DNA of 63,196 bases, taken from contig JAFQPI010000035.1 in the NCBI GenBank assembly GCA_017411805.1, forward strand, positions 1-63,196. Reading direction: 5' to 3'. Below are positions 1 through 63,196 of the stretch, piece by piece (the stretch's first letter is position 1; each line of letters begins with the position of its first letter). A program made the position numbers and the translations under genes. The stretch is from Clostridia bacterium. GTDB taxonomy: Bacteria; Bacillota; Clostridia; Oscillospirales; CAG-272. The notes beneath the pieces were generated by a model. The model had not been told where the DNA came from and made no database searches. It saw only the letters and a program-made list of their open reading frames with translations.

Positions 1-151
1 CGCGGGGGAGCGGTGGAAGGAGAACGCGATTGAACTTCTATGTGTTTTTCGTGCAAGATTCGGGCGGAGAGTGATGGTGTACGGCTTTCCGAAAATCTTA
101 CCGAATACATTCCTCATAGAAAACTTAAATGAGCCAGCCCCGTCTTTTTAA
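1..151 (+). other. possible 3' end of a gene entering from the left
   Basis: Frame 2 is open from the window edge to a TAA at 149-151, giving 49 residues ending EPAPSF, and it abuts the convergent stop at 152. A second frame is also open to a TGA at 72-74. Codon use is not clearly like the neighbours, so this may be non-coding. No family recognised. Confidence 0.25.
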
Positions 152-1765
152 TTAATTATCCTTGTTTTTGTTTTTACAGCAGAACCATATACCAACGGTC
201 AGAGCGGTAAATACCGCGGAAAGAGAAAGTATTCCGCAGCCGCGGTCTTTGACGGGAGACGTGGTCGGCGTGCTATCGGCAGTACCTTCGGTAGTTTCCG
301 CCGAGGATTCGGGCGGAGTGATCTCCTCCGTGGTTATCTCCTCCGTATCCGTTGTGTCATCCGCTCTCTCGGCGGTAACCTCCTCCGTAGTATCGGGGGG
401 CAAAAGCTCCGAGGAATAGAGCGCTTTATATACGCAATTCGCAAAAGCATATTCAGAGACGACCGAATCCCATGCGACGAAGCTGTACTTATATACTCCG
501 TCAGATTCTCTTTGCGGGTTTTCGGGGATCTCTATTTTTGTGCCGTGCGTATATTTTCCGCTGAAAATCTCGCGTCCGTCCCAATCGAGGAAGGAAACGG
601 TATATTCATTGATCTGCCACACCGCATAAAGCTCGGCATCGGCATCGGCAGTATATACCGAATCGGGCAGATAAAGGATCTCTCCGTCCTTTTTATCCGA
701 CCATCCGAGGAAAACGTGACCGTCGCGCTCGGGAACGTATGAAATGAGTCCGATATCGTCTCCGGGGCTCCTTTGCAGCGTCACAGTACCACCCTCTCCT
801 CCGTTCGGATCAAGTGTTACCGCATACGATGGCTTCGTATGTATCATGGATATCCAGCCTTGCGATCCGGCATAGTCAATAAGTCCCCAGCCTTGATCAA
901 TTAAAAGGACCTCAACAACGTCCCCTGCCTTAAGCTCGCCGAGAGGATTATCATAAACGCAAACACCCGTGCATACCTTCAGCGTTTCTGCGCTTACGAG
1001 CACTTTTCCGGGATGTCTTGTATCGTCGCGAAGCGGGAAATTATAATTAGTTCCCTCGTATACCTTATAATTCGGCACGGCGTATCCGACGACCTTTTCG
1101 CTGTTTCTGGGATACTTTTTCTGGCATACGCTATAATAATCCGTATTTCCCTCGATAGTATAAACGTATTCCTCATCCGCGCCGACGACCAGACCGACGT
1201 GGCTGGCAAAGAATCCCTGCGCCGCATACTCGGGCTTATTAAAGAAAATGATATCACCCGCGATCGGGGTATATCCGCTCGACGCCTCCTTGAACATTTT
1301 CAGACGTCGGCATTTTCTGACGGTATCCGAGCAGGCAATAAACGTCTCCATTGTTGCATCGGGTACTCTCGCCTGACGCAGACACCAGGAAACGAACATC
1401 GCGCACCAGGAATAACCGTAGCTGTTACCGTTGCCCGAGCCGTCATTGAGCTTTCCGTACAGGCGGTTATACTCGGCATAATTCTTGTAGCCGTCAAGGT
1501 TCATTCCATGCATATCCTCGTCGCTCGAGCCCTCGTGATATCCGTACTGAGTCAGCGCGATGGATACAACGTCGTATCTTTCGTCGCCCGTAAGGATATA
1601 TTCCTCAAGCGCCGCATAATACTTACTTGATTTATATTCTTTGCTTACCTGATACGTAGGACTTACGGCATACGAATCGAGTGACAGAAGCGACACCGTT
1701 CCGATAAGCATCACCATAGCCAAGCCCATACATAATAATTTTTTAACGATACCGAAGATCGGCAT
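152..1765 (-). CDS. secreted CHAP-domain amidase with InlB repeats
   Basis: Likely cell-surface peptidoglycan hydrolase of 537 residues. A hydrophobic signal peptide occupies about residues 9-33. A CHAP-type cysteine peptidase/amidase domain follows (about 60-235), with the catalytic Cys in YSWCAMFVSWC and the His in SHVGLVVG. Next come an SH3-like segment (about 255-310), an InlB B-type repeat with the LDPNGG and FLGWSDK signatures (about 317-385) and a second similar repeat. A Thr/Glu-rich linker leads to a C-terminal GCG motif, a membrane span and a Lys-rich tail (KNKNKDN). ATG at 1765 follows GGAGG. The fold and motifs support cell-wall cleavage during growth or remodelling; the substrate bond is not shown by sequence. 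Single gene, convergent with whatever ends at the left edge. Confidence 0.85.
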   Translation of the reverse strand: MPIFGIVKKLLCMGLAMVMLIGTVSLLSLDSYAVSPTYQVSKEYKSSKYYAALEEYILTGDERYDVVSIALTQYGYHEGSSDEDMHGMNLDGYKNYAEYNRLYGKLNDGSGNGNSYGYSWCAMFVSWCLRQARVPDATMETFIACSDTVRKCRRLKMFKEASSGYTPIAGDIIFFNKPEYAAQGFFASHVGLVVGADEEYVYTIEGNTDYYSVCQKKYPRNSEKVVGYAVPNYKVYEGTNYNFPLRDDTRHPGKVLVSAETLKVCTGVCVYDNPLGELKAGDVVEVLLIDQGWGLIDYAGSQGWISMIHTKPSYAVTLDPNGGEGGTVTLQRSPGDDIGLISYVPERDGHVFLGWSDKKDGEILYLPDSVYTADADAELYAVWQINEYTVSFLDWDGREIFSGKYTHGTKIEIPENPQRESDGVYKYSFVAWDSVVSEYAFANCVYKALYSSELLPPDTTEEVTAERADDTTDTEEITTEEITPPESSAETTEGTADSTPTTSPVKDRGCGILSLSAVFTALTVGIWFCCKNKNKDN

Positions 1766-1830
1766 TTTTATCCTCCAAAAATCTAATACGTATATTATAT
1801 CAAAGACTAAAGAAAAAATAAATACGAAAT
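1763..1830 (-). promoter_or_regulatory. promoter and RBS of the CHAP amidase gene
   Basis: On the minus strand a perfect TATAAT lies at 1799-1794, about 30 bp before the ATG, with only a weak T-rich -35 upstream. GGAGGATAAAAATG decides the start. Confidence 0.5.
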
Positions 1831-1849
1831 TATTAATATTTTATCGCAA

Positions 1850-1892
1850 GAAGCCGAACCCCTCCGAAAAAATATGGAAGAGCTCGGCTTTT
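1850..1892 (-). terminator. putative terminator after the SLH-amidase pair
   Basis: AAGCCGA and TCGGCTT pair across a long A-rich loop just downstream of the stop at 1894. On the plus strand the hairpin is followed by TTTTTT, so it may work better in that direction. Confidence 0.45.
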
Positions 1893-1893
1893 T

Positions 1894-2475
1894 TCACAGA
1901 TCCTCCTCGTTATCCCCGTTTATAAGCCTTTCAAAGCAGGGATAAACGGGAAGCGTTCTCGCGCCGCCGATCGTGAGGGCGCGCTCGGAGGCATTATTGT
2001 AGCTCGAAAGCGGACGGTCAAGCGCATCGTCCGAATGAGCGCAGATATAGATCTCCCCGCTCTCGACCGCCGAAACTATGAGAGTATGGTAAAAATCTCC
2101 CGCCTCGTCGGCAAGCTGTATGACGTCGCCCGGCTGGACACGATCTATCGGTATCGGGAATCCAAAAGGCCCCGTTCCGCCGTTCTCAGCCGCAAATTCG
2201 GGCGCGCCCGTCATAAAATTATAGAAAAACTCCACACTCGTCCAGGCGGGCGCGCGGTTTTCGGGAGAAATAAAATACCATCCGTAGTCGCGCGAGTAAT
2301 TCTGAACGCAGGTACCCGCAAAGATCGCCTGCGAAACGAAATTCGTACAGTCACCGCCGATCCCCGTATAGTCCTCGAAGATCGGATTGCGCTCAAGCGC
2401 CCATCTGCGCGCGTATTCGACCGCCTTTTGCCTGTCGTAAGGAATATAGGTAAACTTCGGCGCGCCGTTATTCAT
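1894..2475 (-). CDS. amidase-like (Amidase_6) protein, no signal peptide
   Basis: A 193-residue protein resembling the Amidase_6 cysteine amidase domain: GGDCTNFVSQ carries the presumed catalytic Cys, FYHTLIVS and AHSDDALDRPLSSY carry conserved His/Asp/Ser positions, as in clostridial spore and cell-wall amidase-like proteins. The ATG at 2475 overlaps the stop of the upstream SLH gene as ATGA, so translation is coupled; a longer frame upstream is only an overlap with that gene. No signal peptide or membrane span is visible, which is odd for a partner of a secreted SLH protein: it may act in the cytoplasm, leave by another route, or use another start. The domain call is good; the substrate is unknown. 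Confidence 0.8.
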   Translation of the reverse strand: MNNGAPKFTYIPYDRQKAVEYARRWALERNPIFEDYTGIGGDCTNFVSQAIFAGTCVQNYSRDYGWYFISPENRAPAWTSVEFFYNFMTGAPEFAAENGGTGPFGFPIPIDRVQPGDVIQLADEAGDFYHTLIVSAVESGEIYICAHSDDALDRPLSSYNNASERALTIGGARTLPVYPCFERLINGDNEEDL

Positions 2476-3773
2476 CTCCCGATACCTCCCGCATTCGCAA
2501 TCTTGATGACACCGCAGAGCATTTCCGCCGCATCTGCGCGGTTCAGAATAGTATTGGAAGTAATATTTCCGCCGCCTACCGAAAATCCCGCACTGCAAAG
2601 CGCGGCGATCTCGTATTTTGCCCAACGAGCCTCACCGAATGATGCCGAAACCTCGACCGCACCCTCGTATTCGATATCAAGCAGACGGGCGGTCATGAAA
2701 GCCGCCTCGGCAATACCAATCTCCTCATCCGGCAAAAAGAGCTGCTCGCCGTTTCTGATCCAACCGTCGGTCAGCCCGAGCCTGTAAGCCATGGCAACGT
2801 ATGGGCGCGCCGAGGCAGAGATCTCGGCATTGTCAGCAAAAACGGTATCTGATGCGCCTACGGGTTCGATCCCCGCCGCGATCAGAAGATTGACGGTAAA
2901 TTCGCTCCTCGTCACGCCGCGATCGGGATAAAAATATTCCTCACCGCCGACAAGTGTACCGCTCATCAGCCCCTCGGATGTGACGATGCGTGCAAAAGTC
3001 TCAGCAGAGCCCGACATATCGGCAAAATCTGCCGCGCCGAAACGGCTGACCGTAACCTTTACCTCAGCCTCGCCCGCATATTCGCCCCATTCGTCGCGCA
3101 CGGTATAGGAAAACGAATCCTTGCCCGTATAGCCCGCCGTCGGACGGTAGATATAACGCCCCGTTTCTCGATCGGAGATCATAACGCTTCCGTGCTTCGG
3201 ATAGGATACTATCTCAAAGACGAGCCCGTCGCCGTCGGGGTCGTTTGCCGCGAGCCTGCCGCCGCACACGCCTCCTTCGGGGACCTTAGCGTAAAGCGCT
3301 GCCGCAGTTGCGCAATCGAGTGTTGGCGCGGTGTTCGTCTCGCCCGATCCGAGAAGGCGCACAAAGCAGGTGTAATCGTAGGGCGCGCCGTCGGCAGAAA
3401 AGCTGAAGCAAGCCGTATCCTCCGCAGGATTACCGCTCGGCATGAAGGATATCCGGTCGAGACTTGAGCCCGAAAGCGTCTGTCCCTCGGGGATCACCAC
3501 GTTTCCGAGAGTAAGCTGACCGACAGATGAATCAGGGCGGCTTGTGATCGTTATCTTATCCGGCTCGTAGCCGACCGCGCGGACGAAATCCTCCTCGGTG
3601 ATAATGACCTCACCGCCCGGCACGCCGGAGACAACCATCTCGCACCGCGCCGCAATCACGCAAAGCCCCGGAGACAGCAGCTCGCTCTCCGCCTCCTCGG
3701 CAAAACCCGATATCGCCAAAAACGCCGTCAACAGCCCAAAACAAATCAAGAAAACAAATAATTTCCTTCGCAT
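2472..3773 (-). CDS. SLH-domain surface protein with Ig-like domain
   Basis: A 433-residue exported protein. The signal peptide is about residues 1-26 (RRKLFVFLICFGLL core, then FAEEAES). A central cadherin/Big_9-like domain (NDPDGDGL, PTAGYTGKDSFSYTV) is followed by about three S-layer homology segments, visible as FADMSGSAETFARIV, FADNAEISASARPYV and an ARWAKYEIAALCSAG-like third copy. SLH domains bind secondary cell-wall polymers, so the protein is probably held at the wall. ATG at 3773 is chosen because AGGTGA lies 5 nt upstream; an upstream ATG at 3800 has no such site. Cotranslated with the amidase-like gene. Confidence 0.8.
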   Translation of the reverse strand: MRRKLFVFLICFGLLTAFLAISGFAEEAESELLSPGLCVIAARCEMVVSGVPGGEVIITEEDFVRAVGYEPDKITITSRPDSSVGQLTLGNVVIPEGQTLSGSSLDRISFMPSGNPAEDTACFSFSADGAPYDYTCFVRLLGSGETNTAPTLDCATAAALYAKVPEGGVCGGRLAANDPDGDGLVFEIVSYPKHGSVMISDRETGRYIYRPTAGYTGKDSFSYTVRDEWGEYAGEAEVKVTVSRFGAADFADMSGSAETFARIVTSEGLMSGTLVGGEEYFYPDRGVTRSEFTVNLLIAAGIEPVGASDTVFADNAEISASARPYVAMAYRLGLTDGWIRNGEQLFLPDEEIGIAEAAFMTARLLDIEYEGAVEVSASFGEARWAKYEIAALCSAGFSVGGGNITSNTILNRADAAEMLCGVIKIANAGGIGR

Positions 3774-3823
3774 AATCTCACCTCGCAAGTTTTTATTCAA
3801 TAATTAATACGGCTGCGGGGTGG

Positions 3824-3874
3824 AAAATATGACAGATTAATTGCTTTGACAACCTGCTTGATATATGTTATAAT
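3824..3874. promoter_or_regulatory. back-to-back promoters sharing one -35
   Basis: Plus strand: TTGACA at 3846-3851, 17 bp, TATAAT at 3869-3874, driving the sigma-fusion gene. Minus strand: TTGTCA at 3852-3847, 17 bp, TATTTT at 3829-3824, driving the SLH gene. The two -35 hexamers are the two strands of TTGACAA, so the promoters should compete for polymerase. Confidence 0.7.
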
Positions 3875-3982
3875 ATTCTTACACAATTTTTCAAAACCTT
3901 CCCAACCTTCAGTCGCTCATCCGACACTAACAGATGAACGTTCAAAAAGTGCCGATTTACGGCAAAGAAAGGAGAACGCGAA

Positions 3983-6900
3983 GTGAATTACAGAAATCAA
4001 AGCGACGAGACTCTCGTCCTGATGACGCTTGCGGGCGAAAAGGAAGCCTTCGAGGAGCTTGTCATACGTCACCGCAACACCGTCATCGCGGCGGCGGCAT
4101 CGGTCACGCACAATCACTTTATGGCAGAGGACGCCTCGCAGGACGCATTCGTCACCGCCTGGATGAAGCTCGACACACTCGCCGAGCCCTCGAAATTCTT
4201 ATCCTGGATCTGCAAGATCGCAATATTCTGCGCTAAGAACACCGTCCGCCGCTACCGTCCCTTTGCACCCATCGAGGACGTTGAAAAATACGCGGACGTC
4301 ACCGACTACGAGCAGGATCCCGCCTCGCTTTACGCGGTCTCCGAGGAAAAGGAAGAGCTTCACCGCACCGTCCTCTCGCTTCCCGAGCGAGTGCGCCGCG
4401 TGATCACTCTTCATTACTTCGAGGAGCTTTCGGTCGCCGAAATCGCCGAGCAGATGAAAATTTCGGTCGGCACCGTCAAATCCCAGCTCCACGAAGGCAG
4501 AAAAAGGCTGAGAAAGGAACTTTGTGCAATGAATGAAAAGGCAAACGATACTCTCGTCGAGAGAGTAATGAAGAAGGTTGAAGAAATCAAGCTTTGGCAG
4601 ATCAGAAATGATAAAAGCGGCTTCGACGCGGTCTACTCGGGCATTCTCGCCGAGGTCGAAGACCTTCCCGAATCAAAGAACAAATACCACGCCCTCGCCG
4701 ACGTCCTCGCGCGCGGCTGGTGGTGGCTCCCCGGCAAAAAGAACGAGACCCTCTTTTCCCGCATCAAGGAAGCCGCGCTGATCGGTAAGAATGACGAAAT
4801 AATGCGCTTCATAATCCTGCGCGAGGGATATAAACAGAGAGAGAGCCGGCGTGCGGATTTCATCCGCAACGAGCAGATCCCCGAGCTTGAACGCGCGGGA
4901 TTTGTCGGCGCACTCGCATTCGCCCACCTCCGCCTCGGATACAGATACCTGATGGATAAGAAATACGATGAAAGCCGAGAGTCTTTCCTGAAGGCGCGCT
5001 CGCTCGTCTGCTCGGATGACATCGTACATTCGCTCTCCTCGAACGCGCTCGTATTCCTTGACAGAATGGCAGAAAGATTCTGGAATACCGGCAAAAGTGA
5101 TTTCTGCATCAACGTCGTTGCAAACAAGCTGAAGATCATCGACGGTAAACCGAGATTCTGGAACAGCGAGGAGATCGGCGTGGGCTGGTTGAATTCGGGC
5201 GCAAATATGGATGGAATGCTTTTCGAGACCGCGGGTGCCTGCGACGGCTTCTTCTTCTCCGATCTTTCGGTCGGCGAGAGCTACACCGCAACCGACGGCT
5301 CGACGCTCACCTATCTTTCCGACAGCGAACGAGCCGAAACTCCCGCGGGCGTTTTCGAAAACTGCCAAGTCTGGGAATCCAAGGTATACAAAAGCTGGTG
5401 CGGAACGATATTTTTCAGGACCTTTTACAAGGAAGGCATCGGAATCGTCAAGTACGAGCGCAGGCTCGACGGCATCACCGACAAGGCTTACCTTACCTCT
5501 TTTGAAATAAAGGGCGGCTCGGGTATCCTTCCTCTCGCAGTCGGCAACAAGTGGGAATACTCGATCGATGCAAGTCCCGAGTATCTCAAAACGCTTAACC
5601 GCTACGAGGTCACGTACACGGACGGCACGAACTTAATTATCTCGGGCTACAATGAAACCGAACGCTTCGGCTACGATGAGTCATCCTGGCTCGAGATGAT
5701 CGAATTCGTCAGAAATAACTATTTCAGGCAGGACGAAAAGGGCAACTTCCGCGTGTGCGATGTTTACCGTCAGATCGATCTGACCGAAAAGCTCGCCGCC
5801 ACTCCTCTCGAAAAGCTTCACAGCCGTGTTGCCGCATCCGTCGCGCGTCGTATTCTTGACACCAATGACACCCTCCACCCCGACACGAAGGTCACGGGAC
5901 ATTGGAATTTTTTCAAGAAATCCGCTCTGCACGAGGCAAACGGCGAATTCAAGCTGACCTACGACAGCCGTTTCTCATTTGAATTGAAGCGCATAGACAG
6001 CGCTGCCGCCGACGGCCTTCTTTTCAACCATATGTACGGCATTTTGCAGGACGCAACCAAAACTCTCTGGTCGGATACCTGGGTAGTCGGCGCGACTCCC
6101 GTTGTAGAATACGACTCCTATGGGGACCGACACATCAGAACTGTCATATCGGTCGAGGACGGCGGAAGTGTCACAACAAAGGCGGGCACGTTTGACAACT
6201 GCCTCAAGCTCTCGCTCAAGATCGACGGTATGACCGAAGGCTTGGCTTACCGCGGCGGAAACAAGGAATATTATTTCGCAGAAGGTATCGGAATCGTCCG
6301 CACCGTCAACGAAATTGCAAGCGGAACCAGGACCGCGATCTACGAGCTTTCTTCCTACGTGGGTACGGGCAAGGGATATATGCCCTTCGAGGACGGACTT
6401 GTACGCTTTTACGAGGCGGTCAACCTCACCGACGGCTACTACGGTGCCGTTGAATACACATATATCCGAAACGAGGACGGCGGGATCAATATTTTCGAGA
6501 ATATGACCGGAATCCGCAATATCCCCGCGCCGACGACGGAATACGAATTTGTCGAGCGCGAGATCATCGAAGACCGCATCTGGGACGAAAAGAAGCTCCC
6601 CGAAGCGCGCCTGCGTAATTCTGCAAACAATCTCCAGCTTATGCTTCACTTCCTTTCCCGAAACGGCAGATATTGGAAGTGCGCTCCGCGCGGAGTAGCG
6701 TGGTGTAAATACCGCATTAAGATGATCGAAAATATGCTCACAAACGAAAACGGCGAGATCGCACCCGCGTGGCTCGGCATTTATGCCGATATGCACCTCA
6801 TCGCCGCGGTTGCCTCCTTCGGTCACAAGACTCCCGAGAAGAAGGAGGAGGGCTACGCGCTTCTCGAGCGTGCCTTTGAGCTTGCGCCGAAGTGGTTCGA

Positions 6901-7180
6901 GATCGCGGACGGCACGCTTCTTGACGTCGGAGACAGCGAGGTCTACGGCGGCATCAAGCTCGAAAAGGGCTCGGAGGGTACTCTGCATCTCCCCGACGGC
7001 ACACGTGAATTCTACGACAGCGCGTGGTTTATCAATCTGATGTCACCCGCGCGCTTCTATAACGCCATGACCGCCAAGAAGGGCTGGGAATGGTTCAACT
7101 CCGTCCGCGATGAGGAGAGATTCAAGGAGTTCGTCAAGCGAGCGAGGGAGATGATGGAGAAGTTTTCAAATGCAAAATGA
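3983..7180 (+). CDS. ECF sigma factor fused to a ~890-residue C-terminal region
   Basis: Residues 1-170 are a recognisable ECF sigma-70 factor: region 2 (about 10-95, including EDASQDAFVTAWMKL) and region 4 with its helix-turn-helix (about 115-170, SVAEIAEQMKISVGTVKSQL). Instead of ending there, as normal ~180-residue ECF factors do, the frame runs on to 1065 residues. The extension has helical, TPR-like sequence (about 205-370) and two related beta-rich modules, each with a G(V/T)F(E/D)NC motif followed by GIGIV (Cys near residues 455 and 735), then further sequence without a recognised family. No membrane segment is seen, so it should be cytoplasmic. GTG start at 3983 with AAAGGAG at 3968-3974. 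It may be a one-piece sensor and sigma factor; that is inference. Confidence 0.8.
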   Translation: MNYRNQSDETLVLMTLAGEKEAFEELVIRHRNTVIAAAASVTHNHFMAEDASQDAFVTAWMKLDTLAEPSKFLSWICKIAIFCAKNTVRRYRPFAPIEDVEKYADVTDYEQDPASLYAVSEEKEELHRTVLSLPERVRRVITLHYFEELSVAEIAEQMKISVGTVKSQLHEGRKRLRKELCAMNEKANDTLVERVMKKVEEIKLWQIRNDKSGFDAVYSGILAEVEDLPESKNKYHALADVLARGWWWLPGKKNETLFSRIKEAALIGKNDEIMRFIILREGYKQRESRRADFIRNEQIPELERAGFVGALAFAHLRLGYRYLMDKKYDESRESFLKARSLVCSDDIVHSLSSNALVFLDRMAERFWNTGKSDFCINVVANKLKIIDGKPRFWNSEEIGVGWLNSGANMDGMLFETAGACDGFFFSDLSVGESYTATDGSTLTYLSDSERAETPAGVFENCQVWESKVYKSWCGTIFFRTFYKEGIGIVKYERRLDGITDKAYLTSFEIKGGSGILPLAVGNKWEYSIDASPEYLKTLNRYEVTYTDGTNLIISGYNETERFGYDESSWLEMIEFVRNNYFRQDEKGNFRVCDVYRQIDLTEKLAATPLEKLHSRVAASVARRILDTNDTLHPDTKVTGHWNFFKKSALHEANGEFKLTYDSRFSFELKRIDSAAADGLLFNHMYGILQDATKTLWSDTWVVGATPVVEYDSYGDRHIRTVISVEDGGSVTTKAGTFDNCLKLSLKIDGMTEGLAYRGGNKEYYFAEGIGIVRTVNEIASGTRTAIYELSSYVGTGKGYMPFEDGLVRFYEAVNLTDGYYGAVEYTYIRNEDGGINIFENMTGIRNIPAPTTEYEFVEREIIEDRIWDEKKLPEARLRNSANNLQLMLHFLSRNGRYWKCAPRGVAWCKYRIKMIENMLTNENGEIAPAWLGIYADMHLIAAVASFGHKTPEKKEEGYALLERAFELAPKWFEIADGTLLDVGDSEVYGGIKLEKGSEGTLHLPDGTREFYDSAWFINLMSPARFYNAMTAKKGWEWFNSVRDEERFKEFVKRAREMMEKFSNAK

Positions 7181-7194
7181 TAAATGCAAAATTG
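7168..7194 (+). repeat. TGCAAAA heptamer run over a stop codon
   Basis: Two AAATGCAAAAT copies; the first supplies the last codons and TGA stop (7178-7180) of the sigma-fusion gene, giving a C terminus SNAK. Member of the heptamer family seen at several other gene ends. Confidence 0.6.
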
Positions 7195-7215
7195 AATAAC
7201 AACTCATAAAACAGC

Positions 7216-7252
7216 AAAACGAGTCGACGGCAGTCGACTCGTTTTGTTGTTA
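7216..7252 (+). terminator. rho-independent terminator of the sigma-fusion gene
   Basis: AAAACGAGTCGAC and GTCGACTCGTTTT pair with a GGCA loop (7216-7245), followed by a T-rich tract. Confidence 0.75.
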
Positions 7253-7265
7253 TTAATAACAAAAA

Positions 7266-7300
7266 TGATTATTTATTCATTTTTCTCGCAAAAATATTCA
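7266..7300 (+). promoter_or_regulatory. pair of ArgR operators (ARG boxes) before argC
   Basis: TGATTATTTATTCA at 7266-7279 matches the consensus TGAATWWWWATTCA at 13 of 14 positions. A second box ending in ATATTCA (7287-7300) matches 11 of 14. Their centres are 21 bp apart, two helical turns, as in known ArgR operator pairs. They end 10 bp before the -35. Confidence 0.65.
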
Positions 7301-7309
7301 CCAAACCTA

Positions 7310-7338
7310 TTGACCTTTATAGAATTTTGTAGTATAAT
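7310..7338 (+). promoter_or_regulatory. argC promoter
   Basis: TTGACC at 7310-7315 and TATAAT at 7333-7338 with a 17 bp spacer, 50 bp before the argC start. Confidence 0.75.
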
Positions 7339-7387
7339 ATGTAACATATTTATAATGAGACAGTATTTCTTTTTGGAGACCAAACGT

Positions 7388-8332
7388 ATGAAAAAAGTAT
7401 TCATTGACGGACAAGCGGGGACGACGGGGCTTCGCATCAACGAGCGTCTTTCGGGGCGCGATGACATCGAGCTGATCACTCTTCCCGAAGAGCTTCGTAA
7501 GGATGAGGCTGCGCGGAGCGAGGCGATCTCATCCTCAGACGTGACCTTCCTCTGCCTTCCCGACGACGCAGCGCGCGAGGCTGTTACGCTTTGCCGCAAT
7601 CCCGAAACCGTTATAATAGATTGCTCGACCGCCCACCGCACAAGCCCCGACTGGGCTTACGGTTTTCCCGAGCTTTCGCCCGAGCACGAGGCTAAGATAA
7701 AAGCCTCGAAACGAATCGCAAATCCCGGCTGTCATGCAAGCGGCGCGATCGCGATCCTCTACCCCCTCGTATCGCGCGGAATCCTTGACGCCGCCTATCC
7801 TTTCGCCATCCACAGCCTGACGGGTTATTCGGGCGGAGGTAAGAAAATGATCGCAGATTACGAGGCTGCGGGTCGCGACGTAAAATTCGACTCGCCTTGC
7901 CAATACGCGCTTACGGCTCAGCACAAGCATCTCCCCGAGATCAAGTCGGTCTGCGGACTTGATTTTGCTCCCGCGTTCAACCCGATCGTTTCGGATTTCT
8001 ACTCGGGAATGTGCGTCTGCGTGCCCATCCAGATGAGGCTCGCCAAGAAGCCCTTGAGCGTTGCCGAGGTGCACGCTCTCTACTCGGAGCACTACGCGGA
8101 CAGCGCGCTCATCTCTGTCGCTCCCCTCTGTGAGAAGGGCACGGCGGACGGGCTGATCTACTCAAACACCCTCTCGGGACGCGATTCGATGCAGCTGATC
8201 GTCTCGGGAAATGAATACACGGTGAATATTTATTCATTATTCTGCAACCTCGGAAAGGGCGCATCGGGCGCCGCTATCCAGAATATGAACATCGCAATCG
8301 GGCAGGACCCCGTGAAAGGACTCGAATTATGA
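7388..8332 (+). CDS. argC: N-acetyl-gamma-glutamyl-phosphate reductase, short type
   Basis: Catalyses the NADPH-dependent reduction of N-acetylglutamyl-5-phosphate to the semialdehyde in arginine synthesis. The 314-residue protein is of the shorter ArgC class (type 2): N-terminal nucleotide-binding motif FIDGQAGTTGLRI and the catalytic Cys at about residue 115 in NPGCHASGA; HSLTGYSGGGK and an FxPxV-like segment follow. ATG at 7388 is 9 nt after GGAG; upstream in-frame sequence crosses the promoter and is not coding. First gene of argCJB; its last codons overlap argJ as ATGA. A perfect ARG box lies inside the gene near its 3' end (8223-8236). Confidence 0.93.
   Translation: MKKVFIDGQAGTTGLRINERLSGRDDIELITLPEELRKDEAARSEAISSSDVTFLCLPDDAAREAVTLCRNPETVIIDCSTAHRTSPDWAYGFPELSPEHEAKIKASKRIANPGCHASGAIAILYPLVSRGILDAAYPFAIHSLTGYSGGGKKMIADYEAAGRDVKFDSPCQYALTAQHKHLPEIKSVCGLDFAPAFNPIVSDFYSGMCVCVPIQMRLAKKPLSVAEVHALYSEHYADSALISVAPLCEKGTADGLIYSNTLSGRDSMQLIVSGNEYTVNIYSLFCNLGKGASGAAIQNMNIAIGQDPVKGLEL
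8223..8236 (+). promoter_or_regulatory. ARG box inside argC
   Basis: TGAATATTTATTCA matches the ArgR consensus at all 14 positions, within codons for VNIYS. Intragenic ArgR sites are known in Bacillus argC; function here is inference. Confidence 0.5.
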
Positions 8333-9546
8333 TAAAGTACGTTGAAGGCGGCGTTTGCGCCGCTCAAGGCTTCCGTGCCTCCGGCATTCATTGCGGCATC
8401 CGCAAGGGCAAGACGAAAAAGGACCTCTCCCTCATCGTCAGCGACCGCAAGTGCTCGGCGGCGGCAGTATACACCACCAACCTCGTCTGCGGCGCGCCCA
8501 TCAAGGTCACCCGCGCAAACCTCGCCGACGGCTGCGCACGCGCCGTGATCTGCAACAGCGGCAACGCAAACACCTGCAACGCAGACGGCATCCAGATCGC
8601 GGAGTCTATGTGCGATCTCGTTTACAAGGCAACGGGCATCCCCGCGCGCGACGTCATCGTTGCTTCAACCGGCGTTATCGGTCAGAAGCTCGACGTCACC
8701 CCGATCCGGGACGGAATGGACGAGCTCGTTTCTTCCCTTTCCTATAACGGCTCGGACGAGGCGGCTTGGGGAATTATGACCACCGACACGAAGCTCAAGA
8801 GCGTCGCTGTGGAATTCGAGATCGGCGGCAAGGTATGCCGTATCGGCGGTATCGCAAAGGGCTCGGGAATGATCCATCCGAATATGGCAACTATGCTCGT
8901 TTTCGTCACAAGTGACGTTGCGATCACACCCGCGGCACTCGATCTTGCTCTCAAAGAAGACGTTAAGAATTCCTTCAATATGATCTCTGTCGACGGCGAC
9001 ACCTCGACCAACGACATGCTCTCGGTTATGGCAAACGGTATGGCGGGCAACAAGGAGATCGACGAAAACTCGCCCGATTTCGCAACCTTTAAGAAAGCTC
9101 TCTTTGCTGTCACCTCCAAGCTCTGCCGTGCGATCGCGGCTGACGGCGAGGGCGCGACAAAGCTCCTCGAATGTAACGTAAGCGGTGCGGCTGACAAGGA
9201 GACCGCTCGCACAGTCGCAAAATCCGTCATCTGCTCGAGCCTTTTCAAAGCGGCAATGTTCGGTGCCGACGCAAACTGGGGACGCGTCCTCTGCGCCATC
9301 GGATACTCGGGCGCGAAGATTAACGTCAACACCATCGGCGTTTCCTTTGCTTCGTCCGCGGGCGAGATCGAGGTCTGCCGCGGCGGCGCGGGAGTTGATT
9401 TCTCGGAGGAAAAAGCCAAGGAGATCCTTCTCTGCACCGAAATTGCGGTCAACATCACCCTCGGAATGGGCGAAGAGTCAGCAACCGCGTGGGGATGCGA
9501 CCTGACATACGATTACGTCAAGATCAACGGAGACTACAGAACATGA
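8329..9546 (+). CDS. argJ: bifunctional glutamate N-acetyltransferase / ornithine acetyltransferase
   Basis: Moves the acetyl group from N-acetylornithine to glutamate, closing the acetyl cycle, and may also use acetyl-CoA for the first step. 405 residues, normal for the family. The self-cleavage motif is intact: GMIHPNMATML with the scissile Ala187-Thr188 bond, the Thr becoming the nucleophile of the beta chain. KGSGMIHPNM and DGEGATKL are also typical. ATG at 8329 overlaps the argC stop by 4 nt and the TGA at 9544-9546 overlaps the argB start. No argA is seen, so the cycle probably depends on this enzyme. Whether it is mono- or bifunctional cannot be told from sequence alone. Confidence 0.93.
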   Translation: MIKYVEGGVCAAQGFRASGIHCGIRKGKTKKDLSLIVSDRKCSAAAVYTTNLVCGAPIKVTRANLADGCARAVICNSGNANTCNADGIQIAESMCDLVYKATGIPARDVIVASTGVIGQKLDVTPIRDGMDELVSSLSYNGSDEAAWGIMTTDTKLKSVAVEFEIGGKVCRIGGIAKGSGMIHPNMATMLVFVTSDVAITPAALDLALKEDVKNSFNMISVDGDTSTNDMLSVMANGMAGNKEIDENSPDFATFKKALFAVTSKLCRAIAADGEGATKLLECNVSGAADKETARTVAKSVICSSLFKAAMFGADANWGRVLCAIGYSGAKINVNTIGVSFASSAGEIEVCRGGAGVDFSEEKAKEILLCTEIAVNITLGMGEESATAWGCDLTYDYVKINGDYRT

Positions 9547-10400
9547 TGAATATTTCCAATGCCGACCGCGCGAAGGTGCTGGTCGAAGCGCTTCCATATA
9601 TCAAAAAATACACCGACAAAATAATCGTCATCAAATACGGCGGCTCCTCGATGGTTGACGAAAGCCTCAAGGAGGACGTTATGCGCGACGTTGCGCTCCT
9701 CAACCTTATCGGAGTCAAGGTTGTTCTCGTCCACGGCGGCGGACCCGCTCTGACCGAAACGCTCAAGAGAATGAATATTGAGAGCAAATTCGAGAACGGT
9801 TTGCGCGTTACCGACGCCGAGACCGCGAAGGTCGCAACGATGGTTCTTGCGGGCAAGGTCAACAAGGGGCTTGTCGGACTTATCGGCTCTGTCGGCGGAC
9901 TCGCCGTCGGACTTTCGGGCATCGACGCTAATATGATCCACGTCCGCGAGCTCGATCCCGCGCTCGGATACGTCGGCGAGATCACGAAGGTCAACACGGG
10001 GCTGATCACCGACGTCCTCGAGAAGGGTTACATCCCCGTAATCTCAAGCGTTGCCTGCGACAAAAACGGTGAAATTTACAATATCAACGCCGACACTATG
10101 GCGGGCGAGATCGCGGCGGCACTTGGTGCCGAGGCATTCATCTCACTGACCGACACCCCCGGCATTCTTGCCGACAAGGACGATCCCTCGACGCTCATCT
10201 CGCAGATCCACCTCAGCGAGATCGACGCCCTGATCGAAGACGGAACGATCTCGGGCGGTATGATCCCTAAAGTTACGGGCTGCGCCGACCTCGTCCGCGG
10301 CGGCGTAAAACGCGTATTCATCATCGACGGACGCGTTCCTCACTCGATCCTCATCGAAATTCTCACCGATGAGGGACTTGGTACTATGGTTTTAGCCTGA
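9543..10400 (+). CDS. argB: acetylglutamate kinase
   Basis: Phosphorylates N-acetylglutamate, the committed and usually arginine-inhibited step. 285 residues of the amino acid kinase fold: KYGGSSM near residue 28, VLVHGGGPALTE near 63, and GGMIPKVTGC for nucleotide and substrate contacts near the C terminus. The ATG at 9543 overlaps the argJ stop; GGAG sits about 10 nt upstream inside argJ. An ATG at 9546 is an alternative. An N-terminal helix (residues 2-18) that in arginine-sensitive enzymes mediates hexamer formation appears present, so feedback inhibition is plausible. Followed by 400 bp of hairpin repeats before argD. Confidence 0.93.
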   Translation: MMNISNADRAKVLVEALPYIKKYTDKIIVIKYGGSSMVDESLKEDVMRDVALLNLIGVKVVLVHGGGPALTETLKRMNIESKFENGLRVTDAETAKVATMVLAGKVNKGLVGLIGSVGGLAVGLSGIDANMIHVRELDPALGYVGEITKVNTGLITDVLEKGYIPVISSVACDKNGEIYNINADTMAGEIAAALGAEAFISLTDTPGILADKDDPSTLISQIHLSEIDALIEDGTISGGMIPKVTGCADLVRGGVKRVFIIDGRVPHSILIEILTDEGLGTMVLA

Positions 10401-10430
10401 ACATCAGACAAAGCGCGGCGGATAAGCTTT

Positions 10431-10581
10431 GGAAGATACTTAAGAAACTTTTCTCGAAAAGTTTCTTAAGTCGACCTCCGCAGAGGTCGAAACACTCCTT
10501 GCGCTTCGAACCGGCGGCGCCCCTGCCGACGGTTCGGAAGGAGTCAATCCTTTCCTTCAGGGAAGGATTGCGCTCCTTCAC
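10431..10581 (-). repeat. B element copy 1 (antisense to the arg operon)
   Basis: Read on the minus strand: GTGAAGGAGCG, hairpin I (outer arms GAAGGAG/CTCCTTC), hairpin II with arms GAACCG/CGGTTC, GAAGCGCAA, hairpin III (CGACCTCTGCGGAGGTCG), and the terminal hairpin with arms AGAAACTT/AAGTTTCT. Module order is as in eight other copies while the paired bases differ. Confidence 0.8.
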
Positions 10582-10608
10582 TCTCTTTCTGAATTTAATC
10601 ACCAAAGG

Positions 10609-10770
10609 GTGACAGAGCGCAACACTTCCCTACAATCGGGAAGTATCGACTCTGTCCAAAATGTCGAAGCAAGCTTCGCCATTTTGAAGCACGATGGCGA
10701 AGGCTGAAGCCTTCGCATTAAAATGGGGCTCTGCCCCAAACCCCGCAAACTTTTGAAAAAGTTTGATCAA
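10609..10770 (+). repeat. B' element copy 2 before argD
   Basis: Starts with an extra hairpin, GACAGAG/CTCTGTC with inner arms ACTTCCC/GGGAAGT, then hairpin II with arms CAAAATG/CATTTTG, a GGGGCTCTGCCCC hairpin and the terminal CAAACTT/AAGTTTG hairpin. Together with copy 1 it forms a head-to-head pair separated by 27 bp. Confidence 0.75.
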
Positions 10771-10799
10771 AACCTCCCGCTTATTAAAAAGGTACAAAA

Positions 10800-11960
10800 A
10801 TGAACACATTCGAACTTGATTCAAAATACGTCGCGCAGACCTACCGTCGTTTTCCCGTTGAGATCGTCTCGGGCAAGGGCGCGGTAGCATATGACGTAAA
10901 CGGCAAAAAATACATCGATATGGGCTCGGGAATTGCCACGAACACCTTCGGTTACGCCGACGACGAATGGATCGCGGCTGTAACGGCACAGCTTAATTCC
11001 TTCTCCCACACCTCGAACCTCTACTATACCTCGCCCTGCGCACGTCTTGCACAGCTTCTTTGCGAGCGCACGGGCATGTCCCGCGTCTTCTTCGGCAATT
11101 CGGGCGCCGAAGCAAACGAGGGCGCGATCAAGGCGGCGCGCAAATATTCCTTTGATAAATACGGCGAGGGCAGAAATAAGATCGTAACCCTCGTAAATTC
11201 CTTCCACGGCAGAACGATAACTACCCTTGCGGCAACGGGTCAGGACGTCTTCCACACTACCTTCATGCCCTTCACCGAGGGCTTCTGCCACGTCCCCGCA
11301 AACGACACAGACGCAATGCTTTCGGCTATGACTTCCGATGTCTGCGCGGTTATGATAGAGCTCGTTCAGGGCGAGGGCGGCGTCAATGCGCTTGACCGAG
11401 ACTACGTTTCCGCGGTCGCCAAGGCTTGCGCGGAACGCGATATCCTCCTCATCATCGACGAGGTACAAACGGGCAACGGACGCACGGGTACCCTCTATGC
11501 CTTCGAGCAATTCGGAATCAAGCCCGATATCGTATCCACGGCAAAGGGTCTCGGCGGCGGTCTGCCGATCGGGGCTGTGATGCTCGGCGAAAAGGTAAAG
11601 GACACCCTTTCGGCAGGATCGCACGGCTCTACCTTCGGCGGAAATCCCGCTTGCGCGGCAGGTGCGCTGAACGTGATCAGCCGCCTCGATGAAGATTTTC
11701 TCGCCGAGGTCCGCAAAAAAAGTGAATATATATTCACAAAGCTCGGACAAATGAAGGGTGTGCTCTCCGTAAGCGGTCTCGGACTTATGATCGGAATCAA
11801 GGCAGAAAAGCCGACTCCCGAAATAATCTCCGAGGGTCTCTCTCGCGGCGTCCTCTTCCTTTCGGCAAAGGATAAGCTCCGCCTCCTCCCTCCGCTCAAT
11901 ATTTCATATACCGAGATCGATGAGGCACTATCCGTCCTTGAACAGATTTTGTCAAAATAA
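10800..11960 (+). CDS. argD: acetylornithine aminotransferase
   Basis: PLP-dependent class III aminotransferase that turns N-acetylglutamate semialdehyde into N-acetylornithine with glutamate as donor. 386 residues. FFGNSGAEANEGAIK binds cofactor phosphate, IIDEVQTGNGRTG carries the Asp that contacts the pyridine nitrogen, and Lys249 in STAKGLGGG is the Schiff-base lysine. The ATG at 10800 follows a modest AAGG. It lies 399 bp beyond argB, a gap filled by two hairpin elements, so it may be read through from argCJB or have its own signals. A perfect palindromic ARG box is inside the gene. N-succinyldiaminopimelate aminotransferase activity is a known side activity of the family. Confidence 0.9.
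   Translation: MNTFELDSKYVAQTYRRFPVEIVSGKGAVAYDVNGKKYIDMGSGIATNTFGYADDEWIAAVTAQLNSFSHTSNLYYTSPCARLAQLLCERTGMSRVFFGNSGAEANEGAIKAARKYSFDKYGEGRNKIVTLVNSFHGRTITTLAATGQDVFHTTFMPFTEGFCHVPANDTDAMLSAMTSDVCAVMIELVQGEGGVNALDRDYVSAVAKACAERDILLIIDEVQTGNGRTGTLYAFEQFGIKPDIVSTAKGLGGGLPIGAVMLGEKVKDTLSAGSHGSTFGGNPACAAGALNVISRLDEDFLAEVRKKSEYIFTKLGQMKGVLSVSGLGLMIGIKAEKPTPEIISEGLSRGVLFLSAKDKLRLLPPLNISYTEIDEALSVLEQILSK
11722..11737 (+). promoter_or_regulatory. perfect ARG box palindrome inside argD
   Basis: GTGAATATATATTCAC is a perfect 16-bp palindrome containing the ArgR consensus (11723-11736), within codons for SEYIFT and about 225 bp before the argD stop. Confidence 0.5.
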
Positions 11961-11983
11961 ATGAAATAAAAAAACAAAAAATC

Positions 11984-12024
11984 ACGATCCGCTTATTGAA
12001 ATGAGCGGATCGTTATGGTATAAT
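11984..12024 (+). promoter_or_regulatory. promoter of the BspA-like gene, with -35 in a hairpin loop
   Basis: TTGAAA at 11996-12001, 17 bp, TATAAT at 12019-12024. The -35 falls in the loop of a hairpin (ACGATCCGCT 11984-11993 with AGCGGATCGT 12004-12013). An A-run before the hairpin would make it a terminator for minus-strand transcripts; on the plus strand it lacks a T-run. Confidence 0.7.
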
Positions 12025-12061
12025 ATATAGGCATTTTATTTAATATGAAAGGATTATCACC

Positions 12062-14878
12062 ATGAAAAAAGCGTTAATCGCGATCTTGGCTCTCATTCTT
12101 GTGCTCTGCGCCTTTGCGGCGTGCGACGAGGATTCCAAGAGCTGCGACCATGATTTCAGTGACTGGAAGGTCACAAAAGAACCCACCTGCACAGAGCAGG
12201 GCATACGTTCACGCTCCTGCGACCTTTGTAATGAGCGCGAGCGCGAATACATTGATATGATTCCTCACACTGAGGAGGTTGTCGCAGGTTATGCTGCCAC
12301 CTGCCAGTCCGAGGGTCTCTCGGACGGTAAGATTTGCACAGTTTGCAACACGGTCATTCTCGAGCAAACCGTCCTTCCCCTCGGCGCACACGTTGAAGGA
12401 ACCACTCCCGGCTACGCGGCAACCTGCACAAGCCAGGGTCTCACCGAAGGAAAGTACTGCACTCTTTGCAACAAAACACTCGTCGAGCAGGTATATATCG
12501 AAAAGCTTCCCCATACCGAGATAACAATTCCCGGCACCGAGCCCACCTGCACGAAGAGCGGCTACGCGGACGGCAAGGAATGCTCTGTTTGCGGTACCAT
12601 CACACTCAAGAGAGCATATCTTGATAAGCTCGGCCACAACTACGTAAACACCGAGATCGTTCCCTCCACCTGTGCCGTCAAGGGTCAGGGTGCCGCTGAG
12701 GTATGCTCGCGTTGCGATTACGTAAACAAAAAGTCCGAGGAGCTTCCCCTCACCGAGGATCACAGCTTTGTCGGCGGCCAATGCACGCTCTGCGGCGAAT
12801 ATGAAGGCGCGGATCACAACCTCTCCTTCAAGTTCTCCTCGTCTCTCAACGGCTATATGGTAACCGGCATCGGAAGCTCGACCGCCACCGAGATCATTAT
12901 TCCCTCTACCTACAACGGCTCCTTCGTTTACGCCATTGATTCCAACGCATTCAAGAACAATACCTCTATCACAAGCGTTGTAATTCCCGACTGCATCACC
13001 AGAATCGGCAACGCATCCTTCAGAAGCTGTACTTCTCTCACCTCCGTAACCTTCGGAGATGGCATTACCAATATCGAATCGAACGCCTTCCGCGGATGCA
13101 CAGCACTCGCATCCGTCTCCTACCCCGCAAGCGTCACAAAGGCGGGCGAATATATCTTTGAGGGCTGTATTTCTCTTCAGACCGCCATCATCGGTAACGA
13201 TACCGTAAGCGAGACTCCTACAATTATGGGCAACTTGATCTTCTCGGGCTGTAAGGCTCTTACCTCGGTTAAGATCGGCAACAGCGTATCTGCAATTTCC
13301 GAGCGCGCGTTCAAAAACTGCTCTGCCCTCACCACAATTGACTTCGGCACCTCTGTCAAATCCATCGGATACGAAGGATTCTATGCCTGCACTTCTCTCA
13401 CCGCGATCGTCATCCCCGACAGCGTTGAGCTGATCGACACCTACGCTTTCCAGAACTGTGAAAACGTAACAGCCGTCACCCTCGGCAAGAACCTCAAGAC
13501 CATCAACGGCAGCGCCTTCAGATACTGCAAGGGCCTTAAAACTCTCGTTATCCCCGCAAGCGTCAAATCTATCGGAAGCTATGCATTTGCAAACATTTCG
13601 AAGCTTGAAACTCTTACTATCGGCGACTCGAGCGAGCAGACTGATCTTACCGTCATCGGCGACTATGCTTTCGCATCCTGCGAGGAGCTCAAGACCGTAG
13701 TGATCGGCGACAACGTAGCCTCTATCGGTAAGTATTCCTTCCAGGGCTGCCAGAGCCTTTCCACTCTCACTCTCGGCAAGAGAGTTGAGGTCATTTATGA
13801 CGGTGCATTCAAAAACTGCATCCGCCTTACCGCGCTTGCGATCCCCGATTCGGTTGTAACCGTAGCTTACGAATCCTTCTCCGGCTGTAAAGCACTTGCA
13901 TCCATAACCTTCGGAAGCGGAGTCAATACCATCGGATCAAGCGCATTCTACAACTGCATCTCTCTTAAAAACGTCGTTATCCCCGCAAACGTCAAGAAAA
14001 TTGATTATCATGCATTCTATAACTGCTCCGGAATCGTAACCTTAACCGTCGGCGACGAAAACGAGCAGGCTGAGCTTACAGTCATCGGTGACGGCGCTTT
14101 CTCCAATTGCGCGGCTCTTTCTACCGTGTATATCGGCAACGGCGTTTCAGTTCTTGATGGAGATAGCTTCAGAAACTGCGACTCTCTCGTTTCCGTAACC
14201 CTCGGAAACAAGGTCGAAACACTCGGCGGTTACTGCTTCTACGACTGTGACTCTCTTCCCTCCATCACATTCCCCGACTCTCTCAAGACCATTGGTGGTT
14301 CCGCATTCTACGACTGTAACGCACTCTCCGAGATCAAATTCGGCACTTCTCTTACAAAGATAGACGGATATGCCTTTGAAAAGTGCACGTCCCTTGAGAC
14401 CCTTGTTATTCCCTCGTCCGTAACCTTCATCGGAACCAGCTGCTTCTCGGGCTGCAGCAGCCTTACATCCGTCATCATCGCAGAAGGCGCAGAGCAGATA
14501 GAGTTCACGACCATAGGTCAGAGCGCATTCTACAACTGCGACGCACTTACCACCGTCGTTATCACCGATAACGTAAAGAGCATCGGAAGTCAGGCATTCC
14601 AGTCCTGCAACGCCCTCACCACAATCACCTTCGGCAAGAACCTCGAGGTCATCGGCAACCAGGCGTTCTACGATTGCAATGCACTCACCGCGATCGCGCT
14701 TGACGTCGACATCATATCTGTCGGAGACTACTGCTTCAACAACTGCACGTCTCTTACCTCGATCTCCTACAATGGCACAATGGCACAGCTGAGCCTCGTT
14801 TCCTTTGGCTCCAACGTGCTCAAGAAAGTTCCCGCAACATTCGTCAAGTGCATAGACGGAAACGTTCCCATCGCATAA
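12062..14878 (+). CDS. BspA-like leucine-rich-repeat lipoprotein
   Basis: Predicted surface lipoprotein of 938 residues. The signal peptide ends in a lipobox (LCAFAAC), with Cys21 as the lipid-attachment site. Residues about 28-255 hold five to six short cysteine repeats of the form TC...G...C..C (for example PTCTEQGIRSRSC), each with a CxxC pair, possibly metal ribbons. From about 265 to the end are LRR_5/BspA repeats of about 23 residues (IGSYAFANCSSLTSVTIP-type), well over twenty copies. Such proteins usually bind host or bacterial surfaces or matrix; no enzyme domain is seen. It has its own promoter and lies 28 bp before argF, so argF is probably on its transcript, an unusual operon partner. 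ATG at 12062 follows AAAGGA. Confidence 0.88.
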   Translation: MKKALIAILALILVLCAFAACDEDSKSCDHDFSDWKVTKEPTCTEQGIRSRSCDLCNEREREYIDMIPHTEEVVAGYAATCQSEGLSDGKICTVCNTVILEQTVLPLGAHVEGTTPGYAATCTSQGLTEGKYCTLCNKTLVEQVYIEKLPHTEITIPGTEPTCTKSGYADGKECSVCGTITLKRAYLDKLGHNYVNTEIVPSTCAVKGQGAAEVCSRCDYVNKKSEELPLTEDHSFVGGQCTLCGEYEGADHNLSFKFSSSLNGYMVTGIGSSTATEIIIPSTYNGSFVYAIDSNAFKNNTSITSVVIPDCITRIGNASFRSCTSLTSVTFGDGITNIESNAFRGCTALASVSYPASVTKAGEYIFEGCISLQTAIIGNDTVSETPTIMGNLIFSGCKALTSVKIGNSVSAISERAFKNCSALTTIDFGTSVKSIGYEGFYACTSLTAIVIPDSVELIDTYAFQNCENVTAVTLGKNLKTINGSAFRYCKGLKTLVIPASVKSIGSYAFANISKLETLTIGDSSEQTDLTVIGDYAFASCEELKTVVIGDNVASIGKYSFQGCQSLSTLTLGKRVEVIYDGAFKNCIRLTALAIPDSVVTVAYESFSGCKALASITFGSGVNTIGSSAFYNCISLKNVVIPANVKKIDYHAFYNCSGIVTLTVGDENEQAELTVIGDGAFSNCAALSTVYIGNGVSVLDGDSFRNCDSLVSVTLGNKVETLGGYCFYDCDSLPSITFPDSLKTIGGSAFYDCNALSEIKFGTSLTKIDGYAFEKCTSLETLVIPSSVTFIGTSCFSGCSSLTSVIIAEGAEQIEFTTIGQSAFYNCDALTTVVITDNVKSIGSQAFQSCNALTTITFGKNLEVIGNQAFYDCNALTAIALDVDIISVGDYCFNNCTSLTSISYNGTMAQLSLVSFGSNVLKKVPATFVKCIDGNVPIA

Positions 14879-14906
14879 ATCCACGCACACCCGAAAGGAA
14901 ATTACC

Positions 14907-15809
14907 ATGAAACATCTTCTTAAACTCTCCGACCTTACAAAAGAAGAGCTTTATTCAATACTCGACCTCGCCGACGAGCTCAAGGCTGAGCGTCGCGCGG
15001 GCATCAAGAAGCCCTATCTTGCGGGCAAGACCCTCGGCATGATCTTCCGCAAGTCCTCGACAAGAACCCGCGTCTCCTTCGAGGTGGGTATCCACGAGCT
15101 CGGCGGAAAGGGTCTCTTCCTCTCCTCGAATGACCTGCAGATAGGTCGAGGAGAGGAGACCGCGGACACCATCCGTGTTCTCTCCCGCTACCTTGACGGC
15201 ATTATGATCCGTACCTTCGATCAGAAGGAGGTCGAGGATATGGCAAAATTCGGCTCGATCCCGATCATCAACGGTCTTACCGACTATGCGCATCCCTGCC
15301 AGGTCCTTGCAGACCTCCAGACCATCCGTGAGCTTCGCGGCGATCTTGAGGGCAAGAAGCTCTGCTTCATCGGCGACGGCAACAATATGGCAAACTCCCT
15401 CATCGTCGGCTGTATACTTGCCGGAATGAGCGTTGCGATCGCTTGCCCCGCGAATTATAAGCCCGACGCCGAGATCATGAAGTGGGCGGAGGCAACCGGC
15501 AGATTCCTCTGCACCGAGTCGATCCCCGAGGCAGCCGCAGACGCCGACGCGCTCTACACCGACGTCTGGGCATCTATGGGTCAGGAGGGTGAAGCCGCCA
15601 TCCGCCGCAAGGCTTTCGAGGGCTATCAGATCAATTCGACCGTTATGACCTACGCGAAACCCGACGCGCTCGTACTCCACTGTCTCCCCGCGCACCGCGA
15701 GGAGGAGATCACCGCGGAGGTCTTCGAGGCACACGCAGCCGAGATCTTCGAAGAAGCCGAAAACCGCCTCCACGCGCAGAAGGCTGTTATGGTAAAGCTG
15801 ATGTCGTGA
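14907..15809 (+). CDS. argF: ornithine carbamoyltransferase
   Basis: Makes citrulline from ornithine and carbamoyl phosphate. 300 residues, family-typical. The carbamoyl-phosphate loop SSTRTR (51-55), HPCQ at 129-132 and the ornithine-site HCLPAHR at 258-264 are intact, so it is an anabolic-type OTCase; a catabolic role cannot be excluded but no arcA or arcC is nearby. The start has AAAGGAA about 7 nt upstream. It follows the BspA-like gene by 28 bp with no promoter seen between, and is closed by a strong terminator. Confidence 0.93.
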   Translation: MKHLLKLSDLTKEELYSILDLADELKAERRAGIKKPYLAGKTLGMIFRKSSTRTRVSFEVGIHELGGKGLFLSSNDLQIGRGEETADTIRVLSRYLDGIMIRTFDQKEVEDMAKFGSIPIINGLTDYAHPCQVLADLQTIRELRGDLEGKKLCFIGDGNNMANSLIVGCILAGMSVAIACPANYKPDAEIMKWAEATGRFLCTESIPEAAADADALYTDVWASMGQEGEAAIRRKAFEGYQINSTVMTYAKPDALVLHCLPAHREEEITAEVFEAHAAEIFEEAENRLHAQKAVMVKLMS

Positions 15810-15813
15810 ATAT

Positions 15814-15847
15814 AAAAAATGCAAGTCACACGGGGCTTGCATTTTTT
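15814..15847 (+). terminator. argF terminator
   Basis: AAAAAATGCAAG and CTTGCATTTTTT pair around a 10-nt loop, with the 3' arm ending in six T. Likely works in both directions. Confidence 0.85.
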
Positions 15848-15939
15848 AGTTAATGTCACGCAAAGCGTGAGTTAATATCTCGCTTACGCGAGAGTTAAGA
15901 TCGGCTTGCGCCGAGTTAATGTTCGCCTGAGGCGAAGCT
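15848..15939 (+). repeat. short-hairpin array, AGTTAA spacer type
   Basis: Four hairpins with 5-8 bp stems (CACGCAAAGCGTG, CTCGCTTACGCGAG, CGGCTTGCGCCG, TTCGCCTGAGGCGAA) joined by AGTTAATGT, AGTTAATATC, AGTTAAGAT and AGTTAATG. Sense orientation to argF, starting right after its terminator. Confidence 0.75.
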
Positions 15940-15944
15940 TTTCT

Positions 15945-16550
15945 TCATCTCACTCTCAATCTCTCCTCCGCCCATTTTTCATATACCTTCACGCAAACGA
16001 ATCTTTGATAAACAAAGTAGATCAATACGTTTATTACGTAAGTAACAAGTATCAGCACGATGCTGATCATGACAGATCCCCCTCCGATCAGCAATCCGAG
16101 CACGCTCGAAAGCATACTCTGCGAAAAAACGAGCATCAGGGAAAAGGGAACTCCGATCATCCGCGCGATCGTCAAAACCCCGCAGATCACAGAAAAATAA
16201 GTCAACATATATTTTCCTCTTTCCGAAAAATACCGACCCGAAAAATCCGCCTGATCAAATTTTTCCGTGCCGAGTGCGGCAAGAAAAACCCTCTTCTCTT
16301 CCGAATCGCGCCCCAACCTGACCATTGAATATACGTAGAATCCGACGAACGCGCCAAGCTGTAAAAGCGAATATAAAACGGTCAGAAAGACGTTCTGCTC
16401 CCCGCCCGTCGCAACGTCGGTTGCAAATTCAAGAGTCGCATTGCCGAAAAACATATTGACAAGCGTTGTTACCAAGAGATACGCGAAGTAAAATACCGCG
16501 TTTGGTATAAAAAAATCCTTCAAAAAGGCGGTGATCTTAATCTTTTTCAT
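15945..16550 (-). CDS. unrecognised multi-span membrane protein
   Basis: A 201-residue protein with four hydrophobic stretches, roughly residues 14-34, 55-77, 110-135 and 145-180, and a basic C terminus (WAEERLRVR). No catalytic motif or family recognised. Good RBS (GGAGG, 6 nt before ATG) that overlaps the end of the upstream XRE-membrane regulator gene; the 13-bp gap makes a two-gene operon, so it may be the target or partner of that regulator, an arrangement common in Clostridia. Confidence 0.7.
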   Translation of the reverse strand: MKKIKITAFLKDFFIPNAVFYFAYLLVTTLVNMFFGNATLEFATDVATGGEQNVFLTVLYSLLQLGAFVGFYVYSMVRLGRDSEEKRVFLAALGTEKFDQADFSGRYFSERGKYMLTYFSVICGVLTIARMIGVPFSLMLVFSQSMLSSVLGLLIGGGSVMISIVLILVTYVINVLIYFVYQRFVCVKVYEKWAEERLRVR

Positions 16551-16563
16551 CGTTTTCCTCCAT

Positions 16564-17256
16564 TCAAAAGCCGAGCAGATGCTTGAATTTCGAATCCGTC
16601 GGCACCAGATCCTTTATAATAATGTATCTGCGCTGTTTGTGCTGAAAAATATACTGATCCCGCGTGTTCCAGCTCTTCTCGATGCAGGTCATATCGATCC
16701 GCTCGTAAAGTCGAAGCTCGCCGAACGACGAATAGACCGAACAACATATTCCGCCGCCTACAACCTCGTAAACGTATTTTTCCTCTGCCATTCTCGAGTT
16801 GATCTTCGCGCGCTGGCTGAGGAAGCTGATCACCATACCGACTATTTTTACAATATTTATGATCAGATACACCCAGGCAAGCGAAACAGCAGTATTGGTT
16901 GATGCCGTCACTATTACCAAAACCATAAAAGCAACTCCGTACAAACACCAAGCAAACCGTTCCTTGGTCAACGTGATCATCGCCTTGTCGATATCACTTA
17001 CGGAATATTCAAAACTATACCTCTCCTCCACCTCGGCAGGAGTGTTTTTCTCCGCGCACACGTTTTGCTCGAAAAAGTCGTTCATCGAAAGCTTGAATAT
17101 CTCGCAAAGGCGCATAAGGTTTTCAACCGTGGGGATCGTTTGGTCATTCTCCCATTGGCTGACCGTCTGGCGAGTCACGAAAAGCTGCTGTCCGAGCTCC
17201 TCCTGCGACAGCTCCGCCCGTTTTCTGTAGTAAGCAATTTTCTCTCCGATGCTCAT
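16564..17256 (-). CDS. XRE-family regulator with C-terminal membrane domain
   Basis: Residues 5-60 form a Cro/C1 helix-turn-helix (LSQEELGQQLFVTRQTVSQWE). Two hydrophobic segments follow (about 105-125 and 128-148), then a charged C-terminal domain of about 80 residues. This layout suggests a membrane-tethered regulator, possibly sensing envelope state. ATG at 17256 follows GGAGGTGG. A perfect 8-bp inverted repeat 80 bp upstream (17336-17354) could be its operator. Operon with the downstream membrane protein gene. Confidence 0.8.
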   Translation of the reverse strand: MSIGEKIAYYRKRAELSQEELGQQLFVTRQTVSQWENDQTIPTVENLMRLCEIFKLSMNDFFEQNVCAEKNTPAEVEERYSFEYSVSDIDKAMITLTKERFAWCLYGVAFMVLVIVTASTNTAVSLAWVYLIINIVKIVGMVISFLSQRAKINSRMAEEKYVYEVVGGGICCSVYSSFGELRLYERIDMTCIEKSWNTRDQYIFQHKQRRYIIIKDLVPTDSKFKHLLGF

Positions 17257-17751
17257 TTTACCACCTCCAAAGGTTTTTGTTGCCTCAATTCTATCACGCC
17301 GCCTGCGAAAAGTAAAGCAAAAATTGCTTTCTCCATGTCAAGCACGGCTTGACACGGGGTGAATTTCCTCAGGTCGGATGGTTTTGGCTGCTTTACTCCG
17401 CAATATTTTCCGTATTTATGTAAAATGAAGTTTTTTCTATTATATCATATTTTTTCTCAAAAAACCGATTTAGGGATAAATGGTATCATTTTAGGGATAA
17501 ATGGTCATTCTTCGTTTCAAAAGCCACAAACCGTAAGGGGACGGCGCCTCGACGGTCCGAGCCCAATTAAAGTATTGATGTGTATTTAATCAAGAAAATA
17601 TCATTATGTATTCTTAATTTAAGACACATATTTAATATAATGCCCACGGACCGCCGAGGACGTCGGTCCCTACTGTCTCGTAATAAAAATTTTGCATCAC
17701 TATTGTTTTTTCACTCGAAAAACCGTTGCGATATTAGAACGCTGAATAAAA
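17257..17751. other. gene-poor interval with an inverted and a direct repeat
   Basis: TGTCAAGC/GCTTGACA arms at 17336-17354 form a perfect inverted repeat containing TTGACA on both strands, a possible operator/promoter of the XRE gene. TTTAGGGATAAATGGT occurs twice (17469-17484 and 17490-17505), 21 bp apart. I see no convincing gene; two short open frames lack RBS and family. Confidence 0.4.
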
Positions 17752-17878
17752 ATCAGCCGTAGGCTGTATATCATCAACGCGTAGCGTTGTATATCATCAG
17801 CCGTAGGCTGTATATCATCAACGCAAAGCGTTGTATATCATCAGCCGTAGGCTGTATATCACCAACGCGAAGCGTTGC
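17752..17878. repeat. alternating short-hairpin array, TATATCATCA spacer type
   Basis: Six hairpins alternate strictly between AGCCGTAGGCT (three identical copies) and AACGCNNAGCGTT (loops GT, AA, GA), joined by the near-constant spacer GTATATCATC. Confidence 0.85.
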
Positions 17879-17890
17879 ATCGGAAACGGG

Positions 17891-18056
17891 GTTCAGAAAG
17901 CTGAGCAAAGAAGTTCGATCACTCTGAACTCCTCCCTCCGGTTTACGGAGGGAGGGCGGGAGGGAGGTCCCTATTTGCAGATACAGAATTATGAGGATAT
18001 CGGCAAAGACTCTATGCCGGCGCAAAAATACCTGCAGGCACCCGCAGTCGGAACAA
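17891..18056 (+). repeat. A element copy 1
   Basis: Starts TTCAGAAAGCTGAGC, then a CTCCCTCCGG/CGGAGGGAG hairpin, GGTCCC, GCAGATACAGAATTATGAGG and the tail CACCCGCAG. Same module order as copies at 24.5, 40.7, 41.4 and 45.2 kb. Here no B element follows. Confidence 0.7.
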
Positions 18057-18101
18057 AAAACGGACACGCCATCAAGACATGTCCGTTTTCTTAATAAAAA
18101 T

Positions 18102-18299
18102 TCACTCGCCCTTCTTCAAGATCTCCTCGGGCAGCTCGATCTCACCCTCGCGGGTCTCAAAATCCTTGATACACTTACGGATAAGGTAAAGTACCTGCCC
18201 GTTCGCAGAACGACCCTCGTACTTCGAAATATAATGCAGCTTATAATGCAACTCGGGGTCAATTTCAAGTCCAAGATGCTTGTTGTTTTTGTTTCTCAT
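18102..18299 (-). CDS. small ribbon-helix-helix DNA-binding protein
   Basis: A 65-residue protein with an Arc/MetJ-type pattern: the strand HLGLEIDPELHYKLHYIS, then helices EGRSANGQVLYLIRKCIKDFE. RHH proteins bind DNA as dimers and often autoregulate small operons, including toxin-antitoxin pairs. ATG at 18299 follows GGAGA. It is transcribed divergently from the 91-residue gene at 18412, and the 112-bp gap holds repeated AAGTATACTT palindromes, probable operators for this protein. Confidence 0.75.
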   Translation of the reverse strand: MRNKNNKHLGLEIDPELHYKLHYISKYEGRSANGQVLYLIRKCIKDFETREGEIELPEEILKKGE

Positions 18300-18326
18300 A
18301 TTTTATCTCCAAAATTAACTTAATTT

Positions 18327-18388
18327 AAGTATATTTTAAGATATTTTGGTGATATAATGTTGTAAGTATACTTGATTTAAGTATACTT
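18327..18388. promoter_or_regulatory. repeated AAGTATACTT operators in the divergent gap
   Basis: Perfect palindromes at 18364-18373 and 18379-18388 (15 bp apart) plus a partial copy AAGTATATTT at 18327-18336. A TATAAT lies between at 18353-18358. Likely RHH binding sites controlling both divergent genes. Confidence 0.6.
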
Positions 18389-18411
18389 TATTTGTTGACT
18401 TGGAGAAAAAT

Positions 18412-18687
18412 ATGAGAATTGCCGTTCTGACAACGTCAAAACTGACAGCCGCTTGCCCTGATAATACTATTCCCGAAAGCTGCACCGAAATACTGACAGA
18501 TAACCATCGCATTCGCCAATTTGCAGAAAACAAGCATATAAGATGCTCCGAAGTACCGCCGGGCGACGCGGTGGAAAAAGCCGAATACGTGATTATCCTA
18601 TGCAACAAAAAGGCAAGCCGACTCGGTTTACTAATTGGAAAGTGTAACAGATTCAAAAGATCATTTGAGGTTGTAATAATTGAATGA
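18412..18687 (+). CDS. unrecognised 91-residue protein divergent from the RHH gene
   Basis: Begins MRIAVLTTSKLTAACPD and ends with FKRSFEVVIIE. The alternating hydrophobic strands (IAVLTT, AEYVIILCNK, GLLIGKC) suggest a small Rossmann-like alpha/beta fold, possibly a nucleotide-binding remnant; I do not recognise the family. ATG at 18412 is chosen because GGAG sits 6 nt upstream; TTG at 18400 is possible. Shared palindromic operators suggest control by the RHH protein. A toxin-antitoxin relation is conceivable but no toxin motif is visible. Confidence 0.6.
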   Translation: MRIAVLTTSKLTAACPDNTIPESCTEILTDNHRIRQFAENKHIRCSEVPPGDAVEKAEYVIILCNKKASRLGLLIGKCNRFKRSFEVVIIE

Positions 18688-18705
18688 TATCCGACGTCTT
18701 TTCGA

Positions 18706-18792
18706 GTATCAGAACGCTGAAGATTATTCTTCGCAGTCTTTAACTCCCCTTCCCGGTTCACGGGAAGGGGGCGGGGGATGGGTCCCGATTGA
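18706..18792 (+). repeat. A element copy 2 (5' part only)
   Basis: TATCAGAACGCTGAAG, then the CCCCTTCCCGG/CGGGAAGGGGG hairpin and GGGATGGGTCCCGATT. The 3' half of A is missing; B copy 3 follows at 18822. Confidence 0.65.
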
Positions 18793-18821
18793 AGTGCGCG
18801 AGGAATTTTGATCAATATTGG

Positions 18822-18960
18822 GTGAAGGAGCGCGAGCCTTCCGCGAGGAAAGCCTCGACTCCTTCCAAACAGCCTGCGGGGCGCAGTCTGTTTGAAGCGC
18901 AAGTGCGGGGCTTTGCCCCGTACCCCACTAAAGAAACTTTTCGAGAAAAGTTTCTTTAGA
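18822..18960 (+). repeat. B element copy 3
   Basis: GTGAAGGAGCG, hairpin I, hairpin II with arms AAACAG/CTGTTT, GAAGCGCAA, GGGGCTTTGCCCC, and terminal hairpin with arms AAGAAACTT/AAGTTTCTT. Confidence 0.8.
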
Positions 18961-18995
18961 ATCTTCAAAAGCTTTTACTCTTTTATTAATTTTGA

Positions 18996-19092
18996 AGATT
19001 TCCGCTCGGCGGAAATTTTCCTTAAACTTCGCCAACGGCGAATCTTAACTTGCCGAAGGCAATCTTAACTCTCGCAAAGCGAGATCTTAACT
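18996..19092 (-). repeat. short-hairpin array after argH, AGTTAAGAT spacer type
   Basis: Read on the minus strand from argH: CTCGCTTTGCGAG, TTGCCTTCGGCAA and TTCGCCGTTGGCGAA hairpins joined by AGTTAAGAT, then AGTTTAAGG and an AATTTCCGCC hairpin. Confidence 0.75.
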
Positions 19093-19134
19093 GATAAGCC
19101 AAGCCGCCCTCTTTCGAGGACGGCTTGGCTTATC
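19093..19134 (-). terminator. long hairpin after argH
   Basis: GATAAGCCAAGCCG pairs with CGGCTTGGCTTATC around a short loop, 6 bp past the argH stop. No T-run follows on the minus strand, so it may protect the 3' end rather than terminate. Confidence 0.55.
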
Positions 19135-19139
19135 ACTAT

Positions 19140-20513
19140 TTATTTCGTCGCTTCTCTGACAAACTCAATCTGAGTTTTGACAGATTCCGCGGCGGGGCCT
19201 CCGGCGCTTGTTCGGCGGCAGAGGCAATTATCAAGGTTGACGGCATCGTAAACGTCGTCACCGATAATATCGGAATAATTTTTGTAGACCTCAAGCGGAA
19301 GATTCTCAAGAACCTTGCCCGTCTTTATGCATTCGGCAACGACCTGTCCCGAGATCTTATAAGCCGCGCGGAAGGGCAATCCTTTGCCGACGAGGTAGTC
19401 GGCAAGATCGGTGGCATTGATGAATCCGCCCTCGGCGGCGGCACGCATCTTCTGCACGCGCGCCGTCATCGTTGCCGTCATCGGGATGGCAACGTCAAGG
19501 CACATCTTAACTGTGTCAAGCGCGTCGAAAACGGTCTCCTTGTCCTCCTGCATATCCTTGTTGTACGCAAGCGGCAGACCCTTCATCACGGTCAGAAGCG
19601 AGGTCAGATCACCGTTGACGCGACCCGTCTTACCTCTGATAAGCTCTGCCATATCGGGATTTTTCTTCTGCGGCATGATCGACGAGCCGGTGGTATAAGC
19701 ATCCGAAAGCTCAACGAAACCGAACTCCCAGCTTGACCAGAGGATAACTTCCTCGGCGTAGCGCGAGAGATGCGTCATTAAGATCGAGCAATTCGATAGG
19801 AATTCGAGCGCGAAATCACGGTCGGAAACGCCGTCGATCGAGTTGAGCGCGATCTTCGAGAAACCGAGCTTTTCAGCCTCGAAATATCTGTCTGTATCGT
19901 AGGTCGTGCCCGCGAGAGCGCAGGATCCGATCGGGCAGATGTCGATGCGCTTGAGGGTATCCTCAAATCTCTCAACGTCGCGCAGAAGCATCATGGCGTA
20001 GGCAAGCAGATGATGACCGAAGCTGATCGGCTGTGCGCGCTGGAGATGGGTATATCCGGGCATGATCGCGGTTGCGTACTCCTCCGCCTTATCGGCAAGG
20101 ACCGAAGCCATCGCACGGATCTTCTCCACAACGACGCCGGTTTCCTCGCGCAGATACATACGGAAATCAAGCGCGACCTGATCGTTGCGGCTTCTCGCTG
20201 TATGGAGCTTCTTGCCAACGTCACCGAGACGCGCGGTAAGCACGCTTTCGACGAACATATGGATGTCCTCGGCGGTCGGATCGATCTCAAGCTTGCCCTC
20301 ATCGAGGTCTGCAAGAATTCCGCCGAGGCCCTCGATGAGCTTCTCTGCCTCACCCGGCGCGATGATCCCCTGTTTTGCGAGCATAGCGGCGTGCGCCATG
20401 CTACCCGTGATATCTTCCTTATACATACGGCAGTCGACCGCGATCGACGAATTGAAATCGTCAGCGATCTTGTCGGTCGCCGCGCTCGTTCTGCCTTCCC
20501 AAAGTTTTGCCAT
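19140..20513 (-). CDS. argH: argininosuccinate lyase
   Basis: Splits argininosuccinate into arginine and fumarate, the last step of the pathway. 457 residues of the fumarase/aspartase superfamily. TARSRNDQV (106-113), THLQRAQP (155-162) and the flexible catalytic loop GSSIMPQKKNPD (276-287) are intact. ATG at 20513 follows AAAGGAA. It lies 410 bp downstream of argG on the same strand, the gap being filled by a B'/B hairpin pair, so cotranscription is possible but not certain. Confidence 0.93.
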   Translation of the reverse strand: MAKLWEGRTSAATDKIADDFNSSIAVDCRMYKEDITGSMAHAAMLAKQGIIAPGEAEKLIEGLGGILADLDEGKLEIDPTAEDIHMFVESVLTARLGDVGKKLHTARSRNDQVALDFRMYLREETGVVVEKIRAMASVLADKAEEYATAIMPGYTHLQRAQPISFGHHLLAYAMMLLRDVERFEDTLKRIDICPIGSCALAGTTYDTDRYFEAEKLGFSKIALNSIDGVSDRDFALEFLSNCSILMTHLSRYAEEVILWSSWEFGFVELSDAYTTGSSIMPQKKNPDMAELIRGKTGRVNGDLTSLLTVMKGLPLAYNKDMQEDKETVFDALDTVKMCLDVAIPMTATMTARVQKMRAAAEGGFINATDLADYLVGKGLPFRAAYKISGQVVAECIKTGKVLENLPLEVYKNYSDIIGDDVYDAVNLDNCLCRRTSAGGPAAESVKTQIEFVREATK

Positions 20514-20541
20514 AATTAATTCCTTTCAAAGGTTGAAAGTT

Positions 20542-20701
20542 TTGATCAAACTTTTTCAAAAGTTTGCGGATTCTTAAGGCAGAGCCTTAAGTCGCCCGCC
20601 GCAGCGGGCGAAAATCCCCCTTGCGCTTCGAACAGGCTCCGTGCCGGAGACTGTTCGGAAGGAGTCGAGCCTTTCCTCGCGGAAGGCTCGCGCTCCTTCA
20701 C
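20542..20701 (-). repeat. B element copy 4, just upstream of argH
   Basis: Minus strand: GTGAAGGAGCG, hairpin I (arms CGAGCC/GGCTCG), hairpin II with arms GAACAG/CTGTTC, GAAGCGCAA, CGCCCGCTGCGGCGGGCG, CTTAAGGCTCTGCCTTAAG and the terminal CAAACTTTT/AAAAGTTTG hairpin. It ends about 30 bp before the argH start and would form the end of an argH leader. Confidence 0.8.
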
Positions 20702-20727
20702 CCCATTTTATCATAAAATCCAAAAAG

Positions 20728-20890
20728 TTGACAGAGCACAATAGCCCCGCGTAGGGGGCTATTGACTCTGCCCGAGCTGCCTGCGGGACGCAGTCAGCTC
20801 GAAGCGCATAAGAGTGTTCCGTCCTCTGCGGAGGACGGCAAGGGCTACGCGCCCTTGACGGCGCCACCTTTTGAAAAAGGTGGACGAAAA
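20728..20890 (+). repeat. B' element copy 5 between argG and argH
   Basis: Extra 5' hairpin GACAGAG..CTCTGCC with inner arms ATAGCCCC/GGGGCTAT, hairpin II with arms GAGCTG/CAGCTC, GAAGCGCA, then CCGTCCTCTGCGGAGGACGG, CAAGGGCTACGCGCCCTTG and CACCTTTTGAAAAAGGTG. Head-to-head with copy 4 across 26 bp. Confidence 0.78.
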
Positions 20891-20904
20891 CTTCCCCTCT
20901 TTAG

Positions 20905-20940
20905 CTAATTTTGCATTTTGCATTTAGCATTTTGCATTCT
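20905..20940 (-). repeat. TGCAAAA heptamer run over the argG stop
   Basis: On the minus strand ATGCAAAATGCTAAATGCAA and so on: four units. The first units encode the last argG residues (NAKC) and the stop. Confidence 0.65.
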
Positions 20941-22159
20941 TCTTGTCCACCATCGCCTTAACGGTAATGGGAAGTCCGAACAGATTGATGAATCCCGCTG
21001 CCTGCGATTGATCGTAGTCGGATTCGCCGAAGGTTGCAATCTCCTCGCTGTAGAGCGAATAGTCGCTCCATACGCCCGCGTTGATCATATTGCCCTTGTA
21101 GAGCTTGAGGCGAACCTTACCCGTCACGGTCTCCTGAGTCTTGTCAACGAACGCGGAGAGAGCCTCGCGCAGAGGTGTGAACCACTGACCGTTGTATACG
21201 AGCTCTCCGAAGGTGATCGCGAGCTTCTGCTTCTCGTGGAGCGTGTATTTGTCAAGGCAGATCGACTCGAGGACGCTGTGCGCCTTATAAAGGATCGCTC
21301 CGCCGGGAGTCTCGTAAACGCCGCGGCACTTCATGCCGACAAGTCTGTTTTCAACGATATCGAGCAGACCGATGCCGTTCTCGCCGCCGATCTTATTGAG
21401 GGCGAGGATGATGTCCTTTGCGCTCATCTTTTCGCCGTTCAGCGCTACGGGAGCACCCTCAACGAAATCGAGCTCAACGTATGTGGGCTTATCGGGAGCC
21501 ATAATGGGCGAAACACCCATCTCGAGGAAGCCGGGCTTCTCGTACTGCGGCTCGTTGCCGGTGTCCTCAAGGTCGAGTCCCTCATGCGAAAGGTGCCAAA
21601 GGTTCTTGTCCTTCGAGTAGTTGGTCTCGCGATTGATCTTGAGCGGTACGCCATGCGCCTCGGCATAGTCGATCTCTTCCTCACGCGACTTGATATCCCA
21701 CTCTCTCCAAGGAGCGATGATGGGCATATCGGGTGCGAACGCCTTGATGGTCAGCTCGAAACGGACCTGGTCGTTGCCCTTACCCGTGCAACCGTGGCAG
21801 ATAGCGTCACAGCCTTCCTTGAGCGCGACCTCGACGAGAGCCTTTGCGATGCAGGGACGCGCGTGCGACGTTCCAAGGAGATATTCCTCATAGATTGCGC
21901 CCGCCTTCATTGTGGGGATGATGTAGTTGTCAACGTAATCGTCGCATAGGTCGAGGACGTAGAGCTTCGACGCGCCGGTCTTCAGCGCCTTTTCCTCGAG
22001 TCCTTCAAGCTCGTCAGCCTGACCGACGTTGCCCGAGATCGCGATGACCTCGCAGTTGTTGTAGTTTTCCTTAAGCCACGGGATAATGATCGATGTATCG
22101 AGACCGCCCGAATATGCAAGAGCGACTTTCTTTATCTTCTGTTTGTCAATAACTTTCAT
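20924..22159 (-). CDS. argG: argininosuccinate synthase
   Basis: Condenses citrulline and aspartate with ATP to argininosuccinate. 411 residues. The PP-loop AYSGGLDTS (15-23) opens the protein; [22 protein letters not shown] and [15 protein letters not shown] are family segments. ATG at 22159 has AAGGAG 6 nt upstream; a longer in-frame extension would run into the promoter and is rejected. The promoter region carries several ARG-box-like sites, matching arginine repression. The C terminus ends inside a heptamer repeat run. Confidence 0.93.
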
Positions 22160-22175
22160 AATAAACTCCTTGTTT

Positions 22176-22263
22176 TGCATAAATATGCATGATTTTTGTG
22201 AATACCTGCATATTATACACCATTTTAATGAATATGTCAATACCTAAAATGAATAAAAATGCG
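22176..22263 (-). promoter_or_regulatory. argG promoter with ArgR operator sites
   Basis: Minus strand TTGACA at 22240-22235, 17 bp, TATAAT at 22217-22212. Operators: TGAATAAAAATGCG at 22250-22263, upstream of the -35, close to the Bacillus ARG box; and the palindrome TGCATAAATATGCA at 22176-22189 in the leader, 12 of 14 consensus matches. A weaker TGAATACCTGCA lies at 22199-22210. Confidence 0.7.
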
Positions 22264-22276
22264 TTTTTCATAAAAA

Positions 22277-22318
22277 ATTTCAGTTGTCGACATTTTGTCG
22301 ACAACTGAAATCTTTTTT
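22277..22318. terminator. bidirectional terminator between the lipoprotein gene and argG
   Basis: ATTTCAGTTGTCGACA and TGTCGACAACTGAAAT pair with a TTT loop; A-run before and T-run after. It ends the minus-strand lipoprotein transcript. Confidence 0.8.
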
Positions 22319-22323
22319 ATATA

Positions 22324-23703
22324 TCAATCTTGTATAACGGTTTTATTCCATTGAATAGAAGCGACGTCGGATTTGTTGATTATTCCCATCAGGTATGCCT
22401 CATTAAGCCAATAAAAGATTCCGTCCTTGTAGATCCTGATATTCTGGCTATTGTTGTAGTAAAATTCATAACCCGCGACTCTTTCGGTTTCAAGTGCTTG
22501 CAAATACATATAAGGTCCGTCGACCATAACCGCGTACACACCGCCCTCAAACTTTCCAAAGCATCTGACACCGTGTGCGTACTTGAGATTCTTCTCGCTG
22601 TCGATATACTCCCACGCGATCTCTCGGATCTCGTCAACACTGAGCTCGATCGGAGACGTATATTTTTCGTCATACTCCATAATCTTAAGCTCATCGGGAA
22701 TCGAGCCTTCCTTGCGTCCGCCCTCGAGATAATAGTAATACCCCAGATATCTTTCGTACATTTCGGCAAGCTCCGCATCACTCACAATACCCTTTCGGTA
22801 AGCCTCGGAAAGCTCGGTCACGACACCGTCCGCATAAACAAGCGGACCCGAGCTGTTTCCCGAATAGACGAATCTATAGCCTGCAATATCATATGCCGTG
22901 AAATACTTTGTATTCGTTTCAACCGCAATGAAAACCTTTCCGCCGATCTTTCCGTAATAATGATACTCCTCAAATTTGCTGTCGTTGAAAAACCTATGTG
23001 GATCGTAACCCATCAAGCGGTAGGCTTCCTTTATTGCCGCGGCGGCTTTATCCTCGCCGTAATGCGCTATATATGCGTCAAGATACCACTTCTCGTAAGC
23101 GTCGTTGATATCCTTCATCTCCTCCTCGGAGGGGATCTCAAGACCCGATATATACTCTAAGACGGCATATTCTTTACGAACAAGCGGAAGATAATTCGCA
23201 GCGTATGCATCATAAAAATCCTTTGCCTCTTCGGGAGTGAGGACGTCTTCGGGGAGATCGGTATTATCATACAGCTTGCCGCCATCAATGAAATAGGCGA
23301 TCCCGATATAAAAATCAAAATCATATCCTTCTATGTTGAAACAGCACTTCGCATCCTGCGAGGTATTGTACCAGAGAATAAAAGTGTCGCCGTACTTACC
23401 GAAATAATACCAGCCGTACGTTTTTCTCGACATGGCTTCGTCAAGCGTAGTAAAAAGGCGGAAATTCTTTTGCTTCACGGCATATTTTTCGTTCCATGCC
23501 GAGTTTATTATGGCAAGATCTTCCTCGGTCAGGACGTAATCGTAACCGCTCGGCTCAGCGGGAGCATCAGTCTTCTCTTCGGATCCCACTGCTTGGCTCG
23601 AGGTATTTTCACCTTCGGGGACAAAGCAGGATGAAAAAACAACAGGCATAACGAGAATAAACGCAAATAAAACTAATAAAACTCTGATTCGCTCATATTT
23701 CAT
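22324..23703 (-). CDS. unrecognised lipoprotein with internal repeats
   Basis: A 459-residue predicted lipoprotein: hydrophobic N terminus and lipobox VFSSC with Cys26. Three repeats of about 110-130 residues follow, each with an aromatic core like GWYYFGKYGDTFILWYN or YHYYGKIGGKVFIAVE, then IxGYxFxxxxG and GxxYxLxEAYxxGIxS. The pattern G.FGK..G...V...........I.GY.F suggests repeated small beta domains of unknown role on the outer membrane face. RBS AAGGAGG, 8 nt before ATG at 23703. Monocistronic by its terminator. Confidence 0.75.
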   Translation of the reverse strand: MKYERIRVLLVLFAFILVMPVVFSSCFVPEGENTSSQAVGSEEKTDAPAEPSGYDYVLTEEDLAIINSAWNEKYAVKQKNFRLFTTLDEAMSRKTYGWYYFGKYGDTFILWYNTSQDAKCCFNIEGYDFDFYIGIAYFIDGGKLYDNTDLPEDVLTPEEAKDFYDAYAANYLPLVRKEYAVLEYISGLEIPSEEEMKDINDAYEKWYLDAYIAHYGEDKAAAAIKEAYRLMGYDPHRFFNDSKFEEYHYYGKIGGKVFIAVETNTKYFTAYDIAGYRFVYSGNSSGPLVYADGVVTELSEAYRKGIVSDAELAEMYERYLGYYYYLEGGRKEGSIPDELKIMEYDEKYTSPIELSVDEIREIAWEYIDSEKNLKYAHGVRCFGKFEGGVYAVMVDGPYMYLQALETERVAGYEFYYNNSQNIRIYKDGIFYWLNEAYLMGIINKSDVASIQWNKTVIQD

Positions 23704-23811
23704 TGCAAACGACCTCCTTATTAGTATATCTCTGCTCTATATGACAGATTTTTCAGCTTAAGGTTTCACATAATGCGAGAAATTTACATTTTTTATATTT
23801 TACATAAAGAT

Positions 23812-24273
23812 TTAATGTTTCCCCTTATACTCAATATATTTTTTGAGCGGTTTTTCTATAGGCTTTGAAATATTGTTCGGAATTCGATCAATTTCAAAAA
23901 AAACCAGATCATCAACCTCACCCTCTTGACAGCGAAGTTCTCCACTGTAATCTTTGCATATATATACAATATCAACATTTGAAACTTCATCACCATTTGG
24001 ATATACATAATGAGTATCTATACCCGAAAATACTCCGAAAAGTTCCAAGCTGTTTGCAATCAATCCCGTTTCCTCGAACAATTCTCTCTTTGCGGCATCT
24101 TCTACTTTTTCGTCAAGCTCCACCGAGCCTCCGGCGTAACCCCAACAGTGGTTATCGCTTCGCAATTGGAGCAAGATTCTTCCGTCTTTATCTTCAACAA
24201 TTACACTTGCCCCAACCTGCAACAGAGGTCTGTGACCCACGATCTTTCGCAAATCCATTATATAGCTTGACAT
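23812..24273 (-). CDS. Nudix hydrolase
   Basis: A 153-residue Nudix protein that probably cleaves a nucleoside diphosphate derivative. The Nudix box is complete at residues 49-71 (G-x5-E-x7-REL-x-EE-x-GL), with the catalytic EE in RELFEETGL. The substrate cannot be read from sequence; a housecleaning or nucleotide-sugar role is possible. ATG at 24273 follows AAGGAG. The 108-bp gap to the downstream lipoprotein gene holds no clear terminator. Confidence 0.88.
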   Translation of the reverse strand: MSSYIMDLRKIVGHRPLLQVGASVIVEDKDGRILLQLRSDNHCWGYAGGSVELDEKVEDAAKRELFEETGLIANSLELFGVFSGIDTHYVYPNGDEVSNVDIVYICKDYSGELRCQEGEVDDLVFFEIDRIPNNISKPIEKPLKKYIEYKGKH

Positions 24274-24390
24274 AGATTTATCTCCTTGAACGCTAAGATA
24301 TTTACATATACAATTATATCACATTAATACCACGGAATCAATATTTTCTCATTATTATGACGGTTTTTTATTCTCGAAAACGAGGTTTAG

Positions 24391-24454
24391 ATAGCAAAAC
24401 AAGAAAAGTTCACGCTCTGAAACTCCCCTTCCCGGTTTACGGGTAGCGAAGCGG
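24391..24454 (+). repeat. A element copy 3 (fragment)
   Basis: Ends in CTCCCCTTCCCGGTTTACGG, then breaks off into unrelated sequence (GTAGCGAAGCGGCGCC). Confidence 0.5.
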
Positions 24455-24495
24455 CGCCGAGGTATTGAATGATTTTCAAGAATTCCGCCTCAATG

Positions 24496-24672
24496 TTCAG
24501 GAAGATAAATAAAAGGGCTCGCAGACTAAAGCTCCCCTTCCCGGTTTACGGGAAGGGGGCGGGGGATGGGTCCCGATTTGCAGATGCAGAATTATAGGAT
24601 ATCGTCCTCGGGCATATGCAGGCGCGAAATTACATGTATGAACCCGCAGGAAGACGAAATCTCTGTAGAAAA
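24496..24672 (+). repeat. A element copy 4
   Basis: TTCAGGAAGATAAA, CTCCCCTTCCCGG/CGGGAAGGGGG hairpin, GGGATGGGTCCC, GCAGATGCAGAATTATAGGA, then AACCCGCAG. B copy 6 follows 26 bp later. Confidence 0.75.
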
Positions 24673-24698
24673 GCCGCGCGACGAAGTTGCGCGGAGAG

Positions 24699-24895
24699 TG
24701 AAGGAGCGAAAACCTCCCGCTAAGGGAGGTTTTACTCCTTCCAAGCGGTCGCCGGGGACGGCGCCCGCTTGAAGCGCAGGGGGTGAGCAAGCTTCGCTTG
24801 CGGGGTTGCCTTCGTCAACCGTTTTCGCGCTCTGCGGAGCGCGACTTAAGGCTCTGCCTTAAGAATCCGCGAACTTTGAAAAGTTCGATCAAACT
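24699..24895 (+). repeat. B element copy 6
   Basis: GTGAAGGAGCG, hairpin I (arms AACCTCCC/GGGAGGTT), hairpin II with arms AAGCGG/CCGCTT, GAAGCGCAG, then several CTCTGC-loop hairpins (GCGCTCTGCGGAGCGC, CTTAAGGCTCTGCCTTAAG) and a terminal GAACTT/AAGTTC hairpin. Confidence 0.8.
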
Positions 24896-24922
24896 TTACC
24901 GCTGTTTTCTTTTATTTAAAAT

Positions 24923-25050
24923 GAAAATTTCCGCCCTTTCGGGCGGAAATTTACCTTAAACTTCGCCCATCGGGCGAATCTTAACTCGGCGCAAGCCGAT
25001 CTTAACTTGCGCGAAGCGCAATCTTAACTCTCGCGAAGCGAGAACTTAAC
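24923..25050 (-). repeat. short-hairpin array after rbr, AGTTAAGAT spacer type
   Basis: Minus strand from the rbr stop: TCTCGCTTCGCGAGA, TTGCGCTTCGCGCAA, CGGCTTGCGCCG and TTCGCCCGATGGGCGAA, joined by AGTTAAGAT, then AGTTTAAGGT and a TTTCCGCC/GGCGGAAA hairpin. The rbr stop lies in the first spacer. Confidence 0.8.
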
Positions 25051-25590
25051 TCAATAATTCTGCGCGAGCTCCTGGAAATACGCCTGGGGATGATCGCATA
25101 CGGGGCACTTAACCGGTGCCTTCTTGCCGATAACGATGTGTCCGCAGTTTGCGCACTGCCAAACGGTGTCGCCATCGCGGGAGAATACGAGGTCGCCCTC
25201 TACGTTCGCAAGAAGCTTGCGGTATCTCTCCTCGTGATGCTTCTCGATCTCGCCGACCTTCTCAAAGAGGAATGCGATGCGGGTGAAGCCCTCTTCCTTT
25301 GCTACGCGAGCAAACTCAGCATACATATCGGTCCACTCGTAGTTCTCGCCCTCAGCAGCGTCGAGAAGATTTACGGATGTGGTGGGAATCTCGCCGTCGT
25401 GAAGAAGCTTGAACCAGATCTTTGCATGCTCCTTCTCGTTGTTTGCGGTTTCCTCAAAGAGGTTAGCGATCTGAACGTAGCCCTCTTTTCTCGCCTTGGA
25501 TGCGTAGTAAGTATACTTGTTTCTTGCCTGCGACTCGCCTGCGAAAGCGGCCTGAAGATTCTGCTCTGTTCTTGAACCCTTAAGTTCCAT
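25051..25590 (-). CDS. rbr: rubrerythrin
   Basis: Cytoplasmic diiron peroxidase that reduces hydrogen peroxide in anaerobes. 179 residues: an N-terminal four-helix ferritin-like domain with Glu/His ligands in [19 protein letters not shown] and [10 protein letters not shown], and a C-terminal rubredoxin-like domain with Cys146, Cys149, Cys162 and Cys165 for one iron. ATG at 25590 is preferred because GGAGG is 8 nt upstream; the in-frame ATG at 25614 lies before that site. It follows perR by 35 bp, so it is probably derepressed by peroxide with it. Confidence 0.95.
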
Positions 25591-25625
25591 ATTTGTGTCC
25601 TCCAAATATTTCATTTTTTTATTTT

Positions 25626-26006
25626 TTATTTATTAATTAATTCTGCCTCGCGGCATTTTTTACAGGTACAGTGCGCGGTCAGGAGATATGACGTTATCGT
25701 CTCGCCCGCGTCTCGCTCGATCCGCTCGATCGTCTCGCGATCCACGGGGATGTCCTTCACTGTTCCGCATCTGTCGCAGATGACGTGCCAATGCGCGTTG
25801 TCGGGCAGGTCGAAGCGGTCGGGAAGACCGGTGACCGAGAGGCGGACGATCGTCCCCTCGTCGACAAGCACGCCGAGATTGCGGTAGACCGTGCCGAGCG
25901 CGATGTTCGGCATTCGCTTGCGCGCCTCCTCGAAGATCTGCGAAGCGGTCGGATGCGCATACGACGCCGCAAGTATTTCCGTTATCAGCTTTTTCTGCTT
26001 TGACAT
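25626..26006 (-). CDS. perR: PerR-like peroxide-sensing Fur-family repressor
   Basis: A 126-residue Fur-family repressor with a winged helix ([26 protein letters not shown]). Structural zinc Cys pairs are C77/C80 and C115/C118. All five residues that bind the sensing metal in Bacillus PerR have counterparts: H18, D66 in RFDLP, H72, H74 and D85; the Asp rather than Glu in RFD points to PerR. ATG at 26006 follows GGAGGG; the longer frame would cover the operators. Two inverted repeats overlap its promoter, so it should repress itself and rbr. Exact metal preference is inference. Confidence 0.85.
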
Positions 26007-26043
26007 ATACGCACCCTCCCATGAAAAAGATTCTCCATCAAAG

Positions 26044-26092
26044 TAGGAATGTTTCCTACTGACATTATTATACCAAATAGGAATCATTCTTA
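26044..26092 (-). promoter_or_regulatory. perR-rbr promoter with two Fur-type boxes
   Basis: TAGGAATGTTTCCTA (26044-26058) and TAGGAATCATTCTTA (26078-26092) are 7-1-7 inverted repeats on either side of a minus-strand TATAAT (26072-26067). The half-site TAGGAAT differs from the Bacillus Per box half-site TTATAAT. Confidence 0.7.
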
Positions 26093-26210
26093 CATCAATA
26101 AACTATTAACTTTTTATGAATGTTTTGTAAATCGTGAATATGCAACCGCATCTTTCGCTGAGAAACACTCTATTGTTTGAGTTTGTTCGTAAATTTTTCA
26201 TCATATCAAA

Positions 26211-26240
26211 AACCGCAGAGGACCGAAGCCCTCTGCGGTA
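26211..26240 (-). terminator. terminator after the anti-sigma gene
   Basis: ACCGCAGAG and CTCTGCGGT pair; on the minus strand the hairpin is followed by TTTTTG. Confidence 0.75.
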
Positions 26241-26250
26241 TAATATTTGA

Positions 26251-27660
26251 TTATTCGGTAATCTCTGTCACAACGGTTCCTTCTCCGCCTTTTCCGATAA
26301 GGAGCGTGACGTCAACGAGTTCTTCTCCAACCTTCTTGCTCGCGCCCACGGCAATACCGCCGTCGGCACCCTGAAGGAAGGTAACGTTTTCGTATTTTTC
26401 ACCGAGATCAACAGCTGTCATCGGCTTATAATCAAGCTCAAACGCGGGCAGGCGATAGATCATACTCGCACTCTGAGTTTCCGGATCGTTTGCCATATAG
26501 TAAATATACCCGTCCGAGACAATATAATCGCTTACGTTCTTGGCTCGGAGGACCTTTACCGTTTTTTCACCCTCTCGGCAGATATATTGGTAAAGCGAAT
26601 AGCCGTGCTCGCTCTTGTCGTCCTTTTCCTCGCGGAAGAAATGCACGCCGCCGTCTTCGGCAACCTCAAGAAAAACTCGGGATTCTGCCAAAGCTCCGTC
26701 GCATACGTCCATAACGTCTTTACAAAGCAGTTTCTTTTTACCGTCGACTTTTTCTCTTGTAAGCTTTACGATTTTTGTAACTGCTCCGGCTTCATCGGTA
26801 ACACCGAAATAACAATTGTTATCACTAAAGCCACTAAAGCCGGGATTGTCAGCGTAAAGAAATTTTGCACCCTCCGGCAAATGACTGAAGGCGGAAGGAT
26901 ACCCTACCTCACTATAACGGTCACCTTTTTCCGATAACTCAGAAAAATCCCAGATTGACATACCTTGATACGGCGCATCTTCACTTTTGGCATAGGCAAT
27001 AAAACATGGAGTTCCGTCTATTGCATAATAATCGTACCACGACTCGTTGTGATGGCGAGAGTAAAGCGTATGCATGGTATATTTTACATTATCGGGATCC
27101 GAAAAGTCGTAAGCGCATGCCGCGATCACATTTTCGTTATTATGGATCAACCAAATGATTTGCGAGCCGCATATGGTAAGATTCTTACGCTCGGTGGGGT
27201 AACAATAACAAGGTTCGTTCTTGCACACGCAAATATCCAGCTTTTCGCCATCAATGGTATATACCTCACAGACAGGCTGCGGATAATCTTCCGTATTCAT
27301 TACGGCGAAGAGCGGCGAGCCCTCAAAGGCATCTCCTGTTTGCTCCTTGACCTGCAGATCCTCTTCGATATAGAAAGTCGGTTCACTCTCGATGCTGTCA
27401 CTGCCTGCCGCAGCCATACCCGAGGTGAGATTTCTAATCAGGCTGCCCGCCACGGGGATAGCCGCGCCGAGAATGAGTGCGCAGGCGGCGATGAGGGCGG
27501 CGTACTTTAGCGACGTTCTGATCGATCTTTTCGCCGCGGGAGCTGCAGCACTCTCCTTCGGCAGTCTCAGCCCCTCAACGAGCTCCGCCACGTACCGCCC
27601 GTCAATATGATCGAGCGCATCAAGCAGCCTTTTATTGTTGCTTTGTCTCTGAATGCTCAT
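26251..27660 (-). CDS. putative membrane anti-sigma factor
   Basis: A 469-residue single-pass protein coupled to an ECF sigma gene. Residues 1-48 are cytoplasmic and charged (GRYVAELVEGL), the span is about 52-74 (AALIAACALILGAAIPVAG), and about 390 residues lie outside. The outer part has repeated motifs typical of WD/beta-propeller-like or DUF sensor domains (ICGSQIIWLIHNN, VSDGYIYYMAND), with a Cys-rich stretch CVCKNEPCYCY. The ATG overlaps the sigma stop as ATGA, standard for sigma/anti-sigma pairs. The zinc-binding anti-sigma motif HxxxCxxC is absent, so the assignment rests on layout and context. Confidence 0.7.
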   Translation of the reverse strand: MSIQRQSNNKRLLDALDHIDGRYVAELVEGLRLPKESAAAPAAKRSIRTSLKYAALIAACALILGAAIPVAGSLIRNLTSGMAAAGSDSIESEPTFYIEEDLQVKEQTGDAFEGSPLFAVMNTEDYPQPVCEVYTIDGEKLDICVCKNEPCYCYPTERKNLTICGSQIIWLIHNNENVIAACAYDFSDPDNVKYTMHTLYSRHHNESWYDYYAIDGTPCFIAYAKSEDAPYQGMSIWDFSELSEKGDRYSEVGYPSAFSHLPEGAKFLYADNPGFSGFSDNNCYFGVTDEAGAVTKIVKLTREKVDGKKKLLCKDVMDVCDGALAESRVFLEVAEDGGVHFFREEKDDKSEHGYSLYQYICREGEKTVKVLRAKNVSDYIVSDGYIYYMANDPETQSASMIYRLPAFELDYKPMTAVDLGEKYENVTFLQGADGGIAVGASKKVGEELVDVTLLIGKGGEGTVVTEITE

Positions 27661-28214
27661 AAAATTATTCCTTCCTTTCTCAGTTCTTCATAGAGACGCT
27701 TGCGAAGACGCGCAAGCATCGATTTGATCTTTGAATGCGAAAATCCTGTCTGCAACGCGATCTGTTCGATGCCGGCATCGATCCAGTATCGCATCATAAA
27801 GACGCGTCGTTCGCCCTTCGAGAGCGTGCCGAGGAAGCGGTTTATGACCTCGCCCGCGCGGCGCGATTCGAATTCCGTAGAAAGATCGGCTCCGTCGGGG
27901 ATCATCGAAAGAAATTCCTCGCCGACGACCTGCACCTGACCTCCGCGCTTCCAGGCACTCGCGTCACGCGTGCGCCTCTTTGCCGCGTTTCGCATAAGCA
28001 CGGTCAGATATGCGGGCAGATTATCGGGTACCTCGGGCGGAATATGCTCCCAGACCGAAAGCAGCACGTCGTTTATACATTCCTCGACGTCCTCACGCGA
28101 GGCAAGCAGATTCGACGCCGCATACCGCAGAAGTCCCGAGTATTTTTCCTCAATCGCCGCGAGTGCGCGCTCGTCTCTGGCATTGAGCAGCTCGATTATT
28201 TTTTCGTCCGTCAA
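27657..28214 (-). CDS. ECF RNA polymerase sigma factor
   Basis: A 185-residue ECF sigma factor. Region 2 covers about residues 8-75 (YSGLLRYAASNLLASREDVEECINDVLLSVWE) and region 4 about 120-180 (LSKGERRVFMMRYWIDAGIEQIALQTGFSHSKIKSML). TTG at 28214 is chosen because AAAGGAGG sits 7 nt upstream; a GTG at 28250 has no RBS. It should direct polymerase to envelope or stress genes when its membrane partner, encoded in the overlapping downstream gene, lets go. The inverted repeat TGCACAAACG..CGTTTTTGTGCA at 28317-28346 lies upstream. Confidence 0.88.
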   Translation of the reverse strand: MTDEKIIELLNARDERALAAIEEKYSGLLRYAASNLLASREDVEECINDVLLSVWEHIPPEVPDNLPAYLTVLMRNAAKRRTRDASAWKRGGQVQVVGEEFLSMIPDGADLSTEFESRRAGEVINRFLGTLSKGERRVFMMRYWIDAGIEQIALQTGFSHSKIKSMLARLRKRLYEELRKEGIIL

Positions 28215-28394
28215 AGTCCCGCCTCCTTTCGTCTCGTTTTGCCCTTTCACTTATATAGATACACTTTTTCCGTTTCGGTCGCGCGTTTTTCGGAAAAAAC
28301 TTTTATTTTGTAGACTTGCACAAACGGGAAGGAGCGTTTTTGTGCACTTCGCACTAATCATATCACACTTTTCCGACAAAGTCAATTATTTTTC

Positions 28395-28423
28395 TTGACA
28401 AACCGCGCATTTGGATATATAAT
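28395..28423 (+). promoter_or_regulatory. consensus promoter 360 bp before the deacetylase gene
   Basis: TTGACA at 28395-28400, 17 bp, TATAAT at 28418-28423. Transcripts would carry B copy 7 in a long leader, with two tiny open frames: ATG at 28455 (9 codons) and ATG at 28481 (24 codons, after GGAGG). Confidence 0.7.
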
Positions 28424-28480
28424 TGATGTAGGAGAATATTTATCAGTACATATAATGACCGCGCGTAAAACGCGCGGAGG

Positions 28481-28641
28481 ATGAAGGAGCAAAAACCACC
28501 CACGAGGGGCGGTTTTACTCCTTCCAAGCGGGAACCGAGGACGGCACCCGCTTGAAGCACGGAGAGTATTCCGACCTCTGCGGAGGTCGGCAAGGGCTCT
28601 GCCCCTTGACCCCGCAAACTTTGAAAAGTTTGATCAAACTT
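28481..28641 (+). repeat. B element copy 7, in the deacetylase leader
   Basis: ATGAAGGAGC, hairpin I (arms AACC.CCC/GGG.GGTT), hairpin II with arms AAGCGG/CCGCTT, GAAGCAC, CGACCTCTGCGGAGGTCG, CAAGGGCTCTGCCCCTTG and the terminal CAAACTT/AAGTTTG hairpin. In sense orientation to the gene at 28785. Confidence 0.8.
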
Positions 28642-28671
28642 TTACTCTGTTTATAAATCGGAAAATTTCCG

Positions 28672-28728
28672 AGCTCCGCTCGGAAATTCACAACGACTCT
28701 GCACTCTGCATTCTGCACTCTGCACTTT
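28672..28728. repeat. hairpin plus TGCAGAG/TGCAGAA heptamers
   Basis: AATTTCCGAG/CTCGGAAATT hairpin at 28672-28696 followed by four TGCA-based heptamers (minus strand AGTGCAGAGTGCAGAATGCA), a drifted version of the TGCAAAA family. Confidence 0.5.
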
Positions 28729-28784
28729 TTATCATCCCAAACAAAATTCATTTGTACAAATATAATTCATTCGGAGGTCACACC

Positions 28785-29627
28785 ATGGCACAGCTTTTCA
28801 TGCGCTATCCCGGCGGTAAAGCAAAGGCTCTTACCTTCAGCTACGACGACGGAGTCGATCAGGACATCAGATTCATTGAAATTCTTGACAAAAACGGACT
28901 TAAAGGTACTTTTAACATCAACTCGGGCAGATTCGCTCCCGAGGGCAAAGTCTACGCGCCCGGTACGATCCACCGCCCGATGACCGAAAAACGCGTCTTC
29001 GAGCTTTACGCAGAGAGCGGTCACGAGGTCGCAGTCCACGCATTGACCCATCCCCGCCTCGAACAGATGCCCGCAGAGCGCATCGCCTACGAGATCGTCC
29101 GCGACCGCGAAAACCTCGAGAAGCTCTTCGGCACCATCATCCGCGGTATGGCGTACCCCTACGGCTCGCATAATCCGACAGTCGTTGACGTCCTCCGCGC
29201 CTGCGGAATCGTCTACGCGAGAACCACAGCCACCACGGGCAGATTCGATATCCCCACCGATTGGCTACGCATGCCCGCAACCTGCAAGCATACCGACCCT
29301 AAACTTATGGAGCTCGCGCGCAAATTCGCCGATATGAAGGTCACCAAGGACGGCGCAAAGCTCTTCTACGTCTGGGGTCACACCTACGAATTTGAGGGCG
29401 ACGACAACTGGAACGTCATCGAGGAATTTGCCGAATATATGGGCGGCAGAGATGACATCTGGTACGCCACCAATATCGAAATTTACGAGTATATCAAGGA
29501 CTTTGAAAGCCTTGTCTACTCTGTCGACGGCTCGATCGTCAAGAACCCGACCGCGCGCGAGATCTGGTATTACTACAACGGAGAGATCTGCTCGATCAAG
29601 CCCGGCGAGATCAAGAGAATCGATTGA
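28785..29627 (+). CDS. polysaccharide deacetylase (NodB-type)
   Basis: A 280-residue NodB-fold carbohydrate esterase, expected to remove N- or O-acetyl groups from a cell-wall or capsule polysaccharide. The catalytic Asp pair is in TFSYDDG (D21, D22) and the metal His pair is H85 and H89 in HALTHP; AYPYGSHN supplies the arginine/aspartate-loop equivalent. No signal peptide is visible, so it acts inside the cell or is exported in another way; many family members of this size in Clostridia act on intracellular sugars. ATG at 28785 follows GGAGGT. The leader is about 360 nt and contains B copy 7. Confidence 0.85.
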   Translation: MAQLFMRYPGGKAKALTFSYDDGVDQDIRFIEILDKNGLKGTFNINSGRFAPEGKVYAPGTIHRPMTEKRVFELYAESGHEVAVHALTHPRLEQMPAERIAYEIVRDRENLEKLFGTIIRGMAYPYGSHNPTVVDVLRACGIVYARTTATTGRFDIPTDWLRMPATCKHTDPKLMELARKFADMKVTKDGAKLFYVWGHTYEFEGDDNWNVIEEFAEYMGGRDDIWYATNIEIYEYIKDFESLVYSVDGSIVKNPTAREIWYYYNGEICSIKPGEIKRID

Positions 29628-29648
29628 TTATTTCTTGGAGAGAATACA

Positions 29649-30128
29649 ATGATTAACGTACAGGTATTATTAAACGGGAAACGGATAGAGTTCGGAGTTA
29701 AATCGATCGAAGGTTTATTCGCGCTTTGCATACGAAAAGATGTTATTATTCCTATCAAATCCGCAGATGATATCTACGGAATCAATATAACCAATGATCT
29801 AATAATACTCACAAAGGAGGATCGAGCATACCGAAAAGGCAAAAAATTACTCCGTGATGACGATTTCGGAGAAAGAGGCGTCAATAACATTGAGGCTTAT
29901 GACTGGGACGGTAATCTCGTTTGGAATATCGGAGACATAGTAGGAGATATCAAAAAGCCGTTTTTCGGATGCAATGTCGTAACCGGAGAAATGATAAAAG
30001 ATAATTCCACTATCAAAATTTCCGAATCTTCCTCGACTCACGATCTGCTTATCTGTAACGCCGGTTGGTTATTTGTGATCGACCTTAAAACGAACGAGCT
30101 TCTCGGAAAATTTCCGGGAGGACGATGA
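29649..30128 (+). CDS. unrecognised 159-residue protein
   Basis: Begins MINVQVLLNGKRIEFGVKS and is rich in short beta strands ending with hydrophobic/Gly turns (AYDWDGNLVWNIGDIVGDIK, LLICNAGWLFVIDLK), which suggests a partial beta-propeller or immunity-protein-like fold. No family recognised and no export signal. GGAG 9 nt before ATG. It is 21 bp after the deacetylase gene and 40 bp before the LURP-like gene, so the three probably form one transcript. A-ending codons are commoner than in its neighbours, which hints at a different origin. Confidence 0.65.
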   Translation: MINVQVLLNGKRIEFGVKSIEGLFALCIRKDVIIPIKSADDIYGINITNDLIILTKEDRAYRKGKKLLRDDDFGERGVNNIEAYDWDGNLVWNIGDIVGDIKKPFFGCNVVTGEMIKDNSTIKISESSSTHDLLICNAGWLFVIDLKTNELLGKFPGGR

Positions 30129-30168
30129 TCAACTTCTCACCTTAACACATAATTACTAAGGAGAAAAT

Positions 30169-30639
30169 ATGAAGCTTTTATTCAAGCAAAGAGCATTCTC
30201 GTGGTTTGACAGCTACGACGTTTACGACGAGGCGGGCAACACCGTTTACACCGTCAAGGGTCAAATGGCTTGGGGAAAATGCCTCAAGATCTTTGACAGA
30301 AACGAAAACGAGGTCGCAACGGTGCATCAGCGCATATTCTCATGGCTCCCGACCTTTGAGGTCTATATCGGCGAAGACTATGCCGGCTGCGTCCGCAAGG
30401 AATTCTCCTTTTTCACCCCCAAATTCACGATCGACTTCAAAGATTGGTACGTCGACGGCGACTTTTTCGAGTGGGATTACTCGATCTACGAGGGCGACGG
30501 AGACTGCAAAGCCGTGATCTCGAAGGAGCTCTGGAAATGGACCGATACTTACTCCATCAACGTCAGCAACCCCGCCGACGCCCTCCCGGCACTCGCGCTC
30601 GTCATCGCGATAGATGCGGAGAAGGAACAGAGGGATTAA
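30169..30639 (+). CDS. LURP-one-related / YxjI-like protein
   Basis: 156 residues with the tandem 12-stranded barrel pattern of the LURP-one/Tubby-C-like family: MKLLFKQRAFSWFDSYDVYDEAGNTVY opening, KIFDRNENEVATVHQRIFSWLPTFEVY middle and VISKELWKWTDTYSINV end. The biochemical role of this family in bacteria is not known; related folds bind membranes or phosphoinositides. GGAG 6 nt before ATG. Followed by heptamer repeats and a terminator. Confidence 0.75.
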   Translation: MKLLFKQRAFSWFDSYDVYDEAGNTVYTVKGQMAWGKCLKIFDRNENEVATVHQRIFSWLPTFEVYIGEDYAGCVRKEFSFFTPKFTIDFKDWYVDGDFFEWDYSIYEGDGDCKAVISKELWKWTDTYSINVSNPADALPALALVIAIDAEKEQRD

Positions 30640-30672
30640 AATGCAAAATGCAGAATGCAAAATGCAAAATTG
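30640..30672 (+). repeat. TGCAAAA heptamer run after the LURP-like gene
   Basis: AAATGCAAAATGCAGAATGC and onwards, four units starting at the stop codon, then TTGAGG and a TTTTCGAG/CTCGAAAA hairpin (30679-30702). Confidence 0.65.
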
Positions 30673-30770
30673 AGGTAGCTTTTCGAGCGTTGCTCGAAAA
30701 GCATATTACAATAATTCTGTTTTATCTTAATAATCCTTTGTCAGGTTTAAACCTATAATATGTAAATTGA

Positions 30771-30822
30771 AAAATCGAGATGTAATGAAGCATAACACTT
30801 CAAAGCATCTCGATTTTTTGTT
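30771..30822. terminator. bidirectional terminator
   Basis: AAAATCGAGATG and CATCTCGATTTT pair (30771-30782 with 30806-30817), with an inner GAAG/CTTC hairpin; T-run on both strands. It separates the LURP-like gene from the convergent FAD dehydrogenase gene. Confidence 0.75.
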
Positions 30823-30904
30823 AATTAATTCGTTTGACTAATGATTATGCAAGTCTTCGGATCAGCACTTTATAATAAGCTATCACGCAGAAACAAAATT
30901 ATCG

Positions 30905-30982
30905 GTATAATAATTTCCTAGCGAAGCGACGGAAATTTTCCTTAATTTTGCATTTTGCATTCTGCATTTTGCATTTTTTCTG
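30905..30982 (-). repeat. heptamer run and hairpin after the FAD dehydrogenase gene
   Basis: Minus strand: four TGCAAAA-type units (with one TGCAGAA), then TTAAGG and AAATTTCCGTCGC with partial pairing. Same order as after other genes here. Confidence 0.6.
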
Positions 30983-31002
30983 CCCTATTATATTCAGAAA
31001 GC

Positions 31003-32379
31003 TTAAGTATTATTCGATGCTAAATACCGTGCAACGCACACACCGCTCGCCGACGCCTGCGAGAGCGAGTGGGTCGTTCCGCCGCAGTCGCCGATTACAA
31101 AGAGGTTTTCGTGGCAGGTCTGAAGATGCTCGTCGGTGTCGACCTCCATATTGTAGAACTTGACCTCAACGCCGTAAAGCAGGGTATCGTCGTTCGCGGT
31201 ACCGGGCGCGATCTTGTCAAGCGCGTAGATCATCTCGATGATTCCGTCGAGGATTCGCTTCGGAATGACGAGGGAGAGGTCGCCGGGAGTTGCCTGGAGA
31301 GTCGGACGGACAAAGGAATCTGCCATTCTCTTCTCATTCGAACGCTGACCGCGGATGAGGTCGCCGAAACGCTGAACCATAACTCCGCCGCCGAGCATAT
31401 TCGAAAGACGCGCGATGCTTTCACCGTAACCGTTCGAGTCCTTGAAGGGATGCGAGAAATGCTTCGAGACGAGAAGGGCGAAGTTCGTGTTGCCCGTGTG
31501 CTTTGCGGGGTCCTCGTAGCTGTGGCCGTTTACGGTGACGATGCCGTTTGTGTTCTCGTTAACGACAGCTCCGCGCGGATTCATACAGAAGGTGCGGACG
31601 AGGTCGCGGAATTTCTCGGTTCTGTATACGATCTTCGACTCGTAAAGCTCGTCGGTCAGATGCGCGAAGATCTCATAGGGGAGCTCAACGCGAACGCCGA
31701 TGTCAACGCGGTTCGACTTTGTGGGGATCTCAAGATCGTCGCAGACCTTCTCCATCCATTTGCTTCCCGAGCGTCCCGCCGAGATGATGCAGATGGGAGC
31801 CTCAAAGGTCTCGTTCTTCGAGTTCACGCGGTAGCCGCCCTCGATCTTCTCAACGTCGATCGCGGGTGTGCGGAAATAGAAATCAACCGAGGGGGAGAGC
31901 TCGTTATAGAGGTTCTCGAGGACGATGTAGTTGACGTCTGTGCCGAGATGGCGGACAGATGCATCGAGCAGATGAAGTCCGTTCTGGAGGCAACGAGTCT
32001 TGAGGCTGGTGTTAGCTGTGGTATAGAGCTTCGTGCCCTCGCCGCCGTGCGAGAGGTTAATGGTGTCGACGTAGTTCATAAGGTCGACAGCCGCCTCCTT
32101 GCCTATGTACTCGTGAAGAGTGCCGCCAAATTCTGTCGTGATATTATATTTGCCGTCCGAAAAAGCACCCGCGCCGCCGAAACCGTTCATGATCGCGCAG
32201 GTCTTGCATCCGATACAGGACTTTATCTTCTTGCCGTCGATGGGGCACTTGCGCTCAGCGAGGGGCGCGCCCGTCTCGAGAACGGCAACCTTCTTCTCGG
32301 GAGCGAGCTTATGAAGCTCATATACGGTGAAGATACCGCCGGGGCCCGCGCCGATGATTATAACGTCATAATTTTTCAT
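31003..32379 (-). CDS. uncharacterised FAD-dependent dehydrogenase (COG2509-like)
   Basis: A 458-residue flavoprotein. The N-terminal dinucleotide fold is VIIIGAGPGGIFTVYEL (6-22). A cluster with four Cys (CPIDGKKIKSCIGCKTC) is followed by GFGGAGAFSDGKYN, typical of the COG2509 family; NLFVIGDCGGTTHSLSQA near the C terminus contacts the flavin. Reaction and partner are unknown for the family; anaerobic redox metabolism is a fair guess. ATG at 32379 follows AAAAGGAG; the upstream in-frame sequence crosses an AT-rich promoter-like stretch. Confidence 0.8.
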   Translation of the reverse strand: MKNYDVIIIGAGPGGIFTVYELHKLAPEKKVAVLETGAPLAERKCPIDGKKIKSCIGCKTCAIMNGFGGAGAFSDGKYNITTEFGGTLHEYIGKEAAVDLMNYVDTINLSHGGEGTKLYTTANTSLKTRCLQNGLHLLDASVRHLGTDVNYIVLENLYNELSPSVDFYFRTPAIDVEKIEGGYRVNSKNETFEAPICIISAGRSGSKWMEKVCDDLEIPTKSNRVDIGVRVELPYEIFAHLTDELYESKIVYRTEKFRDLVRTFCMNPRGAVVNENTNGIVTVNGHSYEDPAKHTGNTNFALLVSKHFSHPFKDSNGYGESIARLSNMLGGGVMVQRFGDLIRGQRSNEKRMADSFVRPTLQATPGDLSLVIPKRILDGIIEMIYALDKIAPGTANDDTLLYGVEVKFYNMEVDTDEHLQTCHENLFVIGDCGGTTHSLSQASASGVCVARYLASNNT

Positions 32380-32469
32380 AAGTTTTCTCCTTTTTGTAGA
32401 GTGCATATTTATCTGATTATATAATACCACATATTTGCGAGAAAATCAATTCTTTTTTTGAAATTTTCG

Positions 32470-32498
32470 TTGACTGGAAGTAAGAAATGTTATATAAT
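32470..32498 (+). promoter_or_regulatory. promoter ~360 bp before the GDPD gene
   Basis: TTGACT at 32470-32475, 17 bp, TATAAT at 32493-32498. It would read through the large inverted repeat at 32551-32804 before reaching the gene at 32864. Confidence 0.55.
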
Positions 32499-32550
32499 AT
32501 AATAAATATTTATTATTGTCTGAATTTTATTCAGTACAAACGATGCTCTC

Positions 32551-32804
32551 CTCATCCACCGCCCTTCGGCGGTCCCCCTTCCCCGCTGGGGAAGGCTAAT
32601 TAATAGTCACGTTTACTGTTTCTAAACTCCGCGCAGTTTTAATTCTGTTGTTGGCTTTTTATCAAAAACAGATACGTGCTATTATATAGTGTGTGCGCAC
32701 TCGCTCAAAATGCCTTCCCCAGCGGGGAAGGGGGACCGCCGAGCCGGGTTCCCGAAAATGCGCTCGCGCGTTTTTGGGGTTCGGGCGTGAGGCGGTGGAT
32801 GAGG
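32551..32804. repeat. large inverted repeat before the GDPD gene
   Basis: Left arm 32551-32598 (CTCATCCACCG.., GGCGGTCCCCCTTCCCC, CCCCGCTGGGGAAGGC) and right arm 32711-32804 (GCCTTCCCCAGCGGGGAAGG, GGACCGCC, GGCGGTGGATGAGGAG) match as reverse complements, the right arm with a ~40 bp insertion. The 112 bp between arms is AT-rich without a gene. Miniature-transposon-like or a nested hairpin in the leader. Confidence 0.75.
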
Positions 32805-32863
32805 AGATTGCCGTCTGTACTACATAAAAGACAGGCACGATAATCCTAATTACGGAGGAAACC

Positions 32864-35620
32864 ATGAAAAGAATTTTTGCATTGGCTTTATGCGTACTTA
32901 TGCTCCTTCCTATGATCTTTATTGCGCCCGTTTCGGCGGCTGACGCGATCGAGATCGGTTATTCGAGCCCCGCGATCTGCACCGACGCGGGTAAGTCCGT
33001 TGATCTGACCACGGTCGGCGTACAGTTTACATACGGCGGCGAGGTCACACCCGCATCCGCGATCGTATGGAAGGACGGAAGCAACACCGTCACATCCTAC
33101 ACCCCCGCCGAAAAGGGCGTTTATCCGCTGACCGCGACAGCCGGCGGCAAGTCGAAGACTATATACGTTGTCGCCAAGAACGCGAACGAGACCGAGTACG
33201 TTCTCTATGAGGACGACTATTCGGTCGCTCCCGATCTTTCGCAGTTCCGCGTCATCCAGCAGCCCGCCGGCACAACCTTCGGCTACGACGAGGCAGAGGG
33301 CGCGATCTATCTCGACACCTCGAACGACGGCGCAAACCATATGCGAGTGCTCCTTCCCAAATATCTCGATGCCTTCGGCGACGCTATCTACTCTGCTCGC
33401 GTAAAGATCACCAAGCAGACCTCCACCAGCCGTTTCGGCGCAATGATCTTCCGCCTGCAGGATCCCTCGGGCAAGACCATTCCCTATATGCAGACCGCAT
33501 TCAGATACAATATCGCCGCCGATAACGGTCTTGAGATAGCAGAACGCACCTCTGCTGACAAGTGGAGCGTAACCCAGAAGGGTCCCGTTTCGGGTATCAG
33601 CGGCGGCTCCTACTTTGACGTAACCGCAAACTTCTGCGGCAGCGTCAGCACTTCCACCGTAAACGGCAAGACATATCTTACCGAAAAGAACACACCCTAC
33701 TCGTCGGGCGCAATGGGTCTCCAGGTGCGCGGCGCAAGACTTACGGTTGACAGCATCAAGATAACCGTCAACCCCGAAAGCAAGCCCTCAAAGCCCGAGC
33801 CTCAGCTTCACGACACCCGCGATCCCGAGTCCAACATCGCTCTTGAGCCCGCTCTCATCACGGAGGTCAAGACTTCGGCTGAGCTTAAGGCTCTCGAGAC
33901 CACTCTCCCCGCAATTGCTGTTTTTGATGCCGCATACGAAAACAACGTCTTCGGCATTACCCTTGACGGAAAGTTTGCGAGCATCGCCGACGTATCGATC
34001 TGCGAGCGCGTCGTTCCGGCATTCAGAGTCGATTCTTCAAGCGAGGCTCTCGCTCTCGGTCAGTACGCGAAGAATCTCGAGCTTTGCGACGTGTACGTCA
34101 TCGCATCCGATCCCAAGTTCATCACCGAGGCGCGCTCGAAATGCGATATGCTCTACGGCATGGTTGATGCCGCAAGCCTCAGCTATACCGATGACGAGGA
34201 CCTCCGCGGTCAGCTCATCAAATGCGGCGCACGCGGCGCGATACTCCCTGCGGACAAGGCATCCCGCGAATTCGTCTCCTATCTCCAGGACAGATACCTC
34301 GCCGTCTGGCAGGCAGTAACAGAGAAGGACATCTCTGCCGTCAGCGCGATCAACAACGGCGTTCTCGGTCTGATCACTCCCGACGTTAAGGCGACCGAGG
34401 CATGCTTCACAAAATATTACGGCAAAAACACCCTCGTCCGCACTCCCGAGATCATCGGTCACCGCGGCGTTCCTTCCAAGGCTCAGGAAAATACAGTCGA
34501 GGGCTCGGTTGAGGCATTCAAGCTCGGCGCGACGATGGTTGAAAACGACATCTATCTGATGCGCGACGGCAACATCGTCGTTATGCATGACGGAACCATT
34601 GACCGCACGACGAACGGCGAGGGAAAGACCGTCGATCAGACCGCCGAAACGATCAAAAATTACGTGGTTGACGGCAACGCAAACGCTCCCACAGCTCCCA
34701 TTCCTCTGCTTAAGGATTACTTTGAAAAATTCAAGGGCACGGGCGAGGTTCTTGTAGTCGAGCTCAAATCGAGCGATACAAAGATCGGCGCGCCTCTTGC
34801 AAAGCTTATCAAGGAATACGGCATGGAGCGTCAGGTCGTTATCATCGCTTTCAACAAAGATATGATCGCCTCTATCAGACGCGCAGATCCCGATATTTCG
34901 GTCAATTTCCTGACAAGCGGCATCACCGCCAACGAATCGAGAAGCCTTGAGGTTGCAAAGGAGATTCTCGGCAACGTCATCCCGATAAACACCGCATATT
35001 CGCCCTCTCACTCTGCAGGCACTCTCGGTCCGAATCTCTATGCCGACCTTGCAGTCCGCGGCGTGACCCTCTGGAACTGGACCGTCAACGACGAGGCAAA
35101 GTTCAATTCCTTCTTCATAAGCGGTATCAGAGGCATCACCACCAACTATTCGCAGTGGGCAGGCACTTACGTTGAAGATTTCGCGATGAATCTCTCGGCA
35201 GACGGCGTCATCGAGCTGAAAGCCATGACCTACAACGGCGGTTCTTCGAGCACAAAAGCTGCCGAGCTCGTCGTTATCGGTGGTACAGGCACGTACGAAA
35301 ACGGCGTAGTCACCCTCTCCGAAGGTGCTGAAGGCTTCTTCTTCAGGCTCAAGAAGTCTCTCTCAAACGGCACGGCTTACTACGTTGTAACTCCCGTTAT
35401 GCTTAGCGAGAATTACCATCCCGCATCTCCCCTGCCCGAGACCACCGTTGAGGCAACAACCGACGCGCCCGAAGCAAGCACACCCGTAACAGATCCCGTA
35501 ACGGATCCCTCGGACGAGCCCGCTCACGAAGAAAAGAATGGCTGCGGCAGCATGATCTCGCTCGCGCTCATCGCTCTCATTCCCGCGGCTGTGCTCGTAA
35601 TCAAGAAAAAGGAAAACTAA
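32864..35620 (+). CDS. secreted, membrane-anchored glycerophosphodiester phosphodiesterase
   Basis: A 918-residue surface protein. Signal peptide 1-25 (LALCVLMLLPMIFIAPVSA). An N-terminal Ig-like segment (about 28-105) and a concanavalin-like segment (about 110-310) precede the GDPD TIM barrel (about 535-765): IGHRGVPSKAQENT, ENDIYLMRDGNIVVMHDGTIDRTT, VVELKSS and TLWNWTVND carry the catalytic His pair and metal ligands. Then a short beta domain, a Thr/Pro/Glu linker and a C-terminal GCG motif with a membrane span and KKKEN tail. It should hydrolyse glycerophosphodiesters outside the cell, perhaps lipid head groups or teichoic-acid pieces. RBS GGAGGA. nadE starts 2 bp after its stop. Confidence 0.87.
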   Translation: MKRIFALALCVLMLLPMIFIAPVSAADAIEIGYSSPAICTDAGKSVDLTTVGVQFTYGGEVTPASAIVWKDGSNTVTSYTPAEKGVYPLTATAGGKSKTIYVVAKNANETEYVLYEDDYSVAPDLSQFRVIQQPAGTTFGYDEAEGAIYLDTSNDGANHMRVLLPKYLDAFGDAIYSARVKITKQTSTSRFGAMIFRLQDPSGKTIPYMQTAFRYNIAADNGLEIAERTSADKWSVTQKGPVSGISGGSYFDVTANFCGSVSTSTVNGKTYLTEKNTPYSSGAMGLQVRGARLTVDSIKITVNPESKPSKPEPQLHDTRDPESNIALEPALITEVKTSAELKALETTLPAIAVFDAAYENNVFGITLDGKFASIADVSICERVVPAFRVDSSSEALALGQYAKNLELCDVYVIASDPKFITEARSKCDMLYGMVDAASLSYTDDEDLRGQLIKCGARGAILPADKASREFVSYLQDRYLAVWQAVTEKDISAVSAINNGVLGLITPDVKATEACFTKYYGKNTLVRTPEIIGHRGVPSKAQENTVEGSVEAFKLGATMVENDIYLMRDGNIVVMHDGTIDRTTNGEGKTVDQTAETIKNYVVDGNANAPTAPIPLLKDYFEKFKGTGEVLVVELKSSDTKIGAPLAKLIKEYGMERQVVIIAFNKDMIASIRRADPDISVNFLTSGITANESRSLEVAKEILGNVIPINTAYSPSHSAGTLGPNLYADLAVRGVTLWNWTVNDEAKFNSFFISGIRGITTNYSQWAGTYVEDFAMNLSADGVIELKAMTYNGGSSSTKAAELVVIGGTGTYENGVVTLSEGAEGFFFRLKKSLSNGTAYYVVTPVMLSENYHPASPLPETTVEATTDAPEASTPVTDPVTDPSDEPAHEEKNGCGSMISLALIALIPAAVLVIKKKEN

Positions 35621-35622
35621 TA

Positions 35623-36381
35623 ATGAAGGAATATAAATTTGATCCCATCCGCGCGACCGAGGAATGTGTCGCATGGATCAGGGACTGGTTTGAAAAAAAC
35701 GGACCCGGTTGCCGCGCCGTCGTCGGCATTTCCGGAGGAAAGGATTCCTCCATCGTTGCCGCGCTCTGCGTCAAGGCACTCGGCAGAGATCGCGTTTTTG
35801 GGGTTCTGATGCCCCGCGGAGAGCAATTTGACATCTCCTGCTCGCATCAGCTCGTTGATCACCTCGGAATCGAGCACGTCGTCGTCAACATCAAGGAGAC
35901 GGCGGACGCTATGGATGCCGCAGTAGCAAATGCTCTCGGCAAGACGCTGACTCCCCAATCGCTCCAGAATATCCCGCCGAGGATCAGAATGACCACCCTC
36001 TACGCCGTTTCCCAGTCGGTAAACGGCAGAGTCGCCAACACCTGCAACCTCTCGGAGGACTTTGTAGGCTACTCGACACGCTACGGCGACAGCGCAGGCG
36101 ACTTTTCGCCGATCTCCTGCTTCACCGTAACAGAGCTTAAGCAGATCGGACGCTATCTCGGGCTGCCAATCGAGCTCGTTGACAAGACCCCGATCGACGG
36201 TCTTTGCGGCAGGACCGACGAGGACAACCTCGGCTTTACCTACGCCGAGCTCGACCGCTATATCCGCGAGGGCATCGAGCCCACGCCCGAGAAGAAGGCT
36301 CTGATCGACCGCAAGCATGCGATCAACCTCTTCAAGCTCCGCTATATGGACTGCTTTGTATATGAGAATGAAGAAGTATAA
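35623..36381 (+). CDS. nadE: NAD+ synthase, ammonia-dependent
   Basis: Amidates deamido-NAD+ with ATP and ammonia in the last step of NAD+ synthesis. 252 residues with the PP-loop SGGKDSS (37-43), the NAD-adenylate segment NIPPRIRMTTLYA, and TCNLSEDFVGYSTRYGDSAGDFSP. No glutaminase domain is attached, so free ammonia is the likely nitrogen donor. ATG at 35623, 2 bp after the GDPD gene, with an AAGGA-type site inside that gene; overlaps the HAD gene downstream. The link between a secreted phosphodiesterase and NAD synthesis is not obvious. Confidence 0.92.
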   Translation: MKEYKFDPIRATEECVAWIRDWFEKNGPGCRAVVGISGGKDSSIVAALCVKALGRDRVFGVLMPRGEQFDISCSHQLVDHLGIEHVVVNIKETADAMDAAVANALGKTLTPQSLQNIPPRIRMTTLYAVSQSVNGRVANTCNLSEDFVGYSTRYGDSAGDFSPISCFTVTELKQIGRYLGLPIELVDKTPIDGLCGRTDEDNLGFTYAELDRYIREGIEPTPEKKALIDRKHAINLFKLRYMDCFVYENEEV

Positions 36382-37036
36382 AGCCGTCATAACCGATTTT
36401 GACCTCACTATTGCCGATACCGCCGCGCTTATCGAGGAATGTCTCTACACGAACGCCGCGCGCTATGGCTACGATCTTGACCGTAAGATCCTCCGCGGCG
36501 GCATCGGAATGACAGCCGAGTCGATCTATCTCGATGCGGGCTGCAGTGCGCCTGAGGCAAAAAGGCTCCACGACGAGTACATCCCCTACTCCGCCGACAT
36601 TATGTGCGAGAGGACGGAATTATTCGATGGAGTTGCCGAGGGTCTTCGATATCTAAACGAAGCGGGCATCCTTATCGCCGTGCTTTCGCTCAAAGAGGCG
36701 CGTCAGATATGGGCTCCCCTGAAGAGACACGGTCTCGACGGACATATTTCCTACGTGATCGGACCCGATGAGGTCGAAAACCACAAGCCCGCGCCCGACG
36801 GGATCTTCTTCCTCTCGGGAAAGACGGGTATCGCGCTCGAGGATATTCTCTACGTCGGCGACAGCGTCACCGATATGAAAACGGCTCTTGCCGCGGGCGT
36901 TGATTTCGCCGCCGTCTGCACGGGCGCGGTCACATCCGAACAATTCGCCGAAATGGGCGCGGAGATGATTTATCCCACCTTTGCGGATCTATGCCGCGCG
37001 ATACAAAATAATCAGCACCTTGTTCGCACAAATTAA
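36362..37036 (+). CDS. HAD-family phosphatase (phosphoglycolate phosphatase-like)
   Basis: 224 residues with all four HAD motifs: nucleophile D12 in TDFDLT, Ser in AVLSLKE, Lys in NHKPAPD and the acidic pair in VGDSVTD. The helical cap after motif I (residues about 20-85) is the subclass-1 type of phosphoglycolate and nucleotide phosphatases. Start is ATG 36362 or 36368, either way overlapping nadE by 14-20 nt, so translation is coupled. A substrate linked to NAD metabolism (a pyridine nucleotide monophosphate) is possible but unproved. C-terminal end is followed by a hairpin array. Confidence 0.85.
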   Translation: MRMKKYKAVITDFDLTIADTAALIEECLYTNAARYGYDLDRKILRGGIGMTAESIYLDAGCSAPEAKRLHDEYIPYSADIMCERTELFDGVAEGLRYLNEAGILIAVLSLKEARQIWAPLKRHGLDGHISYVIGPDEVENHKPAPDGIFFLSGKTGIALEDILYVGDSVTDMKTALAAGVDFAAVCTGAVTSEQFAEMGAEMIYPTFADLCRAIQNNQHLVRTN

Positions 37037-37047
37037 TTAGCGAGCGC

Positions 37048-37232
37048 TCACGTTTGCAAAGCAAACATATCGTATGCGCCCCGCGCATATATCGTATTCA
37101 TATATCACATGAGCGAAGCGAATATATCGTGTTTACACCTTTGGTCTTCGACACGATATGCCTACGGCACGATATATCCTGCGGATACGATATGTTTCAC
37201 ACGATATGTCGGCTGCGCCGACGTAATATCTA
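37048..37232 (+). repeat. short-hairpin array after the HAD gene, ATATCGT spacer type
   Basis: Hairpins GTTTGCAAAGCAAAC, ATGCGCCCCGCGCAT, TTCGCT..AGCGAA-like, GTGTCGAAGAC, GCCTACGGC, ATCCTGCGGAT and GTCGGCTGCGCCGAC are joined by ATATCGT or ACGATAT spacers. Sense side downstream of a gene, before the SGNH operon. Confidence 0.7.
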
Positions 37233-37271
37233 TTTGAAAAAACACTTTTTTACATAGAAAGGTACGACAAA

Positions 37272-38336
37272 ATGAGCAACATTCCGAAGGAACTTGACAA
37301 GAACATGATCGTTTCCGCAGATGCGGAGGGCTTCGTCTGGTACGACGCCGCAAATCTCGATCTTTACGGCTTCGCGGGAATCGAGGGCGAACCTTATCGC
37401 CGTCTGCCCCGTGAAGTCGCCGAGGCGACAAATCCCGGCACGGCAAGAAACGCCTCCCATACCTGCGGCGGCAGAGTCCGTTTTTCGACCGATTCGAAGC
37501 GCATCGCCATCCGTGTCAAAATGCCCTACATGACAAAGTACGACCATATGCCTATGACGGGCGCGGCGGCTTTCGATATGTATGAGGATTTTCCGAATTC
37601 TCACCACTACGTCTGCACCTTCCGCTGTCAGATGACGGATACCGTCGGTTACACCTCGAAGAAGGCTGTCCTCGGTGGCAAGATGCGCAATTATACGATC
37701 AATTTTCCCCTCTACAGCCCCGTTTCCCATCTCGAGATCGGTATCGACGAGGGTGCGGCAATTGGTGAGGGCGCAAAATACCGCGATCTGCCCCCCATCC
37801 TTTACTACGGCTCCTCGATCACGCAGGGTGCCTGCGCGAGCCGTCCCGGAATTGCTTATCAGTCGATCATCTGCCGCCGCAATGAGATCGACTTCATCAA
37901 CCTCGGCTTTTCGGGCAACGCGCGCGGCGAGCAGGCCATGGCTGACTACATAGCCTCCATCCCCATGACCGCTTTCGTCTGCGACTACGATCACAACGCT
38001 CCCACCGCCGAGCACCTCGAGGCAACTCACTACAATTTCTACAAGACCGTCCGCGAGGCTCAGCCGAAGCTCCCCATCATCTTCGTCTCCAAGCCCGACT
38101 TTGACAACGGCTACGAGCAGAGCGTCGATCGCCGCCGCGTCATCGAAGACACCTTCTACCGCGCACGCGAGGAGGGCGACCGTAACGTCTTCTACATCGA
38201 CGGTCAGGGTCTCTACCGCGGCTACCACAAGGAAGAATGCTCAACCGACGGCTCGCATCCAAACGACATCGGTATGCTGAAGATGGCTGAATCGATCGGT
38301 CAGATGCTCACGCGCGTTCTTCGCAGCCGTATCTGA
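37272..38336 (+). CDS. SGNH-type esterase with GxDLY N-terminal domain, copy 1
   Basis: A 354-residue protein: N-terminal beta domain with the DLYGF..GEPYRRLP signature (about 20-165; GxDLY family), then an SGNH hydrolase domain of the Lipase_GDSL_3 type. Block I is YYGSSITQGACASRPG (catalytic Ser about 182), block II Gly in NLGFSGNARGE, block III Asn in DYDHNAPT and the Asp/His pair in DGSHPNDIGM. Related proteins deacylate carbohydrates; no export signal is visible, so it probably acts on imported or cytoplasmic sugars. RBS GAAAGG, weak, about 8 nt before ATG. First of three esterase genes in a row. Confidence 0.83.
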   Translation: MSNIPKELDKNMIVSADAEGFVWYDAANLDLYGFAGIEGEPYRRLPREVAEATNPGTARNASHTCGGRVRFSTDSKRIAIRVKMPYMTKYDHMPMTGAAAFDMYEDFPNSHHYVCTFRCQMTDTVGYTSKKAVLGGKMRNYTINFPLYSPVSHLEIGIDEGAAIGEGAKYRDLPPILYYGSSITQGACASRPGIAYQSIICRRNEIDFINLGFSGNARGEQAMADYIASIPMTAFVCDYDHNAPTAEHLEATHYNFYKTVREAQPKLPIIFVSKPDFDNGYEQSVDRRRVIEDTFYRAREEGDRNVFYIDGQGLYRGYHKEECSTDGSHPNDIGMLKMAESIGQMLTRVLRSRI

Positions 38337-38345
38337 GGTGGAAAT

Positions 38346-38990
38346 ATGAAAAAGATCATTCTTATCGGCGACTCGATCCGTATGGGCTACGACAAATACG
38401 TAAAGGAAGCCCTCTCGGAGAGCGCAGAGGTATATTATCCCTCCGAAAACTGCAGATTTGCAACCTACATCATCCGTTTCGCTCACGAATGGAAGAAGAA
38501 GGGCGAATGGCCCGAGGATGCCGATCTCGTCCATTGGAACGCGGGTCTCTGGGACCTTCCCGAGATAATGGACGACGGCACCGTCACCCCCATCGAGCAT
38601 TACGCCGTACAGATCGCGCGCATAGACCGCCGTCTGCGTATGCTCTTCCCCCGTGCCAAAATGGTTTTTGCTACCTCGACGGCTGTTGAGGAGGAAAAGT
38701 ACGGCAAGGTCTTCAAGCGCCGCAACTGCACCATCGAAGCGTTCAACGCCGCCGCAATCAAGGCTCTCGAGGGCACAGACACCGTCATCGACGATCTTTA
38801 CGCGGTAACGAAGGACTGTCCCGCCGAATGTCACAGCGATATGACGCACTATTCTACCCCCGCGGGCATCGAGCTCGTAGGCGGCAAAGTAATCGACGTT
38901 ATCACCTCGGAGCTTTCGATCGAAGCAAAGACCGTCGATATGGACACCTTCTATCCCGAAGCATATCCCAAAAAAATGATCGGTAACTAA
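38346..38990 (+). CDS. SGNH/GDSL hydrolase
   Basis: 214 residues, a single SGNH domain: block I IGDSIRMGYDKY with Ser9, block III-like WNAGLWD, and a C-terminal D/H pair in DMTHYSTPAG. Shorter than and only distantly related to its flanking GxDLY esterases. RBS GGTGG 5 nt before ATG; 9 bp after the preceding gene and 13 bp before the next, so the three are one operon. Substrate unknown; acetylated sugar or rhamnogalacturonan-type esters are typical for the fold. Confidence 0.83.
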   Translation: MKKIILIGDSIRMGYDKYVKEALSESAEVYYPSENCRFATYIIRFAHEWKKKGEWPEDADLVHWNAGLWDLPEIMDDGTVTPIEHYAVQIARIDRRLRMLFPRAKMVFATSTAVEEEKYGKVFKRRNCTIEAFNAAAIKALEGTDTVIDDLYAVTKDCPAECHSDMTHYSTPAGIELVGGKVIDVITSELSIEAKTVDMDTFYPEAYPKKMIGN

Positions 38991-39003
38991 AAGGAGACTA
39001 AAA

Positions 39004-40110
39004 ATGAGCGACATCAAAAAAGAAGCTTACGTAGAAGTTGATAAAAATCTGATAGTTGAGACCGTCTTCCCCGACACCGAGGACGTAAAATTCCATAACG
39101 TAAGAAACGCTCCCTTCGAGCTTTACAATCTTTACGGCGAGCAGGACGAGATCTACCGCCGCCTCCCCAAGGCTGTTGCCGAGGCAACAAGCGCGGGCGT
39201 AAATAAGCTTGCCAAGGAGACCGCGGGCGTTCGCGTTCGCTTCTCCACCGACTCGGGCTACATCCTCATCAAGACGAAGATGCCCGTCATCGCAAGAAAC
39301 TCGCATATGACCCTGCTTATGTCAGGCGGATTTGACCTTTACGAGGACACCCCGACGGGCAGCCGTTTCGTCAAGGCATTCATGCCTCCCTACAAGATGG
39401 AGGACGGCTACGAGCAGATCATCCGCCTCGGCAGCCGCAAGCTGCGTTATTTCACCATCAATTTCCCGCTCCATTCGGTAGTTTCCGAATTTTACGTGGG
39501 GCTCCAGGAGGATTCCGTGATCGGCGCGGGCAAGCCCTACAAAAACAAGAAGCCGATCATCATCTACGGCTCCTCGATCGTTCACGGCACCGGTGCCAGC
39601 CGCCCCGGACTCGCATATTCGAACATCATCAGCCGCAAGCTTGATATGGACGTTGTAAACCTCGGTTTTTCGGGCAACGCGAAGGCGGAACTGCCGATAA
39701 TGAATTACCTCGCGTCCCTCGAAATGAGCCTCTTCGTTTACGACTACGACCACAACGCGCCGAATCCCGAATATCTCGCTGAAACTCACAAGCGCGGCTA
39801 CGACATTATGCGCGCATCTCACCCAGATATCCCGATAATCCTCATCAGCCGCCCAAACGTGGCGACCAATCCCTCGAAGGCTGAGGAGCGTAAGAAGGTC
39901 ATCATCGACACCTACCGCTCGGCTCTCGACGCGGGCGACCGCAACGTATACTACATCGACGGCGAGTCCTTCTTCCTCGGAATGGACGGCGAGAGCGATT
40001 TCGTAATCGACGGCGTTCACCCCAACGACGTTGGCTACTATCTGATGGCTGAGGGCATCGGCAACACTATCGTTCAGGCTATCGAACGTATGGGAGGCTC
40101 CCTTGAGTGA
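39004..40110 (+). CDS. SGNH-type esterase with GxDLY N-terminal domain, copy 2
   Basis: A 368-residue paralogue of the gene at 37272 with the same two-domain plan: N-terminal NLYGEQDEIYRRLP domain, then IYGSSIVHGTGASRPG (catalytic Ser about 191), NLGFSGNAKAE, YDYDHNAPN and DGVHPNDVGYYLM. Tandem paralogues suggest sub-specialisation on related acyl sugars. RBS AAGGAG 8 nt before ATG. The stop overlaps the start region of mrnC. Confidence 0.83.
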   Translation: MSDIKKEAYVEVDKNLIVETVFPDTEDVKFHNVRNAPFELYNLYGEQDEIYRRLPKAVAEATSAGVNKLAKETAGVRVRFSTDSGYILIKTKMPVIARNSHMTLLMSGGFDLYEDTPTGSRFVKAFMPPYKMEDGYEQIIRLGSRKLRYFTINFPLHSVVSEFYVGLQEDSVIGAGKPYKNKKPIIIYGSSIVHGTGASRPGLAYSNIISRKLDMDVVNLGFSGNAKAELPIMNYLASLEMSLFVYDYDHNAPNPEYLAETHKRGYDIMRASHPDIPIILISRPNVATNPSKAEERKKVIIDTYRSALDAGDRNVYYIDGESFFLGMDGESDFVIDGVHPNDVGYYLMAEGIGNTIVQAIERMGGSLE

Positions 40111-40486
40111 GCCGGGCGGCGCGATCGCCGTTGAAGCGCTTGCCTACCTCGGCGACGCGGCAATGGAGGTGCTGATCCGTGAGCGGCTCGTCCGTTCGGG
40201 TCTCTGCTCCTCGAAAAGGCTCAACTCAGCCGCCCTCGACTACGTCAAGGCAACGGCGCAAAGCGAGGCTCTCGAGCGGATGCTTCCGCATCTGACCGAG
40301 GAAGAGGAAGCAACCTACAAGCGCGGCAGAAACGCGGGACACGGCAAAAACACGCCAAAAAGCGCGAGCATGAGCGAATATCGCCGCGCCACGGGACTTG
40401 AGACCTTGTTTGGACAGTTGTATTTAGATGGCGACACGCGGAGAATGAACGAGCTTCTCGACATTGGGTACCCCGACCTGCGGTAG
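40103..40486 (+). CDS. mrnC: mini-ribonuclease III
   Basis: A 127-residue RNase III catalytic domain without a double-stranded-RNA-binding domain, the enzyme that trims 23S rRNA ends in Bacillus. EALAYLGDAAMEVLIRERL carries the catalytic Asp18; KRGRNAGHGK, EYRRATGLETLFGQLYL complete the signature. Start is TTG at 40103, 5 nt after GGGAGG, overlapping the preceding esterase stop (40108-40110). In Firmicutes this gene usually sits near cysS and rlmB, so its place behind three esterases is unusual. Confidence 0.88.
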   Translation: MSEPGGAIAVEALAYLGDAAMEVLIRERLVRSGLCSSKRLNSAALDYVKATAQSEALERMLPHLTEEEEATYKRGRNAGHGKNTPKSASMSEYRRATGLETLFGQLYLDGDTRRMNELLDIGYPDLR

Positions 40487-40487
40487 T

Positions 40488-40550
40488 GAAAAGTGTAAAG
40501 TGAAAAGTGCAAAGTTAAGGTGAATTTTCGCCAAGGCGAAAATTTTCCTA
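40488..40550 (+). repeat. AAAGTG(T/C)A heptamers and hairpin after mrnC
   Basis: GTGAAAAGTGTAAAGTGAAAA-type units, TTAAGG, then AATTTTCGCC/GGCGAAAATT hairpin: the same order as at other gene ends, with drifted heptamers. Confidence 0.55.
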
Positions 40551-40556
40551 TTAACA

Positions 40557-40645
40557 AATACGTTCGCGAAGCGAACATATCGTATCCGTAGGATATATCG
40601 TGTGAAACATATCGTGCGAAGCATCTCGTGTCGAAGACCAATATA
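40557..40645 (+). repeat. short-hairpin array, ATATCGT spacer type
   Basis: TTCGCGAAGCGAA, ATCCGTAGGAT, GTGTGAAACAT-like, TGCGAAGCA and GTGTCGAAGAC(C) units separated by ATATCGT or TCTCGT. Confidence 0.6.
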
Positions 40646-40667
40646 CAAGAGATTATAATTTAACAAA

Positions 40668-40857
40668 ATTCAGAACGCTGAACTATAAAGTTCGCTCTCT
40701 CTAACTCCCCTTCCCGGTTGACGGTGAAGTCATGCAACTCTCACAAGCGAGAGTTGCTGGGGGATGGGTCCCTATTTATAAAATGCAAAATTATTGGATA
40801 CCGTCCTCGGACAGAAGTGGGCGCGAAATTTTTGCATACACCCGCAGATGGAAGATA
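40668..40857 (+). repeat. A element copy 5, forming the leader of the next gene
   Basis: TTCAGAACGCTGAAC, CTCCCCTTCCCGG hairpin with a short insertion, GGGATGGGTCCC, GCAAAATTATTGG, then CACCCGCAG and, 5 bp on, the RBS AAGGAG of the membrane protein gene. Confidence 0.7.
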
Positions 40858-40871
40858 CGAAAGGAGTTCAA

Positions 40872-41234
40872 ATGAAAATACTGCTGAAAATTTCAAAGAT
40901 TCTCATAGTGCTTAATATAGTAGGCTTGATTCTGTGCAATGTAGGAGTGCCGCTGATCAGCACCTTCACGACAAACGACAAATCCGCATCACTTGAGTTC
41001 TTCTTTGAAATATTTTGCGAGTTTGCTCCAATGGCGTCATTCTGGCTTTCGTTGCTCTTTCTGCTGTTGGCAATCAAAAGTTACGCCTCATTCAAGCTCG
41101 ACCTGATCTCCCGCGAAGAAATGAAAAAACTCCTGACCGCATATCTTATCGCAGAAATCGTATCAATAATCGCAATCTCTCTAATAATCTCCTTCGTCCT
41201 CGACTCAAACCATCAATCTCTAACTCAAATTTAA
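40872..41234 (+). CDS. small membrane protein, unrecognised
   Basis: 120 residues with three hydrophobic segments (about 7-30, 50-72 and 90-112) and short polar loops; no motif recognised. ATG at 40872 is set by AAGGAG 5 nt upstream. Its whole 5' region is an A element copy, and at its 3' end come another hairpin and an ATATCGT array, so the gene sits inside repeat sequence. It may be a recently acquired or fast-evolving gene. Confidence 0.6.
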   Translation: MKILLKISKILIVLNIVGLILCNVGVPLISTFTTNDKSASLEFFFEIFCEFAPMASFWLSLLFLLLAIKSYASFKLDLISREEMKKLLTAYLIAEIVSIIAISLIISFVLDSNHQSLTQI

Positions 41235-41244
41235 TAAGATTACT

Positions 41245-41340
41245 TTTCGCCGCGGCGAAAAGTTACCTATTAGAAAATGTTCGCGTAGCTAACATATCGT
41301 TATCGTTATCGAAGGATATATCGTGTCGGAGACCTTATCT
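41245..41340 (+). repeat. TTTTCGCC hairpin and ATATCGT array
   Basis: CTTTTCGCCGCGGCGAAAAG hairpin (41245-41264), then GTTCGCGTAGCTAAC, an imperfect TATCGTTATCGA stretch, ATATCGT and GTGTCGGAGAC. Confidence 0.55.
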
Positions 41341-41346
41341 ACTATA

Positions 41347-41516
41347 TTCAGAACGCTGAACAACAAAGTCTGTACTCTCAAGCTCCCCTTCCCTGTTCAA
41401 GGGAAGGGGGTGGGGGATGGGTCCCGATTTATAAAATGCAAAATTATCGGATACCGTCCTCGGACAGAAAGAGGCGCGAGAATTTTGCATATAACCGCAG
41501 AAAACACGAACACTCT
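41347..41516 (+). repeat. A element copy 6
   Basis: TTCAGAACGCTGAAC, CCCCTTCCC/GGGAAGGGG hairpin, GGGATGGGTCCC, GCAAAATTATCGG and a shortened tail (ACCGCAG). B copy 8 follows 31 bp later. Confidence 0.75.
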
Positions 41517-41547
41517 ATAGCCATCCCGCGCTCGAAGAGGGCGGGGA

Positions 41548-41686
41548 GTGAAGGAGCGAAAATCTCCCCTGAAGGGAAGATTTTACTCCTTCCAAACAGT
41601 CGGCAGGGGCGCCGCCTGTTTGAAGTGCAATTACGGGGCTTTGCCCCGCACCCCAATAAAGAAACTTTTTGAAAAAAGTTTCTTTA
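41548..41686 (+). repeat. B element copy 8, before the cyclophilin gene
   Basis: GTGAAGGAGCG, hairpin I (arms AATCTCCC/GGGAAGATT, one bulge), hairpin II with arms AAACAG/CTGTTT, GAAGTGCAA, GGGGCTTTGCCCC and the terminal AAGAAACTT/AAGTTTCTT hairpin. Confidence 0.8.
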
Positions 41687-41767
41687 TAATCTTCAAAAAC
41701 TTCCAGCTATTAATTTCCATTCGCGCATCGCGCGACAGAACAATCAAAGAAAAGGAACAAAATAATA

Positions 41768-42271
41768 ATGGCAAATCCTATTATCGAAATCAAAGTAACA
41801 AACTTTGGCACCATGAAGGCTGAGCTTTATCCCAAGCTCGCGCCCAAGACCGTTGAAAACTTCCTCAAGCTGATTGAAGAAAAGTTCTTCGACGGACTCA
41901 TCTTCCACCGCGTTATCAAGGGCTTTATGATCCAGGGCGGCGGCTACAACGCGCAGTTTGACCACAAGGAAGCCCCCTCCATCAAGGGTGAATTCGCGGC
42001 AAACGGCTGGGTTCAGAATGACCTCAAGCACACCGCGGGCGTTCTCTCAATGGCTCGCACCAACGATCCCGACTCCGCTTCCTCGCAGTTCTTCATTATG
42101 CACAAGGATTCCCCCCACCTCGACGCTCAGTACGCAGGCTTCGGCAAGGTCATCGAGGGTCTCGAGGTCGTCGACGCCATCGCATCGGTCAAGACCGGCA
42201 GACTCGGCTACTATATGGCTGACGTCCCCCGCGAGAGCGTTGTTATTGAGAGTATCAGAGTGGTTGAATAA
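41768..42271 (+). CDS. peptidyl-prolyl cis-trans isomerase, cyclophilin type
   Basis: A 167-residue cytoplasmic cyclophilin that speeds proline isomerisation during folding. FHRVIKGFMIQGG has the catalytic Arg, HTAGVLSMAR and SSQFFIMHKDSPHLD complete the active site; TKEAP is of the short bacterial class. The usual N-terminal signal peptide of exported forms is absent. RBS AAGGAA about 11 nt upstream. Monocistronic, ending in a strong terminator. Confidence 0.93.
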   Translation: MANPIIEIKVTNFGTMKAELYPKLAPKTVENFLKLIEEKFFDGLIFHRVIKGFMIQGGGYNAQFDHKEAPSIKGEFAANGWVQNDLKHTAGVLSMARTNDPDSASSQFFIMHKDSPHLDAQYAGFGKVIEGLEVVDAIASVKTGRLGYYMADVPRESVVIESIRVVE

Positions 42272-42290
42272 CGGTTGCCTCTAAAAGCTG

Positions 42291-42320
42291 AAAATCCCGC
42301 GCAAACGCGCGGGATTTTTG
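42291..42320. terminator. bidirectional terminator
   Basis: AAAATCCCGCGC pairs with GCGCGGGATTTT around AAAC; T-run on the plus strand and, in reverse, for the minus-strand lipoprotein. Confidence 0.85.
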
Positions 42321-42348
42321 ATGTTATAATATTTAATCGCCTCAGAGC

Positions 42349-42978
42349 TTATGTATTAGAGTTATAGAACTCCATAGTCTTGGCAAGGCCTGCCTCTATG
42401 ATCTTCTTATTCTTTGTTATATTTGAAAGATATCCCGAGGGATTAACGGACAGAGCGCTTGTTCTGAATCCGTTTGCAGTTGTATTGCCAAGGCTTTCTG
42501 CATAGATATTACCGATATCGAAGGTAATATTCTCCTTGAGAATATCGAACATCTCGGAAGCCTGAGGATCGTCCTGATATCTTACCTTCTTCTGGATCCA
42601 GGAATTCATCTTAGTTGACGCTCCCTTCTCCTCCACGAAAACGATCTCGATCCCAAGACGGTTTGCGACTCTGTTGTTACGCGAATAGATAGACTCATCT
42701 ATCAAATTGCCGTTTTCTTCCGCATGGAATTCTCTCATTGTGTAATCAGACCAGATGAAAAACGTAACGGTCTCGCCAAAGTTCATACTTTCGGGAAGAT
42801 CGTCGTGAACGAAATCAGTTGCTTCCTCGGTCGTCTCTGCCGCGGGAGCGGACGTGGATGCAACGCCGTTGTCTTCGGTCGTTACTTCAGGCTCATTCGG
42901 ATTTGAGCAGGCGACTGCCATACCCGAAATGGTAAGAAGTGCAAGAAAAAGCGCAATGATCCTGATAATCTTTTTCAT
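42349..42978 (-). CDS. shrunken substrate-binding lipoprotein (internal deletion)
   Basis: 209 residues. Signal and lipobox (MAVACSNP) with Cys24, an acidic linker, then GETVTFFIWSDYTMREF and DESIYSRNNRVANRLGIEI, which resemble the N-terminal lobe of a clostridial ABC sugar-binding lipoprotein family of about 450-550 residues. From about residue 130 the sequence (DDPQASEMFDILKENITFDIG, IEAGLAKTMEFY) resembles the C terminus of that family. The middle of both lobes is missing without a frameshift. A ligand-binding cleft is unlikely, so this is a probable pseudogene or a reduced protein with a new role. Weak RBS. No permease genes nearby. Confidence 0.6.
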   Translation of the reverse strand: MKKIIRIIALFLALLTISGMAVACSNPNEPEVTTEDNGVASTSAPAAETTEEATDFVHDDLPESMNFGETVTFFIWSDYTMREFHAEENGNLIDESIYSRNNRVANRLGIEIVFVEEKGASTKMNSWIQKKVRYQDDPQASEMFDILKENITFDIGNIYAESLGNTTANGFRTSALSVNPSGYLSNITKNKKIIEAGLAKTMEFYNSNT

Positions 42979-43058
42979 AACCTCAATCTTTTTATCTTTT
43001 TTATTTTATGGCAGTAACTCACTGATTCGTGGCATCATACTTGAATACAATGATTCGC

Positions 43059-44405
43059 TCAAACTGCCGAGCCGCCTTTTCTAAGTGTTTCGCTGACCAG
43101 CCGCCCGTCGAGCGACTGAAGCGATGTATTGTACTCACAGCATAACGCCGCCGCGACTCCTGCAGCCTCGCCAAGCTGGTTAAGATTGACCATAACACGC
43201 AGAGCACCGTATGCGCCTGCGTCGGCGTTGAGCATACGCCCCGCCGCGATAAAGTTTTCATACCGCTCACCCACAAGCACGTCAAACGGGATCTGATAAT
43301 ACTTTGCCGACTCGCCGCTGAGCCCCATTTCCTCACGCCAGTTGCTGATTTCTGTTCGCGTACCCTTGCCCCATTTGGTGCGGCGTGTACCGTCAAGGTA
43401 CTTGATTGTGATACCGCCGTCTCCGTGATGATGGATATCGATCGGGTAGGTACCCTTCAGTATCGGCGCGTCATAGCGTTCTCCCGTAAGAAGTGCAATT
43501 TCTTTTGCCTGCATACGTGTCCGATAGTGCACGGTTTCACGTAATCCGAGCGAGGAGCAGAGATTCGTGATGGCATAATTTTCTTCGGGATCGCCATATT
43601 TCTGCAAAAGTGATAGCATGGCGCGTGCCTGACGGCGGCCCTCCATCTCGGCACGAGTCAGATCCTCCGCACGGTCACACCTCACGTCGAAAATATGCAT
43701 ATCCGCGCGCATGGTGATTCCGCTGAGACCCGCGACTCGTGCACTCCAGCCCCAGTCGTCGGTCAGACCGAATTCAGCACCGTGCTCTTTCCATATCCCT
43801 TTTAGATCCGAACCGGCAATATTTCCTTGAAGATTGAAACATGCCGTTGGCGGCTGGATGTAATCCGATACGTACTGCTCAATACCGAGATCGCGGCAGA
43901 CGTAGCCGTCTCCCGTCGCGTCGATGAAGAATTTCGCGCGGACAGCTCCGCGGCCGTCCTGATTTTCCACGATAACGGCATCCAAACGCCCGTCTTCCGC
44001 CACTACAGCAGAATAATAGGTATGGAGCATAAGGCGGATGCCGTGCTCACGGATCATTTCATCAAGTATGATCGTAAGCTCCATCGGGTTGAAATTATAG
44101 GTAGAACTTCGATTGTTCTTAACTGTCAGAGCACCTCGGGCATTCAGTACCGTAATGACCTCATCGGTCAGACCGGCAATGATCTGTTCCCGATCGTCCA
44201 TATCCTGAAGCGTATGCCAGATATTTACAAGTCCCGCCGTTGCAACACCGCCGAGACGATTTAGCCGCTCGATCAGAACAACGCGCATACCGAGTCTTGC
44301 GGCACGCACGGCGGCAAACACACCGGTACAGCTTCCTCCGAGAACGCAAACGTCAGCCTCTGCGATCACGGAGATCTTTTTTTGCGGTTCGATAATAGTC
44401 TGCAT
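43059..44405 (-). CDS. FAD-dependent oxidoreductase (FAD_oxidored family)
   Basis: 448 residues. N-terminal FAD fold ADVCVLGGSCTGVFAAVRAARLG, RLGGVATAGLVN, FIDATGDGYVCRDLG and a C-terminal DAGAYGALRVMVNLNQLGEAAGVAAAL segment define the FAD_oxidored family, common next to sugar-utilisation genes in gut bacteria. Substrate unknown. ATG at 44405, 6 nt after AAGGTG. The 80-bp gap to the shrunken lipoprotein gene on the same strand suggests a remnant sugar locus. Confidence 0.82.
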   Translation of the reverse strand: MQTIIEPQKKISVIAEADVCVLGGSCTGVFAAVRAARLGMRVVLIERLNRLGGVATAGLVNIWHTLQDMDDREQIIAGLTDEVITVLNARGALTVKNNRSSTYNFNPMELTIILDEMIREHGIRLMLHTYYSAVVAEDGRLDAVIVENQDGRGAVRAKFFIDATGDGYVCRDLGIEQYVSDYIQPPTACFNLQGNIAGSDLKGIWKEHGAEFGLTDDWGWSARVAGLSGITMRADMHIFDVRCDRAEDLTRAEMEGRRQARAMLSLLQKYGDPEENYAITNLCSSLGLRETVHYRTRMQAKEIALLTGERYDAPILKGTYPIDIHHHGDGGITIKYLDGTRRTKWGKGTRTEISNWREEMGLSGESAKYYQIPFDVLVGERYENFIAAGRMLNADAGAYGALRVMVNLNQLGEAAGVAAALCCEYNTSLQSLDGRLVSETLRKGGSAV

Positions 44406-44487
44406 AGAACGCACCTTCCTTTTTTACTGTTCAAAGGTATTATATCATAAATATTCGCCAAAATCAATAGTTCAAAATACAAACTCT

Positions 44488-45096
44488 TCAGATATGGAAT
44501 ATCCACTCATAAACACCGTTTTCCTTTTCCTTCTCTTCCACCGTAATATCAAGATAATTATAAATATCAACGTTGCTACAAGAACGTCCGGTATAAACGC
44601 GTATGATATTCTCTCCCAAATAACCATTTCTGTCGTAAGGAGTCCATTTTTCTCCCGCACCGTTGGGATTTTTTACCTCGATTTTTATTCCTCCATATTC
44701 CTTTTCAACGGAAAAGAATTCAATGAATGAAGCATCTCCCTCTATATCGAGTCGGGCATTCTCGTTTTCGCCATCGATCACTTCGATCCGACAGAGATTT
44801 CCGACTCGAATTTCGATATTTGTCAGTTGTTCAAAAACGAAAGTTCGTTCGTGAACAGAGCAATTTTTCATATTATCCTCACTGACAAGCGTTTCCCCGA
44901 AAAGCACAGCGACCGAAACTCCGAAAAGCTCGGCAATAACGGGGAACAGAGTAACGTCGGGGTATCCGATGCCGCACTCCCATTTTGACACGGACTGTGA
45001 GGAAATTCCGAGTTTTTTTGCCAAAGACGTCTGTGTCCAGCCTTTTTCTTTTCGCAAATTTGATACTATTATGCAAAATTTGTTTAAGTTGTTCAT
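44488..45096 (-). CDS. XRE-family regulator with beta-rich C-terminal domain
   Basis: 202 residues. Residues 5-60 are a Cro/C1 helix-turn-helix (WTQTSLAKKLGISSQSVSKWECG). The remainder is not membrane-bound; it has a repeating strand pattern (CRIEVIDGENENARLDIEG, GGIKIEVKN, CSNVDIYNYLDITVEE) like the DUF4097 adhesin-type beta-helix. ATG at 45096 has AGGAGGG upstream. Target unknown; it sits next to the FAD oxidoreductase gene, 82 bp apart, on the same strand. Confidence 0.75.
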   Translation of the reverse strand: MNNLNKFCIIVSNLRKEKGWTQTSLAKKLGISSQSVSKWECGIGYPDVTLFPVIAELFGVSVAVLFGETLVSEDNMKNCSVHERTFVFEQLTNIEIRVGNLCRIEVIDGENENARLDIEGDASFIEFFSVEKEYGGIKIEVKNPNGAGEKWTPYDRNGYLGENIIRVYTGRSCSNVDIYNYLDITVEEKEKENGVYEWIFHI

Positions 45097-45189
45097 TTTA
45101 TCCCTCCTTGATAGAATTATAGCATAATCGGGGCGATATTTCAATAACTGCAAAGTTGTAAAAGTTGCTACGTTGATTAACAAAATTAT

Positions 45190-45363
45190 CAAAAAGCTGA
45201 ACAAATGAGCTCGCGCTTTTAAGCTCCTCCCTTCGGTTTACGAAGGGAGGGTGGGAGGGATGTCCCGATCTACAACGCAAAATTATCAGGATATCGGCAA
45301 AATCTCTATGCGGGCGCAAAATTACCTGTATGCACCCGTAGTAAGCACAAAATCTCCATAGAA
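45190..45363 (+). repeat. A element copy 7
   Basis: Begins AAAAAGCTGAACAAATGAGC, then CTCCCTTCGG/CGAAGGGAG-type hairpin, GGGATGTCCC, GCAAAATTATCAGG, CACCCGTAG. B copy 9 follows 25 bp later. Confidence 0.7.
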
Positions 45364-45388
45364 ATTGCGCGACCGAAGGTCGCGCAGG

Positions 45389-45630
45389 GTGAAGGAGCGC
45401 ATACTTGCCTACGGCAAGTTGCAACTCTTGCTTCTCGGCTTACGCCTCCATTTTCCTTCGGAAAACCACAAGAGCTGCACTTCCCTACACTCGGGAAGTA
45501 TTGACTCTGTCCAAACAGCCGGCAGGGGCGCCGTCTGTTTGAAGCGCAGGGGTATTTCGACCTCTGCGGAGGTCGACTTAAGGCGCTGCCTTAAGAATCT
45601 GCCACCTTTTGAAAAAGGTGGACGAAAACT
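45389..45630 (+). repeat. B element copy 9 (enlarged)
   Basis: GTGAAGGAGCG, ACTTGCC/GGCAAGT hairpin with extra sequence, CACTTCCC/GGGAAGT and ACTCTGTCC as in B', hairpin II with arms AAACAG/CTGTTT, GAAGCGCAG, CGACCTCTGCGGAGGTCG, CTTAAGGCGCTGCCTTAAG and terminal CCACCTT/AAGGTGG. Confidence 0.72.
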
Positions 45631-45658
45631 TTCCCGCTGCTACCCACTTTTATTTGAT

Positions 45659-45760
45659 CGAAAATTTCCGCTTGCGGAAATTCACCTTAAACTTTGCCGC
45701 AGGCAAACATTAACTCGCGCGAAGCGCGACCTTAACTTCGCCGCAGGCGAATCTTAACTC
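45659..45760 (-). repeat. short-hairpin array after infB, AGTTAAGAT spacer type
   Basis: Minus strand: TTCGCCTGCGGCGAA, CGCGCTTCGCGCG and TTTGCCTGCGGCAAA hairpins joined by AGTTAAGGT and AGTTAATG, then AGTTTAAGGT and a TTTCCGCAAGCGGAAA hairpin. Confidence 0.78.
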
Positions 45761-45796
45761 ATAAAAAGCAGGAAGCTCTCGCTCCCTGCTTTTTAT
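45761..45796 (-). terminator. infB operon terminator
   Basis: ATAAAAAGCAGGAAGC and GCTCCCTGCTTTTTAT pair with TCTC as loop, with one mismatch; T-run at the 3' end in both directions. Located 4 bp after the infB stop. Confidence 0.8.
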
Positions 45797-45800
45797 GATA

Positions 45801-48524
45801 TTACTGCTCAATTTCTTCCATAACGAATGCTTCGAGTACGTCGCCGATCTTGAGGTCATTGAACTTCTCAAGTCCGACACCGCATTCGTAGCCCTGCGCG
45901 ACTTCGCTTACGTCGTCCTTGAAACGGCGGAGAGAGGAGATCTTATCCTCGTAAACCACGATACCGTCGCGGACTACGCGGATCTGCGCCTTACGGGTGA
46001 TCTTACCGTCCTGAACGTAAGAGCCCGCAATGAAGCCGACGTTCGGAACGTGGATGACCTGACGGACCTCGATATGGCCGAGCAGCTTCTCCTGGAATTT
46101 GGGAGCAAGCATACCCTTCATAGCCGCGGTGATCTCGTTGATGCAATCATAGATGATACGGTAGGTTCTGATATCAACGCCCTGACGCTCCGCGGAATCG
46201 AGCGCGGTACGGTCGGGACGGGTGTTGAATCCGACGATGATGGCGTTGGATGCCGCCGCGAACATAACGTCGCCCTCGGTGATACCGCCGGCTGCGGCGT
46301 GGATAACGCGAACGCGAACCTCCTCGTTCGTGAGCTTCTCAAGCGACTGCTTGACTGCCTCTGCAGAGCCCGCAACGTCCGCCTTGATGATGACGTTGAG
46401 CTCCTTGACACCTTCCTGGATCTGTGCAAAGAGGTCGTTGAGGTTGGTTCTTGCGTTTGCCTTGAATTCCTCTTCCTTTGCCTGAGCGCGTCTCTGCTCT
46501 GCAAGCTCTCTTGCCATTCTCTCGTCAACGACTGCGTTGACCTCGTCACCTGCCTGCGGTACGTCCGCAAGACCCGTGATCTCAACGGGCATTGAGGGAG
46601 GAGCAACCTTTACGGTTCTGCCGGTGTGGTCGGTCATAGCTCTTACACGTCCGACCGAAGTACCCGCGATAACGATGTCGCCTGCGCGCAAAGTACCGTT
46701 CTGGATGAGGACGGTTGCAACAGGTCCGCGTCCGCGGTCGAGCTTCGACTCGATGACGATACCCTTTGCGCGTCTGTTGGGGTTAGCCTTATATTCCTGC
46801 ATCTCGGCGATGAGAAGGATCGATTCAAGAAGATCGTCGATACCCTCTCTCTTGAGAGCGGATACGGGAACGCACATTACGTCGCCGCCCCATTCCTCGG
46901 GAATGAGCTCGTACTGCGTAAGCGCGGTCTTGATATTATCGGGATTTGCGGTGGGCTTATCCATCTTGTTGATCGCAACGATGATCTGAACGCCCGCTGC
47001 CTTCGCGTGGTTGATAGCCTCAACGGTCTGGGGCATAATGCCGTCGTCCGCCGCTACAACGAGAATCGCGATATCGGTAGCCTGTGCGCCGCGGGCACGC
47101 ATTGCGGTGAACGCCTCGTGACCGGGGGTGTCAAGGAAGGTGATCTCCTTGCCGTTGATCTTGACGCGGTATGCACCAATATGCTGGGTAATTCCGCCCG
47201 CCTCGCCTGCGGTCACTCGGGTATTTCTGATCGCGTCGAGAAGCGAGGTCTTACCGTGGTCAACGTGACCCATTACACAAACGACGGGAGCACGCTCAAC
47301 GAGGTTCTCGGGAGAATCCTCTTCCTCCTCGAAGAGTCTGTCCTCGATGCTGACGACAACTTCCTTTGTGACCTCTGCGCCGAGTTCGTCCGCGATAAGG
47401 TATGCGGTATCAAAGTCGATGGTCTGGTTGAGCGTGACCATCATTCCCATAAGCATAAGTCTCTTGATGACCTCGCCCGCGGAGACCTTGATGCGCGATG
47501 CGAATTCTCCGACGGTGATCTCGTCCGGGATCTCTGCCTTGACGGGAGCCTTCTTTACGGGAGCGGGTGCGGGCGCGGGAGTAAATCCGCCCTTCTTGCC
47601 GTTCTTGCCGTTTTTATTATTATTGTTCTTATCGTTCTTGCCCTGCTGACGGTTATCCTTGCCGTTCCTCTGATCGCGGCGGTTATCGTTCTTGCCGCCC
47701 TGATTCTGGTTCTTCTGACCCTTTTGGTTTCCGCCTTCCTTTTCGGCATTCTGAGCCGCGGGAGACTTCTTTACCTTCTGGTTTCCGCCTCTGTCATCGC
47801 GGACGTTCTCGGGCACGAAATTATCAAGAGTGTCGTCGTACTTGGAAAGGTCAACGGCGCCGCTTCCTCTGGTATCAACAACGCGGGTTGCAGCCTTGGG
47901 GCTGACAGTTACGACCTCGCGCTCGCCCTCGGGACGTGCCGATGCACGCATATCAATAGCAGTTCTGCCCGACTTCTTCTCCGCGGGCTTCTCCTGCTTC
48001 TTTTCCTGCTTGGATTTTTCGCTCGAAGCACTCATACGAGACTCAAAACGCTCGCCCGCACTGCGCGCGACGTTCTGCTTCTCCTGAGTTTTATCTTGAG
48101 GCTTCTTTTCGGCAGGCTTTACTTCAACCTTTTCCTCTGCGGGCTTTGCCTCTGCCTTCTTTTCCTCAGACTTGGCTTCAACCTTCTTCTCAGGCTTGGG
48201 CTCAGCCTTTTCCGCCGGTTTTGCAGACTTCGCCTCCTTCGCGGGAGCGGGCTTTTCTGCCTTCACCTTCGCTTCGGGCTTCGTCTCTGCGGCTTTTTTC
48301 CGCAAAGAGGGTATGCCTGTCACGCCGTCGATATAATCCTCGATTCCCACTATCTGATTCGACGTGGTGAGAGTTTCCCAAATCACATCGAGCTCGAATG
48401 TTTCGAGGGCTTTTTGTGTTTTGACCTCAAGTCCTGCCGCCGCCATGATATCTGTAAGCTCCTTAGGCTTGAGCGACAAATCCTTTGCCAATTGATTCAC
48501 TTTATACTGAGAGCCGACTGCCAT
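45801..48524 (-). CDS. infB: translation initiation factor IF-2
   Basis: GTPase that brings initiator tRNA to the small subunit. 907 residues. An N-terminal IF2-N domain ([21 protein letters not shown]) is followed by a long low-complexity Lys/Glu/Ala/Pro linker (about 70-345) with a Gly/Asn/Lys-rich stretch, a second IF2-N copy (about 335-385), the G domain with [15 protein letters not shown] (about 415), DTPGHEA and NKMDKP, and domains II to IV ending with the tRNA-binding C2 domain. RBS AAGGAGG upstream of ATG at 48524. Last gene of the rimP operon. Confidence 0.96.
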
Positions 48525-48572
48525 ATTATCTGTCTTCCTCCTTAACGGATACGTAATAGTTCTTTTTTGAAA

Positions 48573-48908
48573 TTAGTTATTGGTCGCGGACGCTTCCTCC
48601 GCAAGTCTTTCAACCGCCGACGCCATTGAATCGTCACATATTGCCATGGCAGCAACGAGAGGTTTTCCCGTAGCCGCTCCTATCTCGGCGGATGTAAGAG
48701 TTGTTTTGATTATTTTGATGCCGTAATAGCCCGCACGGTCGAAAAGACGCTTTTCGGTTCCTGCGGAATTATCCGATGCGGCAACCACGAGGCGCGCCTT
48801 GCCCGCCTTCAGCGACTCGCATACGTTAACCGTTCCGCATACGGCGCGACGCGCGCGGATGCAGAGACCGAGCATGCCGAGAAGCCTCTCCTTTGGTGTG
48901 TTACCCAT
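48573..48908 (-). CDS. ylxQ: L7Ae-family ribosomal protein YlxQ
   Basis: 111 residues of the L7Ae/L30e/S12e RNA-binding fold: LLGMLGLCIRARRAVCG, ARLVVAASDNSAGTEKRL and KPLVAAMAICDDSMASAV. It binds K-turn RNA in related proteins; the exact target in Firmicutes is not settled. ATG at 48908 shares its A with the rnpM stop (TGATG), after GGAGG, so the two are translated together. A longer in-frame extension to 49031 is only overlap with rnpM. Confidence 0.88.
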   Translation of the reverse strand: MGNTPKERLLGMLGLCIRARRAVCGTVNVCESLKAGKARLVVAASDNSAGTEKRLFDRAGYYGIKIIKTTLTSAEIGAATGKPLVAAMAICDDSMASAVERLAEEASATNN

Positions 48909-49198
48909 CAGTTTTCCTCCGCCATTGCCGCCTCGAGCGCGTCCCATACCTCTTCGGGGATCGCAACACCGAGATTCGCCTCGGCGCGGCGGCTTCGGCG
49001 CAGCTTCTTCAGACACGCGGGATCTTTGCAAAGATACGCGCCGCGTCCCGACTTCTTGCCGGTAAGGTCGAGAGTGATCTCGCCCTCGGGAGTGCGGAGG
49101 ATGCGGACAAGCTCGATCTTCGGCTTATGCTCGTTGCATCCGAGACACTGACGCATCGGTATCTTTCTCTGTGGCACTGACTGTTGTTTCTTTGCCAT
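48908..49198 (-). CDS. rnpM: YlxR / RnpM RNase P-associated protein
   Basis: 96 residues of the DUF448 family: MRQCLGCNEHKPKIELVRI, LTGKKSGRGAYLC and ACLKKLRRSRRAE. In Bacillus this protein binds RNase P RNA and tunes its activity. Operon position between nusA and ylxQ is fully conserved. The four Cys (two CxxC-like pairs) could bind metal. ATG at 49198; RBS is modest. Confidence 0.9.
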   Translation of the reverse strand: MAKKQQSVPQRKIPMRQCLGCNEHKPKIELVRILRTPEGEITLDLTGKKSGRGAYLCKDPACLKKLRRSRRAEANLGVAIPEEVWDALEAAMAEEN

Positions 49199-49213
49199 CT
49201 TTTTTATGTTGAA

Positions 49214-50239
49214 TTATTCGGGCTTGATATCGATCTTGCAGCCCGTGAGTCTTGCTGCGAGACGCGCGTTCTGTCCCTCGCGTCCGATCGCAAGAGAGAG
49301 CTGATCGGGTCTTACGACAACGTGCGCAGTCTTCTCGCCGAGCATTGTTACCGACTCAACGGTTGCGGGGGCGAGAGATGCCGCGATATATTCCGCAGGA
49401 TCTTCGCTGTACTTGATGATATCGACCTTCTCTCCGTCAAGCTCGCTGAGGATGGTGTTGATTCTCATTCCCTTTGCGCCAACGCAGGAACCAACGGGAT
49501 CAACGCTCTCGTCGTTCGAGAATACCGCGATCTTGGTTCTCGAGCCTGCCTCGCGGGCAATACCCTTGATGGAAACGATTCCCTCCTGAATCTCGGGAAC
49601 CTCAAGCTCAAACATGCGGCGAACGAGTCCGGGATGCGCTCTGGAGATTGTGATCAGCGGACCTCTTGCCTCGCGGTTGACCTCGGAAATGTATATCTTG
49701 ATCTTCTGACCGATGAAGAATTCCTCTCCGGGGATCTGCTCGGACTGGCGCAGACGCGCATTGCCGTTTCCGGTGAAGATGATAACGTCTCCGGTCTCCT
49801 CGTCGATCTTCGATACCGTAGCGGTGATGATCTCCTCGCGCTTAGCCTCGTAAGCCTCTTGCGCGATCTTTCTCTCCGCCTCGCGGATAGCCTGGATGAT
49901 AACAGAGCGTGCCGCACCTGCCGAAAGACGGCGGAAATTCTTGGGCTTTACCTCTGTCTCAAGGATCTTGCCGACTGTCATGCGCTTGTTATGCGACTTT
50001 GCATCCTCAAGCGAGATCTGGGTCTCGGGATCCTCAACCTCAGCAACGACCTCCTTCTGCTGATAGACGCGAACGTCCTTCTTATTCTGGTCGATGTTTA
50101 TGCGAACGTTGGTATTGTTGCCGTATTCCTTTTTGTACGCCGCAACGAGTGCTGCCTCGATCTTCTCAAGCATGTACTCCTTTGATATACCGCGCTTCTG
50201 CTCAAGCTCGTCAAGAGCGGCGAAAAATTCCGAATTCAT
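49214..50239 (-). CDS. nusA: transcription termination/antitermination factor NusA
   Basis: 341 residues: N-terminal polymerase-binding domain (about 1-125, MLEKIEAALVAAYKKEYG), S1 domain (about 135-200, GDVIIFTGNGNARLRQSEQIPGE) and two KH domains (about 210-340, DPVGSCVGAKGMRINTILSEL; LAIGREGQNARLAARLTG). The acidic C-terminal repeats of enteric NusA are absent, as usual in Firmicutes. It binds elongating polymerase and nascent RNA. Upstream of rnpM by 15 bp. Confidence 0.95.
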   Translation of the reverse strand: MNSEFFAALDELEQKRGISKEYMLEKIEAALVAAYKKEYGNNTNVRINIDQNKKDVRVYQQKEVVAEVEDPETQISLEDAKSHNKRMTVGKILETEVKPKNFRRLSAGAARSVIIQAIREAERKIAQEAYEAKREEIITATVSKIDEETGDVIIFTGNGNARLRQSEQIPGEEFFIGQKIKIYISEVNREARGPLITISRAHPGLVRRMFELEVPEIQEGIVSIKGIAREAGSRTKIAVFSNDESVDPVGSCVGAKGMRINTILSELDGEKVDIIKYSEDPAEYIAASLAPATVESVTMLGEKTAHVVVRPDQLSLAIGREGQNARLAARLTGCKIDIKPE

Positions 50240-50275
50240 TTTTCAAGTTATCCTTTCTGAATATATGTGGGGGAT

Positions 50276-50776
50276 TTATATACTGTCAAAATCAAACAAA
50301 GTTTTCATCTTCGAGATCGCCTCATACTCGATCGCGATAGTCTTCTCTCCGATATCTATAAGAACGGGGCACGCGGGATCGGTCTCTCCGCCCTCAAATC
50401 CGAGGAGGATGCCGTCATACTTACGGCTTCCGTCAAGGGGAGCAAAAAGCCTTACCTCTACTCTCTCTCCCGCGCACGCTGTAATGTGCCAAGGAAGAGT
50501 GATATCCCTCTCGATTCCCGGAGAGGATACCTGAAGATAATAGGAAGTGTCGATTGGGTCTTCCTCGTCGAGAATGGGATCAACGGCACGGTTTACGCGC
50601 TCGCAATCCTCAATTCCGATTCCGCCCTCGCGGTCTGTATCGATCGTAATACGGAGTATTCTGTCCGCGCCTTCCTTGACGAATTCAAGATCCCAGATCT
50701 CGCATCCGCATTCGTGAACGGTGTTCTCGATCAGGGGATAAACGCGCGCGGCAACTCCCGAAAGCTCTTTTTTCAT
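50276..50776 (-). CDS. rimP: ribosome maturation factor RimP
   Basis: 166 residues with an N-terminal alpha/beta domain (VYPLIENTVHECGCEIWDLEFVKEG) and an SH3-like C-terminal domain (RVEVRLFAPLDGSRKYDGILLGF); SSPGIERD is the family motif. It helps mature the 30S subunit. The ATG at 50776 overlaps the stop of the Lys/Pro-rich gene as ATGA. The same frame stays open upstream to 50845 through A-rich sequence, so a longer start or a frameshifted fusion cannot be excluded; family length favours 50776. Confidence 0.92.
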   Translation of the reverse strand: MKKELSGVAARVYPLIENTVHECGCEIWDLEFVKEGADRILRITIDTDREGGIGIEDCERVNRAVDPILDEEDPIDTSYYLQVSSPGIERDITLPWHITACAGERVEVRLFAPLDGSRKYDGILLGFEGGETDPACPVLIDIGEKTIAIEYEAISKMKTLFDFDSI

Positions 50777-51075
50777 TTTTTCTTTTTCTCTTTTTTCTTT
50801 TGTTTTTTCAGTTTCTTGAGATTTTTCTTCTCTTTTTTGACCCATTTGAGGGTAGCCTTTGCCGTCTTCTCCTCTTTTTTGAGAGTCTTCTTGAAGTTTT
50901 TGAGCTCGCGCTTCAGCCTTCTTTTATTTTCGATATGCTCCGCGATCAGCTCGGGAAGAGTTACGAGGGGACGCAGAGGCTTCTGCGGAGGCTGAGGGGA
51001 CTGAGGCGGTTGCACCGGATGCGGCTCGATAGGCTTTTGCGGCTTTTGCGGCTTTTGTGCCTTTTGAGGCTTCAT
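50773..51075 (-). CDS. Lys/Pro-rich 100-residue protein heading the rimP operon
   Basis: Not a recognised family. Residues 1-35 repeat KPQ/PQKP units (MKPQKAQKPQKPQKP, then PHPVQPPQSPQPPQ). Residues 36-55 are a short helical, more ordinary segment (LRPLVTLPELIAEHIENK). Residues 56-100 are almost wholly Lys/Glu/Leu with a poly-Lys end (KKQKKKEKKKK), predicted coiled or disordered and strongly basic, so RNA or ribosome contact is plausible. RBS GGAGGT 6 nt before ATG and ATGA coupling to rimP argue that it is translated. Its stop lies in the rimP start codon. Ribosome assembly or operon autoregulation are guesses. Confidence 0.7.
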   Translation of the reverse strand: MKPQKAQKPQKPQKPIEPHPVQPPQSPQPPQKPLRPLVTLPELIAEHIENKRRLKRELKNFKKTLKKEEKTAKATLKWVKKEKKNLKKLKKQKKKEKKKK

Positions 51076-51110
51076 ATTTACCTCCGGACAAAAAATTTAT
51101 TCGTAAAAAT

Positions 51111-51140
51111 GAGAGTGGACTTGGCGCCCACTCTCAGTCT
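51111..51140 (-). promoter_or_regulatory. leader hairpin with T-run in the rimP operon
   Basis: GAGAGTGG pairs with CCACTCTC (51111-51118 with 51128-51135). On the minus strand it is followed by ATTTTTACG, so it looks like a terminator about 20 nt after the predicted transcription start, a possible attenuator. Confidence 0.55.
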
Positions 51141-51159
51141 CTCTAATACTTCCGTATAT

Positions 51160-51188
51160 ATTATATCACAATAAAAGTCAAATTGCAA
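51160..51188 (-). promoter_or_regulatory. rimP operon promoter
   Basis: Minus strand TTGCAA at 51188-51183, 17 bp, TATAAT at 51165-51160. About 85 bp before the ATG of the Lys/Pro-rich gene. Confidence 0.7.
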
Positions 51189-51303
51189 TAGGTTTTTGAA
51201 AAAAATGTTCCTGTATTTTCAAGTTTTTAAGCTCGAGTTTGCATTTTGCGCTTATTATTGCCTTCTTTCACCCAAAATTCATTACATATTCAATATTTTA
51301 CTA

Positions 51304-51340
51304 TTTACAAATATAAAAAAATATGATACAATATTATAAT
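51304..51340 (+). promoter_or_regulatory. yybS operon promoter
   Basis: TTTACA at 51304-51309, 17 bp, TACAAT at 51327-51332; a second TATAAT at 51335-51340. About 60 bp before the yybS-like start. Confidence 0.5.
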
Positions 51341-51394
51341 GTAATATTATAATTGGATAAATCTCGCTTGAAAATAAAGAAAGGAATACCCCAA

Positions 51395-52525
51395 ATGGAT
51401 AAAAGCGCACGAGACAACAGAATATTTGCGAATTTTTCGCCGCGCGCTGCCACAGTGATCTTGTTTGCGCTCGCGGCACTTCTCGGCGCACTTTCCTGCG
51501 TTCTTGCAGAAGTACCGGCATTTGCGGGAATTTCTGTGTTCCTTCTCGCCGCGACCGTATTTATGCTCGCGCGGGATGTTCTACCCCTCTGCGGTATACT
51601 TCTTCCCTGCTTTTTTGAGCTTATGATGACGGGAAATCTCACTCTGCCCGCGATATATCTGGGATTCACCTTCTGCATCGGTGCCGTAGCATATCTCGCA
51701 ATCGGCAAAAAGATCGCCGCCGCCGTTATCGTCGCGCTCCTCTCTTATACCGCGGCGGCTGTCGTACGCGATCCCATAACCGCGATCATCGTCCTCATTC
51801 CCGTCGCGCTCGGTCTGCTCGCGGCTCTTATGCTCCCGCGCCTCCCGCTCTCCGAGACGGTCTCCTCCATGACCATCCTCCTCCTTTCGGGCGGCGTGAT
51901 CGCCTTCCTTGCCATGGGCGGAGATCTTTCCGCAACCGCCGAAAGCCTTCGCGCCTCGATCCTCGAGCTCTACCGCCAAATGAACGACAAGATCTTCATC
52001 ATTGAAGAAAGTTCGGCGGAAATACTCGCGGCTTACTTTATAAATATTCTCCCCGGCGTCATCTTCGCGGCGGTCTCTGCCGTCTGCTTTGTTTCCTGCG
52101 CGCTGACAGTCTCGCTTCTGCGCACCTCGGGGCTCGGCGGAGATATTCCCGATAACATGCAAAAGCTCACGCTCTCTCCGATAAGCGGCTCGATCTTCAT
52201 TATCTGCTTCTTCCTGTCTGCTGCCTTTTCCATCGAGGGAGGCGAGCTTGAGATAGTTTCAGCCGTGGCTGACAACGTCCTCATTGCCCTCGTCTTCCCC
52301 TTCCTGGTCGTTGGCTGCACGGCAGCAAAAGATCATCTTTCAAACCGCGTATTCTCCGCATCTCTGCGCCGCGGCAATATTTCGTTTGCGGCAATCGCTC
52401 TGCTTTTTATCATCTCGCCCTCGATAGCCGTTGTCGTATTCACCTGCTTCGGCATCCTGGATTCCTTCCGACCCATAATCGACTCTGCGATCAAGAAGAT
52501 CAGATCCTACGGGAAAAAACAGTAA
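51395..52525 (+). CDS. yybS: YybS-like polytopic membrane protein (DUF2232)
   Basis: 376 residues with about eight to nine membrane segments (for example VILFALAALLGALSCVLAEV, AVIVALLSYTAAAVV, IALVFPFLVVGCTA). It matches the DUF2232 family by layout and by its fixed position before gdpP and rplI. Function is not known; a transporter-like role has been proposed for related families. ATG at 51395 follows AAAGGAA; the in-frame codon at 51353 has no RBS. Gene name is by position and topology. Confidence 0.7.
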   Translation: MDKSARDNRIFANFSPRAATVILFALAALLGALSCVLAEVPAFAGISVFLLAATVFMLARDVLPLCGILLPCFFELMMTGNLTLPAIYLGFTFCIGAVAYLAIGKKIAAAVIVALLSYTAAAVVRDPITAIIVLIPVALGLLAALMLPRLPLSETVSSMTILLLSGGVIAFLAMGGDLSATAESLRASILELYRQMNDKIFIIEESSAEILAAYFINILPGVIFAAVSAVCFVSCALTVSLLRTSGLGGDIPDNMQKLTLSPISGSIFIICFFLSAAFSIEGGELEIVSAVADNVLIALVFPFLVVGCTAAKDHLSNRVFSASLRRGNISFAAIALLFIISPSIAVVVFTCFGILDSFRPIIDSAIKKIRSYGKKQ

Positions 52526-52558
52526 TTCCCCAAGATTCAAGTAAAGGAGCTCCCAAAG

Positions 52559-54589
52559 ATGTCTTCAAACAAAAATTACGATATCAGTTCATTCGATCTG
52601 ACGCTGATGAGCGCGGCAACGGGACTCGTCCTGCTTGTCGTTGCGCTTGCAACAGCCGCCCTGACCGAGATTCCCAAAGCGACGATCACGCTCGTTTTCA
52701 TATTGGTGCTCGTGCTTTTTGAAGCAGTGATATGCTATTTTGCTTTTATAATTCACAAGAAAAACAAGACCGAGGAAACAGCGAAATCGCTCGAACACCT
52801 CATAAGCGAGGTCGTGCGCCAACTCGATTTTCCTTCCGTAATCACCACCGCGGACGGAAAGATCCTCTGGGCAAACAAAAAAATGCTTGAGCTTTGCGGC
52901 GCGCAGAATCAGATGGCTCTCTCGGGCAAGAATTTCTCGATCCTCTCGGGAGTTCCGATGAGTGAGATCATCACCGCCACCGGCAAGAAGGTCATAACCG
53001 TCTCGGATTCCAATTTTTACGCATCCTCATATCTTATGGAGGCGGCTGACCGCGACTATTGGATGACGACCCTCGAGGATCGCACCGAGATCGATCTCCT
53101 TGAGAAGCAGATCAACAGCGAAAGCCCTGTCGTCACCTATATTTCGGTTGACAATCTTGAGGAGCTTATCCAGCACGTCCAGGGCTCTTACAGAGAGGCT
53201 GCTGCGGAGGTTGACGAGATCGTTACAAGCTGGGCTCAGTCGATCGGCGCACTCATACGCGAATACGACCGCGAAAAATATCTCGTTATCTTCCCCAAGG
53301 CTCGCCTTGAGGAATGTATAGAAAGCAAGTTCGACATTCTCGACCGCGTCCGCGAGGTCCGCTTCGGCGACGGAAGCATGTCCGTCACCGTTTCAATGGG
53401 AATCAGCGCCGTCGGCAAGGATATAAACGAACGAAGCCGAAACGCGCAGACCGCGCTCGAGACCGCGCTTCAACGCGGCGGAGACCAGGCAGCTCTCAGA
53501 ACCGCAAACGGCATCGAATACTTCGGCGGAAAAACAAAGATCAGCCAGAAGAGGACCAAGATCCGATCCAGAGTCATCGCGGACAAGCTGATCGGTCATA
53601 TATCCGAGGCGGGTAACGTCCTCATCATGGGACATAAGAATCCCGACTTCGACTCTATCGGCTCCTGCATCGGTCTTGCAAGACTCGCGCTTGCCTACAA
53701 TCCGAACGTAAAGATCGTCGTTGATTCGAACAATTCCAACTTTAAATGCTCAACGGCACAGCTTATCTCGGCTATGCCAGAATACGAGGATATCTTTATC
53801 GGCGCGGCACGCGGACTCGATCTCATCCGTTCGGACACCCTCCTGATCATGTCCGACGTCAACAACCTCAAGATCGTTGAGTCCTCCGATATCGCCGCAA
53901 ACGTATTCAATACTGTAATAATCGACCATCACCGCAAGATCGCGGAATTTGAGCGCGAGCCCCTCATAGCATATATCGAGCCCTCAGCTTCCTCCGCAAG
54001 CGAGCTTGTCAGCGAGCTTATCGAGATCTGCTCCATGGGCTCCTCCGCATCCGACGCCGCAAGGCTTTCGCGCCACGAGGCAAACGTCATGCTCGCGGGA
54101 ATCATGCTCGATACGAAGAATTTCACTCGCACAACCTCCGAGCGCACCTTCTCGGCGGCACTCTACCTCCGCGCGGCCGGCGCGGATCCCGAATACGCGC
54201 GAACCTTCTTCTTCGCCGACCTTTCAAGCTTCGTTACCGAATCCAAGCTCGGCAGCGAGGTCAGACTCTATCGAGAACGCATCGCTATCACCGTCTGCGA
54301 GGGCAACGGAACTCCCGACGACCGTATTGCCGCCTCCAAAACGGCGGATACTCTTCTTACGGTCCAGAATATCGACGCCGCATTCGTACTTATCCGCACC
54401 GACGATGCCATAGCGATCTCGGCGCGCTCGAACGGCAAAATAAACGTACAGCTCATACTTGAGAAGATCGGCGGCGGCGGTCACTTTGACGCGGCAGGCG
54501 CGCAGATCAAGAATACAGTCTCGCGCGAGGTCCTCGAGCAGCTCCGCGGAGCGATCGACTCCTACCTTGACGGAGATAGCCGCTTGTAA
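52559..54589 (+). CDS. gdpP: cyclic-di-AMP phosphodiesterase GdpP
   Basis: 676 residues, membrane-bound. Two spans (about 18-38 and 42-65), a PAS-like domain (about 80-180, FPSVITTADGKILWANKKML), a degenerate GGDEF domain (about 185-330, with the acidic signature replaced) and a DHH/DHHA1 phosphodiesterase (about 340-676): LIMGHKNPDFDSIGS, IIDHHRK (about 453-459) and IGGGGHFDAAGAQ (about 637). It turns c-di-AMP into pApA and so affects potassium, osmotic and wall homeostasis. Second gene of the yybS-gdpP-rplI-dnaB block. RBS GGAG. Confidence 0.95.
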   Translation: MSSNKNYDISSFDLTLMSAATGLVLLVVALATAALTEIPKATITLVFILVLVLFEAVICYFAFIIHKKNKTEETAKSLEHLISEVVRQLDFPSVITTADGKILWANKKMLELCGAQNQMALSGKNFSILSGVPMSEIITATGKKVITVSDSNFYASSYLMEAADRDYWMTTLEDRTEIDLLEKQINSESPVVTYISVDNLEELIQHVQGSYREAAAEVDEIVTSWAQSIGALIREYDREKYLVIFPKARLEECIESKFDILDRVREVRFGDGSMSVTVSMGISAVGKDINERSRNAQTALETALQRGGDQAALRTANGIEYFGGKTKISQKRTKIRSRVIADKLIGHISEAGNVLIMGHKNPDFDSIGSCIGLARLALAYNPNVKIVVDSNNSNFKCSTAQLISAMPEYEDIFIGAARGLDLIRSDTLLIMSDVNNLKIVESSDIAANVFNTVIIDHHRKIAEFEREPLIAYIEPSASSASELVSELIEICSMGSSASDAARLSRHEANVMLAGIMLDTKNFTRTTSERTFSAALYLRAAGADPEYARTFFFADLSSFVTESKLGSEVRLYRERIAITVCEGNGTPDDRIAASKTADTLLTVQNIDAAFVLIRTDDAIAISARSNGKINVQLILEKIGGGGHFDAAGAQIKNTVSREVLEQLRGAIDSYLDGDSRL

Positions 54590-54696
54590 AACGCAGTTTT
54601 ACAAGCGAGATACGCGCGCTTATCGCCGCGAACCAAAATCGTTGATTTTGATTCGCTCCCCTCGGCGCGCGGACTCGCTTTGCTCGTCAGGGCGGT

Positions 54697-54728
54697 GTTT
54701 TTTCGGAGGCAAAGCCACCGAAAAAACG
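54697..54728 (+). terminator. hairpin between gdpP and rplI
   Basis: TTTTTTCGG and CCGAAAAAA pair around AGGCAAAGCCA. It has no T-run after it, so it may be a partial terminator or a transcript-processing site; the 207-bp gap is otherwise repeat-like and holds no gene. Confidence 0.4.
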
Positions 54729-54796
54729 GATCTTATTGAATTTTTTCGAAATTTGACAATCAATTAACAGTACATTATTCTAAGGAGATATAACAA

Positions 54797-55243
54797 ATGA
54801 AGGTAATTCTGACACAGGACGTAAAGGCTCAGGGCAAAAAAGGCGACATCATAGAAGTTTCCGACGGCTACGCGCGCAACTTTCTTCTTGCACGCAAGCT
54901 CGCTATCATTGCCGACGCCAAAGCACTCAACGAAGCAAAGAACAAGGAAGCATCCAGACTCCATAAGATCGAAACAGAGCGCGCGGCTGCAGCCGAGATC
55001 GCATCAAAGCTCGAGAGCGCACTCGTAAAGATCGCAGCTCCCTCGGGAGCAGACGACCGTCTCTACGGATCGATCACCGCAAAGGACATCGCAGAGGCAC
55101 TCAAGGCTCAGCACGGCATCGACATCGACCGCCGCAAGATGGTTCTCGACCATCCCATCCGCTCCTACGGCTCATACACCGTTGACGCGAAGCTCTACAC
55201 AGACGTTACCGCTCACGTAAACGTGCTCGTCTGCAAAAAGTAA
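54797..55243 (+). CDS. rplI: 50S ribosomal protein bL9
   Basis: 148 residues, family-typical. N-terminal RNA-binding domain [30 protein letters not shown], connecting helix (about 45-80), and the C-terminal domain [28 protein letters not shown]. Followed by dnaB after 7 bp, a conserved pairing in Firmicutes. Confidence 0.96.
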
Positions 55244-55250
55244 TCAATAA

Positions 55251-56654
55251 ATGAATCAGGACATTATCAAAAAGCTGCCCTTTTCAATGCTGGCAGAGCA
55301 GGCTCTCCTCGGCTCGATCCTTATCGACCCACCCGCTCTGACGCAGATCTCGGACACGGTACGCGCCGAGGATTTCCATCTCTCGGAGCACCGCCAGATC
55401 TACACCGCAATGAAGCAGCTCTCACTTCTCAATCACGACATCGACCATATCACCCTTCTCGACGAGCTTGAGAAGGAAAAGGTATATAACCGCGACGAGG
55501 CGGAGATCTATCTGCGCACCCTCGCGGACGCCGTCCCGAACGCGCTCAATATCAAGGACTATGCCCGCATCGTTCTTGAAAAGAGCCTTATGCGCCGTCT
55601 GATCGAGACCTGCTCGAAGATCAGCGAGCGCGCCTACTCGGAGCAGGAAAACGTCGGCGAGCTTATAGAATACGCCGCCGCGCAGATGTCCGAGATCGCC
55701 ATGGGACGCGACAGCCGCGGATTTGTCACCATGACCTCAATGCTCGAGGTCATCTTCCGCAATCTTTCGATCCTCTATGACGACCCGACCGCCTTCGACG
55801 GCATCCAGACGGGATACAGCGACCTTGATAACACCCTCGCGGGTATCGGTCAGAGTGACCTCGTTCTCGTCGGTGCGCGTCCCGGTATGGGTAAGACCTC
55901 CTTCTGTCTCAATATCGCGCTCAATTACGCGAGAAGAACGAAAGAGAAGGTTGCCATATTCTCGCTCGAGATGTCATCGGAGCAGCTCGTTACACGTATG
56001 CTCTCCTCCTACGCGATGGTTGACAGCTACAATATGCGTACCGGACGCCTCTCGACGCAGGACTGGCAGAAGCTTGCAAACTCTGTGGTCGACCTTGCGG
56101 GCGTAAACGTCCTCATCGACGACACGCCGAACATCACCGTCTCGGGAATGAAGGCAAAGCTCCGCCGCGAGGGCAAGATCGGTCTTGTCGTTATCGACTA
56201 CCTCCAGCTTATGCAGGGCGATAAGCATACCGACAACCGCGTTCAAGAGGTTGCCGATATCTCGCGTAACCTCAAGCTCATGGCAAAGGAGCTCCACGTT
56301 CCGATAATCTGCTGCTCACAGCTCTCGCGTGGAACCGAGGGACGTACCTCTAAGCGTCCCATGCTCTCCGACCTTCGTGAATCGGGATCGATCGAGCAGG
56401 ACGCCGACACCGTAATCTTCATCTACCGCGATGAGTATTATATGGACGCAAGCGACAAAAAGAATATCGACATTACCAAGGCACCCGTCGCCGAGATCAT
56501 AGTTGCAAAGAACCGTCACGGCTCGACGGGCACCGTCAAGCTCAACTGGATCGGACGCTACACCACCTTCTATTCGATCGAAGAAAAGCACGGAGACGAT
56601 GCACCGCCCGATTACGGCGCACCTCCTCCCATGGCACCTCCCCCGGGAATGTAA
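55251..56654 (+). CDS. dnaB: replicative DNA helicase
   Basis: Hexameric 5'-3' helicase of the replication fork (DnaC in Bacillus naming). 467 residues: N-terminal domain 1-110 (KLPFSMLAEQALLGSIL), linker, and RecA-like ATPase with Walker A GARPGMGKTSF (about 203-213), Walker B LVVIDYLQLMQ and the terminal SDLRESGSIEQDAD/HGSTGTVKLNW signatures. Pro-rich tail PPPMAPPPGM. No strong RBS, so translation is probably coupled to rplI, 7 bp upstream. tilS starts 1 bp after its stop. Confidence 0.96.
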   Translation: MNQDIIKKLPFSMLAEQALLGSILIDPPALTQISDTVRAEDFHLSEHRQIYTAMKQLSLLNHDIDHITLLDELEKEKVYNRDEAEIYLRTLADAVPNALNIKDYARIVLEKSLMRRLIETCSKISERAYSEQENVGELIEYAAAQMSEIAMGRDSRGFVTMTSMLEVIFRNLSILYDDPTAFDGIQTGYSDLDNTLAGIGQSDLVLVGARPGMGKTSFCLNIALNYARRTKEKVAIFSLEMSSEQLVTRMLSSYAMVDSYNMRTGRLSTQDWQKLANSVVDLAGVNVLIDDTPNITVSGMKAKLRREGKIGLVVIDYLQLMQGDKHTDNRVQEVADISRNLKLMAKELHVPIICCSQLSRGTEGRTSKRPMLSDLRESGSIEQDADTVIFIYRDEYYMDASDKKNIDITKAPVAEIIVAKNRHGSTGTVKLNWIGRYTTFYSIEEKHGDDAPPDYGAPPPMAPPPGM

Positions 56655-56655
56655 A

Positions 56656-57978
56656 ATGAAGAATTTCACTCTGTCGCTCGACCGAGGACAAAAATATCTG
56701 CTCGGCTTTTCGGGCGGTGCGGATTCGGTTTGCCTTTTTCATCTGCTGAGGACGCAGGGCTACTCGTTCTCTGCAGCTCACGTCAACCACGGCATCCGAG
56801 GAGACGAAGCCGACCGCGATGAGCAATTCTGCCGCGCGCTTGCCGATAGGTACGGCATCGAATTTCACGTTCTGCGCGTAAACGTCCCCGCCATTGCAAA
56901 CGAATCGGGCGAAAGCCTTGAGGAAGCCGCGAGGAAGGTAAGATATTCCTTTTTCGGGGAAATTATGAGGGAAGGATCCATCGACGTCCTTCTGACGGCG
57001 CACAACGCCGATGATAACGCCGAAACCCTGCTTCTCTCGCTCGCAAGAGGTTGCTCGCCTTCAGGTGCATGCGGCATCGCTCCCGTCCGTCGGCTCGATT
57101 TCGGCGAGGTGAGAAGACCCATCCTCTCCCTCTCCAAAAAGGAGATCTTTGAGTTTTGTCACGAAAATTCATTCGATTTTGTGACCGACAGCACGAACTC
57201 GGATATCTCGTACCCCCGAAACCGCATAAGGCAAAATATCCTACCCGAGCTCGATGCGATCAACCCGCAGTTTCTCGCCGCGATCGCAAGATTTACCGAG
57301 ACACAGCGCGAGGATTGCATCTACCTCGACTCTTTGGCTGAGCAATACGCCGAAAATCTCGATTGCGCCGCCCTGCGCTCACTCCCGAGGCCGATCGCCT
57401 CTCGCGCGCTGGCTCTTGCCGCATATCGCAGCGGAGCATCGCCCGAGGGACGGCATATCGAAAAAATGCTTGAAATGGCAAAAGGAGATCTCTCATCCCT
57501 TTCCTTGCCGGGCGGGGTGATTGCATTCTGCGAGGGTGGCAGAATATCCTTCAGGCGAGAATGCCGAGAACCGAAAAAGGAAGCCTCTATTTATCCCGTA
57601 TACGAGCCTGTCGCGCTCGGAATCGGCGAAAATCGACTACCTCAAGGAAAATTGATACTTGTTAGCGGCGAATTGACAAATGATTACGCACAAGTTTACA
57701 ATTTATCAACATCCGCGATTATTAATCTTGATAGAATAAAGGGAAGACTTTGCGCCCGACCGAGGCGCGAGGGCGACCGTATCCTGATCGGCGGTATTCA
57801 CAAGAGCGTAAAGAAGCTGATATCGGAAAAATTATCCGCTCTGCCTCTGAAGATGCGCCGCTCCCTCCCCGTCGTCTGCGACGGAGACGAGATCGTGTGG
57901 ATTCCGGGACTCGAGGCTTCAGACCATTATCGCGGCACTAACCTAACTGTATATTATATAATGGAGGCAACAAAGTGA
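56656..57978 (+). CDS. tilS: tRNA(Ile)-lysidine synthase
   Basis: Changes C34 of tRNA-Ile(CAU) to lysidine so that AUA is read as isoleucine. 440 residues: PP-loop GFSGGADSVCLFHLL (17-31), catalytic-domain segments AHVNHGIRGDEADRD and AHNADDNAETLLL, and a C-terminal TilS domain (about 365-440). ATG at 56656 is 1 bp after dnaB, with a weak GGGA site. The stop overlaps the GTG start of the next gene. The cluster tilS-hpt-ftsH is common in Firmicutes; here an esterase is inserted. Confidence 0.93.
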   Translation: MKNFTLSLDRGQKYLLGFSGGADSVCLFHLLRTQGYSFSAAHVNHGIRGDEADRDEQFCRALADRYGIEFHVLRVNVPAIANESGESLEEAARKVRYSFFGEIMREGSIDVLLTAHNADDNAETLLLSLARGCSPSGACGIAPVRRLDFGEVRRPILSLSKKEIFEFCHENSFDFVTDSTNSDISYPRNRIRQNILPELDAINPQFLAAIARFTETQREDCIYLDSLAEQYAENLDCAALRSLPRPIASRALALAAYRSGASPEGRHIEKMLEMAKGDLSSLSLPGGVIAFCEGGRISFRRECREPKKEASIYPVYEPVALGIGENRLPQGKLILVSGELTNDYAQVYNLSTSAIINLDRIKGRLCARPRREGDRILIGGIHKSVKKLISEKLSALPLKMRRSLPVVCDGDEIVWIPGLEASDHYRGTNLTVYYIMEATK

Positions 57979-58967
57979 AGCTCACTCTTGATCAGGTAAA
58001 ACAGATAACAGCAGGCGCACTCGAGATCGCAGAGCTCAACGGAGAATTCGTCTTCTACCGCTTTGAGAAAGACGCCCGCGAGTATTACTCTGCCAAAACA
58101 CCGTCATTAGACGCCAAGGCACAGGCAAGCGCAAGCATTCGCCTCGACTTTATTACCGACTCGGACAGATTTGACGCAGATTTTTCCGTCACATACGGCT
58201 CGAGCCGCACATATTATTATTTTGATATCTGTATCGACGGTATCATTCGCAAACACGTCGGTGAGGAAAACGCCTGGATCAAAAAGGGTCACCTCTCGCT
58301 CAAGCTCTCCGACTTTGTCGATGGCGGAGAACACAGAGTCACCCTCTGGCTTCCCAACCTCGCAACAACAAGGCTCTCAAATATCGAGCTTGATAACGGC
58401 GCAACACTTCGCCCGATCGAGTACAAGAAAAAATTCCTATGCTTTGGCGACTCGATCACCCATGGATACGACGCCGCATTCCCCTCGAAATCCTACGTCA
58501 ACCGTATCACCACGCATTTCGAAGCTCATACCGTAAATCAGGCTATCGGCGGCGAGAGATTCGTTCCCGAGATACTGCTTGAAAACACCGCATACATGCC
58601 CGACGTTGTCACCGTCGCTTACGGCACGAACGATTGGTCCGGAACAAAGAAGGAGTATTTCCACCCGCGTTGCGAGGAATTCTTCGCAAAGGCGAGTCGT
58701 ATTTATCCCGGCGCGCTGAAATTTGCGATCCTTCCCATCTGGCGTGCAGATGCAAAATCGGGTAAGCAAAAGTACGAGGGTACTCTCGACGAGGCATGCG
58801 AGTTTATTGCCGAGACCGCAAAGAAGTACGGCTTCAATATCATAGATGCGCGCCCCTTCCTGCCGCAGTCTCCGGAGTTTTTCTGGGATGGCAGACTCCA
58901 TCCGAACGATCTCGGCTTTGCCGACTACGCCGCAGGCGTTATCAAAGAGATCGAAAAACACATCTGA
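57975..58967 (+). CDS. SGNH esterase with N-terminal beta domain (CE2-like layout)
   Basis: 330 residues: an N-terminal jelly-roll-like domain (about 1-140) and an SGNH hydrolase domain with CFGDSITHGYD (Ser160), the NQAIGGERF Gly block, YGTNDWSG (Asn) and DGRLHPNDLGF (Asp/His). The order resembles carbohydrate esterase family 2 deacetylases, but no signal peptide is seen. GTG at 57975 follows GGAGG and overlaps the tilS stop as GTGA. It is not related closely to the esterases at 37-40 kb. Its presence between tilS and hpt is unusual. Confidence 0.82.
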   Translation: MKLTLDQVKQITAGALEIAELNGEFVFYRFEKDAREYYSAKTPSLDAKAQASASIRLDFITDSDRFDADFSVTYGSSRTYYYFDICIDGIIRKHVGEENAWIKKGHLSLKLSDFVDGGEHRVTLWLPNLATTRLSNIELDNGATLRPIEYKKKFLCFGDSITHGYDAAFPSKSYVNRITTHFEAHTVNQAIGGERFVPEILLENTAYMPDVVTVAYGTNDWSGTKKEYFHPRCEEFFAKASRIYPGALKFAILPIWRADAKSGKQKYEGTLDEACEFIAETAKKYGFNIIDARPFLPQSPEFFWDGRLHPNDLGFADYAAGVIKEIEKHI

Positions 58968-59011
58968 TAATCCGTCCTATATATTATAATGAAGAAAACA
59001 GGAGAAAACTC

Positions 59012-59560
59012 ATGAAAAACGATATTGCTTACACCCTCGTCTCCGAAGAAGAAATCAGCTCTACCGTAACCCGCATCGCCGCCGAGATCGACCGCGATTA
59101 TCCCGACCGTTCCAAGGGACTTCTGCTCCTCTGCATCCTTAAAGGAAGCGTAGTTTTCATGGGCGATCTTATGAAAAAGATCGAACGCCCCGTTGAGATC
59201 GACTTTATGAAGGTCTCCTCCTACGGAAGCGGAACCTCCTCCTCAGGCAAGATCAATATCATGCTCGACCTTCACCGCGCTGACATGGCTAACCTCGACG
59301 TTATCGTTATCGAGGATATCATCGACAGCGGACGTACCCTTGCGTACCTCGTTGACTATCTCAAGCTGACCGGCGCTCGCAGCGTCCGTACCTGCACCAT
59401 GCTCGATAAGCCCGACCGCCGTGTCGTTGACTTTACCCCCGACTACGTCGGCAAGATCATCCCCGATGAATTCGTCGTCGGCTACGGTCTTGATTACGAT
59501 GAAAAATACCGCACTCTTCCCTTTATCGGAGTGCTTAAAAAAGAAGTATATTCGCACTAA
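59012..59560 (+). CDS. hpt: hypoxanthine phosphoribosyltransferase
   Basis: Salvages hypoxanthine (and often guanine) with PRPP to IMP or GMP. 182 residues, family-typical; the PRPP motif VIVIEDIIDSGRTL lies at 97-110 with the acidic pair E101/D102, and LKGSVVFMGDL is the pyrophosphate loop. ATG at 59012 follows GGAG; upstream in-frame sequence overlaps the esterase gene and is not used. ftsH follows after 33 bp. Confidence 0.95.
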   Translation: MKNDIAYTLVSEEEISSTVTRIAAEIDRDYPDRSKGLLLLCILKGSVVFMGDLMKKIERPVEIDFMKVSSYGSGTSSSGKINIMLDLHRADMANLDVIVIEDIIDSGRTLAYLVDYLKLTGARSVRTCTMLDKPDRRVVDFTPDYVGKIIPDEFVVGYGLDYDEKYRTLPFIGVLKKEVYSH

Positions 59561-59593
59561 TACGAAAGTTTACAGGAAAGGTACCATACCCAA

Positions 59594-61633
59594 ATGAACA
59601 AACGCTCAGGCAATTTTCGCACGATTATGATCTATATCCTGGTCGTTGTCGTTCTGATCGTAATGCTGTCCTCCCTCTTTATGGGAACAGGTCAGAAGGC
59701 AACAAAGTACAGCGATATAGTGTCTCACTTTGAAAAAGAAGAGGTCAAAGAGTTTTTCGTTGACAACGACGGCACGATCAAGCTGACGCTGCAGGACGAC
59801 AAGACTGTTACCTATAGGCTCGCCAGCATCTCCTATTTCCGCGAGGATCTCGGAGATCTTATCGAAGAGCAGCACGCGGCAGGTATAATCACCTCTTATG
59901 AATACAAGCCCGCCACGGTCTGGCCATGGTGGGTATCAATTCTGCCCTACGTCGGAATGCTCATCCTCTTTGCCGTCCTCTGGATCTTCATGATGGGTCA
60001 GATAGGCGGCAAGAACGGAAAGCCCGGCAGCTTTGCCAAGGCTCGCGTCAAAACCCCCGCTGACACAAAGCAGAGAGTTCTCTTCTCCGACGTTGCAGGC
60101 GCAGAGGAAGAAAAGGAAGAGCTTCAGGAGATCGTTGAATTCCTTAAGAATCCCGAAAAATTCGCCCGTCTCGGCGCAAAGATCCCCCACGGCGTACTGC
60201 TGATGGGCCCTCCCGGCACGGGTAAGACCCTGCTTGCAAAGGCTGTTGCGGGCGAGGCTGACGTTCCCTTCTTCTCGATCTCGGGCTCGGATTTCGTTGA
60301 GATGTACGTCGGTGTCGGCGCATCGCGTGTCCGCGACCTCTTTGAGACGGCTCGCAAGGCTCCCGCTTCCATCGTCTTCATCGACGAGATCGACGCTGTC
60401 GGACGTCACCGCGGCGCGGGTCTCGGCGGCGGTCACGACGAGCGCGAGCAGACCCTCAACCAGCTTCTCGTTGAGATGGACGGTTTTGGCGCGCACGAGG
60501 GAATCATCGTCATGGCGGCAACGAACCGTCCCGACATCCTTGACCCCGCGCTCCTCCGCCCCGGACGTTTCGACAGACAGATCACGGTTAATTATCCCGA
60601 CATCAAGGGCCGCGAGGAGATCCTCAAGGTCCACGCACGCGGCAAGAAATTCGAGGATGAAGTAAACTTCGAGAGAATCGCTCAGACAACCGCCGGATTC
60701 ACGGGCGCAGATCTGCAGAATCTTCTCAACGAGGCGGCTCTCCTTGCGGTACGCCGCGGCAAGTCGCTGATCGGCATGGAGGACATCGAGGATTCCTTCA
60801 TCAAGGTCATTGCAGGCCCGCAGAAGAAGTCCATGAAGCGCAATCCCAAGGAGCTGCGCAAGACAGCATACCATGAGGCAGGCCACGCTCTCGTTTCCTA
60901 TCTCTTACCCACCCCCGACCCCGTTCACCAGATCTCTATCATCCCCGCAGGCCGTGCGCTCGGTTACACCCTCAACGTACCTCAAGAGGATAAGCAGAGC
61001 GAATACCGCGAGGAGCTTAAAGAGGAGATCAGCGTTCTGCTTGCGGGACGCGCCGCAGAGGTTCTGACCTTCGGCGATTTTTCGGGCGGCGCATCAAACG
61101 ACATCGAGCGCGCGACAAATATCGCAAGAAAGATGGTAACACAACTCGGTATGTCTGATGAGCTCGGACCGATCCGTTACGGTCAGGGCGGCGGCGACGT
61201 ATTCCTCGGCAGAGATTTCTCCGCCCGTCAGGACTACTCGGGCGCGACAGCCGCAAAGATCGACGCAGAGATCCACAAGATCGTCACCGAGGCATACGAA
61301 GTTGCAAAGAAGCTTCTCACGGAAAATGCCGCAAAGCTTGAGTTCGTAGCCGAATATCTCTTCACGCATGAGATCATGGACGGTGATCAGTTCAAGTGCG
61401 CTATGGAGGCGGTTGAGCCGACCGTAGAGGCACTCGAGGAGATCGCCGCAGAGAAGAAGCGCAAGAGCGAGGAAGCCAACGCACGCCGCCGCGAACAGGA
61501 AAAGCGCGAGGCTGAGGAAGAGGCACGCCGCCAGCGCGAGATACTCGACCGCATCTATAACGACGACCTCGACAACGATAAAAAGATAGACTCCGACAAA
61601 CCCTCCAACGGCTCGGGCGAGGTCAAACACTAA
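59594..61633 (+). CDS. ftsH: ATP-dependent zinc metalloprotease FtsH
   Basis: Membrane AAA+ protease that degrades unassembled or regulatory membrane proteins. 679 residues: span 1 (about 9-28), external domain, span 2 (about 112-135), AAA domain with Walker A GPPGTGKT (about 205), SRH and arginine finger RPGRFDR, then the M41 protease with HEAGH (about 427-431). C-terminal tail is highly charged ([22 protein letters not shown]), longer than in many homologues. RBS GGAAAGG. Last gene of the block. Confidence 0.96.
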
Positions 61634-61648
61634 ATATAAAATACCGCT

Positions 61649-61680
61649 TGTGGCACCTGCAGTAAAGCAGGTGCCACAGT
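61649..61680 (+). terminator. hairpin after ftsH
   Basis: TGTGGCACCTGC pairs perfectly with GCAGGTGCCACA (loop AGTAAA). Only a weak T-rich tail follows. Confidence 0.6.
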
Positions 61681-61784
61681 TATATTCGCCTGCGGCAAGT
61701 TATATTGTTTCGCAGTAGTTAGATATTATTTAACTTAACCATAAAAATATGTAATAATAGGAAGAAAATCGTCAAAAAATGCAC

Positions 61785-61813
61785 TTGAAGCCGTGGGCGA
61801 AAAGTGATAAAAT
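61785..61813 (+). promoter_or_regulatory. promoter of the AEC permease gene
   Basis: TTGAAG at 61785-61790, 17 bp, TAAAAT at 61808-61813, 47 bp before the ATG. Confidence 0.6.
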
Positions 61814-61859
61814 ATTGTGGTTGTTTTTATTATTATAAAATAGGAAAGAAGGCTAAAAA

Positions 61860-62849
61860 ATGGATTCACTCATTTTTGCTCTCAGCGCTGTCGCTCCAAT
61901 CGTTCTGAGCGTTATCGTAGGATATTTTTTCAAGAAGATCGGCATGATGGACGAAAGCTTTGCCAAGAAGGCGAACAAGCTCGTCTTCCGCGCGTTTATG
62001 CCCGTTATGCTCTTCGTAAACATATATAAGATGTCGCTCTCCGACGTCGATCTCGGCTTCATCGGCTATTGTCTCATCGCGCTTTTCGTCATCTTCGCGC
62101 TCTCGATCCCCGCTTGTATGGCTATCGCCGGCAAGAAGGACCGCGTCGGCGTTCTCGTTCAGGCTATTTTCAGATCGGGATACTCGCTTATCGGTATTCC
62201 GCTTGCGGGCTCGCTCTACGGAGACGAAGGTATGATGGCGGCGACCATCCTTTCCGCGGCTCTCATCCCCTGCTTCAACGTTCTTGCCGTAATCAGCCTT
62301 TCCGCCCTCGGCGGAGAGAAGGGCGAGAAGATATCGGTCAAGAAGATCCTCCTCGATATCGTCAAGAACCCCCTCATCATCGGTATCTTCGCCGCTCTCG
62401 TTTGCGTTGCGATCCGCACCTTTGTTTTTGAAAAGGTCGGCATCGAGTTCAGACTCTCGAATATCGGTCCCCTCTTCGTTGTTCTCCAGTACCTTGCTAA
62501 CCTCGCGATCCCGCTCGCTCTCCTCGTTCTCGGCGCGCAGTTTGAGTTTTCCGCAGTTGCGGCACTCAAAAAGGAGATCATTTTCGGTACTGTTACACGT
62601 ACCGTCATCGTTCCCGCGCTCGTTCTCGGAATTGCCTTCATCTTCTTCCGCGATCGCTTCAGCCCCGCTCACTTCGCTACCCTCGTTGCCGCTTTTGCGA
62701 CACCCGTAGCAGTCCCGAGCGTGCCTATGGTTCAGGAAATGGGCGGCGACGTCACTCTCGCGGGTCAGCTCGTCGTCTGGTCCACACTCGTCTCCGCACT
62801 TACGGTATTCCTTGTAACCTTCTTGCTTCGTATGGGAGGAGCGTTTTAA
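61860..62849 (+). CDS. AEC-family transporter (auxin efflux carrier / malate permease type)
   Basis: 329 residues with about ten membrane segments in two five-helix halves (for example IFALSAVAPIVLSVIVGYFFKKIG; LANLAIPLALLVLGAQFEF). PVMLFVNIYKM and VAVPSVPMVQEMGGD fit the membrane transport protein family that moves organic acids such as malate in bacteria. Substrate unproved. RBS GGAAAGAAGG about 9 nt before ATG. Monocistronic. Confidence 0.88.
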   Translation: MDSLIFALSAVAPIVLSVIVGYFFKKIGMMDESFAKKANKLVFRAFMPVMLFVNIYKMSLSDVDLGFIGYCLIALFVIFALSIPACMAIAGKKDRVGVLVQAIFRSGYSLIGIPLAGSLYGDEGMMAATILSAALIPCFNVLAVISLSALGGEKGEKISVKKILLDIVKNPLIIGIFAALVCVAIRTFVFEKVGIEFRLSNIGPLFVVLQYLANLAIPLALLVLGAQFEFSAVAALKKEIIFGTVTRTVIVPALVLGIAFIFFRDRFSPAHFATLVAAFATPVAVPSVPMVQEMGGDVTLAGQLVVWSTLVSALTVFLVTFLLRMGGAF

Positions 62850-62880
62850 GTGCAAAATGCTAAATGCAAAATGCAAAATG
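62850..62880 (+). repeat. TGCAAAA heptamer run after the permease gene
   Basis: GTGCAAAATGCTAAATGCAA and onward, four units beginning at the stop codon. Confidence 0.65.
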
Positions 62881-62997
62881 AACCGATAATTTTATTTTAA
62901 AGTTCTATATAAACAAAGGACTGAATCAAAGGCGTGCAAAATTAGCGGAAAAATTATGGTCAGTTGGTTAATAATTGCCTCGATGTAAACAAATAAG

Positions 62998-63036
62998 TAA
63001 CCCCGACAGATTTTTCAAAAGTCTGTCGGGGTTACT
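62998..63036. terminator. terminator hairpin between convergent genes
   Basis: AACCCCGACAGA pairs with TCTGTCGGGGTT around a TTTTTCAAAAG loop, directly beyond the stop of the partial minus-strand gene. Confidence 0.7.
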
Positions 63037-63196
63037 TTATGTATTAGTTTGTTCGGGGAAATTTGCAGAAAAAGACAATTCCAAGATTGGACTCGGGAAG
63101 TTTTTTTCTATCCACCCCATTCTATTACTATCATCGTCAAACCAAACTATAAAATCTACAGTTTTATCGGGAATAAATGCATTTGAACTATCATAA
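63037..63196 (-). CDS. partial gene running off the right end
   Basis: The C-terminal 52 residues of a minus-strand gene, starting at the edge with YDSSNAFIPDKTVDFIVWFD and ending FSANFPEQTNT before TAA at 63039-63037. Protein-like composition, AT-richer codons than the neighbours, and a hairpin just after the stop support it. No family recognised. Confidence 0.6.
   Translation of the reverse strand, partial: YDSSNAFIPDKTVDFIVWFDDDSNRMGWIEKNFPSPILELSFSANFPEQTNT

Follow-up and report, generated by a model that had tools for sequence, protein, structure and literature searches.

A modular multi-hairpin repeat with covarying stems in uncultured ruminant-gut bacteria: the case for a small mobile element

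Nine copies of an intergenic sequence that keeps its shape while changing its letters, all within one 63,196-nucleotide stretch of DNA from a Clostridia bacterium (hereafter 'the window'), raise the question of what such a sequence is: a structured RNA, a cruciform bound by a protein, or a palindrome-based mobile unit. The sequence, here termed 'element B', is a short, apparently non-coding, multi-hairpin DNA of about 155-250 bp, found in dozens of copies per genome in one group of uncultured ruminant-gut bacteria.

Nine copies and their layout

The usual order of modules, originally claimed to be common to the nine copies and borne out here, begins with an outer stem (P1) formed around hairpin P2, and continues through P3 (which is mismatched internally), GAAGCGCA, a few middle hairpins and a terminal hairpin, P6, with GATCAAAACTTTCC. 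P1, which is made by the letters flanking hairpin I (GTGAAGGAGCG...ACTCCTTC) and was overlooked in the original prediction, also covaries: its arms GAAGGAG/CTCCTTC (found six times around hairpin I in the window, where 100 shuffles gave 0.00) change to GACAGAG/CTCTGTC (a single occurrence in the window) and, elsewhere, to GAATGAG/CTCATTC, GACTTAA/TTAAGTC and others.

All nine predicted copies are present; the two minus-strand positions lie near the low ends of their copies. Copy 1 (10421..10584, minus strand; core 10500-10582, outer end placed by eye; R1 score 101.4 bits, E 2.0e-17) has P1 GAAGGAG/CTCCTTC around P2, P3 with arms GAACCG..CGGTTC, then GAAGCGCA, P4 and a long terminal hairpin. 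Together with copy 2 (10608..10781, plus strand, end by eye; R1 79 bits, E 7.4e-13), which is of the GACAGAG type and lies 25 nt away, it forms a head-to-head pair, with copy 1 on the left. A second head-to-head pair, 24 nt apart, consists of copy 4 on the left (20531..20702, minus strand, outer end by eye; R1 93.1 bits), which lies between argH- and argG-like genes by the Pfam assignments of its neighbours, and copy 5 on the right (20727..20898, plus strand, end by eye; R1 90.6 bits), again of the GACAGAG type. The other copies are all on the plus strand with ends placed by eye: copy 3 (18821..18981; R1 90.9 bits), copy 6 (24697..24903; R1 97.6 bits), which has additional middle hairpin sequence, copy 7 (28480..28647; R1 84.2 bits), copy 8 (41547..41709; R1 97.3 bits), with the long terminal hairpin AAAGAAACTTTTTGAAAAAAGTTTCTTT, and copy 9 (45389..45638; core match 45468-45548; R1 61.5 bits, E 2.8e-9), a variant whose left half is aberrant and extended. 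Between positions 10300 and 28700, 34 promoter-like sites were counted (18.3 in shuffles), one beginning at copy 2 (GTGACA-N16-TACAAT at 10609, on the strand originally described) and another, on the minus strand, at copy 5 (20734), together with 27 terminator-like sites (21.4 in shuffles).

The wider sample comprised a main set of 94 copies, left after three partial and weak rows (L120:10528, L117:2852 and L105:5276) had been dropped from the 97 of set A2, and 82 copies fetched later (set A3, none dropped), giving 176 in all; the two sets are not independent, since many of the later copies lie at loci orthologous to earlier ones. One analysis used all 97 A2 rows, and the comparison of orthologues used chosen pairs. 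The tip of the terminal hairpin lies 3' of the core in 85 of the 94 copies, so that, as in repeats of the BOX type, a fixed module order is combined with optional or repeated middle modules (assigned by eye, among the copies listed); the left and middle modules look replaceable. The arms of P2 are often A-tract/T-tract, resembling an intrinsic terminator, and some copies (L130:3528, L151:13760) have a strongly terminator-like P1-P2 in which P1 is still formed. No gene was found between core and tail in the 94 copies scanned, and no inverted match was seen, by eye only, between the element ends RGTGAAGGAGCG and GATCAAAACTTTCC.

Covariation and the folded strand

The proposal that the stems covary was upheld in the window, where 94.5% of 238 cells are paired, against 75.8% in shuffles, and where the aligned cores show compensating changes at 16 of 27 pairs, with 42 double-change cells against 12.3 in shuffles and a covariation of 0.492 against 0.140 for the best slid version. 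The same conserved shape under changing sequence recurs in the 82 copies fetched later, and across all 176 the stems are nearly pure Watson-Crick (4576 of 4731 cells). Measured against phylogenetic expectation, 11 of the 27 stem pairs covary beyond it and 16 do not, by a home-made tree-aware null applied to the 94 copies (20 simulated alignments, E floor 0.025); the only significant pair outside the stems, under the same null, is the internal mismatch of P3.

The two strands are not equivalent. Among the 176 copies the rare stem mismatches are one-sided, with 85 A.C against 19 G.T (on the complement, 85 G.U and 19 A.C); the direction is the same in each of the four genomes that carry the element, and the 82 later copies give 40 against 11. 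The internal P3 mismatch is C.T in 69 copies, T.C in 66, Watson-Crick in 38, and T.T, C.C and a gap in one each, so that 135 of the 176 read A.G or G.A on the complement. The complement is also the better-folding strand for 86 of 94 cores under RNA parameters and for 87 of 94 under DNA parameters. Taken together, the mismatch bias, the P3 swap and the better folding indicate that the complement of the described strand is probably the strand that is folded and kept, as either RNA or single-stranded DNA; some features favour the described strand instead, namely the many P2 loops that are GCAA or GCGA and the promoter-like site at copy 2. A symmetric cruciform is disfavoured because the mismatches and the C.T/T.C swap differ between strands.

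For the structured RNA option, the relevant strand would then probably be the complement, read as a host-serving RNA in the order P6-P5-P4-P3-P2/P1, either 3' untranslated or free, with a terminator-like hairpin at its end. We regard this as a possible but unlikely reading. The complement's preference for G.U over A.C, its A.G/G.A swaps and its better folding are all typical of RNA; the pairing retained in resident copies at orthologous loci, the A-tract/T-tract arms of P2 and the terminator-like P1-P2 examples given above point the same way. However, G.U on the complement occupies just 85 of 4731 cells, which is low for an RNA.

The orthologous copies also bear on whether structure matters at all. 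Twenty-six comparisons (some sharing copies, and at least three, L137:14205, L055:1779 and L135:11835, perhaps not between true orthologues yet included in the totals) yielded 96 double changes against 28 single or mismatch changes in 697 pairs, or ~16% change per stem site, against 25% (182/716) at unpaired positions; in sets of copies at orthologous gaps P2 tends to be retained, and P3 and the middle hairpins to change as paired units. The rate at stem sites is fast for a two-step process, and would suit palindromes that have no function at the level of structure and are kept perfect by the replication machinery, through template switching between arms, combined with recombination among copies; one pair of copies in the window's genome (G000), seen in G010 as a single P6 palindrome, would suit it too. 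Template switching has been described as an origin of compensatory changes in RNA genes (PMC8794818). We nevertheless consider this explanation improbable, and have rejected template switching as a sole cause: it would erase the P3 mismatch, yet that mismatch is kept as C.T or T.C in the 135 copies counted above; it should invert loops, yet among the copies with the exact tip searched those of P4, P5 and P6 occur 88, 64 and 81 times forward and never inverted; and it predicts no strand asymmetry. Some room is left by the other loops, since both GCTTGC and GCAAGC are present in P2, where inversion is thus possible, and there is one inversion in P4b and possibly one in P3 (GTCCC). Loop inversions were also reported as rare in PMC8794818.

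Distribution and genomic sites

A search of the window's genome and its relatives, suggested with the original prediction, gave 57 core matches in G000 (R1, E <= 0.01), and showed that four of the 13 genomes of the genus hold 27-76 matches each and nine hold none. The four carriers total 213 matches at E <= 0.001, of which the 175 copies examined there are a part. An exact-pattern scan of 84,980 species found 31 stretches, each of them in one of four ruminant-gut MAGs (the window's own genome possibly having been left out); viral contigs gave no match to the exact pattern. A scan of 295 genomes of the order, with stricter filters that gave only 15 matches for G000, added one weak copy in G118, possibly a case of bin contamination.

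Orientation to genes is random. Scored against neighbouring ORFs of 150 aa, the 94 copies (80 scored, 14 unscored) fall into 34 of type <B<, 32 of >B>, 9 of <B> and 5 of >B<; where both ORFs lie within 700 nt (n = 65) the counts are 28, 25, 8 and 4. This count replaced one with a 90 aa cut-off (29, 23, 18 and 14, with 10 unscored), because small ORFs across the elements spoiled the latter. An intrinsic terminator or 3'-UTR element was rejected on the same 80 copies, whose orientation is not fixed downstream of genes. The upstream flank holds at most 0.2 bits per base, apart from an AG preceding GTGAAGG, and no conserved promoter-like sequence was found in the flanks. This random orientation and lack of anything promoter-like in the flanks, as well as the nine genomes of the genus without a match and the lack of a fitting Rfam family where searched, all tell against the host-serving RNA.

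Among the 94 copies there are 11 close pairs, 10 of them head-to-head, with cores 24-86 nt apart. The presence of copies also differs at the same gene gaps across related genomes: the pair formed by copies 4 and 5 occurs in G010 and G001 as well, and was not detected in the corresponding gap of G005, G009 or G003. In the argG-argH gap of G005 a P2-like hairpin alone remains. This suggested that P2 might be each locus's own pre-existing terminator, a reading that was dropped because of the terminator-like P1-P2 that still form P1 and of possible remnants elsewhere; loss of the rest of the element at that gap is at least as likely. Among the sites listed, no clean filled/empty pair was available for recognizing a target duplication, the flanks being too diverged or the sites deletion-like.

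A mobile repeat and its closest relatives

The palindrome-based mobile unit is the option that we favour: random orientation, uninformative flanks, variable orthologous gaps and head-to-head pairs speak for it, although an enzyme, a terminal inverted repeat and a target duplication were not found. In its specific form, which we consider moderately probable, element B is an undescribed, non-autonomous small repeat of BOX/REPIN-like kind, modular and interspersed, which is mobilised in trans and acts as a folded single strand. A trans-acting enzyme would recognise the hairpins of the complement strand by shape and tip, by analogy with the HUH transposases of REP/IS200-type elements and with the integron integrase, and may have copied the element in a burst among the ancestors of the four carriers. 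Whole hairpins would then be swapped between copies through recombination, an exchange by which pairing would be kept while sequence drifts. The continued pairing of resident orthologous copies counts against this reading, because inert transposon copies would not stay paired without conversion or selection.

The one mobiliser domain searched for, Y1_Tnp, went undetected in G000 and G001, each about 84% complete, and is present in G005 and G010, where the proteins read as RAYT-like. Together with the high copy number, intergenic position and inverted pairs of element B, which are REP/BIME-like traits, these genes in two of the four carriers might suggest that it is the REP/BIME family of the genus's RAYT-like gene. 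We think this very improbable. The flanks of the Y1_Tnp genes hold a different, REP-like palindrome pair (of the GTAGGGACC... type in L146); element B was not found within the 1.5 kb or less covered on each side, and R1 gave no match at the three short loci (7800 bases, E up to 1); the core alignment, read by eye, shows no GTAG at the base of either P1 or P3; and two carriers are without a detected Y1_Tnp. Element B looks unlike the repeat that belongs to these genes.

The statement that no named family has this layout held up, with no Rfam family reaching the gathering cut-off in the window; one copy's tail matched a Na+ riboswitch at 24.8 bits, below the cut-off of 40.5, and since copies in six other loci showed no such match it was taken as chance. 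No paper describing element B was found in the PubMed Central open library (titles and abstract starts). Integron attC sites resemble it in combining a conserved fold with variable sequence. The attC substrate is the folded bottom strand (PMC8266576). REP/BIME and REPIN sequences with TnpA-REP (RAYT) are short palindromes in inverted pairs recognised as a folded single strand, those of E. coli requiring conserved stem mismatches (PMC8266576); element B differs in having several hairpins in fixed order and freely changing stems, with no visible GTAG foot or RAYT link. BOX of Streptococcus pneumoniae (boxA-boxB-boxC) is similar in being a Firmicute repeat of ~100 copies, intergenic, strongly folded, modular, variable in its middle and clustered with other repeats; terminal inverted repeats and target duplications are reported for it (Croucher et al. 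2011, PMC3049150), whereas neither could be demonstrated here, and the hairpins of element B covary. Mitochondrial double-hairpin and repetitive hairpin-forming elements are also dispersed hairpin repeats, but in those of sponges the stems are conserved and the loops vary, the reverse of element B (PMC2800124). Gut-1 RNA (RF01706) consists of short variable hairpins in a gut-specific array (listed for the human gut only in PMC2864571) with a different layout, and a match to it near one copy belongs to a neighbouring array outside element B.

A bolder and rather doubtful extension of the mobile repeat is that element B represents a new class of mobile element built of exchangeable hairpin cassettes, one strand of which would fold into a chain of hairpins, one of them with the covarying A.G/G.A internal pair, and be the substrate of some single-strand recombinase or of RNA-mediated copying. 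If so, the class would evolve by recombining shapes rather than sequences, each hairpin being swapped as a unit. Covariation normally counts strongly in favour of a functional RNA, and element B, with 176 covarying copies (175 from four genomes), a very small number of G.U pairs and nothing to mark it as a gene-linked RNA, offers a test case for structured RNA against folded DNA, in which the A.C/G.T and C.T/T.C asymmetries provide a cheap way of proposing the selected strand. Some structured RNA families known only from metagenomes, Gut-1 for instance, may likewise turn out to be repeats of broadly this type.

Core fold and covariation

All nine copies of element B, a multi-hairpin intergenic repeat, were present in the window at the positions first assigned to them, and alignment of their cores upheld the covariation claimed for their stems: 94.5% of 238 cells were paired, with both-side changes in 16 of 27 pairs, while slid control alignments of the same copies reached at most 50.8% pairing and at most five pairs with both-side changes. 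Hairpins I and II of the original prediction are here called P2 and P3; the prediction missed that GTGAAGGAGCG and ACTCCTTC form an outer stem, P1, in which GTGAAGGAGCG pairs with the downstream ACTCCTTC and encloses P2. P3 is built of six stem pairs, an internal mismatch of one base against one, another four pairs and a mostly G-rich loop; RNAalifold gave a nearly identical fold.

In a set of 97 copies, 97.4% of 2576 cells were paired and double changes occurred in all 27 pairs. Tested against phylogenetic expectation (our own tree-aware null, with 20 simulated alignments and an E floor of 0.025), the predicted covariation was significant at 11 of the 27 stem pairs and not at the other 16; one other column pair, the P3 internal mismatch, was also significant. 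The middle and terminal hairpins likewise vary in compensating pairs: in copies with an intact tip, Watson-Crick cells made up 309 of 315 in P4 (14 arm pairs), 179 of 180 in short P6 (six arm pairs) and 198 of 198 in long P6 (seven arm pairs). Over 26 comparisons at corresponding loci, 573 stem pairs were unchanged, 96 were double-changed with pairing kept and 28 were changed otherwise, and 182 of 716 unpaired sites differed. In a set of orthologous gaps laid side by side, P2 tends to remain with its locus and P3 and the middle hairpins switch as units, which suggests that whole hairpins are exchanged between copies, beside point change.

The strand that is probably kept

Stem mismatches in 94 copies comprised 45 A.C, 8 G.T and 22 others among 2528 cells, and 82 later matches, retrieved after three predictions had been fixed (except for L151-L153, retrieved earlier), gave 40 A.C, 11 G.T and 29 others among 2203. 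Both sets together hold 85 A.C versus 19 G.T in 4731 cells, with A.C in excess in four of four genomes; the excess is smaller when counted by distinct class (21 versus 12), and binomial values are descriptive only, because the copies are related and many later ones are orthologues of earlier ones. The P3 mismatch, scored in 176 copies, was C.T in 69, T.C in 66 and Watson-Crick in 38, with one T.T, one C.C and one gap; the prediction that neither T.T nor C.C would occur was contradicted by two of the 82 later copies, one degraded-looking. Of 19 orthologous comparisons, six, covering five loci, showed a flip between C.T and T.C, and in two of these six the inner four pairs were unchanged.

Read on the complement, the A.C stem mismatches become G.U and the C.T or T.C of P3 becomes A.G or G.A. 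Of 94 cores, the complement was the more stable strand in 86 under RNA parameters and in 87 under DNA parameters; for the longer stretch the corresponding counts were 62 and 80 of 85. No exact P4, P5 or P6 tip was found inverted relative to element B; one P4b tip was inverted, one P3 loop (GTCCC) is the inverse of a common one, and P2 loops occur as both GCTTGC and GCAAGC. We conclude that one strand of element B is kept as a folded single strand, most likely the complement of that originally read; GNRA-like P2 loops on the strand originally read count against that choice. Correction of palindromes by template switching (PMC8794818) may help to keep the arms equal, but leaves both the kept P3 mismatch and the oriented P4-P6 tips unexplained.

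Flanks, distribution and orthologous gaps

Upstream of element B, information does not exceed 0.2 bits per base, apart from an AG just before GTGAAGG (0.6 and 0.8), and downstream of the P6 tip it fades past CTTTCC (85 copies), except for a T run about 23-25 bases on, which we put down to copies with a long terminal hairpin; the uninformative flanks therefore hold no conserved promoter. The left end of copy 2, of the GACAGAG type, carries a GTGACA-N16-TACAAT that resembles a promoter (10609). Eighty of 94 copies could be placed between ORFs of at least 150 aa (ORFs rather than curated genes, some more than 1 kb away): 66 had same-strand ORFs on both sides, 34 reading against element B and 32 with it, nine lay between divergent and five between convergent ORFs. 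Ten of 11 core pairs within 250 nt are head to head, and the two such pairs of the window (10421..10584 minus with 10608..10781 plus, and 20531..20702 minus with 20727..20898 plus) lie one between argB-like and argD-like genes and one between argH and argG (gene families from Pfam, gene names by our reading).

The search of the window's genome (G000) that was proposed with the original prediction, run with R1, a covariance model built from the core, returned 57 matches (E <= 0.01). Across the genus, at E <= 0.001, four of 13 genomes gave 56, 54, 76 and 27 matches and the remaining nine gave none; among 295 genomes drawn from the order, under stricter filters, one other genome, G118 of another family, had one match (40 bits), a variant copy resembling that at 45389 (L148 524-605), through either bin contamination or transfer. 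The commoner core type, written as an exact DNA pattern, was found in 31 stretches among 84,980 species (one genome each, possibly leaving out records of the window's own genome), all in four ruminant-gut MAGs (RGIG1801, RGIG9562, RGIG402 and RGIG5301), and none in viral contigs. The tail pattern, when two mismatches or fewer were allowed, found the same four genomes and a single match in G003; the latter (G003:C112:112-138) is perfect, in a genome without core matches, and is a remnant, contamination or chance. No Rfam family reached threshold in the window, and titles and abstract openings in the PubMed Central open library yielded no prior description of the family.

At the argG-argH gap, the element B pair is present in G000 and in the related genomes G010 and G001, and absent from G005, G009 and G003; at the argB-argD gap, it is present in G000 and G010, with a different insert in G001 and a tight junction in G009. 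One further gap holds element B in G001 and RGIG5301 and is empty in G005, and two others hold it in three genomes, the fourth showing possible remnants without the element. Where G000 has a head-to-head pair (L149 13440-13960), G010 has only one terminal palindrome, with a tail on either side (L151 2984-3159, minus), as though the DNA between two inverted P6 hairpins had been deleted. No defined target duplication was seen at the compared gaps. This clade probably acquired the family and is also losing it.

Neighbouring repeats and the nature of the element

REP/BIME-like inverted palindromes (of the GTAGGGACC... type in L146 1110-1260; also L147 1-170) lie near RAYT-like Y1_Tnp genes of G005 and G010, and a similar-looking pair occupies window 17520-17690, though Y1_Tnp was not detected in G000. 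Near one element B copy, a linker-plus-short-hairpin array (L018 1259-1337) matches Rfam Gut-1 RNA at 52.3 bits, above gathering; similarly laid-out window arrays with other linkers (TTAACT, TATATC, CATATCGTG) stand at 18990-19095, 24950-25055, 45680-45765, 17750-17880 and 40545-40640, several directly downstream of element B, and Gut-1 may represent a single linker type within a broader class of hairpin arrays. Three 23S_rRNA_IVP (PF05635) genes of G000 (L214, L215 and L216) and a similar-looking ORF in G001 (L107 6180-6830) are bracketed, by eye, by arrays of short repeats or hairpins, as if these were the ends of a small mobile unit; TGCATTTTGCAT arrays in the window resemble those around the 23S_rRNA_IVP genes. 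A separate repeat, CTCCCCTTCCCGGTTTACGGGAAGGGG...GGATATCG..., precedes several element B copies (17929-18060, 24510-24690, 40663-40860, 41341-41545 and 45182-45370), at some of them with a GCGCG hairpin between repeat and copy. Window 12062-14878, where several direct-repeat families lie, encodes a protein of 938 aa with leucine-rich repeats of the BspA type (LRR_5).

The high copy number of element B in a narrow clade, its random orientation, uninformative flanks, pairing and variable presence make a small interspersed mobile repeat its most likely identity, and because only one strand keeps its fold, the hairpins are probably recognised in single-stranded form. The main rival explanation is an RNA that serves the host and lies on the complementary strand. 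In modularity element B comes closest to BOX elements, and in the use of a folded single strand to REP/REPIN elements. BOX elements are reported to have terminal repeats and target duplications (PMC3049150); in element B the ends show no inverted match by eye, and at the compared gaps the flanks were too diverged or the sites looked like deletions. No GTAG foot, as in REP, was seen by eye at P1 or P3, and the short flanks examined around the Y1_Tnp genes in G005 and G010 contained another palindrome pair and no element B, so that the features tested do not place it among REP elements. Element B is, in kind, a small interspersed folded repeat; what is unusual in it is the combination of covarying, apparently exchangeable hairpins with a strand-specific mismatch.
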